From the NCBI RefSeq assembly GCF_000473225.1, contig NZ_KI421509.1:3490868-3554867 (forward strand): a stretch of DNA of 64,000 nucleotides, in the 5' to 3' direction. The number at the start of each line of letters is the position of its first letter. Position 1 is the stretch's first letter. The notes under the pieces were generated by a model, which was not told the origin of the DNA, made no database searches, and saw only the letters and a program-made list of their open reading frames with translations. This DNA comes from Sedimentitalea nanhaiensis DSM 24252 (lineage in GTDB: Bacteria; Pseudomonadota; Alphaproteobacteria; Rhodobacterales; Rhodobacteraceae). Made by a program: the position numbers and the translations under genes. This document shows positions 1 through 64,000 of this stretch, piece after piece.

Positions 1-32
1 TCCCTGATGCGTGCCCCGGGCCCGCCCGGTCG

Positions 33-245
33 TCATTTGGTGGCCCCCGCGATCGCACCGACCACGGCTCCGGCGCGCGCGCCCTTGCTGCCGCCGACGA
101 GATAGCCGACGCCTGTGCCGATCACCGCGCCGCCAACCGTGTTCTTGGCCCGCTTGCGGTTGGCCTCGGCGGGCGACGGCGCACTCACAGTGAGCACGAG
201 GCCGAGAAGGACCGTGCCGAGGACTGGAATTCGAAGTGTTTTCAT
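33..245 (-). CDS. Small exported glycine-zipper protein
   Basis: A 70-residue protein. The N-terminus is a clear signal peptide (Lys then a Leu/Val-rich core, ending near SAPSPAEA at about residue 28). After a short basic stretch (NRKRAKN) comes a glycine-zipper: repeated Gly-x3-Gly spacing over GGAVIGTGVGYLVGG and the following AGAVVGAIAGA. Such domains usually pack as short helical hairpins in or at a membrane (family knowledge). A GGAGG ribosome site lies about 7 nt upstream of the ATG. Function is unknown; I call only a secreted or periplasmic small glycine-zipper protein. Confidence 0.75.
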   Translation of the reverse strand: MKTLRIPVLGTVLLGLVLTVSAPSPAEANRKRAKNTVGGAVIGTGVGYLVGGSKGARAGAVVGAIAGATK

Positions 246-360
246 GATGCTGCCTCCAAGGTGGCCTCTGCGAGGCGTCGGGTTGTCTCAAGGCCGTTCC
301 GCGCGGGGCGGGCGAGCTGTTTTGTGTCACGCAGCCGGGTCACCGAAATGCGGACCAGGG

Positions 361-708
361 TCAGAACCGGAATGTCACCCCCGGGGTCGGGCCGGATTGG
401 GCGACATCGAACATCACCCCGCCCAGCGGTTCGGTGGTGGACAGCTGCACATGGGTGGTGTCCAGATAGATTACCCACGGCCCGTTGCGCGCCGATCCCA
501 TGACCATGCTGCCGAATTCCAGGTCGTCGAGGATATCGGAAAAGGACAGGTCCACATCCACCGGCGGCAGGCCGGGAACGGTGCCGACCTGGCCTTGCAG
601 CCCCGCCATCCAGAGATAGGGCGTGAGCCGGAACTCCCAATCGGGAAGCGATTGCGCGCGCAATGGCCCGGCAAGGGTCAGGATCAGGGTCAGGATTGCT
701 GCTCGCAT
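361..708 (-). CDS. Short outer-membrane-type protein, possibly internally deleted
   Basis: 115 residues with a signal peptide (cleavage near LRAQS). The mature protein begins WEFRLTPYLWMAGLQG, a pattern found at the start of larger beta-barrel outer-membrane proteins in Rhodobacterales (recalled, not searched). The protein ends GVTFRF, and a terminal aromatic is typical of the last strand of an outer-membrane barrel. At 115 residues it is too short for a full barrel, so it may have lost its middle strands by in-frame deletion. It is divergent from the AraC regulator at 834, with which it shares a promoter region. Function unknown. Confidence 0.6.
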   Translation of the reverse strand: MRAAILTLILTLAGPLRAQSLPDWEFRLTPYLWMAGLQGQVGTVPGLPPVDVDLSFSDILDDLEFGSMVMGSARNGPWVIYLDTTHVQLSTTEPLGGVMFDVAQSGPTPGVTFRF

Positions 709-754
709 TTCGGTCGTGCCTCTTCGTCGTCCGTGAGTTTAACACTGGTACGAG

Positions 755-822
755 CGGTCATCTTGCGACCAGTCAAACCGCTCGGTAAGGTTCTATCATT
801 GTCCTACCGGTCATTTTCCGAC
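755..822. promoter_or_regulatory. Paired direct repeats, candidate AraC-type operator
   Basis: Two 15-bp direct repeats lie in the divergent promoter region between the outer-membrane-like gene and the AraC regulator: CGGTCATCTTGCGAC at 755-769 and CGGTCATTTTCCGAC at 808-822. They match at 13 of 15 positions and their starts are 53 bp apart, about five helical turns. Direct repeats on the same helix face are typical AraC-family operators. Assignment to the neighbouring regulator is inference from position. Confidence 0.55.
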
Positions 823-833
823 AATTTGGGTCC

Positions 834-1862
834 ATGCATAGGAAACTGGTGAATCTCCTTGAGCTGAGACACGTGATCGAACTGCTGGACCGCCACGCGT
901 CGCGTGCCATCGTCGACAGGGCGCTGCGGTCCGTTGGTCTGGACCGCGCCATGTTTTCCGGCAGCACGGGTTTCCTGCCCTATGACAGCGAAGCCATCCT
1001 TTTCGAAACCGTCGCGCGGGCCATTGGCGACCGGCACCTTGGCGCCCGGATCGGGTTGGAATTCGACTATGCAGCCTATGGTGCCTATGCACATTACGTG
1101 CTGGGGGCGCCCGATCTCGCCTCGGCACTCGACCGGGGCAGACGCGCCTTGTCCCTGACCCACCCCGGCTCGGAGATCGTCATTCGGGAAACCGAACACC
1201 ACCTAGTTGTCGGGCGCAATTCCGAGGGTTTTTCCGTGATCGGTCACCGGCACCTGGACGAGGGCGCGCTGTTGGTGATCGGACACGTGGCACGCCATTT
1301 CCTTGGAAATGAGTGGCGGCCAGCCTGGGTGGAAATCCCCGCGACCTGCGAAAGCGAAGCCGTAACGCTCGGCAAGCTGGTGGATGCCCCGGTTCGCCTG
1401 GGATGCAGGGTGCCCGCAATTTCAATTCCTCTGGCCGACCTTGCCGCGCGGAATCCCGGGCCGCCGAGGTCGGACCGGGCCTTGTCGCTTGAGGAACTTG
1501 GGTCGCTGATGGGCGTCAAACCGGTGCAGACGATGCAAGAGGCGGTGGTTCAGGTGATGAACATCATGCAGATTAGGGCAATACCGTCGGAGGACGCCGT
1601 AGCCCGTCTACTGGCCATCGGACCCAGAACCTTGCAGCGCGCGCTGAAGGCTGAAGGCACATCCTTTCGCCGTATTCGTGATGATTTCATAGAGCATCGC
1701 GCGCAGTCGCTATTACGCGATACCGACATGCCAATTGAGAAGATTGGCGAGAACCTGGGATATTCCGAACCGAAAAGTTTCCGGCGTGCGTTCAAGCGAT
1801 GGACCGGAGTGTCGCCGATGGGCTACCGGTCCGCAGGGCAGTTTCAGAAAAACACCGCTTGA
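834..1862 (+). CDS. AraC-family transcriptional regulator
   Basis: 342 residues. Roughly residues 15-200 resemble the ligand-binding module seen in AraC regulators of the ArgR/OruR type (arabinose-binding-domain group), with YAAYGAYAHYVLGAPDLASAL-like features. Residues about 240-335 form the double helix-turn-helix domain, with RTLQRALKAEGTSFRRIRDD in the first HTH and IGENLGYSEPKSFRRAFKRW, the signature second HTH, ending TGVSPMGYR. It starts at the ATG at 834, close behind paired operator-like repeats. It probably controls the divergent outer-membrane-like gene and itself. The inducer cannot be told from sequence. Confidence 0.92.
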   Translation: MHRKLVNLLELRHVIELLDRHASRAIVDRALRSVGLDRAMFSGSTGFLPYDSEAILFETVARAIGDRHLGARIGLEFDYAAYGAYAHYVLGAPDLASALDRGRRALSLTHPGSEIVIRETEHHLVVGRNSEGFSVIGHRHLDEGALLVIGHVARHFLGNEWRPAWVEIPATCESEAVTLGKLVDAPVRLGCRVPAISIPLADLAARNPGPPRSDRALSLEELGSLMGVKPVQTMQEAVVQVMNIMQIRAIPSEDAVARLLAIGPRTLQRALKAEGTSFRRIRDDFIEHRAQSLLRDTDMPIEKIGENLGYSEPKSFRRAFKRWTGVSPMGYRSAGQFQKNTA

Positions 1863-2265
1863 GGTGGCCAGGGCGGCCTCGCAGCGCCCGCCGATGCCCG
1901 GTTGTTCGCAGTACTGGCAGCTACAATGCAGTCCTGAGTTGGAAATGGATTAAATGCCGCTCTCCGCTGACGAAATTGCATGTGCCGAACTCGTGGTGTC
2001 GTAGCACAGGCTGAAGGAGAGAGCGTCTATGGGAGAGATTTCAATCATTGGCGTCGGGGCTGTAAAAGACGGCTTCCAGATGCGTGGTGCCGTGACGGGC
2101 GGGCCGGTCCTGAACACCTAAGCGATAGTACACACCTTGCTTGAGCGGTGCACGTTTCTGTTATCGACCCAGCACGCATTCAGGCCGTTTACCAGAATCC
2201 ACGGCTTAGGCGATGCTTAGCAAAAGCCGTACAATCCGAATCTATCCAATATATTCAATGGATAA
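1863..2265. other. Intergenic region with one doubtful 30-residue ORF
   Basis: About 400 bases separate the AraC gene from tRNA-Tyr. The only coding candidate is a short ORF at 2029-2121, listed separately. Otherwise I see no conserved gene, clear hairpin terminator or repeat array. A short A/T-rich stretch (2230-2265) lies just downstream of the minus-strand tRNA. Confidence 0.5.
2029..2121 (+). CDS. Possible 30-residue ORF
   Basis: ATG at 2029 is preceded by a good ribosome site (AAGGAGAG, about 9 nt upstream). The product begins MGEISIIGVGAVKDG and ends at TAA at 2121. It is short, Gly/Val-rich and resembles no family I know. It could be a genuine small protein, a remnant of a larger gene, or chance. 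Confidence 0.25.
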   Translation: MGEISIIGVGAVKDGFQMRGAVTGGPVLNT

Positions 2266-2349
2266 TGGTGGGCGACCCTGGAATCGAACCAGGCGTGCGT
2301 CTCCGCGAGGGAGTTACAGTCCCCTGCCACACCTTGCGGCCTGTCGCCC
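2266..2349 (-). tRNA. tRNA-Tyr (anticodon GTA)
   Basis: Read on the minus strand the gene folds as a class II tRNA. The acceptor stem GGGCGAC pairs with GTCGCCC, then discriminator A and encoded CCA. The anticodon arm GGGGA-CTGTAAC-TCCCT carries GTA (complement at 2315-2317). A long variable arm follows, as expected for tRNA-Tyr, and the T-arm is CCTGG-TTCGATT-CCAGG. It stands alone upstream of rlmB on the other strand. Confidence 0.96.
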
Positions 2350-2469
2350 ACTGTCATGCGCATTGCGCCTGACGTGGAGGCGTGATTACAAGCGCACCCA
2401 AGGGGCGTCAACAGGAAAATCTGCTGATATGGTCTCGATTTTCAGTTGCTTGGCTCAGAGGACGGCGCG

Positions 2470-3243
2470 ATGAAAAAACCAAAGTGGGTGGTCGAAAAGG
2501 AACAGGCACGCAAGGCGCAAGGGGACGAAACAGTCTGGCTGTTCGGTCTGCACGCGGTACGCGATGCGCTGGTCAATCCGCGCCGCGAGAAATTGCGGCT
2601 GATCGTGACGCTGAATGCCCAGGCCAAGCTGGCCGATGCCATTGCCGAGGCCGGAATTACGCCGGAACTGGACGATGCGCGGAGGTTTTCCGCGCCTATC
2701 GATCCCGGTTCGGTGCATCAGGGCGCGGCGCTGGAGGTCAAGCCGTTGTCCTGGGGCAGCCTGAGCGAAGTCTGCATCGGGGCACATGCCCCCAGGGTCA
2801 TCCTGCTGGACCGGGTGACCGATCCGCACAATGTCGGCGCGATCTTGCGCAGTGCCGAGGTGCTGGGGGCCAGCGCCGTGATCGGCACACGGCATCACTC
2901 GGCGCCCGAGACCGGCGCGTTGGCCAAAACCGCAAGCGGTGCTTTGGAGCGTCAGCCCTATCTGCGGATGCGCAACCTCGCGGATACAATTACCGAATTG
3001 CAGAACATGGGATATCTGGTTCTGGGTCTGGACGGCGAGGCGGAGGATACGATCGAAACCGCTGTGGCCGGGCGGGCAGATCGGGCCGTGGCTCTGGTTC
3101 TGGGGGCCGAGGGGCCGGGGCTGCGTCAGAAGACCAAAGAGACCGTCGATCAACTGGTCCGGATTGATGCCGCCGGGTTATTTGGGTCTTTGAATGTGTC
3201 CAACGCCGCAGCGGTCGCACTATACGCGTCGCGTCGAGGATGA
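2470..3243 (+). CDS. rlmB: TrmH/SpoU-family 23S rRNA 2'-O-methyltransferase, RlmB-like
   Basis: 257 residues. It transfers a methyl group from S-adenosylmethionine to a ribose 2'-OH, in RlmB at G2251 of 23S rRNA. An N-terminal substrate-binding domain (WLFGLHAVRDAL, residues about 20-95) is followed by the SPOUT knot. SPOUT motif 1 is DPHNVGAILRSAEVLGA, motif 2 is ALVLGAEGPGLR, and motif 3 is GSLNVSNAAAVALYASRR at the C-terminus. I chose the ATG at 2470 because an AGAGGA ribosome site precedes it; an upstream ATG at 2446 would add eight unconserved residues. The exact target guanosine is inferred from family. Confidence 0.9.
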   Translation: MKKPKWVVEKEQARKAQGDETVWLFGLHAVRDALVNPRREKLRLIVTLNAQAKLADAIAEAGITPELDDARRFSAPIDPGSVHQGAALEVKPLSWGSLSEVCIGAHAPRVILLDRVTDPHNVGAILRSAEVLGASAVIGTRHHSAPETGALAKTASGALERQPYLRMRNLADTITELQNMGYLVLGLDGEAEDTIETAVAGRADRAVALVLGAEGPGLRQKTKETVDQLVRIDAAGLFGSLNVSNAAAVALYASRRG

Positions 3244-3244
3244 T

Positions 3245-4117
3245 TCACGGCCCTTCGTCCTTTAGCAGCGAGATAAAACGCCCCTTGATCAGCCAACTCA
3301 GGCCGAAACTTCCCAGGGCAATTGTTTCCAGAACAAAGGTCAGCCGCCGCGCGTCCCACCAGGCATCGAGCCTTTGGGCCTGAGTGGCGGACAACAGCCA
3401 GTTCACGCAGCCGGTCTTGGTCGCGATGGCGGCGACGGACAGGGCAATTGCCAGCCCCAAAACGCGATAGCAGCGGTTGCGCAGGGCTTTGCGGCTGCCG
3501 GGAGGGACCGGACCCGATGAGGCCGAACTATTGCCTCGGGTAAAGACGAAGAACGCGTAGTAGGCCAGGATGACCAACATCACGCCTGCCATCGAGACAT
3601 GCAGCATGCGCAGGGCCACCGGCACCGTATCGCCACCGCCCAAACCTTCGAAGCTGGCCCAGAAATCATGACTGATGGTGCCGGTGACTCGCCCGCCGGG
3701 AACGGACGCGGTCTCGGAACCCTGGGGCTGGGTCAGGAACACGCGGGCGACATCGGATGGCTGATAGGCGCAGCCGGAATCCGCTGTCGGCACAAAGGCA
3801 ACCCCCAGAGCGCAGATCCCCGCCAGCCTGACGAGCCACAGATCGTACCAGCGGTGTTGCAGGCAACCCTCGGTCTCCTGCGGCTCGAAATCATAGAACG
3901 CAGCCAGCAACAGGCCGACAAACACCAGCGCCCCGACAAACAGATCGCCGCCGAGACGACTGAAATAATAGTGGCTGATGGATGCGCGAAAACAAAGCCC
4001 TCCCAGGAGGGTCAGTGCGACCAGGGCCAAAGGCAGTAGCAATGCAACATATCCGACGCATTGGTTAACTCGGCGCAGGCTGATGGAAAAGGGCAGATCA
4101 GGCGAGATGTCCGGCAT
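3245..4117 (-). CDS. Integral membrane protein of unknown function
   Basis: About 290 residues with roughly six hydrophobic segments, including VGYVALLLPLALVALTLLGG near the N-terminus, a paired segment ending in GLLLAAFYDF, and YRVLGLAIALSVAAIATK near the C-terminus. The loop between segments 3 and 4 is long and holds CAYQPSDVARVF. I chose the start at 4117 (MPDISPDL) because AAAGGA lies about 8 nt upstream. The ATG at 4126 has its purines touching the start codon. The gene converges on rlmB with only one base between the stops. I recognise no family. Confidence 0.65.
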   Translation of the reverse strand: MPDISPDLPFSISLRRVNQCVGYVALLLPLALVALTLLGGLCFRASISHYYFSRLGGDLFVGALVFVGLLLAAFYDFEPQETEGCLQHRWYDLWLVRLAGICALGVAFVPTADSGCAYQPSDVARVFLTQPQGSETASVPGGRVTGTISHDFWASFEGLGGGDTVPVALRMLHVSMAGVMLVILAYYAFFVFTRGNSSASSGPVPPGSRKALRNRCYRVLGLAIALSVAAIATKTGCVNWLLSATQAQRLDAWWDARRLTFVLETIALGSFGLSWLIKGRFISLLKDEGP

Positions 4118-4237
4118 GAATTTCATCCTTTTCAGGGTGCGATTTACTGCGTCAAACAGGACAAGAATTGGTGTGCATGTTGTAAACAGGGCGTACGGCA
4201 CGATATTGAGAACTGATTAGTTTCGAGGCCCGCGCAG

Positions 4238-4558
4238 ATGCTCCAGACGACCAAGATCGCCACATGTTGTTACTGTGGTACCCGAGCGGCGCTGGTGCTG
4301 GGCAAGGCAATGCGACACGAACTGGCCTGTTCTGCCTGTGGCGCCCCCCTGCACGAGCTGAAACGCCTGCGGTGCGATGCCATGGCCAGACCGGACCGGC
4401 CTGTGCTTGGCAAATCCCGGGTCGGCGCATCTGCGGCTCTTTCGCCACGTCGCAAGCCGGTCAAGAAGATCGGGAACAAGCCGAGAAAGAAGCGCAAGGG
4501 CCTGATGCACAAGTTGATGGAAGAGGCCTGGGACGCGATCGAGGATTTGCTGGACTGA
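4238..4558 (+). CDS. Small zinc-ribbon protein with basic tail
   Basis: 106 residues. Two cysteine pairs (CCYC at about residues 10-13 and CSAC at about 31-34) are spaced like a zinc ribbon. After it comes a strongly basic segment (PRRKPVKKIGNKPRKKRKG, about residues 70-88) and an acidic amphipathic end (EEAWDAIEDLLD). The zinc-ribbon plus basic-linker design suggests nucleic-acid or ribosome contact, but that is inference. Proteins of this layout occur in related Rhodobacterales as hypothetical proteins (recalled). Confidence 0.75.
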   Translation: MLQTTKIATCCYCGTRAALVLGKAMRHELACSACGAPLHELKRLRCDAMARPDRPVLGKSRVGASAALSPRRKPVKKIGNKPRKKRKGLMHKLMEEAWDAIEDLLD

Positions 4559-4652
4559 ACCCGTTGAAACAATGATCACAGCTGCGCCACGCGCGCTTCA
4601 CATCTGCGTTTCCCGGGTTTTCAGACCGCGCGACAGTTGCCATTGTCTGCCA

Positions 4653-5129
4653 ATGACAAGATCCGTGCGCTTTCCATTCTTGCCCGCCATCCGGCTTTGC
4701 CTCTTGGGTGGGGCCATTGTGTTCTGGGCCATTGCGGCCCGGGCGGACGAGCCCATTTTTAATGCGCGCGATGGGGCGGCCATCGACGGGTATGATGTGG
4801 TGGCCTATTTCACGACAGGCGAACCGACGTCGGGCGATCCGGATATTGCGGTGCTGTGGAAAGGCGCGGTCTGGCTTTTTATATCGGATGAGAATCGCGA
4901 GAGATTCGAGGCCAACCCGCGTGCCTATGCGCCGCAATTCGGCGGCTATTGCGCCTATGGGGTGTCGTCGGGGCTGGTTCTGCGCACGGATCCGCGTGTC
5001 TGGCAGATCCGCGATGGCAAGTTGTATCTGATCCACAATGCCGCGGTCTGGGACAAATGGATCCAGGACGTACCGGGCAACATAGAGCGGGCGGATGCCA
5101 ATTGGCCCCGGGTTCTGGCTTCTCATTGA
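4653..5129 (+). CDS. Exported YHS-domain protein
   Basis: 158 residues. The signal peptide runs to about residue 31 (FWAIAARADE). The mature part is a YHS domain: AIDGYDVVAYFTTGEP, then WLFISDENRERFEANPRAYAPQ and GGYCAYGVSSG. YHS domains are small folds often linked to metal or redox proteins. The start at 4653 puts the signal peptide at the N-terminus; the longer reading frame from 4572 would place it internally. A strong terminator follows at 5256. Confidence 0.8.
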   Translation: MTRSVRFPFLPAIRLCLLGGAIVFWAIAARADEPIFNARDGAAIDGYDVVAYFTTGEPTSGDPDIAVLWKGAVWLFISDENRERFEANPRAYAPQFGGYCAYGVSSGLVLRTDPRVWQIRDGKLYLIHNAAVWDKWIQDVPGNIERADANWPRVLASH

Positions 5130-5255
5130 TTTCTGGCACCGGGGTTTCACGGCTTTGCGAGCGGGGCTTCAACGGACCGGATTCGTTCCTATATCAATTG
5201 GGACCACGGACTGGAACTTCCGTGGATCATTTCACTGTCCCTCGTTCCGATACCT

Positions 5256-5291
5256 GCGCCCTGGACCTTATTCGGTCTTGGGCGCTTTTTT
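5256..5291 (+). terminator. Rho-independent terminator
   Basis: GCGCCC at 5256-5261 pairs with GGGCGC at 5280-5285, and inner GACC pairs with GGTC around a TTATTC loop. Six T residues follow directly (5286-5291). It lies about 125 bases downstream of the YHS gene and 30 bases before the next plus-strand gene. Confidence 0.85.
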
Positions 5292-5320
5292 ATGACGGCA
5301 GAAGCGGTTAGACTGATCCC

Positions 5321-5791
5321 ATGACCAACTATTCCGATGACCATCTCAGACAGATTCTGAAGCGGACCAAGGTGATTGCCGTGGTCGGTGTGTCGATGAA
5401 TTCCGTACGCCCCAGCTTTTATGTGGCGCGATATCTGGCGCTCAAGGGATACCGGGTGATCCCGGTCAATCCGGGGCATGCCGGTGCCGAACTGTTCGGC
5501 GAAACGGTGATGGCGTCGCTGTCGGACATTGAGGGGCCGGTGGATATGGTGGATATTTTTCGCCGATCCGACGCGGTTCCGCCGATTGTGGACGAAGCGT
5601 TGCAGGCGTTTCCGGCGTTGCAGACGATCTGGATGCAGATCGGAGTAGAGCATGCCGAGGCGGCGGCCAGGGCCGAAGCGCGCGGGGTGACGGTGATTCA
5701 GAACCGGTGCCCCAAAATCGAGTATCAGCGCCTGTTCGGCGAATTGCGCATGGGCGGATTCGCCACCGGGATCATCTCGTCCAAATTGTGA
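5321..5791 (+). CDS. CoA-binding domain protein (YccU type)
   Basis: 156 residues, the full length for single-domain CoA-binding proteins. The Rossmann start IAVVGVSMNSVRPSFYVARY (residues about 18-37) and the strand YRVIPVNPGHAG fit the family. The later sequence TIWMQIGVEHAEAAARAEARG and VIQNRCPKIEYQRL also matches it. These proteins resemble the N-terminal domain of succinyl-CoA ligase alpha but lack the catalytic domain; their cellular role is poorly known. It is transcribed alone, after the terminator at 5256. Confidence 0.9.
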   Translation: MTNYSDDHLRQILKRTKVIAVVGVSMNSVRPSFYVARYLALKGYRVIPVNPGHAGAELFGETVMASLSDIEGPVDMVDIFRRSDAVPPIVDEALQAFPALQTIWMQIGVEHAEAAARAEARGVTVIQNRCPKIEYQRLFGELRMGGFATGIISSKL

Positions 5792-5840
5792 TTGGGGCAG
5801 GTCCGCAGGCCCGAATTTACGAAAAACGCGCCTGAGCCGG

Positions 5841-5873
5841 GCGTACAGATGTTGTACATACCCCGTACATACA
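5841..5873. repeat. Array of three 11-bp CGTACATA-type units (copy A)
   Basis: Three contiguous 11-bp units: GCGTACAGATG (5841-5851), TTGTACATACC (5852-5862) and CCGTACATACA (5863-5873). The core TACATA recurs exactly every 11 bp, one helical turn. The array sits between two convergent genes, 50 bp past the CoA-binding gene and 33 bp past hisE, so it is not in a normal promoter position. A second array of the same kind is at 52656. Function unknown. Confidence 0.6.
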
Positions 5874-5905
5874 CTGTGAGGCTCGGACCTGCTGTGGACC
5901 CGATT

Positions 5906-6223
5906 CTACTGCGCCTTACGCCCGGATTTTTCTGCGATGCCGCTGACGCCCTGCCGACGGGCCAGTTCGTTCAGAACGTCTGACAGGGGCACGTCGCGCG
6001 CGGCCAGCATGACCAGCAGGTGATAGAGCACGTCGGCGGCCTCGGATGTGAGCGCGGCGCGGTCGCCCTTGACCGCTTCGATGATCGCCTCGACCGCTTC
6101 TTCGCCGAATTTTTCAGCACATTTCTCGGGGCCCTTGGCCAACAGCCTGGCGGTCCAGCTGCTGTCAGGGTCGGCATCCTTGCGGGCGGCAATGGTTTCG
6201 GCAAGCTCGGTCAGAATGCTCAT
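5906..6223 (-). CDS. hisE: Phosphoribosyl-ATP pyrophosphatase
   Basis: 105 residues. It catalyses the second step of histidine synthesis, releasing pyrophosphate from phosphoribosyl-ATP. It is a MazG-like all-alpha protein with the acidic metal-binding helices typical of His[21 protein letters not shown] and [15 protein letters not shown]. Its ATG overlaps the hisF stop as ATGA, so the two are translationally coupled. It is a stand-alone HisE, not fused to HisI. Confidence 0.95.
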
Positions 6224-6981
6224 GTCAGCCTCATTGGGATGCCGGCGGCGGCCATATGCTGTTTGGCCTCACCGATGGTGAAGTCGCCGAAATGAAAGAT
6301 CGACGCGGCCAGCACGGCGCTGGCACCGCCCTCGGTCACGCCCTGCACCAGGTGATCCAGCGTACCGACACCGCCGCTGGCGATCACCGGCACGCTTACC
6401 GCGTCCGATATGGCACGGGTCAGGGGCAGATTGAACCCGGCGCGGGTGCCGTCGCGATCCATGCTGGTTAACAGGATTTCGCCCGCGCCTTTTGCGGTCA
6501 CGGTGCGCGCAAACTCCACTGCGTCGATGCCGGTGGGTTTGCGCCCGCCATGGGTGAAGATTTCCCATTTTCCGGGGCTGACGGTCTTGGCGTCGATGGC
6601 GACAACGATGCACTGGCTGCCAAACTGATCGGCGGCTTCGGCCACGACGTCAGGGCGGGCCACGGCGGCCGAGTTGAACGACACTTTGTCAGCCCCGGCC
6701 AGCAGCAGGTCGCGCACGTCTTCGCGGCTGCGCACACCCCCGCCGACGGTCAGCGGGATGTAACACTGCTCGGCGGTGCGCTGCACCACGTCGAACATGG
6801 TGCCGCGGTTTTCATGGGTGGCGTGGATGTCCAGAAAGCACAGCTCGTCGGCCCCGGCGGCGTCATAGGCACGGGCGGATTCCACCGGGTCGCCGGCATC
6901 GACGAGATCGACGAAATTGACACCCTTGACCACGCGGCCATCGGCAACGTCGAGACAGGGGATGATGCGGGTCTTGAGCAT
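6220..6981 (-). CDS. hisF: Imidazole glycerol phosphate synthase, cyclase subunit
   Basis: 253 residues, a full-length TIM barrel. The N-terminus [20 protein letters not shown] is diagnostic and contains the catalytic Asp (CLDV). The other catalytic Asp lies in [15 protein letters not shown], and the phosphate loops are VGGGVRS and [12 protein letters not shown]. It closes the imidazole ring using ammonia from HisH, whose gene is 43 kb away on the same strand. I chose 6981 because AAAGGA lies 7 nt upstream; the frame is open further upstream but without family sequence. Confidence 0.96.
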
Positions 6982-7102
6982 GTCCGGTCCTTTTGAGCCA
7001 TGTCCTAATCGCAAAATCGCGCCGATACCAGAGAAGTGATTGGACCCGTCCCGCCGGGCATGAAGACATGCGGGTCATCGGATAAACGGAAAGGAGTTCG
7101 AC

Positions 7103-7555
7103 ATGCGTGGACATATCATTCTGGCGGCGGCGGTTGCGCTGGCGGGGGCCGGACAGGCCGGGGCGGATGATCTGGTACGGGTCAAGACCGGCAAATCGGT
7201 GGATGCGGCGATGGACGCGTTGCAGGCGGCGGTCGAAGGGGCCGGGGCAACGGTGTTCGCGCGCGTCGATCATGCCGCGGGCGCACGCGGCGCGGGCCTT
7301 GAAATGAACGATGCCGAACTGCTCATCTTCGGCAATCCCAAGCTGGGCACGCCGGTGATGCAGGCCGACCCCCTGGCCGGGCTGTTCCTGCCGCTGAAGG
7401 TGCTGGCCTATGCCGATGGCGACGGGCAGGTCTGGCTGGCCTATCAGGACCCCGCCGAAATGCTGGACGATCTGGCGGTCGACGACGATTTGCCGGCGAT
7501 CGGCAAGATGCAGGGTGCGCTGGACAAGCTGACGGCCAAAGCGGCGGGCGGCTGA
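7103..7555 (+). CDS. Exported DUF302-domain protein
   Basis: 150 residues with a signal peptide (cleavage near GQAGADD). The rest is a DUF302 fold: VDAAMDALQAAVEGAGATVFARVDHAAGA, then LLIFGNPKLGTPVMQADPLAGLFLP and WLAYQDP. DUF302 proteins are small alpha/beta sandwiches of unresolved function, mostly periplasmic. GGAG lies 7 nt before the ATG. It is inserted on the plus strand between hisF and hisA, which are both on the minus strand. A second DUF302 gene is at 30869. Confidence 0.85.
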   Translation: MRGHIILAAAVALAGAGQAGADDLVRVKTGKSVDAAMDALQAAVEGAGATVFARVDHAAGARGAGLEMNDAELLIFGNPKLGTPVMQADPLAGLFLPLKVLAYADGDGQVWLAYQDPAEMLDDLAVDDDLPAIGKMQGALDKLTAKAAGG

Positions 7556-7559
7556 GTGG

Positions 7560-8282
7560 TCAGCCCCTCAGCGTTGCCAGGGCCTGTTTCAGGTCCAGCG
7601 CGCCGTCATAAAGCGCCCGGCCCGAGATCGCGCCGTTCAGCGCAACGCCACAATCGCGTAGCGCGATGAGGTCATCCAGAGAGGACACCCCGCCCGAGGC
7701 GATCACCGGGATCGAAACCGCGCGGGCCAGCGCGGCGGTGGCCGCGACGTTGGGGCCCTGCATCGCGCCGTCGCGGTTGATGTCGGTATAGATGATGGCG
7801 GCGACGCCCGCGTCTTCGAACGATCTTGCCAGATCGGTGACGTTCACGTCGGTTTTCTCGGCCCAGCCCTTGGTGGCGACCATGCCGTTGCGCGCGTCGA
7901 TACCGACCGCGACCTGGCCGGGAAAGGCGCGGGCCGCCTCGCGCACCAGATCGGGGTTTTCCACCGCCACGGTGCCCAGGATGACGCGGGCCAGACCCTT
8001 GGAAAGCCAGCTTTCGATGGTGGCCATGTCGCGGATGCCGCCGCCCAGCTGGGCGGGCACGTCACAGGCGGCCAGAATCGCCTCGACCGGGGCGGCGTTG
8101 ACCGGTGTGCCAGCAAAGGCACCGTTCAGATCGACCAGATGCAGCCACTCGCATCCGGCCTCGACAAAGGCGCGGGCCTGGGCGGCGGGGTCGTCGTTGA
8201 ATACGGTGGCCTGCTCCATCTCGCCGCGCACCAGGCGCACGGCTTGTCCATCTTTCAGGTCGATTGCGGGATAGAGGATCAT
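7560..8282 (-). CDS. hisA: Phosphoribosylformimino-5-aminoimidazole carboxamide ribotide isomerase
   Basis: 240 residues, the usual HisA length. It performs the Amadori isomerisation that feeds HisF/His[21 protein letters not shown] at the N-terminus holds the first catalytic Asp. [29 protein letters not shown] (second catalytic Asp) and [12 protein letters not shown] are all present. The ATG at 8282 has AAAGG upstream; the longer open frame to 8567 has no family sequence. Confidence 0.96.
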
Positions 8283-8413
8283 TGGGGGGCCTTTCGCGAC
8301 AGTTTGGCCGCGATATGGCACGGGGCGGGGCGGGATTGCAACGCGCCGCAAGATCAGGCTTGCCACGGCGCCCGGGGCGAGGTCAGATTGCGTCAAGCAG
8401 AGGAGGCGGCCGG

Positions 8414-8812
8414 ATGAGGCGGATCGGGAAGAAAATCGTTTTGGGAGCCGTGGTGGCATTGGGTCTGGCCGGGGGGGCGATGGCGGACCCGGTTGAGGGC
8501 ACCTGGCAGACCGAAGTGGATGACGGTGCCTATGCGCATGTGGCGATGGCCCCCTGCGGCGGCGCATTCTGTGGCACGATGGTGCGCACGTTCAACAGCG
8601 GGGGCGAGTACAAATCGCCCAATATCGGCAAGAAGCTGATCCTCGACATGGTGCCACAGGGTGATGGAACCTACAAAGGCAAGGCTTGGAGGCCGTCCAA
8701 TGGCAAGACCTATATCGGCAAGATGACCCTGAAGGGCGACACGCTGTACCCGGCGGGCTGTGTTCTGGGCGGGTTGCTGTGTTTCGATCAGACCTGGACC
8801 CGGATCAAGTAA
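8414..8812 (+). CDS. Exported DUF2147-domain protein
   Basis: 132 residues. The signal peptide ends near [10 protein letters not shown]. The mature domain begins [17 protein letters not shown] and holds four cysteines (CGGAFCG and CVLGGLLC) that could form disulfides. The sequence [21 protein letters not shown] is typical of DUF2147, a small lipocalin-like fold. AGGAGG lies about 7 nt before the ATG at 8414. It neighbours hisA on the opposite strand. Function is unknown in the family. Confidence 0.85.
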
Positions 8813-8825
8813 CTGTCGCGACGGG

Positions 8826-9839
8826 TCAGCCGCCACAGATGCTTTGCAGCAGCACCCAGTCGCGGTCGCTGAGTACGGGGGCGGGGGATTGTCCGGCCAT
8901 CGGGTCGGCTTCGATCAGGGGCAGAACAGATTCGCCGGTGATGTCGCGGGCATAGGCATAAGGCGTCGACGGGACTGCGGTGGCGGCAAAGGCCTGCAAC
9001 AGCGGCGCGTCCGGCAATGGTGCGGCGGGCGCGACAAGCACGGTTTCGCCATAGTTATCGAGGCTTTCGCGGCTTAGCTTGCCGGTCGTGAGCAACTGGA
9101 AGGTCGCAAACGGCCCGCTGGCCCGCAGCAGGGCCGCCAGCGGGTCCGCCCCCTGGGCGCGGGTGCGTTCGGCAAGGATATAGCCCGCGACGACCGCCGG
9201 GTCCTCAAAATCTTCGATCAGGGCCTTGTTGAGCAGTACGATGCCGCCGGGCAGGTGGCGTGCATCAGCAAGCCCGGTGCGCAGAACCACCAGTTTTCGC
9301 ACCTTGGTGCGGCGCGCGAGCCGGGCCAGAACCGGCGCGGTATCGGTGGATGCGCAGGCCCGCCCGGCCACCCGTTCGATGCGCCCCAAAAGGGAAAGGC
9401 CAATGGCCTGGCGCTGGATCTGGGGCACGACATTGACCGCGTGGCGCGTCAGCGCCCCGGGCAGCCACAGCAGCAGGGCGGCGGCGACAACCACGATCAC
9501 GGTCAGGGTGCTGGCCATCCGCAGACGGCCCGGCCGGGGCCTGGCGCGTTCGATGGCCAGGCGCAGCTTTTCGATGGCGGCCACCATGTCGGTTTCGTTC
9601 TCGGCAATCTCAAGCGTCTCGCCGGGATCGCCGTCCGGCGCATAGATCGCGGGCAACGTGCCTGGATTCAGCCGGTCCAGCGCCGCCAGCGACCAATGGG
9701 CCAGAGGGCGGTCGCGCATGTCGGAAATGGTCAGCGTCGCCTCGCCGATCGACAGGACGACTTCGCGGCGCTGTTCTTCGGGACCGGGACGCCAAAGGCC
9801 CGAAGCCTCGAGCCGTTCGTATTCCTTGAGTGCCGTCAT
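8826..9839 (-). CDS. Membrane-anchored protein with degenerate M48-like peptidase motif
   Basis: 337 residues. Residues 1-100 are a cytoplasmic domain (PLAHWSLAALDRLN). One membrane helix follows at about 107-127 (STLTVIVVVAAALLLWLPGAL), then a large outer domain. In the outer domain, GGIVLLNKALIEDFEDPAVV followed by AGYILAERTR parallels the M48 arrangement, where HExxH would fall at the AGYILAE position. All three zinc-site residues are replaced. It may be an inactive peptidase relative. The alignment is by eye. It is likely monocistronic. Confidence 0.6.
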   Translation of the reverse strand: MTALKEYERLEASGLWRPGPEEQRREVVLSIGEATLTISDMRDRPLAHWSLAALDRLNPGTLPAIYAPDGDPGETLEIAENETDMVAAIEKLRLAIERARPRPGRLRMASTLTVIVVVAAALLLWLPGALTRHAVNVVPQIQRQAIGLSLLGRIERVAGRACASTDTAPVLARLARRTKVRKLVVLRTGLADARHLPGGIVLLNKALIEDFEDPAVVAGYILAERTRAQGADPLAALLRASGPFATFQLLTTGKLSRESLDNYGETVLVAPAAPLPDAPLLQAFAATAVPSTPYAYARDITGESVLPLIEADPMAGQSPAPVLSDRDWVLLQSICGG

Positions 9840-9930
9840 GATTTGACTGTACCGCGCCTGTATTTCTGCGCGGGTCTAGCATGGCGGTCAGGCGTGCGGC
9901 AAACCGCTTTGCACCGCTGAGGCCGACGCA

Positions 9931-11556
9931 TCATGCGGTGGCGGCGATCTGGCGCAGCTCGAATTTCTGGATCTTGCCGGTCGAGGTCTTGGGCAGTTCC
10001 TGAAACACCACCCGCTTGGGGGTTTTAAAGCCCGCGAGGGTTTCGCGTGTGAATGCGATCAGATCGGCCTCGGTGGCGCTGGCACCGGGTTTGAGTTCGA
10101 CAAAGGCGCAAGGCACCTCGCCCCATTTTTCATCCGGTTTGGCGACGACGGCGGCCAGCAGCACGTCGGGGTGTCCCATCAGCACGCCTTCGATCTCGAC
10201 CGAGCTGATGTTTTCGCCGCCCGAGATGATGATGTCCTTGGCCCGGTCGGCGATCTGGATATAGCCATCGGCATGCTGCACCGCGATGTCGCCCGTGTGA
10301 AAATAGCCGCCCTTGAACGCTTCGGCGGTGGCCTCGGGGTTTTTCAGATAGCCCTTCATCACGCCATTGCCGCGCATCACGATTTCGCCCTGTGCGACCC
10401 CGTCCATCGGGATTTGGCCCATCTGATCGTCCACCACGGTGATATGTTCCATGAACGGCATGGCCACGCCTTGCCGGGCTTTGATCGCGGCGCGTTCCTT
10501 GCCCTCTAAATGATCCAGATGCGGCCCCCAGGTGCATTCGGTCGCCGGGCCGTATACCTCGGTCAGCCCATAGACCTGGGTGACGTGAAAGCCCATCGGT
10601 TCGATTTTCGCCAGCGTGGCCGGGGCGGGGGGCGCACCGGCGGTAAAGACCTGAACCGTGTGATCAAAGCTGCGGCGTTCGCTGTCGGGCGCGTTGACCA
10701 GCATGTTCAGCACGATGGGTGCGCCGCCGAAATGGGTCGCGCCTTCGTCGGCGATGGCGTCAAAGATCGCCGGAGCGGTGATGTCGCGGCAGCAGACAAT
10801 TGTGCCCCCGACCATGGGCATCATCCACGTATGGCACCAGCCGTTGCAATGAAACAGCGGCACGATGGTCAGATAGCGCGGGCGCAGCACCATGCCCCAG
10901 CTGATCACCTGACCCATCGCGTTCAGATAAGCGCCGCGATGGTGATAAACCACGCCCTTGGGGCGTCCGGTGGTGCCGCTGGTATAGTTCAGCGCAATGC
11001 TTTCCCATTCGTCCTGCGGTAGAATCCAGTCAAAATCGTGAGGTGCATTGCCCAGCACCTGTTCATAGGTGGCGTGGCGACCGCTGGCCGGGTGACCGGC
11101 GGGCATGTCGGGGACTTCGATGATCAGCGGAGCGCGGCCCTCAAGCCGCTTGATTGCGGTCTCGGCCAGTTCGAGGAACTGGCTGTCCACCAGAACGACC
11201 CGGGCGCCGCCGTGTTGCAGAATATAGGCCACCGTGCCCACATCCAGCCGGGTGTTGATCGCATTCAGCACCGCGCCGCAGGCAGGCACACCAAAATGCG
11301 CCTCGGCATGGGCGGGGATGTTGGGCAGAATCGTGGCCACCACATCGCCAGGCTCAACACCCATGCCCGCCAGAGCCGAGGCCAGCCGGGTGCAGCGGTC
11401 GTAATGCTCGGCATAGGTCTTGCGGTGCGCTCCGTAGACCACGGCCATCTCATCGGCAAAGACATGCGCCGCCCGGCGCAGCGCGGACAGCGGCGTCAGC
11501 GGCACATGGTTCGCGGCGGTTTTTTCCAGCCCGGTTTCATCTTGCATCCAGCCCAT
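9931..11556 (-). CDS. Acyl-CoA synthetase (AMP-forming), DmdB-like
   Basis: 541 residues, full length. It activates an acid to its CoA thioester through an acyl-adenylate. The P-loop-like A3 motif is YTSGTTGRPKGV, A5 is QVYGLTEVYGPAT, A7/A8 are YFHTGDIAVQHADGYIQIADRAKDII shortened here to GDIAVQHADG and DRAKDIIISGGE, and the catalytic Lys is in KTSTGKIQK near the end. The N-terminus resembles the roseobacter methylmercaptopropionate-CoA ligase family (DmdB) from memory, but other medium-chain acids are possible, so no symbol is given. It is divergent from the sulfotransferase gene. Confidence 0.92.
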   Translation of the reverse strand: MGWMQDETGLEKTAANHVPLTPLSALRRAAHVFADEMAVVYGAHRKTYAEHYDRCTRLASALAGMGVEPGDVVATILPNIPAHAEAHFGVPACGAVLNAINTRLDVGTVAYILQHGGARVVLVDSQFLELAETAIKRLEGRAPLIIEVPDMPAGHPASGRHATYEQVLGNAPHDFDWILPQDEWESIALNYTSGTTGRPKGVVYHHRGAYLNAMGQVISWGMVLRPRYLTIVPLFHCNGWCHTWMMPMVGGTIVCCRDITAPAIFDAIADEGATHFGGAPIVLNMLVNAPDSERRSFDHTVQVFTAGAPPAPATLAKIEPMGFHVTQVYGLTEVYGPATECTWGPHLDHLEGKERAAIKARQGVAMPFMEHITVVDDQMGQIPMDGVAQGEIVMRGNGVMKGYLKNPEATAEAFKGGYFHTGDIAVQHADGYIQIADRAKDIIISGGENISSVEIEGVLMGHPDVLLAAVVAKPDEKWGEVPCAFVELKPGASATEADLIAFTRETLAGFKTPKRVVFQELPKTSTGKIQKFELRQIAATA

Positions 11557-11668
11557 GTCATCCTCCGCAATGGATTTGGTTTCGGCGTGATACTGCGACG
11601 CGGGCGCGGCAAAGAAAAGCCCGCGTTGAGATCATTGCGATTGGCGTTGATTCCGCTAGCCTGTACCC

Positions 11669-12334
11669 ATGATCCTGAGCACCGGTCGCCGTTTTGTATT
11701 CATTCATATTCCCAAGACCGGTGGAACCTCACTGGCCATGGCGCTAGAGGCGCGGGCGATGAAGGATGACATCCTGCTGGGGGACACGCCCAAGGCGCAC
11801 AGACGGCGGCGGCGATTGAACACCGTCGCCGCGCGGGGCCGGTTGTGGAAACATGCGACGATGGCGGATATTGACGGTCTGGTGCCCGGTCCGGATCTGG
11901 AGGGGCTGTTTGCCTTTACTCTGGTGCGCAATCCCTGGGACCGGGCGGTCAGTTATTACCACTGGTTGCAGGGGCAGAGCTTTGACCATCCGGCGGTGGA
12001 CCTGGCGCGGCGATTGCCGTTTGACGCCTTTGCGACCCATGCGCAGACGCGGGACGGGTTCCGGGCCTGGCCGGCGGCGCGCTATATGCGCCGGGCGGAT
12101 GGGGTCGAACAGTGTAGCGCCTATATCCGGATCGAGCGGTTTGAACGCGATGCCGCGTCTCTGATGGCCCATCTGGGGTTCGATCTGACCCTGCCGCGTC
12201 TGAACGCATCGCAACGGGACCGGGACTATCGGCGGTATTATACGGACGCTGCCGCGGATGCGGTTGCTGACAGCTGCGCCGAGGATATCGCGCGGTTCGG
12301 CTATGGGTTCGGCGCGCTCGACCCGGCGGGCTGA
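11669..12334 (+). CDS. Sulfotransferase-family protein
   Basis: 221 residues. The 5'-phosphosulfate-binding loop of PAPS-dependent sulfotransferases is FIHIPKTGGTSLAMAL at residues about 10-25. The 3'-phosphate-binding motif is TLVRNPWDRAVSYYHW at about residue 85. These enzymes transfer sulfate from PAPS to sugars, lipids or proteins; the acceptor cannot be told. No signal peptide or membrane segment is seen, so it should be cytoplasmic. It may be cotranscribed with the gene at 12418. Confidence 0.88.
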   Translation: MILSTGRRFVFIHIPKTGGTSLAMALEARAMKDDILLGDTPKAHRRRRRLNTVAARGRLWKHATMADIDGLVPGPDLEGLFAFTLVRNPWDRAVSYYHWLQGQSFDHPAVDLARRLPFDAFATHAQTRDGFRAWPAARYMRRADGVEQCSAYIRIERFERDAASLMAHLGFDLTLPRLNASQRDRDYRRYYTDAAADAVADSCAEDIARFGYGFGALDPAG

Positions 12335-12417
12335 TGCCGCTTGGATGGTCCGGGACGCTGTCGGCGGCTCTGGATCCGTGGTATGCTGGCGCAAATTTTC
12401 AGGCGCGGGAGGGTGTC

Positions 12418-13578
12418 ATGGTCGCATCCGGATTGACCCTTTTGCTGGGAACCACCAAGGGTGTTTTCCTGGCTTGCGGTGGACAGGACCGGGGCGGGTG
12501 GGCCGTTGAGGGCCCGTATTGCGACGGCTGGCCGATCAACCATATCATTGGCGACGCCGAAACCGGAACCCTGTGGGCCGGGGGCGGCGGCGAGTGGACT
12601 GGCGCGGGCGTCTGGAAATCGTGCGACGGCGGCGCCAGTTGGCAGAATGTGCGGTTGACCAAGGGCACGACGGATGACTGGGCAGCGAACGATCCCGATT
12701 TTGCGGCACTGATCGGTTGGACCGATCAACCTTTGCCCTTTGGCGACGAGTTCACCCAGATCTGGTCGCTGGCGCAGGCGCATGGCACGCTTTATGCCGG
12801 AACCAAGCCTGCTGGCCTGCTGGCCAGCAGGGACGGCGGCGAGACATGGCACCGGGTGCAGGGGCTGAGCGACCACCCCACGGCGCAGGGCTGGAACCCC
12901 GGCGCGGCGGGGCTGGTGCTGCACACCATCGTCAGCAATCCGGCGGATGCGCAAAAGCTGTGGGTCGGGATTTCGGCGGCGGGGGTGTTTGCGACCGAGG
13001 ACGGGGGCGCGACATGGGAGCGGCGCAACCGGCTGTCCAACGCCGGGGCTTGCGCGGGGCATGACCATCCGGCGGCACCGCGCGACGGAGAAACCGGACA
13101 TTGCGTGCACAACATGATGCGCGCCAATGGGACCGGGGATCTGCTGTATCAACAGAACCACCATGGCGTCTGGCGGTCCGGCGACGGCGGGCGCAGCTGG
13201 GAGGACATCACGCCGGGGTTGCCGTCGACCTTTGGATTTCCGATTCGGGTGCATCCGCGCGATCCGGATACAATCTGGACCCTGCCGCTGAATGGCGACA
13301 GCACCGGGCGCTATCCGCCGGATGCGGCGGCGGCGGTGTGGCGGTCGCGCGACGGCGGGCAAAGCTGGCATGATCTGCGCGCTGGCCTGCCACAGCAAAG
13401 CTGTTTCTTTACGGTGCTGCGCCAGGCGATGGCCGGAGACGCGCGTGACCCGGCGGGGGTCTATTTTGGCACCAACAGCGGGTCGGTGTTTGCCAGCCTG
13501 GATGAGGGCGACACATGGGACGAAATTGTCCGTCACTTGCCGACCATTCTGGCCGTCGAGGCGATGGACCGCGCCTGA
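12418..13578 (+). CDS. BNR-repeat / sialidase-fold beta-propeller protein
   Basis: 386 residues. Repeated Asp-box (BNR) motifs are visible: SCDGGASWQ, SRDGGETWH, TEDGGATWE, SGDGGRSWED, SRDGGQSWHD and LDEGDTWDE. They are spaced 45-80 residues apart as in a multi-bladed propeller. It has no signal peptide and begins MVASGLTLLLGTTKGVFLA, typical of cytoplasmic exo-alpha-sialidase-like proteins of unknown role. The start at 12418 has GGGAGG six nt upstream. Catalytic sialidase residues were not identified. Confidence 0.85.
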   Translation: MVASGLTLLLGTTKGVFLACGGQDRGGWAVEGPYCDGWPINHIIGDAETGTLWAGGGGEWTGAGVWKSCDGGASWQNVRLTKGTTDDWAANDPDFAALIGWTDQPLPFGDEFTQIWSLAQAHGTLYAGTKPAGLLASRDGGETWHRVQGLSDHPTAQGWNPGAAGLVLHTIVSNPADAQKLWVGISAAGVFATEDGGATWERRNRLSNAGACAGHDHPAAPRDGETGHCVHNMMRANGTGDLLYQQNHHGVWRSGDGGRSWEDITPGLPSTFGFPIRVHPRDPDTIWTLPLNGDSTGRYPPDAAAAVWRSRDGGQSWHDLRAGLPQQSCFFTVLRQAMAGDARDPAGVYFGTNSGSVFASLDEGDTWDEIVRHLPTILAVEAMDRA

Positions 13579-13598
13579 ACCCCGCGCCAGAAAGAAAA

Positions 13599-13618
13599 GG
13601 GGCGCATCGCTGCGCCCC
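13599..13618. terminator. Hairpin between convergent genes
   Basis: A perfect 8-bp stem, GGGGCGCA (13599-13606) with TGCGCCCC (13611-13618) around TCGC. It lies between the convergent stops of the propeller gene and the fadB/J-like gene. AAAGAAAAGG on its left gives a U-rich tract on the minus strand, so it should work best for the minus-strand gene. Confidence 0.7.
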
Positions 13619-13644
13619 CGGGTCGATCCTTGGTGCGACCGGGA

Positions 13645-15843
13645 TCAGGCGGCCTGTGCCCTGGCGGCAAAGCGGCCATAGAACGTCTGGTTCTTTTCGG
13701 CCATTTCACGCAGCAGCGCCGGGCATTTAAACCGTTCGCCGAATTTGGCTTCGAGCTGATCGCAGCGTTCGGCCGCATAGGGCGCACCGAGAATATCGAG
13801 CCAGCTGAGCGGGCCACCGGACCAGGGTGCAAAGCCCCAGGCCAGGATCGCGCCCACGTCGGCTTCGCGGATGTCCTCGACCACGCCCTCTTCCAGCGCG
13901 CGCACGGCTTCCAGAACCTGGGCAAACATCAGCCGTTCCTGCACCTCGATCAGGTCGGGCTGCTCTTCGGCCAGCGGGTATTTGTCGTGGATGCCTTTCC
14001 AGTAGCCGAGACGCTTGCCCTTGTCGTCATAGTCGAAGTATCCGGCCTTGGATTTGCGGCCCAGACGGCCCAGATCTTCCATCCAGAACACCAGATCGTC
14101 CGCCTCGGATGCGGGATAGTCATTGCCCATCGCCTCTTTGGTGGCGCGGGTGATCTTGGCGGCAAGATCGATGCTGGTTTCATCGCCAAGCTGGATCGGA
14201 CCCACCGGGAAGCCCAGCTGTTGCGCCGCGTGGTCGATCAGCACCGGCGCGACACCCTCGGTGACCATGCGGGCCGCTTCGTTGCCGTAGGGGATGATGC
14301 AGCGGTTGCAGTAGAAGAACCGCGCGTCGTTGACCACGATCGGCGTCTTGCGGATCTGGCGCACATAATCCAGCGCCTTGGCGACGGCGCGCGGGCCGGT
14401 TTCGCGGCCCTTGATGATCTCGACCAGCAGCATCCGTTCGACGGGCGAGAAGAAGTGGATGCCGATGAACTGCTCGGGGCGTTTGGAGGCCTTGGCCAGC
14501 CCGGTGATCGGCAGGGTCGAGGTGTTGGAGGCAAAGATGCAATCCTCGGGGATGATCGCTTCGACTTTCTGGGTCATCTCGGCCTTGACCTTGGGGTCTT
14601 CGAACACCGCCTCGATGATCAGATCGCAGTCTTTCAACTGGTCGAGATCCGGCGTCGCGGTGATGAGACCCAGCATCGTCTCTTTCTTTTCGGGGGTGAT
14701 CTTTTTACGCGCGATGCCCTTGTCCAGATAGGCTTCGGTATAGGCCTTGCCCTTGTCGGCCGCAGCCTGATCACGGTCGATCAGGATCACCTGCATGCCC
14801 GCCTGCGCGCTGACCAGCGCGATGCCCGCGCCCATCATGCCCGCCCCCAGAACGCCGAGTTTCTTGACCCGCTGATCCGGCACGTCCTTGGGACGGACCG
14901 CACCTTTCTCAAGCGCTTCCTTGTTCACGAACAGCGAGCGGATCATGGCGCTGGAGCTGGGATTCATCAGCACGTTGGTGAACCAGCGCGCCTCGATCTT
15001 GAGCGCGGTGTCAAATGGCACCAGCGCGCCTTCATAGACCGCGCTGAGCAGCGCCTTGGCGGCGGGGAAAGCGCCCTGGGTCTTGCCGTGTACCATAGCG
15101 GTGGCGCCGACAAAGGTCATGAAACCGGCCGGATGATAGGGGGCTCCGCCGGGCATTTTATAACCTTTGGCATCCCACGGCTTGACCAGATCGGCATCCT
15201 TGGCATTCAGCACCCAGTCGCGGGCTGCGGCGACCGGGTCGGCGGTTACCTCATCGATCAGACCGGCGGCCTTGGCCTTGTCAGGTGCGACCAGTTTGCC
15301 TTCGAGCAGGAAGGACGAAGCGCCCATCACGCCCAGCTTGCGCACCAGACGGGTGGTACCGCCGCCGCCGGGAAAGATACCGACCAGGATTTCCGGCAGG
15401 CCGATCTTGGCCTTGGAATTGTCGGCGGCAAAGATGCGGTGGGTCGCCAGCGGCAGTTCGAGGCCAATACCGACTGCGGTGCCGGGCAGGGCGGAGGCAA
15501 TCGGCTTGCCGCCCTTGTTGGTCTTGGGGTCCATGCCGGCGCGCTCGATCTTGCGCAGGACGGTGTGCATCTGCATGACGCCGTCAAACAGCCCCTGTGC
15601 CGGGTTGTCGCCGGCCGCATCGCGCATCGCGCCCAGTTCGTTCAGGTCCATGCCGCCGGCGAAATCCGCCTTGCCGCTGGTGATGACGATGCCCTTGACC
15701 GCATCATCCGCCAGCGCTTGGTCGATCAGGTCGTCCAGCACGCGGAAGGCTTCGGTCTTCATCACGTTCATGGTCAGGCCGGGGCAATCCCAGGTGATGA
15801 TGGCGACGCCGTCGGCGTCTGTCTTCATGGTGAAATCAGTCAT
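13645..15843 (-). CDS. Fatty-acid oxidation multifunctional enzyme (enoyl-CoA hydratase / 3-hydroxyacyl-CoA dehydrogenase)
   Basis: 732 residues, the usual size for FadB/FadJ alpha subunits. The crotonase domain fills residues about 1-190 ([40 protein letters not shown] with catalytic Glu). The NAD-binding domain starts at about 325 with [15 protein letters not shown]. It contains [12 protein letters not shown] and the catalytic-His segment [12 protein letters not shown]. Two C-terminal dehydrogenase domains follow. It catalyses steps 2 and 3 of beta-oxidation with the thiolase encoded 23 bp upstream on the same strand. Confidence 0.93.
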
Positions 15844-15866
15844 GTGTTATCTCCTGATCCGCTCGT

Positions 15867-17078
15867 TTACACGCGCTCGATGATCGTTGCAGCACCCATG
15901 CCGGATGCGATGCACAGGGTGGCGAGGCCGGTCTGTTTGCCGGTGCGTTCCAACTCGTCCAGCAGCGTGCCGATGATGATGGCTCCGGTGGCGCCCAGCG
16001 GGTGGCCCATGGCGATCGAGCCCCCGTTGACGTTGACCAGTTCGGGATCGACGTCAAACGCCTGCTGAAAACGCAGCACCACGGATGCAAAGGCTTCGTT
16101 GACTTCGAACAGGTCGATGTCGCCAATGGTCATGCCGTTTTCGGCCAGAATTTTCTGTGTCACCGGTACCGGCCCAGTCAGCATGATCGTCGGATCGGTG
16201 CCGATCTTGGCCGTGGCCTTGATGCGGGCACGGGGTTTCAGGCCATGCTTTTCGCCAAATTCCTTGTTGCCGATCAGAACGGCGGCGGCGCCATCGACGA
16301 TGCCCGAACTGTTGCCTGCATGGTGGATGTGGTTGATCCGCTCAAGATGCGGGTATTTCATCAGCGCGATCTTGTCGAAACCGGGCATCTGCTCGCCCAT
16401 CATGGCAAAGCTGGCGTTCAGCGCGCCCAGGGACTGCATGTCGGTCTGCGGGCGCATGTATTCGTCATGGTCCAGGATCGGCAGCCCGTTCTGGTCGCGC
16501 ACGGTGATGACGGATTTCGCAAACCGCTTGTCGTCCCACGCCGCCTTGGCGCGGCGCTGGCTTTCCACCGCCAGGGCATCGGCCTGATCGCGGGTAAAGC
16601 CGTATTCGGTGGCGATGATATCCGCCGAAATGCCCTGGGGCACAAAATAGGTGTCAAAGGCGACGCTGGGATCGACGGCAATGGCGGCACCGTCGCTGCC
16701 CATGGGAACCCGGCCCATCATCTCGACCCCGCCAGCGATATAGGCCTCGCCGGCACCGCCGCGCACCTGATTGGCGGCCAGGTTCACGGCCTCCATGCCA
16801 CTGGCGCAGAAGCGGTTGATGGCCAGGCCGGGAATGGATTCGTCAAGATCCGAGGCCAGAACCGCCGAGCGCGCGAGGCACCCCCCCTGTTCCATAACCT
16901 GGGTCACGTTGCCCCAGATCACGTCTTCGACGGCGTGGCCGTCCAGATTGTTGCGCTCCTTGACCGCATTCAGGGTCTGTGCGCTCAGCCGCAGGCTGGT
17001 CAACTCGTGCAGGCTGCCGTCTTTGCGGCCCTTGCCGCGCGGGGTGCGCAGCGCGTCATAAATATAGGCTTCGGTCAT
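15867..17078 (-). CDS. Acetyl-CoA acyltransferase (3-ketoacyl-CoA thiolase)
   Basis: 403 residues, full length. The acyl-accepting Cys lies in [12 protein letters not shown] at about residue 90. The His motif is [15 protein letters not shown] at about 355, and the second catalytic Cys is in [10 protein letters not shown] near the C-terminus. It releases acetyl-CoA in the last step of beta-oxidation and is the partner (FadA/FadI type) of the downstream multifunctional enzyme. The GST gene ends only 10 bases from its start, so the three probably form one transcript. Confidence 0.94.
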
Positions 17079-17088
17079 AGTTGTCTCC

Positions 17089-17724
17089 TCAAGCTCGATC
17101 CGACGGGTTGCCGGGCATCAGGTCATAGGGTGCTTTCCAGCCAGGCTGATCGCTGATGCGGGTCAGCCAGGCGTCGATATGGGGCCAATCCGCGCGGTCA
17201 AAACCGAACGGTTCGGGATAGAACAGGTAACCGCAACAGGCGATGTCGGCGATGGTCAGGCGATCCCCGACCAGCCAGTCCTTGTCGGCCAGTTCATCGT
17301 TCAGGATGGTATAGGCGGCCTTGAGCCGTCCCTGGTTAAACGCGATTACTTCGGCGGGGCGTTTGTCTTCGGGCAAGAAGTTTATCAGGAATCGGGTCAG
17401 GCCCGCCACCGACGACAGTTTGTGATTGTCCCACAGGATCCAGCGCATGATGTCGCGGCGTTCATTGGCGCTGTGACCGCCCATCTTGCTTGAGCGGGTG
17501 CTGATGAAATCCTGAATCGCGCCCGATTGCGACAGGGTCAGATCGCCGTCGACCATGACCGGGACTTCGCCCATCGCGTTGATGGCGCGAAATTCGGGGG
17601 TGCGGGTCTCGCCGTTGAAAAAGTCGACATAGACCGGTTCCCATTCCAGCCCGCTGAGTTGTAGGGTCAGGGCCGCCTTGTAGGCATTGCCGCTTTCGCC
17701 AAAGCAATAAAGCTTGATTGTCAT
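17089..17724 (-). CDS. Glutathione S-transferase family protein
   Basis: 211 residues. The thioredoxin-fold N-domain begins TIKLYCFGESGNAYKAALTL and carries the cis-Pro motif EVPVMVDGDLTLSQSGAI, where glutathione binds. The all-alpha C-domain contains LTIADIACCGYLFY. The start at 17724 has GGAG 9 nt upstream. It opens a minus-strand run with the thiolase and fadB/J-like genes. Substrate unknown. Confidence 0.9.
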   Translation of the reverse strand: MTIKLYCFGESGNAYKAALTLQLSGLEWEPVYVDFFNGETRTPEFRAINAMGEVPVMVDGDLTLSQSGAIQDFISTRSSKMGGHSANERRDIMRWILWDNHKLSSVAGLTRFLINFLPEDKRPAEVIAFNQGRLKAAYTILNDELADKDWLVGDRLTIADIACCGYLFYPEPFGFDRADWPHIDAWLTRISDQPGWKAPYDLMPGNPSDRA

Positions 17725-17853
17725 TGTCCGTTTCTCCCCGAAGTCGCCTGTTGCCACGATGCCGTGCTGGCGCAAGTTGTGAAAATTTTATTAAGAAAAC
17801 AACCTATCCGCGATTTGCCTTTACCTTTTGTTAAGATTAACGCCGCATTTTTT

Positions 17854-17979
17854 TCATGCCACGTCGGCTGGAGAGCCAATGCGGTAAACGGCAATGCCCC
17901 GCCGGACCGAGACATGCCCAAATTCGTGTCGTTCCGGTGGGGCTGCCCATCCGGGGAAGGCCGTCGCCTGGGTATTCAT
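17854..17979 (-). CDS. Candidate 41-residue small protein
   Basis: ATG at 17979 is preceded by AAGGA about 6 nt upstream. The product starts MNTQATAFPGWAAPPERHE and ends RRGIAVYRIGSPADVA, which reads like a folded or recognisable segment, not random translation. It lies in the 390-base gap between the acyl-CoA dehydrogenase and GST genes, same strand as both. I have an impression that similar small proteins exist in related bacteria but cannot verify that. Function unknown. Confidence 0.5.
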   Translation of the reverse strand: MNTQATAFPGWAAPPERHEFGHVSVRRGIAVYRIGSPADVA

Positions 17980-18116
17980 CCGTTTCCTTGATCGCAGCAG
18001 CGTTTTGGTCAGTGCATCCGGCACGCACGGGGCAGGCGAAAGCGCTTTGGCATTTCCAACCCAAATCAAGAAGATGCCCACAGCGGCCCGGCGGAAACCG
18101 GGCCGCCATTGGGCGA
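17980..18116. other. Intergenic stretch between dehydrogenase and small ORF
   Basis: It contains the hairpin at 18083-18106 just past the acyl-CoA dehydrogenase stop, and probably the promoter of the 41-residue ORF. The segment 17725-17853, on the other side of that ORF, is A/T-rich and probably holds the promoter of the GST-thiolase-fadB/J transcript. No other gene seen. Confidence 0.45.
18083..18106 (-). terminator. Hairpin after acyl-CoA dehydrogenase
   Basis: GCGGCCCGG at 18083-18091 pairs perfectly with CCGGGCCGC at 18098-18106 around CGGAAA. It lies 10 bases past the acyl-CoA dehydrogenase stop on the minus strand. No U-tract follows, so termination efficiency is uncertain. Confidence 0.5.
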
Positions 18117-19898
18117 TCAGAAGTTGGCGGCGTCCAGCGCCATCACCGTATCCGCTCCGGTTTGGATGCGGGTCAGATGCATGGCTGTCGCAGGAAGCTG
18201 ACGCGCCATGTAATAGCGCCCGGTGGCCAGCTTTGTCTCGTGGAACGTAGCGTCCCCTGTGCCTGCGGCCAGCGCATCGGCCGAGGTCTTGGCCATCCGT
18301 GCCCACATCAGACCCAGGCAGACATGGCCGAACATGTGCATGAAGTCGTTGGACCCGGCCAGCGCGTGGTTGGGGTTCTTCATGCCGTTCTGCATGAAGT
18401 ACATGCCAGCGGCCTGCAGGTCCTTGGACGCGGCTTTCAGCGGCTCGATGAAATCCCGGTCAAAGGCGTCGTCCTGACCGGCGTTCTCCTTGATATAGGA
18501 TTTCACCATGTCAAAGAATGCCATCACGTGTTTGCCGCCGTCCTGCGCCAGCTTGCGCCCCACCAGGTCCAGCGCCTGAACGCCATTGGCACCTTCATAG
18601 ATCATCGCGATACGGGCATCGCGGGTGTACTGCGACATGCCCCATTCTTCGATATAGCCATGCCCGCCGTAAATCTGCTGTGCCTGCACGGTCATGTCAT
18701 AGCCCTTGTCGGTCAGGAAGCCCTTGATCACCGGTGTCAGCAGCGAGATCAGCCCGTCCGCATCGGCATCGCCGCCGCGGTGGGCCCGGTCGATCATCGT
18801 GGCCCCCCAAAGGATGAAAGCCCGCGCGCCCTCGGTGAACGATTTCTGATCCATCAGGCTGCGGCGAATGTCCGGGTGTACGATCAACGGATCGGCGGGG
18901 CCATCGGGGTTTTCGGCGCCTGTCACGGCGCGGCCCTGCAGGCGGTCCTTGGCATAGATCACCGCATTCTGATAAGCGGCGTCGGCCTGCGCCAGCCCCT
19001 GCATTCCGACGCCCAGACGGGCTTCGTTCATCATGGTGAACATGGCGCGCATGCCCTTGTGTTCCTGACCCAGCAGATAGCCGGTGGCGCCGTCATAGTT
19101 CATCACGCAGGTCGAGTTGCCGTGGATGCCCATCTTTTCTTCGAGATTGCCACAGGCGACACCGTTGCGCGCGCCCAGGCTGCCATCTTCGTTGACCATG
19201 AATTTGGGAACGATGAACAGCGACACGCCCTTGATGCCTTCGGGGCCGCCGGTGATCTTGGCCAGCACCAGGTGGATGATGTTGTCGGACATGTCATGCT
19301 CGCCGGCCGAGATGAAAATCTTTTGGCCGGTGATTTTGAAGCTGCCGTCGGCCTGCGGTTCGGCTTTGGTGCGCATCAGGCCCAGGTCGGTGCCGCAATG
19401 GGGCTCGGTCAGGTTCATGGTGCCGGTCCAGTCGCAGGCGACCATCTTGGGCAGGTAGGTGTTTTTCTGCTCGTCGCTGCCATGGGCCAGGATCGCGCTG
19501 GCGGCACCGTGGGTCAGGCCCTGATACATGGTAAAGGCCTGGTTGGAGGCCGAGAACATTTCCCCGACCGCCGTGCCCAGAACGTAGGGCATGTTCTGCC
19601 CGCCGTATTCTTCGGGCATGTCCAGACCGGGCCAGCCGCCTTCCTTGACCTGCTCAAATGCGGCCTTGAACCCGGTCGGGGTGCGCACGACGCCGTTTTC
19701 CAGCGTGCAGCCTTCGGTATCGCCAATGGTGTTCAGCGGTTGCAGAACCGCAGAGCTGATCTTGCCGGCCTCTTCCAGGATCGCGCCGGTGAAATCGCGC
19801 TCCAACTCGTCATAGCCGGGAATCTCGGCTTCGGTGATCTTGAGAACGTCGTGCAGTAGAAACTGCATGTCTTTGGTTGGCGCGGTATAGCTGGGCAT
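18117..19898 (-). CDS. Acyl-CoA dehydrogenase, DmdC-like large subfamily
   Basis: 593 residues, longer than the 380-400 of classical acyl-CoA dehydrogenases and typical of the roseobacter DmdC/FadE-like group. The FAD/substrate motif is [20 protein letters not shown] at about 160, followed by [10 protein letters not shown]. The catalytic-base region is [20 protein letters not shown] with [16 protein letters not shown] at about 430. A C-terminal extension of about 120 residues follows. It makes the 2,3-enoyl-CoA. DmdC acts on methylmercaptopropionyl-CoA; which acyl-CoA this copy uses is not decidable. The MerR gene lies 54 bases upstream, same strand. Confidence 0.93.
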
Positions 19899-19952
19899 AT
19901 CTGGACTCCGAGATTTTCCGGGAATTTTTGAGTTCTGGATTGAAGACGGGCC

Positions 19953-20354
19953 TTATTCGGCTGCCTTTTTCTGTTCAGCCGCACTGGCGAGGATCTTTTC
20001 TCCCCATTCCAGCTGCATCTTCATTTCGTTAATGGTCTGGATCAGATCGTCGCGCTGACGCTCCATGTCGGCCAGGCGATCACGTGCAATTGCAACGGTG
20101 CGCGCCAACTGGGTCTGTTGCTGGTCGCCCAAATGGTACAGGTCCAGCAACTGGCGGATTTCCTCAAGGCTGAAGCCGAACCGCTTGCCGCGCATGATCA
20201 GTTTCAGCCGGGCCCGGTCACGTTTGGTAAACAGCCGCTTCTGGCCCGCGCGTTCGGGGAACAGCAGTTCCTTGGACTCGTAAAAGCGCAAGGTTCTGGG
20301 CGTCACATCAAAGGCGTCGCACATTTGGCGGATCGTCATTGTCTCTTCAGACAT
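19953..20354 (-). CDS. MerR-family regulator of acyl-CoA metabolism
   Basis: 133 residues. The winged HTH starts MTIRQMCDAFDVTPRTLRFYESKELL and continues KRDRARLKLIMRGKRFGFSLEEIRQLLDLY, close to the LiuR-type MerR group that controls branched-chain and fatty-acid oxidation. A coiled-coil (residues about 75-120) follows; no cysteine effector site of the metal-sensing kind is visible. The ATG at 20354 has GGGAG upstream. It heads the transcript with the acyl-CoA dehydrogenase, and its own upstream region holds ACGT-type operator sequences. Confidence 0.9.
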   Translation of the reverse strand: MSEETMTIRQMCDAFDVTPRTLRFYESKELLFPERAGQKRLFTKRDRARLKLIMRGKRFGFSLEEIRQLLDLYHLGDQQQTQLARTVAIARDRLADMERQRDDLIQTINEMKMQLEWGEKILASAAEQKKAAE

Positions 20355-20425
20355 CAAGAATACTCCCGTTTGCCATCCACTGTGGCAATGAGATGAGGAT
20401 CATTTGGTGGGTTTACAACATGTGA

Positions 20426-20473
20426 TTGACGTTGACGTAAGTCGGACGTTGCGTCACGCATTTTGTGACGTAA
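20426..20473 (-). promoter_or_regulatory. Candidate LiuR-type operator cluster
   Basis: TTGACGTTGACGTAAG at 20426-20441 has two ACGT cores six bases apart, as in known LiuR sites. Next to it is an inverted repeat with arms TTGCGTCAC (20449-20457) and GTGACGTAA (20465-20473), matching at 8 of 9 positions across a 7-bp spacer. The cluster lies about 70-120 bases upstream of the MerR start at 20354. Autoregulation is inferred. Confidence 0.55.
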
Positions 20474-20570
20474 GAGCATTTCCCCGATCCCACCGCCGAC
20501 AATGAAACGGATCCGTGAATCACGCCCGGACCAGTTCGATGCGCTCTGCTAGCAGGCAGATGTGGCGCAA

Positions 20571-20939
20571 TCAGGTCACGATCTTGGCTGTTGCGTCGCG
20601 CAGGGTTTTCAATTCGGACATAGCCTCGTCCAGCTGCTCGCGCTGGTTTTCCAATTCCTGCATTTGACGGTCGGCCATGTCCACGAAGGCCTGCATCTGG
20701 GCTGCATTGCCTTCGTTTTCGTAGATCATCAGCCATTGGCGGATCTCTTCCAGCTGAAACCCGAACTTGCGACCGCGCATGATCAGTTTCATGCGGGCGC
20801 ATTCGCGCGGCCCATAGAAGCGCGCGCGACGCTCGCGGTCGGGCTGAAGCAATTCAATGTATTCGTAATACCGCAGTGTCCGCGGAGTCACATCGAACTC
20901 GGCGCACATCTCCTTGAATGACAAACGTAAGTCAGCCAT
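20571..20939 (-). CDS. Second MerR-family regulator
   Basis: 122 residues. MADLRLSFKEMCAEFDVTPRTLRYYEYIELL and ECARMKLIMRGRKFGFQLEEIRQWLMIYE shadow the sequence of the MerR protein encoded just downstream, so the two are paralogs from a tandem duplication. A coiled-coil region (MADRQMQELENQREQLDEAM) follows. The start at 20939 has GAGGG upstream. It diverges from the thioesterase gene at 21061, which it may control. Confidence 0.88.
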   Translation of the reverse strand: MADLRLSFKEMCAEFDVTPRTLRYYEYIELLQPDRERRARFYGPRECARMKLIMRGRKFGFQLEEIRQWLMIYENEGNAAQMQAFVDMADRQMQELENQREQLDEAMSELKTLRDATAKIVT

Positions 20940-20953
20940 GGATCCCTCTTTTC

Positions 20954-20992
20954 GTTGCGCTGACGGTAAGCCCATGTTTCGCCAAGCGCAAC
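20954..20992. repeat. Inverted repeat in divergent promoter
   Basis: GTTGCGCT at 20954-20961 and AGCGCAAC at 20985-20992 are perfect complements with a 23-bp spacer. They lie between the divergent MerR and thioesterase starts. It could be an operator or chance. Confidence 0.3.
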
Positions 20993-21060
20993 CGCCGGGG
21001 TTGCCCTTTTGTCGCCGCACTGATCATAAAGGCGGTAAAGGCAAGACAAGGGGATCGGCC

Positions 21061-21480
21061 ATGGTGGACAAGGTGGAACTGGCGCGGAAATTCATCGAGG
21101 CGATTCCACACGCAAAGGCGCTGGGCATGCGGCTGACCGATATCGGCGCTGGCAATGCGCAGATTGAAATGGCGTATGACAAGAAACTGGTGGGCGACCC
21201 GAAAACCGGCGTCGTGCATGGGGGGGCGGTGTCGGCGATGATGGATACCTGCTGTGGTGCGGCAGTGATGAGCCACCCGTCGGCCCCGGGCGGTACGGCC
21301 ACAATCGATCTGCGCATCGATTATATGCGCGCCGCCACGCCGGGGCAGACAATCCGGACCTCGGCCACCTGCTATCACATCACCCGGTCGGTCGCCTTTG
21401 TCCGCGCCACGGCGACGGATGATGACGCAGACCGCCCGGTCGCGACGGCGTCCGGCGCATTCACGGTCGAGCGTCGCTGA
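21061..21480 (+). CDS. PaaI-type hotdog thioesterase (first of pair)
   Basis: 139 residues. The hotdog-fold signature is VVHGGAVSAMMDTCCGAAVMS with the catalytic Asp in MMDT, followed by GTATIDLRIDYMRAATPGQ. It should hydrolyse acyl- or aryl-CoA in the cytoplasm. AAGGGGA lies about 6 nt upstream of the ATG at 21061. Its stop overlaps the start of the next thioesterase by one base. The divergent MerR and nearby beta-oxidation genes suggest a role in acyl-CoA turnover. Confidence 0.88.
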   Translation: MVDKVELARKFIEAIPHAKALGMRLTDIGAGNAQIEMAYDKKLVGDPKTGVVHGGAVSAMMDTCCGAAVMSHPSAPGGTATIDLRIDYMRAATPGQTIRTSATCYHITRSVAFVRATATDDDADRPVATASGAFTVERR

Positions 21481-22001
21481 TGTCGCGCCCCCGTCCCGAA
21501 CCGATCCAGGTGGTCAAGCAGCGCCGCGATGCCGCGCTCAAGGCGCTGGTCGAAGGCGTGCCCTATATCCGCTTTCTGGGAATCGAATTCGAACGCCGCG
21601 GAGACGAGTTGACCGCGTTGCTGAATTTTGACGACAAGCTGATTGGCAATCCGTTCCTGCCCGCGATCCACGGCGGTGTCACGGCGGCGTTCCTGGAAAC
21701 CACGATGATCATCACGCTCAGCTGGGCCTATCTGTGGCCGGATATCGAATCGGGGGCTTTCGACCCCGAGAAGATGGGGGCCGAGGATCTGCCCCGCCTG
21801 CCCAAGACGATCAACTTTACCGTCGATTATCTGCGCTCGGGGCTGCCGCGGGATGCTTATGCCCGCGCCACGGTCAGCCGGTCCGGGCGGCGCTATGCCT
21901 CGATGCGGGTCGAAGCCTGGCAGGACAATCGCGACAAGCTGTTCGCCCAGGCCGCCGGGCATTTTCTGATGCCGCCGCGCGACGCGCCCGACAATGGCTG
22001 A
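21480..22001 (+). CDS. PaaI-type hotdog thioesterase (second of pair)
   Basis: 173 residues, with the core motif PAIHGGVTAAFLETTMIITL, where Glu replaces the Asp of the first copy. LPKTINFTVDYLRSGLPRDAYARA completes the hotdog helix and strands. It is longer than its neighbour because of an insert (about residues 80-105, WAYLWPDIESGAF) after the central helix. It overlaps the upstream stop by one base and the MATE start by 8 bases, so three genes form one operon. Confidence 0.85.
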   Translation: MSRPRPEPIQVVKQRRDAALKALVEGVPYIRFLGIEFERRGDELTALLNFDDKLIGNPFLPAIHGGVTAAFLETTMIITLSWAYLWPDIESGAFDPEKMGAEDLPRLPKTINFTVDYLRSGLPRDAYARATVSRSGRRYASMRVEAWQDNRDKLFAQAAGHFLMPPRDAPDNG

Positions 22002-23322
22002 GACCGCGCCGGGCATTACCCATGCCCGGGTGCTGAAGATCGCGATTCCGATTGTCATTTCCAATGCTACGGTGCCGATTCTGGGTGCGGTGGATACTGG
22101 CGTCGTGGGCCAGCTTGGGCTGGCCGCTCCGATTGGAGCGGTCGGGATCGGGGCGATCATCATTGCCTCGCTGTACTGGTTCTTTGGCTTTCTGCGCATG
22201 GGCACCACGGGGTTGACCAGCCAGGCGCTGGGGGCCGGGCGGATGGGCGAGGTCACCGCGTTGTTGACCCGTGCGGTCATGGTTGGCGTGTTGGGCGGAA
22301 CGGCGGTCATCGTGTTGCAGGTGCCGCTGTTCTGGGGCGCTTTTCAGGTGTCCCCGGCCTCGCGCGAGGTCGAGGCGATGGCGCGCGGATATATGCAGAT
22401 CCGGGTCTGGTCCGCCCCGGCGGCAATCGCGATTTTCGGCATCACCGGCTGGCTTATCGCACAGGAGCGCACCCGCGGCGTGCTGGTGTTGCAGGTCTGG
22501 ATGAACGGGCTGAACATCCTGCTGGATCTGTGGTTCGTGCTGGGGCTGGGCTGGGGTGTGAACGGGGTCGCTTTTGCCACCTTTCTGGCCGAGTGGAGCG
22601 GTTTTGCGCTGGCCTTGTGGCTGTGCCGGGACGCATTTGCCAATCCGGCCTGGCGCAACTGGGCGCGGGTGTTTGACCGCGAACGGCTGCGGCACATGGT
22701 GGTGGTCAACGTGGATATCCTGATACGTTCGCTGCTGCTGATGGCGATCTTTGTGTCGTTCCTGTTCTTGGGCTCCGGCTTTGGCGATGTGACTCTGGCG
22801 GCAAACCAGGTGTTGTTGCAGTTCATCGAGATCACCGCCTATGCGCTGGACGGCTTTGCGTTTTCCGCCGAGGCGCTGGTGGGGCAGGCCGTGGGGGCCG
22901 CCAGTGTGACGCGCCTGCGCCGTAGCATCCTGCTGGCGTCGTTCTGGGCCGTGGTGGGCACAGTGCTGTTGTCGCTGGCCTTTGCGCTGTGGGGCGGGGC
23001 GATCATCGATCTGATGGCCAAAGCGCCCGAAGTGCGGGCCGAAGCGCGCGTCTATCTGTCCTATATGTTGATGGTGCCGTTGCTGGGGGTGGCCAGCTGG
23101 ATGCTGGATGGTGTGTTCATCGGCGCAACCCGTACCAGAGACATGCGCAACATGGCGATCCTGTCTACCGGGGCCTATGTCGTGGCGGCGCTGTTGCTGG
23201 TGCCGGATCATGGCAATCACGGTCTGTGGATCGCCTTTCTGTTTTCCTTCGTCGCCCGTGCGATCACCCTGGGCGCGCGCTATCCGGCTCTGGAACGTGC
23301 GGCCGGGGCGGGGGCACTCTAA
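21994..23322 (+). CDS. MATE-family efflux transporter
   Basis: 442 residues with about 12 membrane segments in two halves. The first half has PIVISNATVPILGAVDTGVVG and FLRMGTTGLTSQALGAGR, matching the DinF-like branch of MATE exporters. The second half has GFAFSAEALVGQAVGA. These exporters use Na+ or H+ gradients to expel organic cations and toxins. It overlaps the thioesterase end by 8 bases. Its stop overlaps the convergent arsC-like gene by four bases. Confidence 0.92.
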   Translation: MAETAPGITHARVLKIAIPIVISNATVPILGAVDTGVVGQLGLAAPIGAVGIGAIIIASLYWFFGFLRMGTTGLTSQALGAGRMGEVTALLTRAVMVGVLGGTAVIVLQVPLFWGAFQVSPASREVEAMARGYMQIRVWSAPAAIAIFGITGWLIAQERTRGVLVLQVWMNGLNILLDLWFVLGLGWGVNGVAFATFLAEWSGFALALWLCRDAFANPAWRNWARVFDRERLRHMVVVNVDILIRSLLLMAIFVSFLFLGSGFGDVTLAANQVLLQFIEITAYALDGFAFSAEALVGQAVGAASVTRLRRSILLASFWAVVGTVLLSLAFALWGGAIIDLMAKAPEVRAEARVYLSYMLMVPLLGVASWMLDGVFIGATRTRDMRNMAILSTGAYVVAALLLVPDHGNHGLWIAFLFSFVARAITLGARYPALERAAGAGAL

Positions 23323-23669
23323 AGCAGTTCCAGTACCCGTTCAGGCGGACGGCCGATCACCGCGCGGCGGCCGGAGATGGCCAACGGGCGCTCGATCAGG
23401 ATCGGATGATCGGCCATGGCCTGCATCAGGGTGGCGTCATCGTCCGTCTTGCTCAGCCCCAGCTCGCGAAACAGCTTCTCGCCCACGCGCATCATATCGA
23501 CCGCCGGAGGCTGTCCCAGGGCTGCGCGGACCGATGCGAGTTCCTCCAGGCTGGGGGCCTCTTCCAGATATCGCCGCTCGCGAATCTCGATGCCGCGCGC
23601 CTGTAACAGCGTCAGCGCCTGACGCGATTTGGAACAGCGCGGGTTGTGCCAGAATTCGATCACAGCCAA
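23319..23669 (-). CDS. ArsC/Spx-family arsenate-reductase-like protein
   Basis: 116 residues, the usual length for glutaredoxin-coupled ArsC. The active-site loop is [14 protein letters not shown] with Cys at residue 12. [13 protein letters not shown] and [23 protein letters not shown] give the substrate-binding Arg residues. Lack of other ars genes means true arsenate reduction is not proven; YfgD-like and Spx-like relatives share the fold. Its start overlaps the pyrD end by 10 bases. Confidence 0.85.
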
Positions 23670-24718
23670 TCCTCTCGTTTGCTTGCCACGGCCTGGGACA
23701 CGTTGGCAAATCCGTCCCGTTTCAGCAAGCGGTCCAGCCCGCTTGCAATGTCATGGGCCAGCGCCAGCCCGCCATAGACCAGCGCGGTATAGAGCTGCAC
23801 CGCCGACGCTCCGGCACAGATCTTGGCATAGGCCTGCTCGGCGCTGCCGATGCCCCCGACCCCGATCAGCGGGATAGAGCCATCCAGCCGACGGCTGAGA
23901 TGGGCCAGAACGCGGGTGGATTTGTCAAACAGCGGCGCGCCCGACAACCCGCCGGCCTGTTCGCGATGGGCGCTGTGCAACCCGTCGCGGTCCAGCGTTG
24001 TATTGGTGGCGATCACCGCATCGATGCGGGTTTCGCGGGCCACGTCCGCGATATCGGCCAGCTCGTCCGGGGTCAGATCCGGTGCGATTTTCAGGAACAC
24101 CGGAATGGGGCGGGGCAGGGTGTCGCGGGTTTGCAGCACATCGTTCAGCAGCGCGCTGAGTGCCGCCTTGCCTTGCAGGTCGCGCAGTTTCTCGGTGTTG
24201 GGGGACGACACGTTGACAGTGGCAAAGTCCAGATGTGCCCCGCAGTGACGCAGAACCCGCGCGAAATCTCCGGGCCTGTCGTCGCTGTCCTTGTTGGCCC
24301 CCAGATTCAGCCCGATCACCGCACCGGCTGGGCGTTGCGTGAGGCGCGCGCCGATGGCTTGCATGCCCTCGTTGTTAAAGCCGAACCGGTTGATCGCGGC
24401 CCGGTCTTCGGTCAGCCGGAACAGGCGCGGGCGCGGGTTGCCCGGTTGCGGGCGGGGGGTGGCGGCTCCAACCTCGATGAACCCGAATCCGGCGCGCGAC
24501 AGCGGGCGCAGGGCGGTGGCGTTCTTGTCGAACCCGGCCGCCAGCCCGACCGGGTTGGGCAGGTTGATCCCGGCCAGGGTACAGCGCAGGCGATCCGACG
24601 TGACCGGCCCTGGCGTGGCGGTCAGCCCGGCCTGCAACGCGCGCATGGCCAGCCCGTGTGCAGTTTCCGGATCAACCCGGTGCAACAGCGCCAGACCCAG
24701 CTTTTCCAGCCGGCTCAT
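23660..24718 (-). CDS. pyrD: Dihydroorotate dehydrogenase (quinone)
   Basis: 352 residues, class 2 length. It oxidises dihydroorotate to orotate at the inner membrane with quinone. The N-terminal membrane-associated helices ([21 protein letters not shown]) are those of class 2. FMN/substrate motifs are [33 protein letters not shown] and [16 protein letters not shown] with the catalytic Ser. [14 protein letters not shown] and [16 protein letters not shown] are also present. The start overlaps the DUF952 stop (ATGA), so the two are coupled. Confidence 0.95.
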
Positions 24719-25053
24719 GTCATGCCGCCCGGAAACACATGTGTTCCGTCGATCAGCGGCAGGGGTTTGGCCCAGATCACCTCGTCCAGCCGCAGAGGGC
24801 GATAAAGATGCGGAAACAGTGCTCCGCCGCGCGAAGGTTCCCATTTCAGCGCATCGCCCATCGCATCGGAGTCCATCGCCAGCAGGTGCAGGTGGTCGAC
24901 CCCGGCAAAGTGCTTGGCCGCAGTTTCCGCCACCTGTGCTGCGGTCGAAAAATGCACGAAACCATCGGCCAGATCGACCGGCGCGCCGGTGGTTTCCCCC
25001 TGCTGTTGCAAGGTGGCCCATTCGTCGGCGCGGAAAATTTTGTATATCAGCAT
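24715..25053 (-). CDS. DUF952 protein
   Basis: 112 residues. [44 protein letters not shown] and [18 protein letters not shown] cover the whole DUF952 domain. The family is related to ADP-ribosyl-transferase-like folds but has no proven activity. The start at 25053 follows the conserved MLIYK; an upstream frame extension has no family sequence. It is coupled to pyrD by an ATGA overlap. Confidence 0.88.
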
Positions 25054-25187
25054 GGTGGCGGTGATGCCCTGCACGGTTTCACGGGTCAAGCCGGTTTGGC
25101 AATGTGCCGCCTCTCCCTTTGACACGCGCGCCAAAGCGGCGCACGATCTGGCCAAATACGAAACGAAAAAAACCTGGGAGATCCATC

Positions 25188-26765
25188 ATGCTGACCCGCC
25201 TTCTGACTTGCGCTGCGGCCCTTGGCCTGACCGCCGGTGTTGCGACCGCCGACTATGCGCTGACCATCCTGCATACCAACGACTTTCACGCCCGGTTCGA
25301 GCCGATCAGCAAATATGACAGCGGTTGCGACCCTGCGGACAATGCCGAGGGCAAGTGTTTTGGCGGCATCGCCCGGCTGGTCACGGCGATTGCGGATGCG
25401 CGGGCACGGTCGGACACATCGATCCTGGTGGATGGGGGCGACCAGTTCCAGGGCACTTTGTTTTATACCTATTACAAGGGCAAGGTCGCGGCTGAGATGA
25501 TGAACAAGCTGGGCTATGATGCGATGACCGTGGGCAACCACGAATTCGACGATGGCCCCGCAGTATTGCGCGGTTTTATGGATGCGGTCGATTTTCCGGT
25601 GTTGATGTCCAATGCCGACATATCCGCCGAAGAATTGCTGGCAGGCAAGTTGCAGAAATCCACCGTGATCGAACGCGGCGGGCAAAAGCTGGGTCTGATC
25701 GGGCTGACACCCGAGGACACCGGCGATCTGGCCGCGCCGGGACCGAACATCACCTTTTCCGACCCGGTCGCGGCGGTACAGGCCGAGGTCGATCGCCTGA
25801 CGGCCGAGGGGGTCAACAAGATCATCGTGCTCAGCCATTCCGGCTATGCGGTCGATAAGCGGGTCGCGGCGGAAACGACCGGGGTCGACGTGATCGTGGG
25901 CGGGCATTCCAACACCCTGCTCAGTAACGCCAGGGACGGTGCCGTCGGTCCCTATCCGACGATGGTGGGCGATACGGCGATTGTGCAGGCCTATGCCTAT
26001 GGCAAGTTCCTGGGCGAGCTGAACGTTACCTTTGATGACAACGGCAACTTGACCCAGGCGGTGGGCGAGCCGATTGTGATGGATGGCACCGTGGTGCAGG
26101 ACGAGGCGACCGTGACACGGATTGCCGAATTGGCCGCCCCGCTCGAGGAAATCCGTAATCAGGTGGTGGCGGCGGCGGCGGCTCCGATCAATGGCGAGCG
26201 TGATGTTTGCCGGGTGCAGGAATGCGAGATGGGCAACCTTGTGGCCGATGCGATGCTGAACCGGGTCGCGGATCAGGGCGCACAGATCGCGATTGCCAAT
26301 TCCGGCGGGCTGCGCGCCAGTATCGATGCGGGCGACGTGACCATGGGCGAGGTCCTGACCGTGCTGCCGTTCCAGAACACGTTGTCGACTTTTCGGATCA
26401 GTGGACAGACCGTGATCGACGCGCTTGAGAACGGGGTCAGCCAGGTGGAAGAGGTCAAGGGCCGGTTCCCGCAAGTGGCCGGGCTGAAATTCACCTGGGA
26501 TCCGTCCGTGGCCCCGAACCAAGGCCGCATCATCGAGGTGATGGTTGCCACCGAGGACGGTTTTGCCCCGATCGATCCGGCGGCCAGCTATCTGGTGGTC
26601 ACCAACAACTATGTCCGCAATGGCGGCGACGGCTTCAAGATGTTCGCGGGCGATGACAAGGACGCTTATGACTATGGTCCCGATCTGGCCGATGTGACGG
26701 CCGAATTCCTGGCGGAAAACAAGCCTTATCAGCCCTATTTGGACGGGCGAATCAGCCAGAAGTAA
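25188..26765 (+). CDS. Periplasmic bifunctional 5'-nucleotidase / metallophosphatase
   Basis: 525 residues with a signal peptide (MLTRLLTCAAALGLTAGVATA). The metallophosphatase domain carries TILHTNDFHARFEP, LVDGGDQFQGTLFYT, TVGNHEFDDGP and VIVGGHSNTLL, which supply the dinuclear metal ligands. The C-terminal 5'-nucleotidase domain holds AIANSGGLRASIDAGDVTMG and NNYVRNGGDGFKMF. It frees phosphate and nucleosides from extracellular nucleotides. GGGAG lies about 9 nt upstream of the ATG at 25188; the frame's earlier ATG lacks a signal peptide. Confidence 0.93.
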   Translation: MLTRLLTCAAALGLTAGVATADYALTILHTNDFHARFEPISKYDSGCDPADNAEGKCFGGIARLVTAIADARARSDTSILVDGGDQFQGTLFYTYYKGKVAAEMMNKLGYDAMTVGNHEFDDGPAVLRGFMDAVDFPVLMSNADISAEELLAGKLQKSTVIERGGQKLGLIGLTPEDTGDLAAPGPNITFSDPVAAVQAEVDRLTAEGVNKIIVLSHSGYAVDKRVAAETTGVDVIVGGHSNTLLSNARDGAVGPYPTMVGDTAIVQAYAYGKFLGELNVTFDDNGNLTQAVGEPIVMDGTVVQDEATVTRIAELAAPLEEIRNQVVAAAAAPINGERDVCRVQECEMGNLVADAMLNRVADQGAQIAIANSGGLRASIDAGDVTMGEVLTVLPFQNTLSTFRISGQTVIDALENGVSQVEEVKGRFPQVAGLKFTWDPSVAPNQGRIIEVMVATEDGFAPIDPAASYLVVTNNYVRNGGDGFKMFAGDDKDAYDYGPDLADVTAEFLAENKPYQPYLDGRISQK

Positions 26766-26822
26766 CCGCCGGACGATGGTGCGGAATGGCCGCGCACTTC
26801 GTTCCGGTCCTTGCTGACCGGC

Positions 26823-27485
26823 ATGTGTGGACGCTTTGCCATAACCCTGCCCGGCGATGCCATGGCGCAACTGTTTGCCGCGCGGCCGGCGAACAGGATG
26901 CCGCAGGTGCCCAACTATAACGTCTGCCCGACCAACGCCGTGCATGTGGTGTGCCAGGGGGAAACCGGGCGGCGGCTGGTGGCGATGCGCTGGGGGTTTC
27001 TGCCGCATTGGTACACGGCGGAGAATGCCGGGCCCCTGCTGATCAACGCCCGCGCCGAGACATTGGCAGAAAAGCCGGCGTTTCGTCTGGCCTGCCGCAA
27101 GCGGCGGTGCCTGATCGTTGCGAGCGGTTTTTATGAATGGACCAAAGACGAGGCCGGCAACCGGCTGCCATGGTATATCCGGCGAACCGATGCGGCCGCG
27201 ATTGCCTTTGCCGGTGTCTGGCAGGGGTGGGGCAGGGAAATGCCCCAAGATACCTGCGCTATCGTCACCACGGCGGCCAATCGCACCCTGTCGGGCATAC
27301 ACCGCCGGATGCCGCTGATCCTGGAGCCGTCGGACTGGCCATTGTGGCTGGGAGAGGCGGGCAGAGGGGCGGCGCAGCTGATGCGACCGGGCGCAGAGGA
27401 TGTGCTGCAATTTCATCGGGTCGATCCGGCGGTGAATGCCAACCGCGCCACCGGGGCCGGGCTGATCGATCCACTGGTCGCATAA
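26823..27485 (+). CDS. SRAP-domain abasic-site protein (YedK/HMCES-like)
   Basis: 220 residues. The catalytic Cys at position 2 (MCGRFA) is exposed after Met removal and forms a covalent thiazolidine with an abasic site in single-stranded DNA. Also present are the conserved Asn (LINARAETL, about 76), Glu in ASGFYEW (about 106) and His in SGIHRRMPLIL. Start at 26823 is required by the Cys2 rule. The family protects replication forks during damage. Confidence 0.93.
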   Translation: MCGRFAITLPGDAMAQLFAARPANRMPQVPNYNVCPTNAVHVVCQGETGRRLVAMRWGFLPHWYTAENAGPLLINARAETLAEKPAFRLACRKRRCLIVASGFYEWTKDEAGNRLPWYIRRTDAAAIAFAGVWQGWGREMPQDTCAIVTTAANRTLSGIHRRMPLILEPSDWPLWLGEAGRGAAQLMRPGAEDVLQFHRVDPAVNANRATGAGLIDPLVA

Positions 27486-27527
27486 TCGCGGACTTTCGCC
27501 CGGACACGCGGCGCGCTACAGGGGGGT

Positions 27528-28604
27528 ATGTCGCAACGCTTTGATACGCTGACCGCCCTCTTGAACCACGGCTTTGATACCGTGATCGACGTGCGCAGCC
27601 CCGCCGAATATGCCGAAGATCATGTGCCCGGGGCGATCAACCTGCCGGTGCTGGACAATGACGAACGCGCCGAGGTCGGAACGATCTATGTGCAGCAAAG
27701 CCCGTTTCTGGCCCGCAAGATCGGTGCGGCACTGGTGTTTCGCAACACCGCCGCACATATCGACACCACCCTGCGCGATTTCGACGGCGGCTGGCGGCCT
27801 CTGGTCTATTGCTGGAGAGGCGGGCAGCGGTCGGGCTCGTTTGGCTGGATGCTGGGCCAGATCGGCTGGCGGTCCGAAGTGATCGAAGGCGGTTATCGCA
27901 GCTATCGCAGGCTGGTGAATGCGGCCCTGTACCAACAGCCGCTGCCGCATCGCCTGATTGCGCTGGACGGGTACACCGGCACGGCCAAGACCGAATTGCT
28001 GCATCTGGTGGAGGCGCGCGGCGGGCAGATGCTGGACCTTGAGGGGCTGGCCGGGCATCGCGGATCGCTTTTGGGGCAGATGCCGGGCGGTCAGCCCAGT
28101 CAGAAAGCGTTCGAGACCCGACTGGCCGTGGCCCTGAGCGCGCTGGATCCGGCGCGACCGGTGCTGATTGAGGCAGAGTCCAGCAAGATCGGGCGGCTGT
28201 TTCTGCCGCCGAGTGTATGGGGGGCGATGAAAACGGCCCCCCGGATCGCGATCACCGCCCCGATTTCGGCGCGGACCGATTATCTGGTGCGGGCTTATGA
28301 TGATATCTTGTCAGAGGCCGACAGCCTGATGACGCAACTGGACAAGCTGCGGCCCCATCGTGGTCACGCCATCGTCGATGGCTGGTTCGAACGGATCGAG
28401 GCCGGAGACAAGCCCGGATTGACCCGCGATCTGATGCAGCAGCACTACGACCCGTCTTACGACAAGTCGCGCCTGGCCGTGGATGCCCCGGTGATTGCGC
28501 GGGTGCAGGCCTCTGCCCTGGACGCATCCGGGCTGGACAGGGCGGCGTCAGAAATAGAACGGGTGTTGATGGCCGGTGTTCAGCCGGACCCCAGCGCAAT
28601 CTGA
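27528..28604 (+). CDS. mnmH: tRNA 2-selenouridine synthase
   Basis: 358 residues. It replaces the sulfur of 2-thiouridine at tRNA position 34 with selenium from selenophosphate. The rhodanese domain (1-130) carries the Cys in VYCWRGGQRSGSF at about residue 96. A P-loop domain follows with ALDGYTGTAKTELLHLV. LIEAESSKIGRLFLP and EADSLMTQLDKL are typical of SelU. Its 3' end overlaps the convergent selD fusion by 25 bases. Selenophosphate would come from that partner. Confidence 0.94.
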   Translation: MSQRFDTLTALLNHGFDTVIDVRSPAEYAEDHVPGAINLPVLDNDERAEVGTIYVQQSPFLARKIGAALVFRNTAAHIDTTLRDFDGGWRPLVYCWRGGQRSGSFGWMLGQIGWRSEVIEGGYRSYRRLVNAALYQQPLPHRLIALDGYTGTAKTELLHLVEARGGQMLDLEGLAGHRGSLLGQMPGGQPSQKAFETRLAVALSALDPARPVLIEAESSKIGRLFLPPSVWGAMKTAPRIAITAPISARTDYLVRAYDDILSEADSLMTQLDKLRPHRGHAIVDGWFERIEAGDKPGLTRDLMQQHYDPSYDKSRLAVDAPVIARVQASALDASGLDRAASEIERVLMAGVQPDPSAI

Positions 28605-30745
28605 GCGGTTTCAGAGGTCAGCACGCCGACCCTGGCCGCAGGATAACCCTGTTGCTTTAGCTCCGCTACCATATCATCGGCCCGATCCGCCTTGACCGCC
28701 GCAAGCAGCCCGCCCGCGGTTTGCGGATCAAACAGCAGATCGGCCTTGCCGCCGTCAGGAAGCGAGGGAACCTGCACACGATTGGCGGCGAACAGGGTGG
28801 AGCGCACCCCGGCACCGGCCATCTGCTCTGCGCCCGCCATCACCGGTATCGCGGCCAGATCAAGCGTCGCACCGGTACCCGAGGCCTCGCAGATCCCAAG
28901 CAGATGACCGGCCAGGCCAAACCCGGTGACGTCGGTCATTGCATGGGCCATGGCCAGAATCTGCGATGCCTTCGCCTGTGATTGAGTCATTTGCCGGATC
29001 GCCGCTGCAATCCACGCCCCTTTGGCCTTTCCGGCCATTTCTGCCGCCATCAGAACCCCGCTTCCCAGCGGTTTGGTCAGGATCAGCACATCTCCCGCCC
29101 GCCCGCCCGCCAGGGTGATCGGGGCGCGGTCGCACAGGCCGGTGAGGGTGAACCCGATGGTCAGCTCACTGCCGACCGAGGTGTGGCCACCAACGATCTC
29201 GGCCCCGGCGGCGCGGATGGTTTCGTTGGCGGTCTGCATGATTTCAAGCAGGGTGCGTTGCTGCATCGGCGCAGACAGGCGCGGCAGAATGACGGTTGCG
29301 GTGGCGGCTTGTGGCGCGGCCCCCATCGCCCAGATATCCCCCAGCGCGTGAATGGCGGCGATGCGGGTCATGATCACCGGATCGTTCACAAAGGCGCGCA
29401 GGTGGTCGGATGTCATCACCTGCTGCGCACCGCCGGTTTGCAGCAAGGCCGCGTCGTCGCCGGGAAGGGCGGTGATGTCGTCACGTTGATTGGCGGGCAA
29501 CTCCGCCAGGACGTCGCGCAGCGCCCCGCGCCCGACCTTGGCCCCACATCCGCCGCACATCGGTTTGTCGCCCATCGCCTCGACCAGCCCGGTGGTGTGC
29601 ACCGGCGGCAGATCGACGGCCCCCATGGCGGGCAGATCGCGGAACCGGTTCATGAATTTGCGGTCGATACGATCCTTCCAGCGCCACATCGAGGGACCGC
29701 TGAGCGCAAGCCCGAACCGCTCTGCCAGCGCCGATTGTCCGCCCAGAGATACCAGCTTGAGATAGCCCTGCTGTGGCCGGTACCGTCGCATCGGGCCACC
29801 CGCGAGTGCGGCGCACAGGTTGTCATACAGGATCGGTGCCTGCCGCACCGCATAGACCCCGGCCTTGGGGCGTGGCGCGGCCGTCATTTGGGCACAGTCC
29901 CCGACCGCAAAGACCGCCGGGTCGCTGGTTTGCAGTGTGGCATCGACCGAAATGAACCCGTGGTCATGTGTCAGACCGGTGTTCGCCAGCCAGTCATAAG
30001 GCCGCGCTCCGGCGGCACCGGTGACAAAATCGGCCTCAATGGCGCGGCCATCTGACAACATGACAGCCTGCCCGGTCACCCTGGCGATTTTGGTGTTGGT
30101 CAGCACCGTGATACCCAGGTCATTCATCTGCCGCAGAACCCGGTCGCCTGCGGCGGCCCCAATGGCCGTCAGGGCGTCGGAGCGGTCGATCAGGGTGACG
30201 GTGCCGTCCCGGTCACGCGTCCGCAGCGCATGGGTCATGGCCATCGCCAGCTCCGCCCCGGCGACGCCCGCGCCCAGCACGACTATCCGTGCAGGTGTGG
30301 TGCCCGCCAGATAGGTGTCCCACTGTGCGGCGAACCGGCCCAGTGGTTTGGCCGGTATCGCGTGGTCTTCAAAGCCTGGCAGGGTCGGCATGGCCGAGGT
30401 GATGCCCACATCGATCGAGCAGACGTCAAATGCAATCGGCGGGCGGTCCGGCACGATCACGTGCCGGTGGGTGAGGTCGATGTCCTGTGCTGCGCCCAAC
30501 ACGATCCGCGCCCCGGCAAATCGCGCCAGTCGGATAAGGTCGATATCCAATTCGTCGCGCGTATAGTGACCGGCGATAAATCCGGGCAGCATGCCGGAAT
30601 AGGGGGCGGTCGGACCGGGGTTGATCAGCGTGACCCGCGCACCGGGCAGCGGGCGCATGCCCCATTTGCGCAGAACCAGCGCATGTGTGTGGCCGCCGCC
30701 GATCAGGACCAGGTCATGGGTAAGGGGAAGGTCAGGATGCTGCAT
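28580..30745 (-). CDS. selD: Fusion of FAD/NAD(P) oxidoreductase and selenophosphate synthetase SelD
   Basis: 721 residues in two parts. Residues 1-370 are an NDH-2/pyridine-nucleotide-disulfide-oxidoreductase-like module: LVLIGGGHTHALVL (FAD), IVVLGAGVAGAELAMAM (NAD) and AVFAVGDCAQM. Residues about 395-721 are SelD, with the active-site segment MCGGCGAKVG, LPGDDAALLQTG, HALGDIWAMGA, TDVTGFGLAGHL and LFDPQTAGGLL. SelD makes selenophosphate from selenide and ATP. The Cys-x-Cys of some SelDs is Cys-x-Ala here. Fusion to an oxidoreductase is known in marine bacteria; it may deliver reduced selenide (inference). No selA, selB or tRNA-Sec is in view. Confidence 0.94.
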   Translation of the reverse strand: MQHPDLPLTHDLVLIGGGHTHALVLRKWGMRPLPGARVTLINPGPTAPYSGMLPGFIAGHYTRDELDIDLIRLARFAGARIVLGAAQDIDLTHRHVIVPDRPPIAFDVCSIDVGITSAMPTLPGFEDHAIPAKPLGRFAAQWDTYLAGTTPARIVVLGAGVAGAELAMAMTHALRTRDRDGTVTLIDRSDALTAIGAAAGDRVLRQMNDLGITVLTNTKIARVTGQAVMLSDGRAIEADFVTGAAGARPYDWLANTGLTHDHGFISVDATLQTSDPAVFAVGDCAQMTAAPRPKAGVYAVRQAPILYDNLCAALAGGPMRRYRPQQGYLKLVSLGGQSALAERFGLALSGPSMWRWKDRIDRKFMNRFRDLPAMGAVDLPPVHTTGLVEAMGDKPMCGGCGAKVGRGALRDVLAELPANQRDDITALPGDDAALLQTGGAQQVMTSDHLRAFVNDPVIMTRIAAIHALGDIWAMGAAPQAATATVILPRLSAPMQQRTLLEIMQTANETIRAAGAEIVGGHTSVGSELTIGFTLTGLCDRAPITLAGGRAGDVLILTKPLGSGVLMAAEMAGKAKGAWIAAAIRQMTQSQAKASQILAMAHAMTDVTGFGLAGHLLGICEASGTGATLDLAAIPVMAGAEQMAGAGVRSTLFAANRVQVPSLPDGGKADLLFDPQTAGGLLAAVKADRADDMVAELKQQGYPAARVGVLTSETAQIALGSG

Positions 30746-30868
30746 GACGCGGTTCTATCCGCTTTTGATCGCCGTGCAAGCGGGGGCTGCCGCAATACGT
30801 GATTGTGACTATCCAAACGCGGCTGGCGCGTGCAGGGTGGTCTGAACCGGCACAACACGAGAGACCCG

Positions 30869-31345
30869 ATGCGCGCAGGCCTGCTTTGGATCCCGATTTG
30901 CAGCCTGATCTGGGTCAACAGCCTGTTGGCACAGGGGCTGACCGCGCGCGAAGGCTGGGTGGTACAGGCAACCGACAAACCCTATGCCGAGTTGATCGAG
31001 GCGGTGAAATCCGCGGCCGGAGCCAATGGCATGGGCGTTGTGACCGAGGCCGGCCCGACCCAGAGGGCGGCCAGCCGTGGCATCACCATTGCCGGCAACC
31101 GGGTCATTGGCGTGTTCAACAATGATTTTGCAGTTCAGATTCTTGCGCTGTCCACAGCGGCGATGATCGAGACGCCGATCCGGTTCTATGTCACCGAAAA
31201 TCCGGATGGCCGAGGCACCCTGTCCTATAAGACCCCGAGCCATGTCCTCATGCCCTATATGGAAGAAGGTGGCGAGGACCTGGCGGCATTGGCCCTGGCG
31301 CTGGATGCCCGGTTTGCCGCCATCGCCACGGCTGCGACACAGTAG
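30869..31345 (+). CDS. Exported DUF302-domain protein (second copy)
   Basis: 158 residues. A signal peptide (MRAGLLWIPICSLIWVNSLLAQG) precedes KPYAELIEAVKSAAGANGMGVV, RVIGVFNNDFAVQILALS and TPSHVLMPYMEEGGEDL, features of the DUF302 fold. It is only loosely similar to the DUF302 protein at 7103, so not a recent duplicate. The start at 30869 fits the signal peptide. It lies 78 bases ahead of the TPP enzyme. Function unknown. Confidence 0.8.
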   Translation: MRAGLLWIPICSLIWVNSLLAQGLTAREGWVVQATDKPYAELIEAVKSAAGANGMGVVTEAGPTQRAASRGITIAGNRVIGVFNNDFAVQILALSTAAMIETPIRFYVTENPDGRGTLSYKTPSHVLMPYMEEGGEDLAALALALDARFAAIATAATQ

Positions 31346-31423
31346 TCACACTGCTGTGACCGGGGTTGCGAAGGGAGCCGGGCCGGGCAATCTGCACCGG
31401 CAGAAATCACCGGAGCCCGCCTC

Positions 31424-33043
31424 ATGCCCGACCAGACCCTTCGTGCCGCCGATGTTTTGGCGCAACGGTTGTACGAGGCGGGGTGCCGCCATGCATTCGG
31501 TATGCCCGGCGGCGAGGTTCTGACGCTGGTTGATGCGTTGGAGCGGGCCGGAATTGCCTTTCATCTGGCCAAGCACGAAAATGCTGCCGGTTTCATGGCC
31601 GAAGGCGTGCATCATCGCGACCATGCACCGGCCCTTCTGGTGGCGACGCTGGGACCCGGCGCGATGAACGGTGTCAATGTGGTGGCCAACGCGTTGCAAG
31701 ACCGGGTGCCGATGATCGTCCTGACCGGCTGTGTCGATGCCGACGAGGCGCTGACCTATACCCATCAGGTTCTGGATCATCAGGCGGTGTTTCGCCCGAT
31801 CACCAAGGCAAGTTTCCGGCTGACGTCCGGGGGGGCGGATACAATTGCCGACAAGGCGGTGACAATCGCGACCGACCCGCGCCCGGGCCCGGTGCATGTT
31901 GACGTTCCGATCAATGTTGCGGATGCGCCGGCCCCGTCAGCGCCACGGCGGCGGCGCGCGGCGATCGGCAAGGTGGTGCCCCAAGGGGCAGATCTGGCGC
32001 TGGCCAAGGCGTGGCTGACACAGGCCGAGCGACCGCTGGTGGTGATCGGTCTGGATGTGTTGAGCGCGGACATCGGCCCGGTGCTGCGGGCGTTTGTCGA
32101 GCATTTCGCCATTCCCTTTGTGACCACCTACAAGGCAAAAGGCGTGGTCGACGAGGATCATCCCCTGTGTCTGGGGGCGGCGGGGCTGTCCCCGCTGGCC
32201 GACCGCCAGCTTTTGCCGCTGGTGGAACGGGCCGATCTGATACTTGCCATCGGGTACGATCCGATCGAGATGCGCCCCGGCTGGCGCGAGGCCTGGGATC
32301 CGCTGCGCCAGAACGTCATCGACATCGCGGCAGAAGCGAACAGCCACTATATGCATCAGGCCGGCCTGCATTTTGTGGCGGATATCGGCGCAACGCTGGA
32401 AGCGCTGGCACAAAACGTCAAGGCTCAGGCGACCTGGCCTCGGGGCGAACCGGCTGCGGCAAAGGCCGGTCTGGCACAGGCCTTTCCGGTAGACGAGCCA
32501 TGGGGTCCGGCCGCCATCATCGCCGAAACCCGCGCTGTGTTGCCCGCCGAGACGCTGGCCACCGCCGACAGCGGCGCACACCGCATCCTGCTGTCGCAGA
32601 TGTGGTCCTGTCACGAGGCGCGTGGTCTGATCCAGTCTTCGGCGCTGTGCACCATGGGGTGTGCGGTTCCAATGGCCATCGGACTAAAGTTGTCGGAACC
32701 GGCCCGACCGGTGGTCAGCTTTTCCGGCGACGCGGGCCTTTTGATGGTGGCGGGCGAACTGGCAACGGCAGCCGAACTTGGCACGGCGGCGATCTTTGTC
32801 GTGTTTGTCGATGCCAGTCTGGCGTTGATCGAGCTGAAACAGCGTCAGCGTCAGATGCCCAATCTCGGCGTTGATTTCGCCCGGCACGATTTTGCCGCGA
32901 TGGGGCAGGCCTTTGGCGGCAACGGGGTCACGGTGCGCAACCGCGGCGAGCTGCGCGCGGCCTTGCAGCATGCGATGGATGCCGATCGGTTTACGGTGAT
33001 TGCGGCGCAGATCGATCCGGCGGCCTACGACGGCCGTCTCTGA
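31424..33043 (+). CDS. Thiamine-diphosphate-dependent enzyme, acetolactate-synthase-like
   Basis: 539 residues with the three-domain fold of the acetohydroxyacid synthase superfamily. The N-domain holds CRHAFGMPGGEVLTLVDAL and the cofactor-activating Glu in LAKHENAAGFMAEG. The middle domain starts near 190. The C-domain has VVSFSGDAGLLMVAGELATA, where the usual GDG is GDA, and VFVDASL in place of the usual NN pair. The Mg ligand Asp is retained at both sites. Catalysis on a 2-keto acid is likely but the substrate is unknown. It could also be an oxalyl-CoA or benzoylformate decarboxylase relative. Confidence 0.8.
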   Translation: MPDQTLRAADVLAQRLYEAGCRHAFGMPGGEVLTLVDALERAGIAFHLAKHENAAGFMAEGVHHRDHAPALLVATLGPGAMNGVNVVANALQDRVPMIVLTGCVDADEALTYTHQVLDHQAVFRPITKASFRLTSGGADTIADKAVTIATDPRPGPVHVDVPINVADAPAPSAPRRRRAAIGKVVPQGADLALAKAWLTQAERPLVVIGLDVLSADIGPVLRAFVEHFAIPFVTTYKAKGVVDEDHPLCLGAAGLSPLADRQLLPLVERADLILAIGYDPIEMRPGWREAWDPLRQNVIDIAAEANSHYMHQAGLHFVADIGATLEALAQNVKAQATWPRGEPAAAKAGLAQAFPVDEPWGPAAIIAETRAVLPAETLATADSGAHRILLSQMWSCHEARGLIQSSALCTMGCAVPMAIGLKLSEPARPVVSFSGDAGLLMVAGELATAAELGTAAIFVVFVDASLALIELKQRQRQMPNLGVDFARHDFAAMGQAFGGNGVTVRNRGELRAALQHAMDADRFTVIAAQIDPAAYDGRL

Positions 33044-33101
33044 CCCCGATTCGATTGCGCCGCTGGTGGCGGGGCGTTGGCCTTGTTGTCGTTCCGCCGC
33101 A

Positions 33102-33140
33102 TCATTTGGCCCCACGCCGCGCGGCAATCCGCCCAAATGA
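33102..33140. repeat. Long-spaced inverted repeat
   Basis: TCATTTGG at 33102-33109 and CCAAATGA at 33133-33140 are perfect complements with a GC-rich 23-base spacer that can itself fold (GCCGC/GCGGC). It lies 58 bases past the TPP gene stop in a 241-base gap. It may be a transcription terminator without a U-tract. Confidence 0.35.
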
Positions 33141-33284
33141 CGAGCGGCCGATGGCAACAATCCTCGCATTGCCCACACGGGCTTTCACCAATACGCGAGT
33201 GGCGTCGATAGAGATATTTCAAGGGCTTACAGTTTGTTAAGCGTCATGCGGAGCGAACCGCACTTAACAGAACAGGACTTGCGC

Positions 33285-34652
33285 ATGCAGCACGACATTT
33301 TCGGCCAGCCAACCAGTCTGACCCAAACCGGCAGCCTGCAGGACTGGAATGCCGCGATGCTGGGATTTTTGGCCCATGCTGCGGTGACGCCCAAGCATCT
33401 GCTGGCCGTTTTGCAGGCCGAACCGGGATTTGCTCTGGGACATGCGGTCAAGGGGATGTTCTATCTGCTGTTGGGGCGACGAGAGCTGCTGACGGTTGCC
33501 CGCGACGATCTTGCGGCGGCGCAGTCCGGTCTTGCCGCCGGTCATGCCGATCTGCGCGAACGGCGTTATGTCCAGGCGCTGGATAGCTGGATGCAAGGCT
33601 GGCCCCGGCGGGCTGTCGGCCTGCTCGAAGACGTGCTGCGCGATCATCCCGAAGACGCGTTGGCAATGAAGCTCATCCATGCGGTTCGCTTTGTGCTGGG
33701 CGATGCCAAGGGCATGCGCCGGTCGCTGGAGCGGGTGTTGCCTGCCTATCGCTCCGACCATGCCGCGCACGGGTACGTGTTGGGATGCCACGCCTTTGCG
33801 CTCGAGGAAACCGGCGACTATGAACGGGCCGAGATCGTCGGGCGCCAGGCGCTTTGGACCGCGCCGGACGATGCATGGGGGCTGCATGCGGTTGCGCATG
33901 TGCATGACATGACAGGCAACGCCGCCAAGGGGCTGGATTGGCTGGCGGGGCGCGAAGCGGCCTGGTCCCATTGCAACAACTTCCGCTACCACGTCTGGTG
34001 GCACAAGGCACTGATGCATCTGGATCAGGGCCAGATCGACGCGGTGCTGGATCTGTATGACACGGCCATCCGGGCCGACAAGACCGATGATTACCGCGAC
34101 ATCTCCAATGCCACCTCTCTGTTGATGCGGTTGGAGCTGGAAGGTTTCGACGTCGGAGCGCGGTGGCGGGAACTGGCCGATCTCAGCGCGGCGCGCACGG
34201 AAGATGGCTGTTTGATCTTTGCCGACCTGCACTATCTGCTGGCCCTCACGGCGGACAATCGCGAGGCCGAGGTGGCACAGATGTTGGGCCGAATGCATCG
34301 GGATGCGCAGGGTACCGGTGACATGAATGCCCGAATGGCAGATCCGGGCCTGGCTGCGGCGCAGGGCCTGAGCGCCTTTGGCGAGGCGCGTTATGGCGAG
34401 GCTTTTGCACAACTGTTGCACGCGCGCACAGCCATGCAGATGGCGGGTGGCAGTCACGCACAACGTGATGTATTTGAACGCCTGACCATCGACGCAGGGC
34501 TGCGGGCCGGGCATCTTGATCAGGCCGAGGCGATTCTGAACGAACGTCAGTTGTACCGTGCCGGAACCGAGGATGCCTATGCCGCTGCCCGGCGCGATCT
34601 GATTGCGGTTGGTCGCGGGCAGGCCGGTGCCCAAAGCCTTCCGGCTCAGTGA
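33285..34652 (+). CDS. TTC38-like tetratricopeptide-repeat protein
   Basis: 455 residues. It begins MQHDIFGQPTSLTQTGSLQDWN and contains several degenerate TPR helical pairs, e.g. AHGYVLGCHAFALEETGDYE and WGLHAVAHVHDMTGNAAKGLDW. WWHKALMHLDQGQIDAVLDLYD is characteristic of the TTC38 family found from bacteria to humans. No signal peptide. AGGA lies about 7 nt ahead of the ATG. The gene ends 23 bases before opgC, so it may belong to the opg transcript. Function unproven. Confidence 0.85.
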   Translation: MQHDIFGQPTSLTQTGSLQDWNAAMLGFLAHAAVTPKHLLAVLQAEPGFALGHAVKGMFYLLLGRRELLTVARDDLAAAQSGLAAGHADLRERRYVQALDSWMQGWPRRAVGLLEDVLRDHPEDALAMKLIHAVRFVLGDAKGMRRSLERVLPAYRSDHAAHGYVLGCHAFALEETGDYERAEIVGRQALWTAPDDAWGLHAVAHVHDMTGNAAKGLDWLAGREAAWSHCNNFRYHVWWHKALMHLDQGQIDAVLDLYDTAIRADKTDDYRDISNATSLLMRLELEGFDVGARWRELADLSAARTEDGCLIFADLHYLLALTADNREAEVAQMLGRMHRDAQGTGDMNARMADPGLAAAQGLSAFGEARYGEAFAQLLHARTAMQMAGGSHAQRDVFERLTIDAGLRAGHLDQAEAILNERQLYRAGTEDAYAAARRDLIAVGRGQAGAQSLPAQ

Positions 34653-34675
34653 TTTTACTTACTCAGGACACGACA

Positions 34676-35920
34676 ATGGCGACAGTTTCGCCCCCCACGC
34701 AATTCCTGTCTCCGCCTGCGACACCTGTTGCGGCGGCGGCCCAACGTGACCCGCGGCTTGATTTCTACCGCGGCATCGCGATGTTCATCATCCTGATCGC
34801 GCATATCCCGTTCAACCCCTGGAGCAGCTGGATTCCGGCCCGGTTCGGCTGGTCCGATGCCACCGAGATCTTTGTGTTCTGTTCGGGCATGGCGTCGGCC
34901 ATCGCCTTTGGCGGGGCCTATGCGCGCAGGGGCTGGGCAATGGGCACAGCGCGGGTCGTGTTTCGGGTCTGGCAGGTCTATTGGGCGCATATCGGGCTGT
35001 TCTTCTTTGTTGCGATGCTGATGGCGGCGCTCGACACTTATGGCGTGTTCGATAAAAGCTATGTCGACGGGCTGAACCTGGGTCGCTTTTTTGCCGATCC
35101 GATGCCGCAGATCGTCGGCATGTTCACCCTGACCTATGTGCCGAACTATTTCGACATTCTTCCGATGTATCTGGTGGTGCTGGCGCTGATGCCGCTGTTC
35201 ATGGCGCTGGCCCGTATCGATCTGCGGGCCGTGGCCGTTGCCAGTATCGTGATCTGGCTGGGGGCGACGCTGAACCTGTTGTCGCTGCCCGCCGAGCCCT
35301 GGTCCGAACGGCCGTGGTTCTTTAATCCGTTTGGCTGGCAGTTGCTGTTTTTCACCGGCTTCGCCCTGATGCGCGGTTGGTTGCCCGCTCCGCCGGTGTC
35401 GCGGACGCTGGCCTGGGCCTGTTTTGCCTTTCTGATCCTGACCGCGCCATTCGGGTCGTGGAAGGTGTTCAACTGGGTAAACGATGCCAGCCCGGCTCTG
35501 GGCGAGCGCTTCCGCGAGGTCTGGTCGTTGTTCAGCGCGCAAGAGACCGCCACCGGGTTCAGCCTGCGCGACAAGACCAACTTTGGCGTGCTGCGGTACC
35601 TGCATTTTCTGGCGTTGGCCTATCTGGCCTGGATCGCCGCCGGAGAGGGTGGGCAGCGGTTGCGCGCGGCGGGCACCGGTGCGTTTGCACAGGTCTGGCA
35701 GGTGGTGTTGAAAATCATCACCAAGGTCGGTCAGCAATCGCTGGCGGTTTTTGTGTTTTCGATGGCGGTCGCCCGCCTGTTGGGCTTTGTTCTGGATCAG
35801 ATCGGGCGGAGTTCCGCCGCCGTTTTGCTGGTCAATCTCGCGGGCTTTGCAATGATTATTGCGGTTGCCTATATCGCGGGTTGGTTCAAGTCGCATCCGT
35901 GGCGGAGCAAACGCGCATGA
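34676..35920 (+). CDS. opgC: OpgC, osmoregulated periplasmic glucan modification membrane protein
   Basis: 414 residues with about ten membrane helices. DPRLDFYRGIAMFIILIAHIPF, with WIPARFGWSDATEIFVFCSGMASA, is the OpgC signature. The family is an acyltransferase-like membrane protein that adds succinyl groups to periplasmic glucans, using acyl groups from the cytoplasm. AGGA lies about 8 nt upstream of the ATG at 34676. Its stop overlaps the opgG start (ATGA), which ties it to glucan synthesis. Confidence 0.93.
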   Translation: MATVSPPTQFLSPPATPVAAAAQRDPRLDFYRGIAMFIILIAHIPFNPWSSWIPARFGWSDATEIFVFCSGMASAIAFGGAYARRGWAMGTARVVFRVWQVYWAHIGLFFFVAMLMAALDTYGVFDKSYVDGLNLGRFFADPMPQIVGMFTLTYVPNYFDILPMYLVVLALMPLFMALARIDLRAVAVASIVIWLGATLNLLSLPAEPWSERPWFFNPFGWQLLFFTGFALMRGWLPAPPVSRTLAWACFAFLILTAPFGSWKVFNWVNDASPALGERFREVWSLFSAQETATGFSLRDKTNFGVLRYLHFLALAYLAWIAAGEGGQRLRAAGTGAFAQVWQVVLKIITKVGQQSLAVFVFSMAVARLLGFVLDQIGRSSAAVLLVNLAGFAMIIAVAYIAGWFKSHPWRSKRA

Positions 35921-37419
35921 CATTGACACGTCGACATTTTTTAGCCACCACTTCGGCCTTTGCACTGGCTGCGTCCGGTGTGGCCGGGGCCACTGGCGCG
36001 GGCTTCGATCCCGCGCAGATCGTGGCCATGGCCGAGGCCCGCGCCGCAACCAGATACACGCCGCGCGAGACCGTGCCGCAGGTGTGGCGCGATCTGACAT
36101 ATGAACAGTACAAGCTGATCCGTTTTCGACCCGAGGCCGCCCTGTGGTATGGCAGCGACGCGCCCTTCAACGTCGATTTCTTTACGCCCGGATTGTACTT
36201 TCCCCGCGCGATCAAGGTCGACACAGTTCAAGACGGCACCGCATCGCAGGTGGCGTTCGATCTGTCGATGTTCGAGAAATCCGAGAGCGTTCCCGATCTG
36301 CCGGTGGACGAGACGCTGGGGTTCTCGGGATTGCGGTTGCGCACCGAGATGCACCGCCCGGGACAGACCGACGAGTTTTGCGTGTTTCAGGGTGCCAGCT
36401 ATTTTCGCGCCATCGGGCTGGGTCAGGTCTATGGTCTGTCCGCGCGGGGGGTGGCCCTGCGCACCGGCGACCCGGCGGGCGAAGAGTTCCCCGATTTTGT
36501 CCGGTTCTGGCTGGAGCGTCCGGAACCGGGCCAGCGCAGCATGGTGGTGCACGCCCTGATGGACAGCCCCAGCGTGACCGGGGCATACCGGTTCGAAATC
36601 ACCCCCGGTGCCGCCTGCGTCATGGACGTGCAGGCGACGCTATTTGCGCGCGCGGAACTGGACCATGTCGGGTTCGGGCCGTTGACCAGCATGTTCCTGT
36701 TCGACGAGACCAACCGCAATCGTTTCGACGACTTCCGCCCGGCGGTGCATGACAGCGACGGTCTGATGATCCTGAACGGCGCGGGCGAGGTGTTGTGGCG
36801 ACCGCTGGCCAATCCAAAACAGTTGCAGGTGTCGTCTTTTGTCGATTCAGCACCGCGCGGGTTCGGGTTGATGCAGCGCGCGCGCAAACTGTCGGATTTT
36901 GCCGATCTCGAAGCGCATTACCATCGTCGCCCCGGCGTGTGGGTCGAACCGCGCGGCGATTGGGGCAACGGGGCGGTGACGCTGGTCGAAATCCCGGCAG
37001 ATCGCGAGATCTATGACAATATCGTCGCGTTCTGGCGCCCTGCGACCGCGTATCCGCCCGGAGCGCGGATCGATCTGTCCTATCGGCTCAGCTGGGGGGG
37101 GCAGGCGCCGGTTGCGGTGCAATATCCCCGCGTGCTGAACACACGGATGGGGCAGGGATTTCACGGCAATCGCGTGGTGACCGTGGATTTCGAAGCCGAT
37201 CCGCTGTTTGACGACGGGATTGACGCGCTTCAGATCCATGTCAGCTCGCCGCAGGTCGAGACCACGCCCGGCGTGTTGCAGCACAACCCTGAAACCGGCG
37301 GTCTGCGTCTGGCCTTTGGCTTTGAGCCTGGCGACCGCCAGATGGTGGAATTGCGGGCCCAGTTGCGCAAGGGCGACCAGATGGCCAGTGAAGTCTGGCT
37401 GTATCGGTGGACCGCATGA
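35917..37419 (+). CDS. opgG: Periplasmic glucan biosynthesis protein OpgG
   Basis: 500 residues. The N-terminus LTRRHFLATTSAFALAASG is a twin-arginine export signal. The mature protein has the MdoG fold: RDLTYEQYKLIRFRPEAALW, YFRAIGLGQVYGLSARGVAL, LTSMFLFDETNR and VHDSDGLMILNGAGE. It works in the periplasm on the glucan backbone made by OpgH. Whether it is OpgG or the paralog OpgD is judged from its place beside opgH. It is coupled to both neighbours by ATGA overlaps. Confidence 0.93.
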   Translation: MTLTRRHFLATTSAFALAASGVAGATGAGFDPAQIVAMAEARAATRYTPRETVPQVWRDLTYEQYKLIRFRPEAALWYGSDAPFNVDFFTPGLYFPRAIKVDTVQDGTASQVAFDLSMFEKSESVPDLPVDETLGFSGLRLRTEMHRPGQTDEFCVFQGASYFRAIGLGQVYGLSARGVALRTGDPAGEEFPDFVRFWLERPEPGQRSMVVHALMDSPSVTGAYRFEITPGAACVMDVQATLFARAELDHVGFGPLTSMFLFDETNRNRFDDFRPAVHDSDGLMILNGAGEVLWRPLANPKQLQVSSFVDSAPRGFGLMQRARKLSDFADLEAHYHRRPGVWVEPRGDWGNGAVTLVEIPADREIYDNIVAFWRPATAYPPGARIDLSYRLSWGGQAPVAVQYPRVLNTRMGQGFHGNRVVTVDFEADPLFDDGIDALQIHVSSPQVETTPGVLQHNPETGGLRLAFGFEPGDRQMVELRAQLRKGDQMASEVWLYRWTA

Positions 37420-39281
37420 GCGGCGATTTGCATATCATGCCACCACGCGCACCAGTGGCGATGCCGGAACAGGATTTCAATACTGTATTCCATGACTGCA
37501 GCGCGCCTGGCGCGGCACCGGTGCGCGGCCTTTGGCGGGCGCGTCTGATGGCGTTCAGCCCGGCCATCCTGGCTACGCTGGGCCTGACCTGGGTGATATA
37601 CGGCTGGTTTGACGACGCAGGGCTGAGCGCGGTCGAGGCAATCCTGCTGGTTCTGATCTGTTTCAACTTTTTCTGGATCGCCTTCACCGTCAGCACCGTT
37701 GGGTTGGGAATGTTCTCGTTGTCGCAGCGGCGTGTCCCTACGGTTCGCACCCGGTCGCAGCCTCTGAAAGTCGCTCTGTTGATGCCGATTTATAACGAGG
37801 TGCCATGGTATGTTCTGGGCAATGCGCGATCGATGCTGGAAGAACTGCGCGCCCATGGCGGTGGGCATGACTATTCGATGTTCATCCTCAGCGATACGCA
37901 GGACGACGCCATCGCGGCGCAAGAGCAGGAGAGCGTTCTGGCCTTGCAGGCTTCGCTGTTGCCGGGCGTCAACCTGTACTATCGCCGTCGGCAACAGAAT
38001 ACGGATCGCAAGGTGGGCAACATTGCCGACTGGGTGGCAAACTGGGGCGGAAACTATCCGGCGATGCTTGTTCTGGATGCCGACAGCCTGATGACCGGGC
38101 GGGCGATTCTGCGGCTGACCGAGGCGCTGTCGGCCGATCCGGGCGCAGGGCTGATCCAGAGCTTTCCGCAGCTGATCGGTGCGCAATCGGTGTTTGCGCG
38201 GATGCAGCAGTTTGCCAACGGTGTTTATGGTGCCGCCCTCGCCGAGGGGGTGTCGCGCTGGTGCGGTCAGGAAGGCAACTATTGGGGGCACAATGCTATC
38301 ATCCGCACCGAGGCCTTTGCCTCCTGTGCCGGGTTGCCGCATCTGCGCACCTGGCGCGGTCAGGACAGGCTGATCATGAGTCACGATTTCGTCGAGGCCG
38401 GACTGTTGCGCCGCGCCGGATGGGGCGTGCGATTCTTGCCGCGCATTCGGGGCAGCTATGAGGAAACGCCACAGACTCTGGTCGACCATATCCTGCGGGA
38501 CCGGCGCTGGTGTCAGGGCAACCTGCAACACCTCAATCTGCTGTGGTCGCGGGGCTTCCGTTCGATCAGCCGGTTTCATATGTTCCACGGCGCGGTGGGC
38601 TATCTGATGTCGCCGATCTGGTTTGCGCTGCTGGTGATGTGGGCCTTGATCGGGGTGGCCGAGGACGCCAGCGTTCTGACCTATTTCAGCGAAACCAACC
38701 CGCTGATGCCGACCTGGCCGGAGATGACCGAGGCGCGGCATGTGCTGATCATCGTGCTGATGTATGCCATGCTGTTGGCGCCGAAACTGTTGGGCATCGC
38801 CGCGTTGCCGCTGACGGGGTCGCGGTTCCGCGATTTTGGTGGCGGCTGGCGGTTTGCGCTGTCGTTCTTGTCCGAAGTGCTGCTGTCGGTGCTGTATGCG
38901 CCGATCCTGATGGTACAACAGATGATCGCCGTGTTCCGCACCTGGCTGGGCTTGCAGCACGGCTGGTCACCGCAGGCCCGCGAAGGCGGGCGATATGGCT
39001 TGGGCACGCTGATGAAATGCCATGCGCTGGAAACCCTGAGCGGAGTGGTGTTGACGAGCGGCATTGTGGCGGGGGTGGTCTCGCCCTGGTTATTGCCGAT
39101 TGCCGTCAGCCTGATCTGCGCCGTGCCGCTGTCGGCCTTGAGCGGCCTGTCGATGGCGGGGGGCTGGATGGGCACCCGCGAAGTGTACCGCGAACCGCTG
39201 ATTACGCGCGCGGCGCGGCATTACCGCAGCGAGTTGAAAGCCCGGCTTGATCGGCGCGCGGCGGCGACCGCGGCGGAATAG
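37416..39281 (+). CDS. opgH: Glucan glucosyltransferase OpgH
   Basis: 621 residues, somewhat shorter than the roughly 850-residue E. coli protein, mostly at both ends. Two membrane helices (residues about 45-95) precede the GT2 domain. It has LLMPIYNEVPWYVLGN, the DxD motif MLVLDADSLMTG, GHNAIIRTEAF, SHDFVEAGLLRRAGW and the processive signature DRRWCQGNLQH. Further helices fill the C-terminus. It polymerises UDP-glucose into beta-glucan across the membrane. The start at 37416 overlaps the opgG stop. Confidence 0.94.
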   Translation: MSGDLHIMPPRAPVAMPEQDFNTVFHDCSAPGAAPVRGLWRARLMAFSPAILATLGLTWVIYGWFDDAGLSAVEAILLVLICFNFFWIAFTVSTVGLGMFSLSQRRVPTVRTRSQPLKVALLMPIYNEVPWYVLGNARSMLEELRAHGGGHDYSMFILSDTQDDAIAAQEQESVLALQASLLPGVNLYYRRRQQNTDRKVGNIADWVANWGGNYPAMLVLDADSLMTGRAILRLTEALSADPGAGLIQSFPQLIGAQSVFARMQQFANGVYGAALAEGVSRWCGQEGNYWGHNAIIRTEAFASCAGLPHLRTWRGQDRLIMSHDFVEAGLLRRAGWGVRFLPRIRGSYEETPQTLVDHILRDRRWCQGNLQHLNLLWSRGFRSISRFHMFHGAVGYLMSPIWFALLVMWALIGVAEDASVLTYFSETNPLMPTWPEMTEARHVLIIVLMYAMLLAPKLLGIAALPLTGSRFRDFGGGWRFALSFLSEVLLSVLYAPILMVQQMIAVFRTWLGLQHGWSPQAREGGRYGLGTLMKCHALETLSGVVLTSGIVAGVVSPWLLPIAVSLICAVPLSALSGLSMAGGWMGTREVYREPLITRAARHYRSELKARLDRRAAATAAE

Positions 39282-40106
39282 TCAATTTTTCAGCGGGGTC
39301 TCGAACCAGTCGAGCACCATGTCGGCCCAGCCCGGCGGAACCTGGTGCGCGCCGGAAAACAACGCCAGTTCCAGCGCGCTGTCCTGGGTGCAGTCCTCCC
39401 ATTTGCGGCGCCAGAACGGATCGGTCAGGGCGGTGCTGCTGGGTTTTTCATCGCCGCACAGATTGGTGGCGCGCCAGAGCTGAAGCCCGGCAAAGATGTC
39501 GCCCTGCTGATAGCGGCCCTCGCCCAGAAAACGACCCTCAAGCGGTACGGTGGCGTCGCGCCAGCCGTGGGTGTGAAACAGCCTGACCGGCCCGCCGCAA
39601 CGCTCGGGTTGCGGTCGCCAGAAGCCGCCTGACACCGGGGCATAGGCGGCAAATGTGTCAGGGGCGGTGCAGGCCAGATAGTTGACCATGAACCCGCCGG
39701 CGGAAAACCCGGCCAGCAGCACCCGCTTGGGGTTCAGATCAAAGCGGTCGGCGGCGTCGGCAACGACATCCTGCAGGAACCGGGTTTCGTCGCGGCCCTG
39801 CATTTCGGGCAGGAAATTCCAGCTGCGCCCCGGCCCTTTGCCAAAGATCCGGGCTCCGGTCGGGGCCAGCACGGCATAGCCCCGCCTGCGCAGGCTGTTC
39901 ACCATGCCTGTGTTGCGCATCACGTTCGCCCCGTTGCTGCCCGCACCATGCAGGAATACGACGATTGGCGCGGACCCGGACTCCGGCAGCGCAATGTGGT
40001 ATTCGCCGGCAGGCATCTTGCAGGCCGTCGGGGCGGAACCGCAGGCGGACTGTGCCGTGGACGCGATCACGCACAGGCCCAGTACAAGACCCAGGGCTCG
40101 GATCAC
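39282..40106 (-). CDS. Exported alpha/beta hydrolase of the polyhydroxybutyrate-depolymerase (LpqC) family
   Basis: 274 residues with a signal peptide ending near TAQSACG. The oxyanion region is VVFLHGAGSNGANVM, the nucleophile lies in LLAGFSAGGFMVNYL, and the acid/base end is LFSGAHQVPPGWADM with the catalytic His. LFHTHGWRDATVPLEGR carries the probable Asp. Members cleave short polyesters or feruloyl esters; the natural substrate is unknown. It abuts opgH tail-to-tail. Its ATG overlaps the stop of the rhodanese gene upstream. Confidence 0.87.
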   Translation of the reverse strand: MIRALGLVLGLCVIASTAQSACGSAPTACKMPAGEYHIALPESGSAPIVVFLHGAGSNGANVMRNTGMVNSLRRRGYAVLAPTGARIFGKGPGRSWNFLPEMQGRDETRFLQDVVADAADRFDLNPKRVLLAGFSAGGFMVNYLACTAPDTFAAYAPVSGGFWRPQPERCGGPVRLFHTHGWRDATVPLEGRFLGEGRYQQGDIFAGLQLWRATNLCGDEKPSSTALTDPFWRRKWEDCTQDSALELALFSGAHQVPPGWADMVLDWFETPLKN

Positions 40107-40588
40107 TGCGCGTCTCCGGTATAGGGCTCCACCGGCAGGTTCGCGGCCAGCCAGCCGGGACCCGCGCTTGATCCCAACATGCCCTCGGGAACATCGACAA
40201 CGTTAATAAAACCCGCCTGGCTGAGACGGTTGGCCAGCCGGGCCGAGCGTACCCCCCGCGCACAGATCAGGGCGATGGGCTTGGTCAAGTCGGTTCCGGC
40301 AGCCTTGATCAGGGCGGCGGTAAAATCGTCGCTGCGCATGTCGATCGGAAGTGCACCTTGGGGCAGGCCGGTGTCGCGCCACTCGTCCGGGCGGCGGATG
40401 TCAATCAGCAAAATATGCCCTGCCGAAGCCAGATCGTAGGCCTCGGAGACGCTGAATGCCTTGCCCGCATAATCCGGTGCCAGCCAGATTTCGCGATAGG
40501 CCAGCCCCCCTGTGACTAGGATCCCAAGCCCCACGAGCAGCACCGAGCGCCGGTCTGGCCGCGTTTCGTCTGTTTCGGTCTCTGGCAT
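40103..40588 (-). CDS. Membrane-anchored rhodanese-like protein
   Basis: 161 residues. A single N-terminal membrane helix (RSVLLVGLGILVTGGLAY) is followed by a rhodanese domain. The conserved aspartate segment is HILLIDIRRPDEWRDTG and the active-site Cys is in ALICARGVRSARLANRLSQ. Start at 40588 has AGGA upstream and gives the membrane anchor at the N-terminus. It probably faces the periplasm and handles sulfane sulfur, though a true sulfurtransferase activity is inferred. It is coupled to the esterase gene by a 4-base overlap. Confidence 0.87.
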   Translation of the reverse strand: MPETETDETRPDRRSVLLVGLGILVTGGLAYREIWLAPDYAGKAFSVSEAYDLASAGHILLIDIRRPDEWRDTGLPQGALPIDMRSDDFTAALIKAAGTDLTKPIALICARGVRSARLANRLSQAGFINVVDVPEGMLGSSAGPGWLAANLPVEPYTGDAQ

Positions 40589-40861
40589 CTGGTGTCCTGG
40601 GGGGTTCCATGGGGCCGGGTTTGCTCCCCACGAAACACCGTTTTGATCCGGTTTGCCAGAGGCACGCCCGATCAAGATCCCGTCAGCACAATTGCGCTGC
40701 TTGTCCTGAGCCGTCAATCGCCACCAGAATTGTGCAGGGCCAATGGGTTCCGGTGTACAAAGATGAAAAGTTTTTTTACAATTATCCGAATCGATAAAAC
40801 AAGAACGGCCAGTGCCCCCTGATATTCATGGCTGCGGCTGTCGACAGGGTGGGGGCTTCGG

Positions 40862-41344
40862 GTGCGCGTAATCGGAACTGCTGTTGTTCTCGCTGGCCTG
40901 TGGCTGCTGATGTCGGGTGTTTACACCACGATGGTGGTCGGGCTGGGTGCCGTTTCTGTCGTGCTGGTGGTCTACGTGCTGCAACGCATGGATACAGTAG
41001 ACGGTGACCGGGTCGAAATCCGGCTGAAGCCGCTGGCGTCGGTCGGATATTTTATTTGGCTGTTGGCTGAAATCGCCAAGTCGAGCTGGTCCGTAACGCG
41101 GATTGTCCTGTCGCCGAAAATGCCAATCGTTCAACATCTGTTCTCGGTGCCTCATACGCAGAAAACCGATCTGGGCCAGGTGATCTTTGCCAATTCGATC
41201 ACGCTGACGCCGGGGACCCTGACGGTCGAAACCGATCTGGGTTATTTCCTAGTGCATGCGCTGGCCTATGCCCCCGAGGACATGGACGCCTTGGCGGACA
41301 TGGACGGGCGGGTCAGTGCCATTGAACACCCGAAGGTGGCATGA
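40862..41344 (+). CDS. mrpE: Na+/H+ antiporter subunit E (MrpE/MnhE)
   Basis: 160 residues starting with GTG. Two to three helices lie at the N-terminus (GTAVVLAGLWLLMSGVYTTM and VGLGAVSVVLVVYVLQ). The conserved MnhE segments ANSITLTPGTLTVETDLGYFLVHAL and SSWSVTRIVLSP are present. GGGGG lies six nt upstream. It is the first gene of a nine-gene operon; a 270-base gap with an A/T-rich stretch (40762-40802) precedes it and probably holds the promoter. The subunit is part of the multi-protein membrane complex. Confidence 0.93.
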   Translation: MRVIGTAVVLAGLWLLMSGVYTTMVVGLGAVSVVLVVYVLQRMDTVDGDRVEIRLKPLASVGYFIWLLAEIAKSSWSVTRIVLSPKMPIVQHLFSVPHTQKTDLGQVIFANSITLTPGTLTVETDLGYFLVHALAYAPEDMDALADMDGRVSAIEHPKVA

Positions 41345-41631
41345 TGTTCATTCTGGCTGTCATTGCCCTGTTCATTGCCATGGTACTGGTGCTGATTCGC
41401 CTGTTCGTGGGACCGTCGCTGTATGACCGGGTTCTGGCGCTGAACTCGTTCGGGACACACACGGTGCTGTTCATCGGCGTGGTCGGTTTTTTGAACGGCC
41501 GTCCCGACTTCCTGGACATAGCCCTGTTGTACGCCTTGATCAATTTTGTCGGGACCATCGCGATCCTGAAATTTTTCCGTTACCGTGCCATTGGCGATGT
41601 GCGGCGCGATACGGCCGAAACGGATGGGTGA
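41341..41631 (+). CDS. mrpF: Antiporter subunit F (MrpF)
   Basis: 96 residues with three helices. The MrpF core VGPSLYDRVLALNSFGTHTVLFIGV and LDIALLYALINFVGTIAILKFF are clear. It starts ATGATG; either Met may be used. The gene overlaps the mrpE stop by four bases, showing tight coupling. Confidence 0.93.
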   Translation: MMFILAVIALFIAMVLVLIRLFVGPSLYDRVLALNSFGTHTVLFIGVVGFLNGRPDFLDIALLYALINFVGTIAILKFFRYRAIGDVRRDTAETDG

Positions 41632-41635
41632 GAAC

Positions 41636-41992
41636 ATGCAGGCAGTGATCGATATCCTGAGCTGGATCTTCATCATCGGCGGATCGTTCTTTGCGATCGT
41701 CGGGGCCGTCGGGCTGGTCCGGTTCCCGGACTTCTGGTCGCGGCTGCACGCGGTTTCGGTGACTGATAGCGCCGGGGTGATCCTGTTGATCGTTGGAATG
41801 GCATTGCAGGCCGGGCTGACCCTGGTGACCGTGAAGCTGTTGCTCATATTGGCCTTTCTGTTCATCACCGGCCCGACATCGACCCATGCGGTGGCCAATG
41901 CGGCGCTGGTGTCCGGCCTGAAACCCAGATCATCGGTGGACCGCGACGACGCCGACGCGGCCACACAGGACGACAAGGCAGGCCCGACATAG
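41636..41992 (+). CDS. mrpG: Antiporter subunit G (MrpG)
   Basis: 118 residues with three helices. The first helix region is SWIFIIGGSFFAIVGAVGLVRF, followed by PDFWSRLHAVSVTDSAGV, the MnhG signature, and ITGPTSTHAVANAAL. I chose ATG 41636, four bases beyond the mrpF stop with GGTGAG upstream; ATG 41624 is possible but has a poor ribosome site. The hydrophilic tail DRDDADAATQDDK is acidic. Confidence 0.9.
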   Translation: MQAVIDILSWIFIIGGSFFAIVGAVGLVRFPDFWSRLHAVSVTDSAGVILLIVGMALQAGLTLVTVKLLLILAFLFITGPTSTHAVANAALVSGLKPRSSVDRDDADAATQDDKAGPT

Positions 41993-42540
41993 AAACTTTT
42001 ATCAATATCACCCTGTTCACCTTGCTGGTCGCGACGGCGCTGGCGGTTGTGCGCACGCAAAGCCTGTTTGCCACCGCCATGCTGTCGGGGGTGTTCAGCC
42101 TGTTGTCGGCGCTGTTGCTGGTGGTGCTGGATGCTGTCGATGTCGCCTTTACCGAGGCCGCCGTCGGGGCTGGAATTTCGACCGTTCTGATGCTGGGAAC
42201 GCTGGCATTGACGCGTCGTTTTGAAAGCGCGCCGTCCCATTCGCCTGCGATTCCGCTGTTCGTGGTCCTGGTGACAGGTGCAACGCTGATCTATGGCACG
42301 CTGGATATGCCGAATTTCGGTTCGGCAACGGCGCCAGCGCAGGTACATGTGGCACCCGAGTATCTCGAGCGCAGCGTGCATGAGATCGGCGTACCCAATA
42401 TCGTGACTGCCATTCTTGCCAGTTATCGTGGCTTTGACACGCTGGGCGAGACGGCGGTGGTTTTCACCGCCGGGATCGGCGTGCTGTTGCTGCTCAGCGG
42501 GTTGCGTCGCCGTCGCCGGAACAAGAGAGAGGACGTCTGA
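41989..42540 (+). CDS. MrpA C-terminal-like subunit (DUF4040/MbhD module) with unclear start
   Basis: About 183 residues if read from 41989. In most Mrp systems this region is the C-terminal part of MrpA; here it is a separate gene. LFATAMLSGVFSLLSALLLVVLDAVDVAFTEAA and GAGISTVLMLGTLALTRRFE match MbhD. IYGTLDMPNFG and NIVTAILASYRGFDTLGETAVVF match the MbhE-like part. The position expected for the initiator reads ATA; the first TTG is at 42022 and would cut into the first helix. No ATG or GTG lies in frame after the stop at 41833. It ends TGATG into the next gene. Confidence 0.85.
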   Translation: METFINITLFTLLVATALAVVRTQSLFATAMLSGVFSLLSALLLVVLDAVDVAFTEAAVGAGISTVLMLGTLALTRRFESAPSHSPAIPLFVVLVTGATLIYGTLDMPNFGSATAPAQVHVAPEYLERSVHEIGVPNIVTAILASYRGFDTLGETAVVFTAGIGVLLLLSGLRRRRRNKREDV

Positions 42541-42980
42541 TGCGTCATCACCTGATCTTGCGCGTGATTACCAAGCTTCTGATCGGTTCGATCATGTTGT
42601 TCGCGCTGTATGTGCAGTTTCACGGCGACTATTCGCCCGGCGGGGGCTTTCAGGCCGGTGTGATCATGGCGGTGGCCTTTATCATTTACGGCGTGGTGTT
42701 CAGCCTCGACGAGGCACAGCGCGTGTTGCCGCCGTGGGTGGTTCACAAGATGGCGGCGCTGGGGGTTCTGATCTATGCCGCGACGGGTGTCTACAGCCTG
42801 TTCGTCGGATACGGCTTTCTGGATTATACTGCGCTCAGCCCGGATTACCCGGAAAAGGGCCAGCATTATGGGATTCTTCTGGTCGAATTGGGGGTTGGTG
42901 TTACCGTGACCGGGGTCATGGTGACAATCTACTATGCCTTCACCTCGCGGACCCCGATCATGGATGATGAGGCGTGGTGA
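42540..42980 (+). CDS. mrpB: Antiporter subunit B (MrpB/MnhB)
   Basis: 146 residues. The family motif ALYVQFHGDYSPGGGFQAGV at residues about 22-41 is fully conserved and is followed by an AVAFIIYGVVF helix. Further helices are ALGVLIYAATGVYSLF and LVELGVGVTVTGVMVTIYYAF. Start overlaps the preceding stop by one base (TGATG). Confidence 0.93.
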   Translation: MRHHLILRVITKLLIGSIMLFALYVQFHGDYSPGGGFQAGVIMAVAFIIYGVVFSLDEAQRVLPPWVVHKMAALGVLIYAATGVYSLFVGYGFLDYTALSPDYPEKGQHYGILLVELGVGVTVTGVMVTIYYAFTSRTPIMDDEAW

Positions 42981-42982
42981 CG

Positions 42983-43417
42983 ATGCAGGCAATCGATTGG
43001 GAGTTCGTAGTCGGCCACATAAATTACTGGCTGTTCATCGTGTTGATGATGACCGGCTTTTATATCGTTGTGGCCAAGGGAAACCTGGTGAAGAAGATTG
43101 TTGGGCTGAACATCTTTCAGACCGCCGTTTTCATGTTGTACATCTCGATCGGCAAGGTCACGGGAGGCACTGCGCCGATTTTTCCGCTGGACATGAATGT
43201 TGATCCGGCAGTCGTGTACTCGAACCCGCTGCCCCACGTTCTGATCCTGACAGCCATTGTCGTTGGCATCGCCACGACCTCGCTGGGCTTGGCGCTGATT
43301 GTACGCATCCGCGAGGAATATGGCACCATCGAGGAAGACGAGATTCTAAAGATTGAAAAGGAAATGGCTCTGCAGGATGTTCGCCAGCATAGTGAAGTGA
43401 TCGGCGAGCGCGGCTGA
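42983..43417 (+). CDS. mrpC: Antiporter subunit C (MrpC/NuoK-like)
   Basis: 144 residues, with three helices of the NuoK/MnhC type: INYWLFIVLMMTGFYIVVAK, VGLNIFQTAVFMLYISIG and NPLPHVLILTAIVVGIATTSLGLALIVRI. The C-terminal tail is charged (EEYGTIEEDEILKIEKEMAL) and longer than in many MrpC proteins. ATG 42983 follows the mrpB stop by two bases; a GTG at 42974 is an alternative. Confidence 0.92.
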   Translation: MQAIDWEFVVGHINYWLFIVLMMTGFYIVVAKGNLVKKIVGLNIFQTAVFMLYISIGKVTGGTAPIFPLDMNVDPAVVYSNPLPHVLILTAIVVGIATTSLGLALIVRIREEYGTIEEDEILKIEKEMALQDVRQHSEVIGERG

Positions 43418-44943
43418 TGGCTACGGAAACTGTTCTCCACACGGCGTTGACGCTGGTCGACCAATTGCCCGCGCTTCAGATTCTGGTCTCGTTCATCGCG
43501 GCCCCGCTGATTGTCGTTCTCGGAAGCCGTCGCCTGGCATGGCCGATTGCCTTTGCCGCCAGCGCGCTGTCACTGGTCATTGCCGCCATTTTGTTGAGCC
43601 AGGTTCTGGATGGCAGCATCATTTCCTATCGCATGGGGGGCTGGGCGCCGCCTTTGGGGATCGAATACCGGGTGGATGCAGCCAATGCCTTTGTGCTGTT
43701 CCTGGTCGCGGCCATCAGCACCGTGGTGCTGCCTTATGCCCGCACCAGTTTCAGCAAGGAAATCTCGACCCGGCATCACACCGCCTTCTATGCTGCCTAT
43801 CTTCTGTGCTTCAGCGGGCTGTTGGGAGTGACCATCACCGGGGATGCGTTCAACGTCTTTGTCTTCCTGGAAGTGTCGTCGCTGTCTACCTATGTGCTGA
43901 TCGCCCAAGGGGCCGAGCGGGACAAACGGGCGCTGACGGCGGCCTACGACTATCTGATCATGGGGACCGTCGGCGCGACCTTTTTCGTCATTGGCATCGG
44001 GTTTCTTTATATGGCGACGGGAACGCTGAACTTGGCGGATATCGCCGATCGGATTGCCGAGCAGGGCAGCAACCGCACGATCCGCGCCGCCTTTGCCTTT
44101 ATCGTTGTCGGGATCGGGCTGAAGGTGGCGATGTACCCGCTGCACAGGTGGCTGCCAAACGCCTATACATATGCGCCTTCGGCGGTAACCGCGTTTCTGG
44201 CGGCAACGGCGACCAAGGTTGCGGTCTATGTGATGCTGCGGTTCATCTTTTCGGTTTTCCAGCCAAATTTCCTGTTCGAATTCAATACGCTGGAATTTAT
44301 CATCCTGCCCTTCGCGCTTATCGCCATGTTTGCTTGCAGTTTCGTGGCCATCTTTCAAAGCGATTTCAAGATGATGCTGGCCTTTTCAAGTGTGGCGCAA
44401 ATTGGGTATATACTGCTGGGGATTTCGTTTCTGACGGAAACCGGTGTGACCGCAGCGGTTGCGCATCTGTTCAATCACGGCATCACCAAGGCGACGCTGT
44501 TCATGGCTGTCGGCGCTTATGTCTTCACCGCCAACGGATCCTATTACGATACGATCCAGGGGCTGGGGCGGCGGATGCCGCTGACATCGGCAGCGGTGGT
44601 CGTCGGCGGGCTCAGCCTGATCGGCGTGCCGGGAACCGCCGGGTTCATCTCGAAATGGGTGCTGGTGCAGGGCGCGCTGGAAAAGGGCTGGTGGCCGGTG
44701 GCCATTCTGATCGTTGCGTCCAGCCTGTTGGCGGTGATCTATGTCTGGCGGGTGATTGAGGTGCTGTATATGCGCCCGACGCCAGAAAACTGCGAGGTGC
44801 GTGAAGCCCCCATGTCGATGGTGGTTCCCATGTGGATCGCGGCGTTGGCGTGTATTTATTTCGGCCTGAACACGGACCTCACCCTGAGCGCGGCCCAGAC
44901 CGCCGCACAGGGTCTGATGTCCGGTTCCGCCGGAATGCGATAG
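43417..44943 (+). CDS. mrpD: Antiporter subunit D (first large NuoL/M/N-type subunit)
   Basis: 508 residues with about 14 helices. The proton-pathway residues of this family are present: Glu in FNVFVFLEVSSLSTYVLIA (about residue 150) and Lys in VGIGLKVAMYPLHRWLPNAY (about 230). FQSDFKMMLAFSSVAQIGYI is the discontinuous helix 12 region with its conserved Lys. Its order after B and C is the normal place of MrpD. Start overlaps the mrpC stop by one base. Confidence 0.93.
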   Translation: MATETVLHTALTLVDQLPALQILVSFIAAPLIVVLGSRRLAWPIAFAASALSLVIAAILLSQVLDGSIISYRMGGWAPPLGIEYRVDAANAFVLFLVAAISTVVLPYARTSFSKEISTRHHTAFYAAYLLCFSGLLGVTITGDAFNVFVFLEVSSLSTYVLIAQGAERDKRALTAAYDYLIMGTVGATFFVIGIGFLYMATGTLNLADIADRIAEQGSNRTIRAAFAFIVVGIGLKVAMYPLHRWLPNAYTYAPSAVTAFLAATATKVAVYVMLRFIFSVFQPNFLFEFNTLEFIILPFALIAMFACSFVAIFQSDFKMMLAFSSVAQIGYILLGISFLTETGVTAAVAHLFNHGITKATLFMAVGAYVFTANGSYYDTIQGLGRRMPLTSAAVVVGGLSLIGVPGTAGFISKWVLVQGALEKGWWPVAILIVASSLLAVIYVWRVIEVLYMRPTPENCEVREAPMSMVVPMWIAALACIYFGLNTDLTLSAAQTAAQGLMSGSAGMR

Positions 44944-44952
44944 GGGGTCGGC

Positions 44953-46437
44953 ATGGATACCAATACCGCCATTCTGGCCTGCATGCTGATCCCGGCCCTG
45001 GCGGCCATCGGCAATCTGGTGCTGCGCGATTCCCCCAACCTGCGGGATGGCATGACGCTGGTTGCGGCGATCCTGACCTTTGGCAGCGTTCTGAACATCC
45101 TGTACAACGAAGGCAACGGCACCACCGAGCCCCTGGTCCTGTTCTCGGTGATGCCGGGACTGGATCTGGCGTTCAACGTCGAACCCCTGGGTCTGTTGTT
45201 TGCTATCGTTGCCAGCGGTTTGTGGATTGTCACGCATCTGTATGGCGTCGGCTATATGCGCGGCAACAACGAGGATAACCACGCCCGGTTCTTCTGTTTC
45301 TTCTCGGTGGCGATCTCGACCACCATGGGTATCGCCTTTTCCGCCAATATGTTCACCCTGTTCTTGTTCTACGAGGCGCTGACCCTGTCCACCTTCCCGC
45401 TGGTCGCACACAAGGGCACGCCCGAGGCGACCGCAGGCGCGCGCACCTATCTGGGCATACTGATCGGTACGTCGATCGGTCTGCAACTGGTGGCGGTGAT
45501 CTGGACCTGGACCATCACCGGCACGCTGGACTTCACCAAGGGCGGTATTCTTGAAGGGCACATCGCCGGGCCGATGGTAGCGGTGTTGCTGGCGCTCTAT
45601 GCCTTTGGCGTCGGCAAGGCGGCGTTGATGCCGTTTCATCGCTGGCTGCCTGCCGCCATGGTGGCCCCGACGCCGGTGTCCGCGCTGCTGCACGCCGTCG
45701 CCGTGGTCAAGGCCGGGGTGTTCACCATGCTCAAGGTCGGGATCTATATTTTTGGTATCGATTTTCTGGCCGAAACCGGTGCGTCCGAGTGGCTGATGTG
45801 GCTGGCCGCGTTCAGCATCGTTGCCGCATCCATCGTCGCGATGACCAAGGATAACCTTAAGGCGCGGCTGGCCTATTCCACCGTCAGCCAGCTGAGTTAC
45901 ATCACGCTGGGCATGGCGCTGGCGACGTCAATGGGGGTGCTGGGCGGCGGCATGCATATTGCCATGCACGCGATGGGCAAGATCACGTTGTTCATGTGCG
46001 CAGGCTCGATCTATGTAGCGGTGCACAAGACGGAAATCAGCCAGATGACCGGATTGGGTCGTGTTATGCCGATCACTTTTGGTGCGTTTCTGATTGGCGC
46101 GCTGTCAATCATCGGCCTGCCGCCTTTGGGTGGATCCTGGAGCAAATGGCTGCTGGTCATGGGCGCGGCGGATACCGGGCAGTGGGTGATGATCGTCGTA
46201 TTGATGGTCAGCTCGCTGCTGAACGTGGCCTATCTGTTGTCCATCGTCGGGCGCGGGTTCTTTCTTCCGAACCCCGAGATCGCGGCCGGTGCCAAATCGG
46301 CGGAAGCCGGGGTTCTGGTTTGGCTGCCCCCGGCCCTGACCGCGTTTGGCTGCCTGGTGCTGTTCTTCTATGCAGGCGATATCCAGACCTTCCTGATGCC
46401 GCTGGTCGCAGAAACGGGGGTGAGCAATGGCCAATAA
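44953..46437 (+). CDS. Second large antiporter subunit, NuoM/MrpA-N-like
   Basis: 494 residues, about 14 helices. The TM5 Glu lies in TLFLFYEALTLSTFPLVAH and the TM7 Lys in GVGKAALMPFHRWLPAAM. TPVSALLHAVAVVKAGVFTM, the His/Lys of helix 8, is of the NuoL/MrpA kind, unlike the first subunit, so it may stand in for the missing MrpA N-terminal half. DNLKARLAYSTVSQLSYITLG supplies the helix-12 Lys. It starts 9 bases past mrpD. Confidence 0.88.
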   Translation: MDTNTAILACMLIPALAAIGNLVLRDSPNLRDGMTLVAAILTFGSVLNILYNEGNGTTEPLVLFSVMPGLDLAFNVEPLGLLFAIVASGLWIVTHLYGVGYMRGNNEDNHARFFCFFSVAISTTMGIAFSANMFTLFLFYEALTLSTFPLVAHKGTPEATAGARTYLGILIGTSIGLQLVAVIWTWTITGTLDFTKGGILEGHIAGPMVAVLLALYAFGVGKAALMPFHRWLPAAMVAPTPVSALLHAVAVVKAGVFTMLKVGIYIFGIDFLAETGASEWLMWLAAFSIVAASIVAMTKDNLKARLAYSTVSQLSYITLGMALATSMGVLGGGMHIAMHAMGKITLFMCAGSIYVAVHKTEISQMTGLGRVMPITFGAFLIGALSIIGLPPLGGSWSKWLLVMGAADTGQWVMIVVLMVSSLLNVAYLLSIVGRGFFLPNPEIAAGAKSAEAGVLVWLPPALTAFGCLVLFFYAGDIQTFLMPLVAETGVSNGQ

Positions 46438-46774
46438 GAAACCCGACAACCCAGACAGATTTCCGCCTTTGGGGCGTGCGCTGTTGTGGGTCGATGGTCC
46501 CGGCAACGTGGACAAGATCGTTTATGCGCTGGCAGGCGTTTGCGTGGTGCTCTTTCTCGCCGATTTCACCTATAAAAAGCACCCGTATTTCACCGCTGAA
46601 GAAATTCCCGGATTTTACGGCATCTACGGTTTTGTCATGTTCTCCGCCCTGATCCTGGTGGCCAAGACCCTGCGGTTCTTTATCAAACGACCCGAGAATT
46701 ATTACGGCGACAAGGCGATCGACCGCGAGGAATACCCTGTGGATGAGTTGGACGAGGTGGATTACGATGCTTGA
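46427..46774 (+). CDS. Small two-helix membrane protein of the antiporter operon
   Basis: 115 residues. Two helices (IVYALAGVCVVLFLADF and FYGIYGFVMFSALILVAKTL) are joined by a loop with KKHPYFTAEEIPGFYG. Both ends are charged; the C-terminus (REEYPVDELDEVDYDA) is strongly acidic. It overlaps the second large subunit by 11 bases and the third by 8, so all three are made together. I do not recognise it as a standard Mrp subunit; it may be an assembly or accessory part of this variant. Confidence 0.8.
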   Translation: MANKKPDNPDRFPPLGRALLWVDGPGNVDKIVYALAGVCVVLFLADFTYKKHPYFTAEEIPGFYGIYGFVMFSALILVAKTLRFFIKRPENYYGDKAIDREEYPVDELDEVDYDA

Positions 46775-48464
46775 GCAGATCCCCACCGCATTCCTGTACT
46801 TTCTGGCGGCGCTCGCCTTGCCGGTGCTGCCCCGCGGCGCAATCCGCGGTGTTGTGCTGCTGGCGATACCGGCGATCGCAGCCTTGCAGGTCTGGTCCTT
46901 GCCGTTGGGCAATCTGGTGCAGCTCGAGTTTTTTGGCTTTTCACTGGATCTGATGCGGGTCGACAAGCTGAGCCGGGTTTTTGCGCTGATTTTTTGTATC
47001 GCCGCGTTTCTGGGTAATCTCTACGCGTGGCATGTGCGCGATATCGTACAGCAGGTCGCGGCGCTGATGTATGCAGGTGCGGCCATCGGGGCGGTGTTTG
47101 CGGGCGATCTGATCACCCTGTTTTTCTATTGGGAAGGCACCGCGATTTCCTCGGTCTTTCTGATCTGGGCAAGGAGGACGGTGGGGTCGTTTCATACCGG
47201 CATGCGGTATCTGATCATTCAGGTCGGATCGGGTGTGATCCTGCTGGCCGGGGTTATCCTGATGTATGTGGATACCGGCAGCATCGCCTTTGAGCGCATG
47301 GAGCTTGGTAGCCCGGCGACCTGGCTGATCTTTCTCAGCTTCGGGATCAAATGTGCCTTTCCGTTGCTGCACAACTGGCTACAGGACAGCTATCCGGCGG
47401 CAACTGTCACAGGCACGGTGATCCTGTCGGCTTTTACCACCAAGCTGGCGGTATATGCCTTGGCGCGTGGGTTCGCGGGCACCGAAATCCTGATCTATAT
47501 CGGCGCGATCATGACGCTGTTCCCGATTTTCTTTGCCGAGATTGAAAACGATCTGCGCCGGGTGCTGGCCTATAGCCTGAACAACCAGTTGGGGTTCATG
47601 GTCGTGGGCATCGGCATCGGCACCGAGATGTCGCTGAACGGCACCGCCAGCCATGCTTTTGCGCATATCCTGTACAAGGCGCTGTTGTTCATGAGCGTGG
47701 GGGCGGTGATGTTCCGAACCGGCACATCCAAGGCGTCGGAGCTGGGCGGGTTGTATCGCACCATGCCGCGCACCGCCATGTTCTGTCTCGTCGGTGCCGC
47801 GTCGATCTCGGCCTTTCCGCTGTTTTCGGGGTTTGTCACCAAATCGCTGGTTATGAGCGCCACGGCGGAAGAGAATTACCCGTGGATCTGGGCCATTATG
47901 CTGTTTGCCTCGGCGGGTGTTCTCAGCCACTCGGGCATCAAGATTCCGTATTTCACCTTTTTCGCCCATGACAGTGGCAAACGTCCCAAAGAGGCACCGG
48001 TGCACATGCAACTGGCCATGGGCATCACCGCAGCCCTGTGCATCCTGATCGGCATCTTTCCTGAACCGCTGTATGCTCTGCTGCCATATGAGGTCGAATA
48101 TCAGCCCTATACCGTGGGGCATGTGGTGACGCAGCTGCAGTTGTTGTGCTTTGCGCTTCTCGCCTTCTGCTTCCTGATGCGCACCGGCATTCATCCGGCA
48201 GAGATCCGGGCCATAAATCTGGACACCGATTGGACCTATCGGCGGATGCTGCCCCGCCTGATCCAATGGCTGTCCGGCCCGGTGGGCGGGATTTTCAAGG
48301 GCATCGAAATCCTGAAAACCACATGGCTGAAAGGGATGATCATCACCCTGTACCACTCATTCGGCCCGCAGGGACGGACGTCACAGTTCTGGCCAACCGG
48401 TGCGATGGTGCTTTGGATCGCTGTTCTGTTGGGGATCACGCTGATGGTAAGCTATGCCAGCTGA
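46767..48464 (+). CDS. Third large antiporter subunit, NuoN/MrpD-like
   Basis: 565 residues. The TM5 Glu (TLFFYWEGTAISSVFLIW) and TM7 Lys (FGIKCAFPLLHNWLQDSYPA) are kept, as is the helix-12 region ENDLRRVLAYSLNNQLGFMV, where the usual Lys is replaced by Arg. The C-terminus is long and has YHSFGPQGRTSQFWPTG. It starts at 46767, eight bases inside the previous gene. Retention of the acidic and basic pathway residues suggests it can move protons. Confidence 0.88.
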   Translation: MLEQIPTAFLYFLAALALPVLPRGAIRGVVLLAIPAIAALQVWSLPLGNLVQLEFFGFSLDLMRVDKLSRVFALIFCIAAFLGNLYAWHVRDIVQQVAALMYAGAAIGAVFAGDLITLFFYWEGTAISSVFLIWARRTVGSFHTGMRYLIIQVGSGVILLAGVILMYVDTGSIAFERMELGSPATWLIFLSFGIKCAFPLLHNWLQDSYPAATVTGTVILSAFTTKLAVYALARGFAGTEILIYIGAIMTLFPIFFAEIENDLRRVLAYSLNNQLGFMVVGIGIGTEMSLNGTASHAFAHILYKALLFMSVGAVMFRTGTSKASELGGLYRTMPRTAMFCLVGAASISAFPLFSGFVTKSLVMSATAEENYPWIWAIMLFASAGVLSHSGIKIPYFTFFAHDSGKRPKEAPVHMQLAMGITAALCILIGIFPEPLYALLPYEVEYQPYTVGHVVTQLQLLCFALLAFCFLMRTGIHPAEIRAINLDTDWTYRRMLPRLIQWLSGPVGGIFKGIEILKTTWLKGMIITLYHSFGPQGRTSQFWPTGAMVLWIAVLLGITLMVSYAS

Positions 48465-48562
48465 GGCAGTCCCTGGGCGGCGTTAAAGGTCTGGAAATGC
48501 TGCGCAGGCCGGTGCATGGTGCGTAAATACTTGCCTTGTTACCGAAATATTGGACCGCTGCC

Positions 48563-49930
48563 ATGACCCTGCACCCCAACTCAGCCGAAGCCCGCGACGT
48601 CGCTTATCACCTGCATGGATATACCAATGCGCGTGCCCATCAACAGACTGGACCGGTGGTGATCGAGCGGGGCGAGGGTGCTTATGTCTACGACAGCGAA
48701 GGCAACCGGTATTTCGAGGGCATGGCCGGGTTGTGGAGCACCGCCGTCGGCTTTAGCGAGCGGCGCCTTGCACAGGCGGCGGCGCGGCAGATGGAGAAGC
48801 TGCCCTATTACCACAGCTTTGGCGGCCGCTCGCACGGGCCGGCCATCGATCTTGCGGAAAAGCTGATCGAACTCGCGCCGGTGCCCATGAGCAAGGTATT
48901 CTTTACCAATTCTGGGTCCGAGGCCAACGACACCGTGCTCAAACTGCTGTGGTATCGATCCAACGCCATGGGCCAGCCACACCGCAAGAAGGTCATCAGC
49001 CGGCTGCGTGGTTATCACGGGGTCACCATCGCCTCGGCCAGCATGACGGGCCTGCCGATCAACCACGCGTCGTTTGATCTGCCGATTGCCAATGTGCTGC
49101 ACACCGGCTGTCCGCACCATTATCGCGAGGGGCTGGAGGGTGAGAGTGAAGAGCAGTTTGCCACCCGTTTGGCGGACGATCTCGAAGCGATGATTCAGGC
49201 CGAGGGGCCGGAAACCGTGATGGCCTTTATCGCCGAGCCGGTGATGGGCGCGGGGGGCGTTGTGGTCCCCCCGGCGACCTATTGGGACAAGATCCAGCAG
49301 GTGCTGAACCGGCACGATATCCTGCTGATCGCGGATGAGGTGATCTGTGGCTTTGGCCGTACCGGGCAGATGTTTGGCTCGCAGACCTATGGTATGAAAC
49401 CGGACATCCTGGTGATGTCCAAACAACTGACCTCGACCTATTTCCCGCTGTCCGCATTCATGATCAACGCGCGTGTGTTCGAACCGATCGCCGACGAAAG
49501 CAACCGGATCGGCGTTCTGGGCCACGGGTTCACCGGTGCCGGGCATCCGGTTGGCGCAGCCATCGCACTGGAAAACCTCGCCATCATCCAGGAGCGCGAC
49601 CTGGTGGCCAATTCGGCAGAGGTCGGCGGCTATTTGCAGGCCGAACTGCGCACGCTGGCGGACCATCCTCTGGTGGGCGAGGTGCGCGGCGTCGCCCTGA
49701 TTGCAGGGATCGAACTGGTACTGGACAAGGCCGCCAAGACAGCGGCGGAAACGCCGGGCAAGCTGGGCGGGTATGCGGCAGCAAGGTTGTTCGAACACGG
49801 CGTGATTTCACGGGCGGCAGTGGATACCATCACCCTGTGCCCGCCCCTGATCGTGACGCGATCCGACATTGATGGATTGCTGGTTGCCCTGCGCAAATCT
49901 CTGGATGAAACGCTGGTCGAATTTGGTTGA
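48563..49930 (+). CDS. Class III PLP-dependent aminotransferase
   Basis: 455 residues. Pyridoxal-phosphate Lys lies in DILVMSKQLTSTYFPLSAF at about residue 285. The cofactor Asp motif is LLIADEVICGFGRTGQMFGS and the substrate-loop motif is FFTNSGSEANDTVLKLLWY with RLRGYHGVTIASASMTG. The family includes omega-amino acid:pyruvate and putrescine or taurine aminotransferases. No neighbour settles the substrate. Start at 48563 puts MTLHPNSAEARD at the N-terminus; the extra upstream codons look unconserved. Confidence 0.9.
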   Translation: MTLHPNSAEARDVAYHLHGYTNARAHQQTGPVVIERGEGAYVYDSEGNRYFEGMAGLWSTAVGFSERRLAQAAARQMEKLPYYHSFGGRSHGPAIDLAEKLIELAPVPMSKVFFTNSGSEANDTVLKLLWYRSNAMGQPHRKKVISRLRGYHGVTIASASMTGLPINHASFDLPIANVLHTGCPHHYREGLEGESEEQFATRLADDLEAMIQAEGPETVMAFIAEPVMGAGGVVVPPATYWDKIQQVLNRHDILLIADEVICGFGRTGQMFGSQTYGMKPDILVMSKQLTSTYFPLSAFMINARVFEPIADESNRIGVLGHGFTGAGHPVGAAIALENLAIIQERDLVANSAEVGGYLQAELRTLADHPLVGEVRGVALIAGIELVLDKAAKTAAETPGKLGGYAAARLFEHGVISRAAVDTITLCPPLIVTRSDIDGLLVALRKSLDETLVEFG

Positions 49931-49942
49931 GGCCGGTTGGAC

Positions 49943-50581
49943 CTATGGAGTCCAGCGCAAGAAATTGGCAATCATCCGGAGGCCCGCCGCCTGACTTTTC
50001 TCGGGATGGAACTGCATCCCGAGCATGGTGCCCCGACCGATCACGGCGGTGACATCTCCGCCATAATCCACATGCGCGAGCCGCTGGGCGGGATCGGCGA
50101 CGTGGAACTGGTAGGAATGCACGAAATAGGCGTGATCGCCCGTCTCGATGCCGTCGAACACAGGGTGCGGCGTGTCGATGACCAGATCGTTCCAGCCCAT
50201 GTGCGGCACCTTCAGGGCTGCATCTGCGGGCGTGATACGAACCACCTCGCCCTTGACCCAGTCCAACCCGGGCGAATCTTCGTATTCGCGGCCCCAACTG
50301 GCCATCAGTTGCATGCCGACGCAGATGCCCAGAAAGGGGCGGGCGCGGATTTCGACCGCTTCGACCAGGGCATCGAACAGCCCCGAATGGTCGCGCAGGG
50401 CGGCTGCGCAGGCGGGAAAGGCACCGTCGCCGGGCAGGACCACACGATCGGCGCGGGCCACCACGTCTGCGTCACCCGTTACCACAACCGTGCCGGCGTC
50501 CACCTCGCGGGCCATGCGCTGAAACGCCTTTTCGGCGGAATGCAGGTTGCCGCTTTCGTAATCGACGATCGCTGTCAGCAT
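49943..50581 (-). CDS. hisH: Imidazole glycerol phosphate synthase, glutaminase subunit
   Basis: 212 residues. AIVDYESGNLHSAEKAFQRM starts the class I glutamine amidotransferase fold. The nucleophile Cys is in PFLGICVGMQLMASWG (about residue 81). The His and Glu of the triad are in MLGMQFHPEKSQAAGL near the C-terminus. It supplies ammonia to HisF. hisB lies 4 bases upstream on the same strand. The usual downstream partners hisA and hisF are 41-43 kb away. Confidence 0.96.
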   Translation of the reverse strand: MLTAIVDYESGNLHSAEKAFQRMAREVDAGTVVVTGDADVVARADRVVLPGDGAFPACAAALRDHSGLFDALVEAVEIRARPFLGICVGMQLMASWGREYEDSPGLDWVKGEVVRITPADAALKVPHMGWNDLVIDTPHPVFDGIETGDHAYFVHSYQFHVADPAQRLAHVDYGGDVTAVIGRGTMLGMQFHPEKSQAAGLRMIANFLRWTP

Positions 50582-50585
50582 CGCA

Positions 50586-51173
50586 TCACAGCGCGCCTTT
50601 GGTGGACGGCACGGCATCGGCCTTGCGCGGATCGATCTCGACCGCCTCGCGCAGGGCGCGGGCCACGGATTTGAACGCCGCTTCGGCGATGTGATGGCTG
50701 TTCAGCCCGTGCAGCCGGTCCACGTGCAGTGTGATGCCGCCATGTGTCGAGAGCGCCTGAAAGAATTCGCGCACCAGTTCGGTGTCAAACGTGCCGATCT
50801 TGGGTGTTGGCAGATCCACGTTCCAGATCAGGAACGGGCGCGCCGACAGATCCAGCGCCGTGCGCACCTGCGCGTCGTCCATCGGCAACAGGCAGGCACC
50901 GTACCGGCGAATGCCGCGCTTGTCGCCCAGGGCCTGCGCCAGGGCCTGTCCCAGCGCGATCCCGACGTCCTCGACCGTGTGATGATCGTCGATGTGCAGA
51001 TCGCCGGTGGCGCGGATCGTCAAGTCGACCAGCGAATGGCGGGCCAACTGATCCAGCATGTGGTCAAAGAACCCCACACCGGTCTTGTTGTCATAGGCCC
51101 CGGTGCCGTCCAGGTCGATCTGCACGGTAATGTCGGTTTCTGCGGTCTTACGGGTGATGGTGGCGCTGCGCAT
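50586..51173 (-). CDS. hisB: Imidazoleglycerol-phosphate dehydratase
   Basis: 195 residues, the single-domain form without the phosphatase. [40 protein letters not shown] and [20 protein letters not shown] supply the His/Glu metal ligands. It carries out the seventh step of histidine synthesis. AGGA lies 8 nt upstream of the ATG at 51173. It heads a two-gene operon with hisH. Confidence 0.96.
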
Positions 51174-51340
51174 GGTGCTGTCCTGTCTGCTTGGGCCGCT
51201 TATAGGGCCAGCGGGGCTGGGTTCCAAGCGGTTCCGGGCCCGTCACGCCCTGCCTGTGGCTGCCAAGCCGCGACAGCAGGGGATTGCACCCTGACGCGCG
51301 TCGTGCCAGCGTGCCCGCAAACCAGAAATGAGGCCACCCG

Positions 51341-51580
51341 ATGACCACCTGCGTCTATATTCAGCTGCGCTGCAAACCCGGCACCACCTACAAGGTGGCG
51401 GAAGAAATCGCCCTGCGTGAAATCCATTCCGAGCTTTATTCGACCAGTGGCGAATATGATCTGCTGATGAAGCTGTATATTCCGGGTGACGCGGATGTGG
51501 GGAAGTATATCAACGAGAATCTGCTGAGCATTCCGGGAATCGAACGCTCGCTGACAACGATCACGTTCAAGGCGTTCTAA
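51341..51580 (+). CDS. Stand-alone Lrp/AsnC ligand-binding domain (RAM) protein
   Basis: 79 residues. It has only the AsnC-type ligand domain (TTCVYIQLRCKPGTTYKVAEE, STSGEYDLLMKLYIPG, IPGIERSLTTITFK) and no HTH, so it cannot bind DNA by itself. Such solo domains assemble into rings and bind amino acids. GAGG lies about 7 nt before the ATG. It diverges from hisB with 167 bases between starts. Confidence 0.88.
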   Translation: MTTCVYIQLRCKPGTTYKVAEEIALREIHSELYSTSGEYDLLMKLYIPGDADVGKYINENLLSIPGIERSLTTITFKAF

Positions 51581-51602
51581 CGCCGGACGGGAAAAACGGC
51601 GC

Positions 51603-51624
51603 GCTTGTCCACGTCAGGACAAGC
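51603..51624. terminator. Hairpin after AsnC-domain gene
   Basis: GCTTGTCC (51603-51610) pairs with GGACAAGC (51617-51624) around ACGTCA. It lies 22 bases past the AsnC-domain stop. No U-tract follows, so the call is modest. Confidence 0.4.
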
Positions 51625-51710
51625 CTGCCGACATGGCATTGAAGCTTGGACATTTTATTTGTCTCTACCGACCCCGGCGGCGCCCCATTTCCGATCGTGT
51701 CTGGTGAAAA

Positions 51711-51785
51711 TGGAGCGGGCGATGAGATTCGAACTCACGACCCTAACCTTGGCAAGGTTATGCTCTACCCCTGAGCTACGCCCGC
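51711..51785 (-). tRNA. tRNA-Gly (anticodon GCC)
   Basis: Read on the minus strand: acceptor GCGGGCG with CGCCCGC, discriminator T and CCA. D-arm AGCTCAGGGGTAGAGC, anticodon loop TTGCCAA with GCC (complement at 51751-51753), and T-arm GTGAG-TTCGAAT-CTCAT. All arms are regular with a short variable loop, 75 bases including CCA. It stands alone. Confidence 0.97.
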
Positions 51786-51940
51786 GTCCTTGGGTGAGGC
51801 GTGAGATATAAACAACTGACCGAACCCGCAAGAGGAAAAACAAAGAGAATCGTAAAAAAAATTGACCCGCCGCACGACGGATCCGGCGTGGTCATGCGTT
51901 GAACATCGTAACACCAGGTCAAAGGCGGGAAGGGAATGCG

Positions 51941-52102
51941 ATGATCTGCCGGGAAACGGTCAAATTGGGTATTCTGATCAGCTGCATCTGCGTGGCTCTG
52001 GCGCTGCCGGATACGCAGGAGAGGCAGGCTTTGCTATCCACGGGGTTCAGCGGGCCGCCTGCCGTAAAGACGCAGAAGATCGAGCCGCGCCGGGTCATGT
52101 GA
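51941..52102 (+). CDS. Candidate 53-residue small exported or membrane protein
   Basis: ATG at 51941 has AAGGGA about 7 nt upstream. The product has a basic start, one hydrophobic stretch (VKLGILISCICVALALP) and a polar tail (TQKIEPRRV). It could be a short secreted peptide or a small membrane protein. No family recognised. It lies between the tRNA-Gly and the YjbR-type gene. Confidence 0.45.
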   Translation: MICRETVKLGILISCICVALALPDTQERQALLSTGFSGPPAVKTQKIEPRRVM

Positions 52103-52205
52103 GCGCCAGCCCCGGTTGCGCGGCGCGTCGGAGGCGTGCCATATCAACCCTGCACCGGGCGTCGCGATGGACGTCGGGCAGGGGCGCAAACAGGGGCAGG
52201 CTGGC

Positions 52206-52559
52206 ATGACACGCGAGGAATTCAACCTATTTTGCAAGGGTTTGCCTCAGACCACGCATGTGGTGCAATGGGGCAATGCCGATGTCTGGAAGGTCGGCGG
52301 CAAGGTGTTTGCGATCTGCGGCTGGGCCGATGGCGAGGACGCGTTCACCTTTAAGGTCAGCGAGATCGCGTTCGAGGTTCTGGGCGATATGCCGGGCATC
52401 CGGCCCGCGCCCTATCTGGCGTCACGCGGGATGAAATGGTTACAGCATTATGCGGCGCCGGGCCTGTCGGACGCCGAGTTGCAGCGCCACATCCGCCTGT
52501 CTTATGACATGATCGTTGCCAAGCTGACCAAGAAGCTGCGCGCCGAATTGGGGCTGTGA
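52206..52559 (+). CDS. MmcQ/YjbR-family protein
   Basis: 117 residues, the full single domain. It starts MTREEFNLFCKGLPQTTHVVQW, followed by DVWKVGGKVFAICGWADG and FEVLGDMPGIRPAPYLASRG, then WLQHYAAPGLSDAELQRHI. The family has a CyaY-like double-wing fold, and its role is unsettled (DNA-binding was proposed). The start at 52206 fits the usual N-terminus. It converges on pyc through a gap holding the 11-bp repeat array. Confidence 0.88.
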   Translation: MTREEFNLFCKGLPQTTHVVQWGNADVWKVGGKVFAICGWADGEDAFTFKVSEIAFEVLGDMPGIRPAPYLASRGMKWLQHYAAPGLSDAELQRHIRLSYDMIVAKLTKKLRAELGL

Positions 52560-52655
52560 CAGCTGGGGTGCGCAACAGTCTGTAAACCAAATTCGCGCGC
52601 TACGGCGATCGTGGCGTCAACGCCTGTGTGTCATGGTCAGGGTGCCGTATGGACC

Positions 52656-52688
52656 GCGTACATATCCTGGACATATGCCGTACATACG
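52656..52688. repeat. Array of three 11-bp CGTACATA-type units (copy B)
   Basis: GCGTACATATC (52656-52666), CTGGACATATG (52667-52677) and CCGTACATACG (52678-52688) are contiguous, with the ACATA core repeating every 11 bp. A fourth degenerate unit, CCGTATGGACC, sits at 52645-52655. It lies in a convergent gap, about 97 bases past the YjbR-type gene and 98 past the pyc stop, as does copy A at 5841. Function unknown. Confidence 0.6.
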
Positions 52689-52749
52689 CGATGGCCATCC
52701 CGGTGGGGATCGGCCGGGTAAACACCGCGTGCGATGGCGGATTGCAAAC

Positions 52750-52773
52750 GGCGGAGCCGGGCACGGCTCCGCC
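52750..52773 (-). terminator. Terminator of pyc
   Basis: A perfect 10-bp stem GGCGGAGCCG / CGGCTCCGCC (52750-52759 and 52764-52773) around GGCA. It lies 12 bases past the pyc stop on the minus strand and is followed there by GTTTGC. A strong stem with a short T-run. Confidence 0.7.
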
Positions 52774-52785
52774 GATCGCCGATGG

Positions 52786-55700
52786 CTATTCCATTTCGAT
52801 GAGGAGATCCTTGGCGTCGATCTGGCTGGCTGGGGCGACGTGCACCGTTTTGACGGTTGCGTCGCGTTCGGCGTGCAGGCCGGTTTCCATCTTCATCGCT
52901 TCGATGGTGAGCAGCAGATCGCCCTCCTTGACCTGCTGGCCCGCGGTGACGGCGACGGTGGCCACCACGCCGGGCATCGGCGCGCCGATGTGGTTGGCGT
53001 TGCCCGGTTCGGCCTTGGCGCGGGTGACGGTGGTGGCGGTGACCATGCGGTTGGGCACGCGCACCACGCGGGGCTGGCCGTTGAGTTCGAAGAACACCTT
53101 GACCTCGCCCGCCTCGTCGGTTTCGCCCACCGCCTGCATGCGGATTTCCAGTGTCTTGCCGGGGTCGATTTCGGCGCTCAGTTCTTCGCCGGGTTGCATG
53201 CCGTAAAAGAACGTCGTGGTCGGCAGGGTGCGCACCGGGCCATAGAGGCGATGGCGGCCCATGTAGTCCAGGAACACCTTGGGATACATCAGATAGCCGT
53301 TCAGATCCTCGTTATCGACCGCCTTGCCTTCGAGTTCCTTGCTGACCTCGGCGCGGATCGCTTCCAGATCGACGGCGGGCAGATGTTTGCCCGGACGTTC
53401 CATGTTGGGCGCGTCGCCCTTGAGCACCTTGCGGGCGATCACATCGGGGAACCCGCCGGGCGGGTGGCCCAGATCGCCGCGCATCATGCCCACAACCGAG
53501 TCGGGAAAGGACACGTCGACATCGGGGTTTTCGACATCGGCGCGGGTCAGCCCCTGACTGACCATCATCAGCGCCATGTCCCCGACCACCTTGGAACTGG
53601 GCGTCACCTTGGGGATGTCGCCGAACATCTGATTCACGTCGGCATAGGTCTGGGCCACATCGCTCCAGCGGTCCTCGAGTCCGAGGCTGCGGGCCTGGGC
53701 CTTGAGGTTGGTGAACTGCCCGCCGGGCATCTCGTGCAGGTAGACCTCGGAATTGGGGGCCTGAAGCCCGGATTCGAACGCGGCATATTGCGCCCGCACC
53801 GCCTCCCAGTATTCGCTGATTTCGCGGATCGCGCCGATGTTCAGCCCGGTGTCGCGGTCGGTGCGGCGCAGCGCCTCGACCACCGAACCCAGGGTCGGCT
53901 GGCTGGTGTTGCCCGACAGCGCGTCCATGGCGCAATCGACCGCATCCACCCCGGCCTCGCTGGCGGCGAGGATGGTGGCGCAGCCGACCCCGGCGGTGTC
54001 ATGGGTGTGAAAGTGGATCGGCAGGCCGACCTCTTCTTTCAGCGCCTTGACGAGCGCCTTGGCGGCGGTGGGTTTGAGCAGGCCGCCCATGTCTTTCAGG
54101 CCCAGGATATGCGCCCCGGCATCGCGCAGTTCCTTGCCTGCGGTGACGTAGTATTTCAGGTTGTATTTGGCGCGGTCCGGGTCGTTGATGTCGCCGGTAT
54201 AACAGATCGAGCCTTCGCAGAGCTTGCCGGACTCAAGCACCGCATCCATCGCCACGCGCATGTTTTCGACCCAGTTCAGCGCGTCAAAGACCCGGAACAG
54301 ATCGACGCCGGTCTCGGCGGCCTGACGGACGAATTCCTGCACCACGTTGTCGGGATAGTTGGTGTAGCCAACGCCGTTGGAGCCGCGCAGCAACATCTGG
54401 GTCATCACGTTGGGCATGGCGGCGCGCAGATCGCGCAGGCGCTGCCAGGGGCATTCCTGCAGGAAGCGGTAGGCCACGTCGAATGTTGCCCCGCCCCAGC
54501 ATTCGACCGAGAACAGGCCGGGCAGGTTGGTGGCATAGGCCGGGGCGACGCGGATCATGTCGATGCTGCGCATCCGGGTCGCCAGAAGCGATTGATGGCT
54601 GTCGCGCATCGTGGTGTCGGTGATCAGCAGCTGGCGCTGTGCCTTCATCCAGTCGGCCACCGCCTGCGGGCCTTTCTGTTCCAGCAGGTTGCGGGTGCCC
54701 ATCATCGGTTCGCCGTGCCGGGCGGGGGCGCGCGGCAGGCGCAGGTCGGCGGGCGGGCGGGGGCGATCCCTGACCTCGGGGTGGCCGTTGACGGTGATGT
54801 CGGCGATATAGGTCAGCACCTTGGTGCCGCGGTCGCGGCGCTTGGCGAACTGGAACAGCTCGGGCGTGGTGTCGATGAATTTGGTGGTATAGCTGTTGTC
54901 CAGAAAGGTCGGGTGTTTCAGCAGGTTCTCGACAAAGGCGATGTTGGTGGACACGCCGCGCACCCGGAATTCGCGCAAGGCACGGTCCATGCGGGCGATC
55001 GCCGCCTCGGGCGTAGGGGCCCAGGCGGTGACCTTGGTCAGCAGGCTGTCGTAATAGCGCGTGATCACCCCGCCGGCATAGGCGGTGCCGCCGTCCAGCC
55101 GGATGCCCATGCCGGTGGCCGAGCGGTAAGCGGTGATGCGGCCATAGTCGGGGATGAAATTGTTCTGCGGATCCTCGGTGGTGACGCGGGTTTGCAGCGC
55201 GTGGCCGTTGAGGCGGATGTCGTCCTGTGCCGGTTTGCCGGTGGCCTCGGCGATGGTCTTGCCTTCGGCGATCAGGATCTGGGCGCGCACGATGTCGATG
55301 CCGGTGACCTCTTCGGTCACGGTGTGTTCGACCTGAACGCGGGGGTTGACCTCGATGAAATAGAATTTGCCGTCGTCCATATCCATCAGGAATTCGACGG
55401 TGCCGGCGCATTCATAGTTCACATGTTTGCAGATCCGGTGACCGAGTTCGCAGATCTCGGCGCGTTGGGCGTCGCTCAGATAGGGGGCGGGGGCGCGTTC
55501 GACGACCTTTTGGTTGCGCCGCTGCACCGAACAGTCGCGTTCGAACAGGTGGTACATGCCGCCGTGCTTGTCGCCCAGGATCTGCACTTCGACATGGCGC
55601 GCGCGCAGGATCATCTTTTCCAGATAGCCCTCGCCATTGCCGAATGCGGCCTCGGCCTCGCGGCGGCCCTCGCGGACCTTTTCCGCCAGCTCGTCGGGGG

Positions 55701-56226
55701 ACTGGATCGGGCGCATGCCGCGCCCGCCGCCGCCCCAGGACGCCTTGAGCATCAGCGGATAGCCGACGGTCTCGGCCGCGGCGCGGATGACGTCCATGTC
55801 ATCGCCCAGCACTTCGGTCGCCGGGATCACCGGCACCCCGGCCTCGACGGCGACACGCCGCGCGCTGGCCTTGTCGCCGAGCGCGCGCATGGTTTCGGCG
55901 CGCGGGCCGATAAAGGCGATGCCGGCGGCGTCGCAGGCGTCGACGAAATCCGGGTTCTCCGACAGCAGCCCATAGCCGGGGTGGATGGCATCGGCGCCGC
56001 ATTCGCGCGCCACGCGGATGATCTCGTCGATGCTGAGGTAGGCGGCAACCGGCCCCATGCCCTCGCCGATGCGGTAAGCTTCGTCGGCCTTGAAACGGTG
56101 CAGGCCCAGCTTGTCCTCTTCGGCATAAACCGCCACCGTCCGCTTGCCCATTTCATTCGCCGCACGCATCACACGAATGGCGATCTCGCCGCGGTTCGCT
56201 ATCAGGATCTTGTGGAAAACTGTCAT
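52786..56226 (-). CDS. pyc: Pyruvate carboxylase
   Basis: 1146 residues, a single-chain pyruvate carboxylase. The N-terminal biotin carboxylase starts HKILIANRGEIAIRVMRAAN and contains KASWGGGGRGMRPIQ and EVNPRVQVEHTVTEEVTG. The carboxyltransferase barrel begins near 540 with ITDTTMRDSHQSLLATRMRS and includes ECWGGATFDVAYRFL, LKDMGGLLKP and HFHTHDTAG. The C-terminus has the biotinyl Lys in LTIEAMKMETG, at residue 1112. It makes oxaloacetate to refill the TCA cycle. GAGG precedes the ATG. Confidence 0.97.
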   Translation of the reverse strand: MTVFHKILIANRGEIAIRVMRAANEMGKRTVAVYAEEDKLGLHRFKADEAYRIGEGMGPVAAYLSIDEIIRVARECGADAIHPGYGLLSENPDFVDACDAAGIAFIGPRAETMRALGDKASARRVAVEAGVPVIPATEVLGDDMDVIRAAAETVGYPLMLKASWGGGGRGMRPIQSPDELAEKVREGRREAEAAFGNGEGYLEKMILRARHVEVQILGDKHGGMYHLFERDCSVQRRNQKVVERAPAPYLSDAQRAEICELGHRICKHVNYECAGTVEFLMDMDDGKFYFIEVNPRVQVEHTVTEEVTGIDIVRAQILIAEGKTIAEATGKPAQDDIRLNGHALQTRVTTEDPQNNFIPDYGRITAYRSATGMGIRLDGGTAYAGGVITRYYDSLLTKVTAWAPTPEAAIARMDRALREFRVRGVSTNIAFVENLLKHPTFLDNSYTTKFIDTTPELFQFAKRRDRGTKVLTYIADITVNGHPEVRDRPRPPADLRLPRAPARHGEPMMGTRNLLEQKGPQAVADWMKAQRQLLITDTTMRDSHQSLLATRMRSIDMIRVAPAYATNLPGLFSVECWGGATFDVAYRFLQECPWQRLRDLRAAMPNVMTQMLLRGSNGVGYTNYPDNVVQEFVRQAAETGVDLFRVFDALNWVENMRVAMDAVLESGKLCEGSICYTGDINDPDRAKYNLKYYVTAGKELRDAGAHILGLKDMGGLLKPTAAKALVKALKEEVGLPIHFHTHDTAGVGCATILAASEAGVDAVDCAMDALSGNTSQPTLGSVVEALRRTDRDTGLNIGAIREISEYWEAVRAQYAAFESGLQAPNSEVYLHEMPGGQFTNLKAQARSLGLEDRWSDVAQTYADVNQMFGDIPKVTPSSKVVGDMALMMVSQGLTRADVENPDVDVSFPDSVVGMMRGDLGHPPGGFPDVIARKVLKGDAPNMERPGKHLPAVDLEAIRAEVSKELEGKAVDNEDLNGYLMYPKVFLDYMGRHRLYGPVRTLPTTTFFYGMQPGEELSAEIDPGKTLEIRMQAVGETDEAGEVKVFFELNGQPRVVRVPNRMVTATTVTRAKAEPGNANHIGAPMPGVVATVAVTAGQQVKEGDLLLTIEAMKMETGLHAERDATVKTVHVAPASQIDAKDLLIEME

Positions 56227-56361
56227 CGGGGCCTCGGTTCAGGAAAGTGTTGCAGGACTGTGTAGGCGGGTTGTGACGTCACGTAAATGTTTCCTTGCCG
56301 CAGAATGCGAAATTTATGCTGCACTTGCATACGAGACGCCGGGGGCCGTTGGCAGAGCGGT

Positions 56362-57519
56362 TCAGACCGTGCCGGACAGTTGGATCGCGGGCGGCAGATC
56401 GCTCAGTGTATGCGCGCCGATCTGGCCCATGTTGGCCTGCATGTCCTTGCAAAGCATGTCGATCAGATGCGCAGGGCCTGTGGCCCCCAGGGCGGCAAGG
56501 GCAAAGTGAAAGGTGCGCCCCAGCATGACAAAATCGGCCCCCAACGCCAGCGCGCGCAGAATGTCCAGCCCACCCTCGATGCCGCTGTCAAACACCAGCG
56601 GCAGGCGGGTGGCGGCGCGCAGATCGGGCAGGCATTCGATGCCGCCCGGAGCGCCGTCAAATTGCCGCCCCGCATGATTGGACACCCATAGCGCATCGAC
56701 ACCTGCCGCCTCAAGCGAGGCCGCGTCCGGCGCGCGCAGCACACCTTTGACGATGAACGGCCCGTCCCAGTGGTCGCGCAGCCATTTCACGTAGTCCATG
56801 TCCGGCGAGGTGCGCAGCAGATAGCCGATATGGGCGGTGGGGGGCAGGTTTGCCTGCGCGCCGGTGATGTATTTGTCCAGCGTGCGCATCCGAGGCAGGC
56901 CGCGCCGCGCCATGCCCATCGCCCAGGCGGGACGCTGGGCGATCTGCGCCAGCAGGCGCGGCGTCATTCGGGGCGGTTGCGTCAGACCCGAGCGGGTCTG
57001 GCGTTCGCGCCGCGAGGCCATCGGCACATCCACCGTCAGCACCAGCGTCGAAAACCCGGCGGCACGGGCGCGGTCCAGCAGGTCGCGGCGAATTTCCGGC
57101 GCCTTTGGCGGATAGAGCTGAAACCAGGCATGGTCGCCCAGATCGGGGGCCAGGTCCTCGGGGCTGCGGCTGGCGACGGTGGACAGGCAAAAGGGCAGAC
57201 CCGCCGTGCGCGCGGCACGGGCCAGCAGGTGCTCGGCATCGGGCCAGATCAGCCCGGACATGCCGATGGGTGCGATGCCAAAAGGCTGTGCGAACGCGCG
57301 GTCCAGAAAGGTGGTGGACAGATCCGGGTCGATCTGGCCATGCAGAATCGACGGCATGAAGCCGACCCGGTCCAGTGCGGCGCGGTTGCGCGCCTTGGTG
57401 GTTTCCATCCCGGTGCCGCTGTCGAGATAGTCCCAGACGAATGTCGGCAACCGCCGATGGGCGCGCGCCCTGAGATCGGCAACGCCGGGAAACCGTGCCT
57501 GCAAATCGGTTTCGCTCAC
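56362..57519 (-). CDS. FMN-dependent alpha-hydroxy-acid dehydrogenase (LldD-like)
   Basis: 385 residues starting with GTG at 57519. The FMN barrel has IAPIGMSGLIWPDAEHLLAR, LSTVASRSPEDLA, FQLYPPKA, the FMN-binding Lys in PFIVKGVLRAPDA and the active-site His in VSNHAGRQFDGAPGG. DSGIEGGLDILRALALGADF completes the phosphate site. It oxidises L-lactate or another 2-hydroxy acid and passes electrons to the respiratory chain or to oxygen. The usual SNHGGRQ is SNHAGRQ here. Substrate not settled. Confidence 0.9.
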   Translation of the reverse strand: MSETDLQARFPGVADLRARAHRRLPTFVWDYLDSGTGMETTKARNRAALDRVGFMPSILHGQIDPDLSTTFLDRAFAQPFGIAPIGMSGLIWPDAEHLLARAARTAGLPFCLSTVASRSPEDLAPDLGDHAWFQLYPPKAPEIRRDLLDRARAAGFSTLVLTVDVPMASRRERQTRSGLTQPPRMTPRLLAQIAQRPAWAMGMARRGLPRMRTLDKYITGAQANLPPTAHIGYLLRTSPDMDYVKWLRDHWDGPFIVKGVLRAPDAASLEAAGVDALWVSNHAGRQFDGAPGGIECLPDLRAATRLPLVFDSGIEGGLDILRALALGADFVMLGRTFHFALAALGATGPAHLIDMLCKDMQANMGQIGAHTLSDLPPAIQLSGTV

Positions 57520-57826
57520 GTCAGGCGACCCTGAACATGCACGGCCGGGTCGCCGGTCTTGGTCTGTGCTTGTCGCGGCGGATGCCCGAGCACCCGTCCG
57601 GTTTGACAAAAAACGAATGCCGCGTTTGAACGGCGGTCGGCGGGCTCTGTTCCATGCGTCGACTATGCCGCGAACGGATCGTGGTTTGCAAAACCTTAAT
57701 GCCGCTTCGCGCCCCGGGCCGGTGGAGTCCGTCCGCCGGAAAACGGGGTGGTTTGGTGAAAAAATCGGATGGAACATTACTGGAACAGATCTTTCCCTGC
57801 CCGGCGCGCTGGGATATGGTCGCATC
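57520..57826. other. Divergent intergenic region without a gene
   Basis: About 300 bases separate the hydroxyacid dehydrogenase from the helicase gene. It must hold both promoters. The middle has A-rich stretches (e.g. GACAAAAAACGAATGC near 57605). I see no small gene, repeat or hairpin in it. Confidence 0.5.
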
Positions 57827-60187
57827 ATGAGCGGTTTTGACGAGACTGACGCCTTTGAAGGCGCCTCGCTGTCGGCGCGCGCGATGGCCGCGCGTCCGCA
57901 GCCCTATATGGATGGCCTGAACCCCGAACAACGCCGGGCGGTCGAGACCCTGCAGGGGCCGGTGCTGATGCTGGCGGGGGCCGGAACCGGCAAGACCAAG
58001 GCGCTGACGGCGCGAATCGTGCATCTGCTGACCACCGGCAACGCGCGCCCCAACGAGATCCTGGCGGTGACCTTTACCAACAAGGCCGCGCGCGAGATGA
58101 AGAACCGTGTCGGCGGCATGCTGGGGCAAAGCATCGAGGGGATGCCGTGGCTCGGCACGTTCCATTCGATCTGTGTGAAACTGTTGCGGCGGCATGCGGA
58201 GCTGGCGGGGCTGAAAAGCAATTTCACCATTCTGGACACCGACGATCAGCTGCGGTTGCTCAAGCAACTGGTGGCGGCGGCCGGGATCGATGACAAACGC
58301 TGGCCCGCGCGCCAGCTGGCCGGAGTGATCGACGGCTGGAAGAACCGCGCGCTGACACCGACCAAAGTGCCCGCCGCCGATGCGGGGGCCTATAACGGCA
58401 AGGGTGTGGCGCTGTACGGCCAGTACCAGATCCGCCTGCGCGAGCTGAACGCGGTCGATTTCGGCGATCTGCTGTTGCATATGGTAACGATTTTCCAGGC
58501 CCATCCGGATATTCTGGAGCAATATCAACGCTGGTTCCGTTATATTCTGGTGGACGAGTATCAGGATACCAATATCGCCCAGTACCTGTGGCTGCGGCTG
58601 TTGGCGGGCGGGCACAAGAACATCTGTTGCGTCGGCGATGACGACCAGTCGATCTATGGCTGGCGCGGGGCCGAGGTGGGGAATATCCTGCGGTTCGAGG
58701 CGGATTTTCCCGGTGCCCATGTGGTGCGGCTGGAGCAGAATTATCGCAGCACAGCGCATATTCTGGGTGCGGCCAGCGGGGTCATTCGCGGCAACGAGGG
58801 ACGGTTGGGCAAAGAGCTGTGGACCGAGGCCGAGGGCGGCGAACAGGTGCGGCTGATCGGCCATTGGGACGGCGAGGAAGAGGCGCGCTGGATCGGGGAG
58901 GAAGTCGAGGCGATGCAGCGCGGCACGCGGGGCATGCGCGCCATCGGGCTGGACGAGATGGCGATTCTGGTGCGCGCCAGCCACCAGATGCGGGCGTTCG
59001 AGGACCGGTTCCTGACCATCGGGCTGCCGTATCGGGTGATCGGCGGGCCGCGATTTTATGAGCGTATGGAGATTCGCGACGCGATGGCCTATTTCCGCGT
59101 CGTGGTCAGCCCCGACGACGATCTGGCGTTCGAGCGCATCGTGAACACGCCCAAACGCGGGCTGGGCGATAAGGCGCAGCAGACCATCCAGACCACGGCG
59201 CGCAGCAATGGCGTGTCGCTGCTGGAAGGGGCGCGGCTGGCGGTGCAGGGCGGGCTGATCAAGGGCAAGGGCGGCAGCGCCTTGGGCGCCTTGGTCGACG
59301 GCATCGCGCGCTGGGGCCGGATGGCGGGCGACGCGGGCATGACCCATATGGAGCTGGCCGAGATCATCCTGGACGAAAGCGGCTATACCGGGATGTGGCA
59401 GAACGACAAGACGCCCGAGGCGCCGGGGCGGCTGGAAAACCTAAAGGAACTGATCAAGGCACTGGAATCGTTTGAGAACCTGCAAGGGTTTCTGGAACAT
59501 GTCAGCCTGATCATGGACAACAGCAGCGACGACAACGAGGAAAAGGTCAGCATCATGACCCTGCATGCGGCCAAGGGGCTGGAGTTTCCCGCCGTGTTCC
59601 TGCCCGGCTGGGAGGACGGGCTGTTTCCGTCCCAGCGCAGCATGGACGAGAGCGGGCTGAAGGGGTTGGAAGAGGAACGCCGGCTGGCCTATGTGGGGAT
59701 CACGCGGGCCGAGGAGATCTGTACGATTTCCTTTGCGGGCAACCGGCGGGTGTTCGGGCAGTGGCAGTCGCAGTTGCCGTCGCGGTTCATTGACGAGCTG
59801 CCCGAGGCCCATGTGCAGGTGCTGACGCCGCCGGGGCTGTATGGCGGTGGGTACGGGGCGGCGGGCATGGCGTCGTCGCCTGCGGAACATTCCGATATTT
59901 CCGACCGGGTGGCGCAGGCGGATGGCTATAATTCGCCCGGCTGGAAGCGGTTGCAGGCCCGCGCGGCGCAACGCGGCATGGCGCAACCCAAGGAAAGCCG
60001 CAACACGGTGATCGATCTGAACGCGGTCAGCAGCTTTACCGTCGGCGAGCGGGTGTTTCACCAGAAGTTCGGCTATGGCGCGGTGACCGGGATCGAAGGC
60101 GACAAGCTGGAGGTCGATTTCGAAAAGGCCGGGGTGAAAAAGATCGTTGCGCGATACGTTTCAGCCAGCGATGACATTCCGTTCTAG
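57827..60187 (+). CDS. UvrD/PcrA-type superfamily 1 DNA helicase
   Basis: 786 residues. Walker A is LMLAGAGTGKTKALTARI at about residue 45. Motif Ia is TFTNKAAREM, Walker B/II is ILVDEYQDTN, III is GDDDQSIYGWRGAE, IV is LEQNYRSTAHIL, V/VI are VSIMTLHAAKGLEFPAVF and RRLAYVGITRAEE. The C-terminal Tudor-like domain (VGERVFHQKFGYGAVTGIEGD) is the one that binds RNA polymerase in PcrA. It unwinds DNA 3' to 5' in repair and transcription-coupled repair. I chose ATG 57827; the frame stays open upstream without family sequence. UvrD versus PcrA is not settled, so no symbol is given. Confidence 0.95.
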   Translation: MSGFDETDAFEGASLSARAMAARPQPYMDGLNPEQRRAVETLQGPVLMLAGAGTGKTKALTARIVHLLTTGNARPNEILAVTFTNKAAREMKNRVGGMLGQSIEGMPWLGTFHSICVKLLRRHAELAGLKSNFTILDTDDQLRLLKQLVAAAGIDDKRWPARQLAGVIDGWKNRALTPTKVPAADAGAYNGKGVALYGQYQIRLRELNAVDFGDLLLHMVTIFQAHPDILEQYQRWFRYILVDEYQDTNIAQYLWLRLLAGGHKNICCVGDDDQSIYGWRGAEVGNILRFEADFPGAHVVRLEQNYRSTAHILGAASGVIRGNEGRLGKELWTEAEGGEQVRLIGHWDGEEEARWIGEEVEAMQRGTRGMRAIGLDEMAILVRASHQMRAFEDRFLTIGLPYRVIGGPRFYERMEIRDAMAYFRVVVSPDDDLAFERIVNTPKRGLGDKAQQTIQTTARSNGVSLLEGARLAVQGGLIKGKGGSALGALVDGIARWGRMAGDAGMTHMELAEIILDESGYTGMWQNDKTPEAPGRLENLKELIKALESFENLQGFLEHVSLIMDNSSDDNEEKVSIMTLHAAKGLEFPAVFLPGWEDGLFPSQRSMDESGLKGLEEERRLAYVGITRAEEICTISFAGNRRVFGQWQSQLPSRFIDELPEAHVQVLTPPGLYGGGYGAAGMASSPAEHSDISDRVAQADGYNSPGWKRLQARAAQRGMAQPKESRNTVIDLNAVSSFTVGERVFHQKFGYGAVTGIEGDKLEVDFEKAGVKKIVARYVSASDDIPF

Positions 60188-60292
60188 GCGCGGGCATTTC
60201 GTCCTAAACCGGTCTCACCTGACGCGGCCTGAAAAATAAAGGTTTCAATGCGATAGGTGGGGTCCGATATCTCGGGTCAAAGTGCAAACGCT

Positions 60293-61720
60293 TTAGAGCA
60301 CCGGCCCCATCGTGGCGATGGCGTTGTTCCACATACGTTTATGGGCCGGCCAGCATTTCACATCCGCCAGGGTGACCGGTTGCGATGCGTCGATATAGTC
60401 GGCCTGCCGTTGGGCGATGGCCCGGGTGATTGCGTAGTCGTGCAGCAATATGTTGCTTTCATAGTTCAGATCGAAGCTGCGTAGGTCCAGATTGGACGAG
60501 CCGATAAAGCTGATTTCATCGTCGATCGTCAGCGTTTTGGCGTGCAGCAAGCCGCCATCGTATTCCCAGATCGTCACACCGGCCTCGAGCAGGCGGTGAT
60601 AGGAGGATTGGCTGGCACCGGCGACGATCCAGGAATCGTTGACGCGGGGAAAGATCATCGTCACCGACACGCCCCGGAAAGCGGCGGCGCAGAGGGATTC
60701 CAAAACGATGGAATTGGGCACAAAATAGGGTGTCGAGATGATCACCCGGCGTTGGGCCGCGTTCATCAGCGCGGCGAACAAGTGCGGTGTCGCCAGGCGG
60801 CGTTCGGTTGGGCCGTCGCCCATGATCTGCGCCACAAAACCGGGGTCCTGCGGCGTGGCGGTCAGGGGGAAATCCGCAAGGGTGCCGCCGCAATGGGCGA
60901 TCCAGTCGCCGGCAAAGAGCAGCTGATTCTGCGCCACCACCGGCCCCTTGGCGCGCAACATGATGTCCACCCAGGGCGCGTATTTGGCTTTGACGCGAAA
61001 TTCGGGGTCGGCGCAGTTCTGGCTGCCGCAATAGGTGATTTCGCCGTCGATAATGGTAATCTTGCGATGGTTTCTCAGGTCCAGACGGCTTTTCAGCACT
61101 GTGGCCAGCGGATTGCCGATGGGCAGGGCCACGGCCACCTGCACCCCGGCGTCGCGCATCTGTTGCCACAGCGGCGAGCGCACGAAATGACGCGAGCCCA
61201 GCCCGTCGGCCATGGCGCGGCAGGTCACGCCGCGCTGCGCGGCTCGGATCAGGGCCCGGGCGGTGTTGGTGCCGGTCTCGTCATCCAGCCAGATATAATA
61301 AAGAACATGCACATGGTTTTGGGCCGCGTCGATATCCGCGATCAACCGCTGGCGGGCGGTGGCGGCATCGGGCATCAGTTCGGCGGCGTTTCCGGCCACG
61401 GGCGGGAACCCGTTGATCGACTGGCTATAGAGAAATGCGGGGCGAAAACGTTCCGGCAGGGCGTGCAATGCAGACGCGCCGGTGCCGAACAATTCTGCGG
61501 CGTGTCCGTGTACCGAATGCGCCACCTCGGCAATCCGGTCGCGGGTGGAATAGCCCAGGTTGGCCTCGCCAAACAGGAAATAGATCAGGCTGCCAAAAAA
61601 CGGCAGCACGAGAATGACCATGAACCAGCTGAGTCGGGTCGCTGCGGCCAGATCGTCGCGCAGCAGCAATCTCAGTGAAAACCCGGCCAGAAGCAGGATG
61701 TGTAGTGAGAGAACAAGCAT
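60293..61720 (-). CDS. cls: Cardiolipin synthase
   Basis: 475 residues, full length. Two N-terminal membrane helices (LVLSLHILLLAGFSLRLLL and WFMVILVLPFFGSLIYFLF) are followed by two phospholipase-D motifs: NHRKITIIDGEITYCGSQN at about 220 and LHAKTLTIDDEISFIGSSN at about 400. Both His and Lys residues are present. It condenses two phosphatidylglycerols into cardiolipin. The start could be the ATG at 61720 or a TTG at 61744; I prefer the ATG. Confidence 0.93.
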   Translation of the reverse strand: MLVLSLHILLLAGFSLRLLLRDDLAAATRLSWFMVILVLPFFGSLIYFLFGEANLGYSTRDRIAEVAHSVHGHAAELFGTGASALHALPERFRPAFLYSQSINGFPPVAGNAAELMPDAATARQRLIADIDAAQNHVHVLYYIWLDDETGTNTARALIRAAQRGVTCRAMADGLGSRHFVRSPLWQQMRDAGVQVAVALPIGNPLATVLKSRLDLRNHRKITIIDGEITYCGSQNCADPEFRVKAKYAPWVDIMLRAKGPVVAQNQLLFAGDWIAHCGGTLADFPLTATPQDPGFVAQIMGDGPTERRLATPHLFAALMNAAQRRVIISTPYFVPNSIVLESLCAAAFRGVSVTMIFPRVNDSWIVAGASQSSYHRLLEAGVTIWEYDGGLLHAKTLTIDDEISFIGSSNLDLRSFDLNYESNILLHDYAITRAIAQRQADYIDASQPVTLADVKCWPAHKRMWNNAIATMGPVL

Positions 61721-61807
61721 CAAGCGTCCGGTCCGATAAGCCAAAAGGCGACGGGCCTAAAAGAGAGCATTTTTGCGGGTTTGGCAACGAAGCTGCGTTG
61801 CAGTGAA

Positions 61808-61888
61808 AACGGCGGCACCAGGGAGGAGGAGAGGTGCCGCCGTTCTCTTGCAACACCGAAACGCAGGGAGGAGGAGAGCGCCCGGTGT
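61808..61888 (-). ncRNA. Cuckoo/CcsR-type RNA, distal copy (two hairpins with CCUCCUCCC loops)
   Basis: Two hairpins, each exposing the same 13-nt loop, TCTCCTCCTCCCT on the minus strand. Hairpin 1 has a perfect 12-bp stem (61808-61819 with 61833-61844). Hairpin 2 has ACACCG/CGGTGT and CGC/GCG stems flanking a small internal loop (61853-61888). This matches the cuckoo (CcsR) RNAs of Rhodobacter, induced by stress and co-transcribed with a DUF1127 protein. The last stem is followed by TTTTC on the minus strand and can act as terminator. Confidence 0.85.
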
Positions 61889-61920
61889 ATACGGATCCGG
61901 TGTTGAGACCGGTATTAGGT

Positions 61921-61989
61921 GCGGCGACACCAGGGAGGAGGAGAGGTGCCGCCGCGATCAACAGAATTGCCAGGGAGGAGGAGAGGCAA
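61921..61989 (-). ncRNA. Cuckoo/CcsR-type RNA, proximal copy (two hairpins with CCUCCUCCC loops)
   Basis: Two more hairpins with the identical loop. One has an 11-bp stem with one mismatch (61921-61931 with 61945-61955). The other has a 5-bp stem TTGCC/GGCAA (61967-61971 with 61985-61989). The gap to the distal copy is 32 bases, and the DUF1127 stop lies 28 bases upstream. The pairing of four hairpins into two RNAs is inferred from spacing; processing into four single-hairpin RNAs cannot be excluded. Confidence 0.83.
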
Positions 61990-62017
61990 GCCTGAACTGG
62001 AAAAACTGTTTTGCGCC

Positions 62018-62224
62018 TCAGCGCATGTCGTACGCCGCCTGATAGGCAACGCGGCGGATCATCGAACGGTTCATGCCCAGATCGGCCAGTTGCCGGTTGC
62101 TGAGGCCTGACAGCTCGTCAACGGTCTGCCGGAACAGACGGTGGCGTATAAACCGCTCTTTTACGGTCTGCAGGAGGCGTATCAGCCGCGGGGCCTCGTG
62201 TGATGCGGTCAGGGCATGAGCCAT
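62018..62224 (-). CDS. DUF1127 small protein, CcaF1-like
   Basis: 68 residues. An Arg-rich amphipathic N-terminal part (ASHEAPRLIRLLQTVKERFI) precedes the DUF1127 core RQTVDELSGLSNRQLADLGMNRSMIRRVAYQ. In Rhodobacter sphaeroides the CcaF1 protein of this family binds RNA and is encoded just ahead of the CCUCCUCCC-loop RNAs. The same order is seen here. AAGG lies about 9 nt before the ATG at 62224; the longer open frame upstream has no family match. Confidence 0.9.
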   Translation of the reverse strand: MAHALTASHEAPRLIRLLQTVKERFIRHRLFRQTVDELSGLSNRQLADLGMNRSMIRRVAYQAAYDMR

Positions 62225-62278
62225 GGTCTTGAACCTTCGTGTAATCGGCGCGACTGTTAGCGCCTTAACTTGCAACCA

Positions 62279-62305
62279 AGATAGCCAATTGCTGCACTTG
62301 CACAA
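62279..62305 (-). promoter_or_regulatory. Candidate stress-sigma promoter of DUF1127-RNA locus
   Basis: On the minus strand TTG (complement at 62303-62305) and CTATCT (complement at 62279-62284) are 18 bases apart. They fit the RpoH-type pattern TTG-N17/18-CYATNT used by the Rhodobacter homologue. The -10 lies 55 bases before the DUF1127 ATG. Weak evidence from pattern alone. Confidence 0.35.
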
Positions 62306-62457
62306 TAGACACAAAGTCATTGCTGCTATGCAGAAAATGCATAGGAGAAATGGCTAAATATCCGGCACTTGCGCGAAACAGTTGTCACGAATGATCGCCA
62401 TTTGTGCGCTCTGCGCATAGGATGCCACGTCACCTTTGATAGATGGGAGAAAACGGC

Positions 62458-63528
62458 ATGGCCGTCACACGCACGGAAATCGAAAACAGCCTGTCAAAGC
62501 TGGAATTGCCCGATGGCGGCACCCTTGTCAGCCGCGATATGATTCGGGCCCTGACCATCGAAGGGCGCGCGGTGCGCTTTGTGATCGAGGCTCCGACACC
62601 CGAGATTGCGCGCCATATGGAACCGCTGCGGCGTGCGGCCGAGGCGGCAGTGGCCGCGCTGGACGGGGTCGAGAGCGTGTCGGTGGCGCTGACCGCCCAT
62701 GGCCCCGCGCAGAAACCGGCGGCGCCGGGCCTGAAGATCGGCGGGCATCCCAAGGCGCAGGACGGCCCGACCAAACCGGGTGGCGTGGATCGCATTCTGG
62801 CGATTGCATCGGGCAAGGGCGGGGTGGGCAAATCGACGGTCTCGTCGAATCTGGCGGTGGCGCTGGCGCGGGCGGGGCGCAAGGTGGGCCTGTTGGATGC
62901 GGATATATACGGTCCCAGCCAGCCGCGGATGATGGGGGCATCGGGACGTCCCGCCAGCCCGGATGGCAAGACCATCATTCCGCTGCAGGCCCATGGGGTC
63001 ACGCTGATGTCGATCGGCTTCATGATGGAAGAGGGCAAGGCGGTGATCTGGCGCGGACCGATGCTGATGGGGGCGTTGCAACAGATGCTGGGTCAGGTCG
63101 AATGGGGCAAGCTGGACGTGCTGATTGTCGATCTGCCGCCGGGCACCGGGGATGTGCAGCTGACATTATGTACCAAAAGCCAGCTGACCGGGGCCATCGT
63201 GGTCAGCACGCCGCAGGATGTGGCGCTGATCGATGCGCGCAAGGCGCTGGACATGTTTGCCACGCTCAAGACACCGGTTTTGGGTTTGATCGAGAATATG
63301 TCGACCTTTGTCTGTCCCGATTGTGGATCGGAACATCGGATTTTCGGCCATGGCGGCGTGGCGGCCGAGGCCGAAAAGATGGGTGTACCGCTGTTGGGGA
63401 GCTTGCCGATCGATCTGGACACCCGGCTGGCCGGGGATGCGGGCACGCCGATTGCGGCGGGCGATGGGCCGGCAGCACAGGCCTATGCGCAGATGGCGGA
63501 ACGGTTGATCGCGGGGGGCATGGCCTGA
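62458..63528 (+). CDS. apbC: Iron-sulfur cluster carrier protein ApbC/Mrp
   Basis: 356 residues. An N-terminal DUF59-type (MIP18) domain (residues 1-80) is followed by the deviant Walker [21 protein letters not shown] at about residue 118 and [30 protein letters not shown] is Walker B. The cluster-binding CxxC lies in [20 protein letters not shown]. It carries Fe-S clusters to apo-proteins. GGGAG lies about 9 nt upstream of ATG 62458. It is unrelated to the Mrp antiporter despite the shared name. Confidence 0.95.
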
Positions 63529-63565
63529 CGGGCCGCCGCGTCGCGGAAAATTGCGGGATGCGGTA

Positions 63566-63579
63566 TGGGAAATCGTGGG
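63566..63579 (+). promoter_or_regulatory. MraZ-like box pair 1
   Basis: TGGGAAATCGTGGG at 63566-63579 has two TGGG words 10 bp apart, the spacing of E. coli MraZ half-sites. It lies 38 bases after the apbC stop. An identical 14-mer is at 63713-63726. Assignment to MraZ is inference. Confidence 0.45.
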
Positions 63580-63712
63580 ACGGGGCGGCCTGACGCAGTC
63601 GGCGCGCGACGGGAATCGCTGTTTCGGCCTCCGGTTGCGGAGGTGAAATTGGCAATCCTGTTGGGAACAAAGCGCGAATATCAAAAAATCGAACAAATGG
63701 GTCAAAGTTTTT

Positions 63713-63726
63713 TGGGAAATCGTGGG
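63713..63726 (+). promoter_or_regulatory. MraZ-like box pair 2
   Basis: TGGGAAATCGTGGG, identical to the pair at 63566. A further TGGG at 63698 is out of phase with this pair. Two exact copies of a 14-mer within 150 bases of non-coding DNA suggest selection. Confidence 0.45.
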
Positions 63727-63845
63727 CCAGCTTCTGTTTTGCCGCCCATGTGCCATATCTTGTGGCTTGGCGGCCACATGCCTACCAAAAGGGCGAAGTA
63801 TTAAGCAAAGGTTACCGGATTTTTCTTGCGATCATCTCTCGATCT

Positions 63846-63909
63846 CCCAAGAGAATATACGTTTTCCCACAAAAAACTGTTGCCACCCATGAATTCCCAT
63901 GGCATCCCT
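63846..63909 (-). promoter_or_regulatory. Phased TGGG boxes on the minus strand
   Basis: CCCA occurs at 63846, 63866, 63886 and 63896, and CCCT at 63906; all start positions are 6 modulo 10. On the minus strand this reads as TGGG words on one helix face, with two immediately adjacent (TGGGAATTCATGGG). Chance phasing of five short words is possible but unlikely. Confidence 0.4.
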
Positions 63910-64000
63910 TGTTCATCGGATGAGGAAGACAGCAGGGGCACCAAACGACCCCGAACCAATAATAAGCAGGTTTCATACAGGCTTCGACTTCATCAGACCA

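What the first reader, a model, noticed from the sequence alone, without database searches (positions are those of the whole stretch)
5841..52688. Two arrays of helically phased 11-bp CGTACATA units in convergent gaps
At 5841-5873 and 52656-52688 three contiguous 11-bp units share the core TACATA (GACATA in one unit, TACAGA in another) at exact 11-bp spacing, in the same orientation. Both lie between convergent genes, where promoters are not expected, and I saw no other copies in 64 kb. One-turn phasing on one DNA face suggests a cooperative DNA-binding protein, chromosome-organising site or transcription-conflict element. No known motif comes to mind.
Basis: seen in the sequence. Interest (0 to 1): 0.8.

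Follow-up and report, generated by a model that had tools for sequence, protein, structure and literature searches.

The report
Polar 11-bp arrays seeding strand asymmetry
The two short repeat arrays belong to a family of about thirty one-directional DNA sites between genes of this bacterium's main chromosome, and the roughly ten kilobases that such a site points into tend to carry an unexplained excess of G over C on one strand, as if the site launches some one-way process.

Summary
Both arrays are real. They are 2 of 30 profile hits (E<=1.6e-4, next E 0.7; 150 of 509 candidates scored), all on the 4.41-Mb contig. A site is a degenerate first unit (GTATGGCA-like) plus 2-3 GTACATA units at 11-bp pitch; 10 of 30 have GTTAAC within 200 bp. 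Sites occur in all gap types, about twofold enriched in convergent gaps (31 of 82 typed). Two congeners have 26 and 23 hits, partly at orthologous places, with a shifted core; two have none found and no array at lpdA. A few other genera carry drifted versions; most sampled genomes show none. The unexpected part: array direction follows local GC skew (29 of 30 own sites), and skew rises by about 0.05 from -2 kb to about +8-10 kb of arrays in two genera (weaker in a third), mostly even against the replichore trend; on collinear orthologous DNA lineages with the array are shifted (14 of 14 comparisons positive, 4 within their null). Best reading: a lineage-specific protein binds arrays cooperatively and they start or steer a polar DNA transaction. 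Protein and mechanism unidentified.

The parts
5832..5842 (+). degenerate first unit (ctgagccgggc) of array 1
   Evidence: column alignment of own sites; weak match in this copy
5843..5873 (+). array 1: units GTACAGATGTT, GTACATACCCC, GTACATACA at 11-bp pitch (C4:3,496,710-3,496,738)
   Evidence: profile R1 E 2.3e-8
5321..5791 (+). left neighbour, CoA-binding-like protein (named by eye, no family search run), ends 51 bp before the first GTACA unit
5906..6223 (-). right neighbour, hisE-like (named by eye, no family search run), convergent
52647..52657 (+). first unit GTATGGACCGC of array 2
52658..52688 (+). array 2: units GTACATATCCT, GGACATATGCC, GTACATACG at 11-bp pitch (C4:3,543,525-3,543,553)
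   Evidence: profile R1 E 4.8e-9
52167..52559 (+). left neighbour, MmcQ/YjbR-like (named by eye)
52786..56226 (-). right neighbour, pyruvate carboxylase-like (named by eye), convergent, pointing at the array
3800..13900 (+). domain -2 to about +8 kb of array 1; GC skew positive on the array strand (all 32 two-kb bins of the window are positive)
   Evidence: domain limits inferred from averages over arrays, not visible separately here
50600..60700 (+). domain -2 to about +8 kb of array 2; GC skew reaches 0.11-0.15 downstream
   Evidence: limits inferred as above

Best explanation
Each array is a polar, cooperative binding site: one protein subunit per 11-bp turn, side by side on one face of the DNA, for a chromosome-wide factor found only in some members of this family (Rhodobacteraceae by its named relatives; the tools name no taxon for the window). 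SHOWN: a discrete family, unit architecture, partly conserved and partly turned-over positions, none found in two congeners, core shift between species, and a polar domain (about -2 to +8/10 kb) of raised G-over-C on the array strand that on orthologous DNA goes with lineages holding the array. INFERRED: that a factor exists and is specific; that the bound array launches or steers a strand-asymmetric DNA transaction in the array's direction, most likely limited DNA synthesis or unwinding (restart-, recombination- or iteron-type) that makes the array strand the leading or exposed strand for about 10 kb, leaving a substitution bias of the leading-strand kind. Confidence by step: protein-binding site family 0.85; array-linked polar domain 0.8; local synthesis/unwinding as its cause 0.3.
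For: Discrete set of 30; 26, 23, 0 and 0 in four congeners. Of the sites first fetched, 5 of 8 in G106 and 3 of 7 in G151 (one by a 79-bp match only) match DNA at own sites; across genera (gene names by eye) lpdA in own, G106, G151, G105, G131; gltD in own, G106, R542, G131/MAG-88; a chorismate-mutase gene in own, G063, G048. Core shift: own GTACATA; G106 GTGCAKA; G063 ATGCANA/ATACATA, also at the shared lpdA site. Orientation: 29 of 30 own 3-kb loci with positive GC skew on the array strand after removing the array +-60 bp (two-sided binomial 5.8e-8); 8-kb loci G106 18 of 18, G063 17 of 20. Domain: near minus upstream skew 0.051 in G063 (14 arrays; 2 of 5000 shuffles) and 0.052 in own (arrays in fetched blocks; 0 of 5000); 11 of 14 and 13 of 15 arrays positive, while array-free gaps with the downstream gene pointing at them give -0.008 and -0.005. 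Six of seven own arrays counted as running against their replichore sit in local islands of reversed skew. Fourfold sites on both gene strands are raised over 0 to +8 kb. Collinear orthologous DNA: 14 of 14 comparisons positive. On the array strand C>G exceeds G>C 1.4-2.5-fold in four of five domain comparisons.
Against: No protein found. Orientation is weaker elsewhere: G131 10 of 18, G048 2 of 3, R542 2 of 4. The 686k array, contrary to its replichore, has no reversed island, and the 3281k island is weak and mixed. Own lpdA domain is weak: +0.013 vs G150, 20 of 84 null windows as large, and C>G/G>C 0.93. L018 vs G106 and G151: 23 and 20 of 110 null windows as large; rplQ-side G106 vs G150: 8 of 92; null windows overlap and contain other arrays. 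R542 domain: mean +0.027, 6 of 8 positive, one -0.06. An upstream control also showed C>G/G>C 1.51. AT skew shows no clear change, so simple C deamination is not the whole story. Skew begins ~2 kb upstream, which initiation exactly at the array does not predict. The four arrays of the orthologue test lie in one 80-kb region.
Confidence: 0.4

Rival explanations
1. Dispersed mobile or REP/MITE-like repeat that inserts with a strand bias into intergenic DNA; the skew domain is where it lands, not what it makes.
For: Presence/absence turnover between congeners (arrays L018 and L003 in own, none in the G106, G151, G150 gaps); some own copies share longer flanks (L014, L032, L033, L037); GTTAAC 14 in 4,976 bp near arrays vs 4 in 32,414 bp of sampled gaps, on both sides in 3 of 30 own sites and with a one-base variant on one side in 3 more, about 80-105 bp apart.
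Against: Aligned orthologous sites shift with array presence; the domain is bounded and polar; core differs at orthologous positions; no terminal repeats or clean empty site seen in the three gaps read. No transposase was sought.
Confidence: 0.2
2. Operators of a transcription factor of the OmpR/PhoB type (ArcA-like multi-repeat boxes).
For: 11-bp centre spacing with 2-5 repeats is the ArcA architecture (PMC3798270, 12 of 23 passages shown).
Against: 31 of 82 typed sites in convergent gaps, only 11 divergent; neighbours look like unrelated housekeeping genes (named by eye); does not predict a 10-kb polar skew domain.
Confidence: 0.12
3. Loading or anchoring site of a chromosome-organising protein (ParB/Noc-like spreading clamp, gyrase or GapR-type 3'-end site) at the ends of highly expressed operons.
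For: About 10-kb scale like ParB spreading (recalled); sites near gene 3' ends and recurring beside genes named by eye as lpdA, rplQ, gltD and the rpsP region (expression not measured); convergent excess.
Against: Known spreading is symmetric (recalled) while this domain is polar; strand asymmetry of substitutions needs strand-specific exposure. The 82-aa ParB_N-like gene near one array also occurs on Microvirga and Ruegeria plasmids, not checked for arrays.
Confidence: 0.2
4. Array-directed (antisense) transcription or R-loops running about 10 kb, with transcription-coupled strand bias.
For: Polar domain; genes just downstream mostly point at the array (fourfold-site counts by strand), so array-direction transcripts would be antisense.
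Against: Effect starts ~2 kb upstream; no AT-skew change; no promoter search was made in the arrays.
Confidence: 0.13
5. Confounding by conserved core genes, which lie in GC-skew peaks in Rhodobacterales, ascribed in print to codon choice (PMC9836097, passages).
For: That paper reports core genes in extreme-skew regions and ascribes these to codons with excess G over C; arrays recur beside genes that look like core genes.
Against: Orthologous genes shift with array presence; '+' and '-' genes shift the same way on the array strand; array-free gaps with matched gene orientation show no effect.
Confidence: 0.1

Closest known systems
ArcA / PhoB-type multi-repeat operators (PMC3798270, passages seen)
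   Same: 2-5 direct repeats at 11-bp centre spacing; cooperative binding on one DNA face is described for ArcA, inferred here
   Different: not promoter-linked as a set; chromosome-dispersed with convergent excess; polar 10-kb domain
Noc-binding sites, parS, matS (recalled)
   Same: dispersed chromosomal sites for one structural protein
   Different: those are palindromes or single motifs (recalled); this is a directional multi-unit array tied to strand asymmetry
KOPS, Chi, Ter sites (recalled)
   Same: polar chromosomal sequences
   Different: about 30 long sites per genome; orientation follows a local domain better than the replichore, and the domain tracks the array between species
REP/BIME and Correia-like dispersed elements (recalled)
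   Same: intergenic, turned over, sometimes long shared flanks
   Different: no terminal inverted repeats seen in the gaps read; drifting direct-repeat core
GC-skew peaks of Rhodobacterales core and GTA genes (PMC9836097, 12 of 40 passages shown)
   Same: local regions of strong GC skew at core genes
   Different: the passages seen discuss codons and GANTC methylation motifs, not an array; here an array marks the start and direction

Membership tests
OmpR/PhoB-family operator | direct repeats about 11 bp centre to centre | tested here: met
   spacing of ArcA from PMC3798270
OmpR/PhoB-family operator | location at promoters of a regulon | tested here: not met
   31 of 82 typed sites convergent, 11 divergent; neighbours unrelated by eye
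REP/MITE dispersed element | inverted-repeat structure | tested here: inconclusive
   direct repeats in the array; one own site (L018) has an adjacent hairpin-like sequence; no systematic fold test
REP/MITE dispersed element | clean empty site with target duplication in a relative | tested here: not met
   3 sites compared with 2-3 arrayless congeners each; gaps differ without a clean junction
parS/Noc-type site | bound by a ParB-family protein | not testable with these tools
   no binding data; classical parS (up to 2 mismatches) only at 2.49 Mb, two places
replication-oriented polar motif (KOPS/Ter type) | orientation set by ori-to-ter direction | tested here: inconclusive
   my count from the positions, ori and skew: 19 of 25 sites outside 0.45-0.7 Mb co-oriented with replication, but orientation follows local skew better, 29 of 30
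iteron-type replication origin | initiates replication with a cognate Rep protein | not testable with these tools
   arrays resemble iterons in form only; no Rep gene sought
known RNA family | Rfam match at the array | tested here: not met
   20 loci scanned (17 own, 3 G106): one match, a tRNA about 180 bp from the array of L323

The most novel reading that the evidence does not exclude
The arrays are programmed polar entry points for DNA synthesis or unwinding (dormant or accessory origins, restart or transfer-origin-like sites) scattered along a bacterial chromosome, and they, not the main origin alone, shape local strand asymmetry in the genomes that carry them; sequence recognition drifts together with an unknown, easily lost factor.
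Probability: 0.25. Interest if true: 0.95.

Novelty: categorically new. Interest (0 to 1): 0.75.

Why it matters
Local GC-skew peaks around core genes in Rhodobacterales have been reported and ascribed to codon choice (PMC9836097, passages seen). Here a short, portable sequence marks where such a domain starts and which way it runs, and lineages with and without the array differ on the same genes. If the array is causal, one could move 60 bp and watch strand asymmetry, DNA synthesis or transcription change over 10 kb: a direct handle on what makes strand composition and on how a chromosome uses polar sites other than the origin, terminus and KOPS. I know of no site family that does this; nine of my ten paper searches bore on it (two returned nothing, and searches list only part of their hits) and no listed title or abstract start described such arrays.

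Tried and rejected
Chance: rejected (reversed-pattern controls). Convergent-gap specificity: rejected as a rule, kept as a roughly 2-fold excess. Structured RNA: no Rfam hit at the arrays of 20 loci. Plasmid or phage element: 0 of 30 own sites on the six other contigs (537 kb); one short chance-like plasmid hit (24 bp, E 6); 7 viral contigs with exact GTACATA triples were not examined further and a G106-type core gave 0. Same element outside this family: of the 80 listed stretches of 87 with exact GTACATA triples, most lie in Bacteroidota and Pelagibacteraceae; they show no clear orientation/skew link (5 of 80 with arrays on both strands set aside) and many have near-identical spacers, like tandem repeats; treated as separate. 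Shared neighbour gene as the factor: no DNA-binding family stood out in the 80 loci; the widest cluster (6 ORFs in 5 groups) includes an ABC-ATPase-like ORF by its match. Replichore orientation: first seen as 19 of 25, replaced by local orientation. Inversions as the cause of reversed islands: no inverted match in the collinear 80 kb compared; other islands were not checked. A single short skewed oligomer: none stood out. ParB_N-like 82-aa gene about 500 bp from one array: present in the three array-bearing congeners, none in G150 (85% complete) and only a weak hit inside a longer 39%-identical frame in G149; Pfam shows only a sub-threshold ParB_N match and no DNA-binding domain; also on Microvirga and Ruegeria plasmids; not found in the fetched part of other array genomes: a weak lead only. 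Pfam/NCBIfam were run only on that locus, so all other gene names are by eye.
Full report
OBSERVATION. The arrays read as described. Three 11-bp units share the GTACATA core; the pattern with up to 3 mismatches gives 2 window matches and none in 100 shuffles. In the own genome (4.95 Mb, 7 contigs; window = C4:3490868-3554867) the same pattern gives 20 places, 14 forward and 6 reverse, against 0 for the reversed control; a two-unit pattern gives 50 hits against 7. A 48-column sequence profile built from 28 of the 30 sites (L020 and L051 left out) finds 30 sites at E<=1.6e-4 and then nothing until E 0.70; 150 of 509 first-look candidates were scored, so faint members could be missed. All 30 are on C4 (4.41 Mb, taken to be the chromosome). 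The set looks discrete, not a continuum.

ANATOMY. Aligned sites show a degenerate first unit (GTATGGCAGGC-like), two or three GTACATA units, a CGC after the last, and an A-rich triplet one turn before the first unit. GTTAAC occurs 14 times in 4,976 bp of gap within 150 bp of arrays against 4 in 32,414 bp of sampled gaps. Within 200 bp it is found at 10 of 30 own sites, on both sides at 3 of 30 (3 more have a one-base variant on the other side), about 80-105 bp apart; of relatives' loci, G151 3 of 7 (both sides in 2), G106 2 of 8, G063 1 of 4, and none of 10 in G131, G105 and G048. A few copies (L014, L032, L033, L037) share longer flanks, which hints that some copies spread as longer pieces.

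CONTEXT. With a home-made gene caller trained on the window (its limits apply, above all for other genomes), 11 of 30 own sites are convergent, 4 divergent, 15 tandem. A stricter count over 90 fetched sites of six genomes (own 30, G106 18, G063 20, G131 18, G048 3, G105 1) gives 31 convergent, 11 divergent and 40 tandem; 7 fell inside a called gene and 1 at a contig edge and were dropped from the 82. Background gaps of 60 bp or more: 30 of 173 convergent in the own 400-kb sample, 29 of 210 in G063. Neighbours look like unrelated housekeeping genes, named by eye. Rfam finds nothing at the arrays in 20 loci scanned.

RELATIVES. In the same genus profile R1 finds 30 (own), 26 (G106), 23 (G151), 0 (G149) and 0 (G150, 85% complete) at E<=0.1, 150 candidates scored per genome. 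Of the sites first fetched, 5 of 8 in G106 and 3 of 7 in G151 (one by a 79-bp match only) match DNA at own sites; at lpdA (name by eye) the array is present in own, G106 and G151, and the gap of G149 and G150 has none. By aligned identity G149 is closest to own (0.848), and G106 pairs with G151 (0.854), so G149 has probably lost its arrays. At two other own sites, L018 and L003, the congeners compared (G106, G151, G150) have no array. The core differs by species: GTACATA in own, GTGCAKA in G106, ATGCANA/ATACATA in G063. In 149 family genomes the degenerate triple pattern hits 14; own 15, G106 28, G063 76 (control 5), G131 18, G105 4 and G048 5 hits, the other 8 one each. In 385 class genomes it hits 7: own 15; G283 18 (of 10 places listed, 9 in one tandem array and 1 at a contig edge); G400 3 with control 9; G407 2; three with one. 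R542 (G534) has 36 overlapping hits with up to 2 mismatches, control 0. Positions recur across genera at genes that look like lpdA, gltD and chorismate mutase. Exact GTACATA triples also occur in Bacteroidota, Pelagibacteraceae and others (87 stretches, 80 listed), without a clear orientation link.

POLAR SKEW DOMAIN. Array direction follows local GC skew: own 29 of 30 three-kb loci after removing the array and 60 bp each side (28 of 30 before); 8-kb loci: G106 18 of 18, G063 17 of 20, G131 10 of 18, G048 2 of 3, G105 1 of 1; R542 2 of 4. The raised skew has limits: averaged over 14 arrays in G063 C1:110-510 kb (found with a matrix built from 20 G063 sites) it is near zero upstream of -2 kb, 0.037-0.065 from -2 to +10 kb, then near zero. 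Of seven own arrays counted as against their replichore, six sit in local islands of reversed skew (238k-, 3281k- weak and mixed, 3344k-, 1734k+, 1932k+, 2157k+); 686k+ does not. Random-position tests: G063 0.051 against 0.000+-0.013 (2 of 5000), own 0.052 against 0.008+-0.010 (0 of 5000). 11 of 14 and 13 of 15 arrays are positive; array-free gaps oriented so that the downstream gene points at them give -0.008 (n=144) and -0.005 (n=175), and random draws of equal size reach the array means in 1 and 0 of 10,000. Fourfold sites on both gene strands are raised over 0 to +8 kb; AT skew shows no clear change. R542: mean +0.027, 6 of 8 positive.

ORTHOLOGUE TEST. Own 3,250-3,330 kb is collinear with G106 and G151, with G150 to about 3,308 kb and with G149 to about 3,272 kb; no inverted match was listed among those of 250 bp or more. 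At aligned sites the lpdA array of G106/G151 goes with +0.063/+0.052 over G150 and +0.079/+0.068 over G149, own at the same site with only +0.013 and +0.025; own '-' array L018 goes with +0.053 (array strand) over G150, +0.033 over G106, +0.034 over G151; the rplQ-side '-' array of G106/G151, absent from own and G150 in the stretches held, with +0.064/+0.050 over G150 and +0.089/+0.077 over own; own L003 with +0.026 over G150. All 14 comparisons are positive, but four are not beyond their null: own lpdA against G150 (20 of 84 null windows as large), L018 against G106 and G151 (23 and 20 of 110) and rplQ-side G106 against G150 (8 of 92); the G149 nulls have only 13 windows, and null windows overlap each other and contain other arrays. 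On the array strand C>G relative to G>C is 1.63 (lpdA, G106+G151), 1.83 (rplQ side, G106+G151), 1.37 (L018) and 2.45 (L003), but 0.93 for own at lpdA; controls gave 1.51 (upstream of lpdA) and 0.74 (3284-3300 kb, read on the '-' strand). The mark resembles ordinary leading-strand asymmetry laid locally in array direction.

MECHANISM. Shown: a discrete, directional, drifting site family with turnover, and a bounded polar composition domain that goes with it. Inferred: a cooperative binding protein and a polar process. I favour local DNA synthesis or unwinding in array direction because the mark resembles leading-strand bias and is largely independent of the main fork's direction; antisense transcription, a clamp or topology factor, and biased insertion remain open. 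The onset 2 kb upstream and the lack of AT skew are unexplained.

KNOWN THINGS. ArcA boxes share the 11-bp multi-repeat architecture (PMC3798270, 12 passages seen), so at the DNA-contact level it may work like such an operator, but promoter location was tested and not met. Local GC-skew peaks with core genes in Rhodobacterales are in print (PMC9836097, 12 passages seen) and ascribed there to codon use; the passages seen tie no array to them. Paper searches listed no description of these arrays; several lists were capped.

Noticed in passing
L368:16435-16683 (-), own C4:3376438-3376683: 82-aa ParB_N/sulfiredoxin-like protein without recognised DNA-binding domain, about 500 bp from one array; 79% identical copies beside an array in G106 and G151, not found in arrayless G149 and G150; relatives on Microvirga and Ruegeria plasmids.
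   Followed up: partly
L096, L103, L120, L121, L124, L128-L130, L136, L137, L140, L141, L147, L150 (Paludibacteraceae Horse_feces149): Dispersed near-identical TATACGGTACA tandem arrays in one Bacteroidota MAG, several followed by a shared ACAAATACTTGATGCTGA-like stretch.
   Followed up: no
L087, L097, L106, L109, L158 (Bacteroidales Tb.RUG.238): Paired inverted 11-bp GTACATATACT arrays that look able to form long hairpins.
   Followed up: no
L084, L091, L101, L123, L138, L142 (Pelagibacteraceae): Near-identical stretches in six isolates with GTACATAGTNN x3 followed by a T-run.
   Followed up: no
gap beside lpdA in own, G106, G151 (with array) and G150 (without): A second repeat-like element GGGGCTCTGCCCC...CCCCGGAGTATTT in the same gap, also present where the array is absent.
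   Followed up: no
G283:C4:51048-51164: A 0.8-Mb alphaproteobacterial genome with a long perfect GTGCATAACCT tandem array.
   Followed up: no
L018:1480-1600: Hairpin-like sequence (GGCACAGGGCGG...CCGCCCTGTGCC) directly beside the array of this own site.
   Followed up: no
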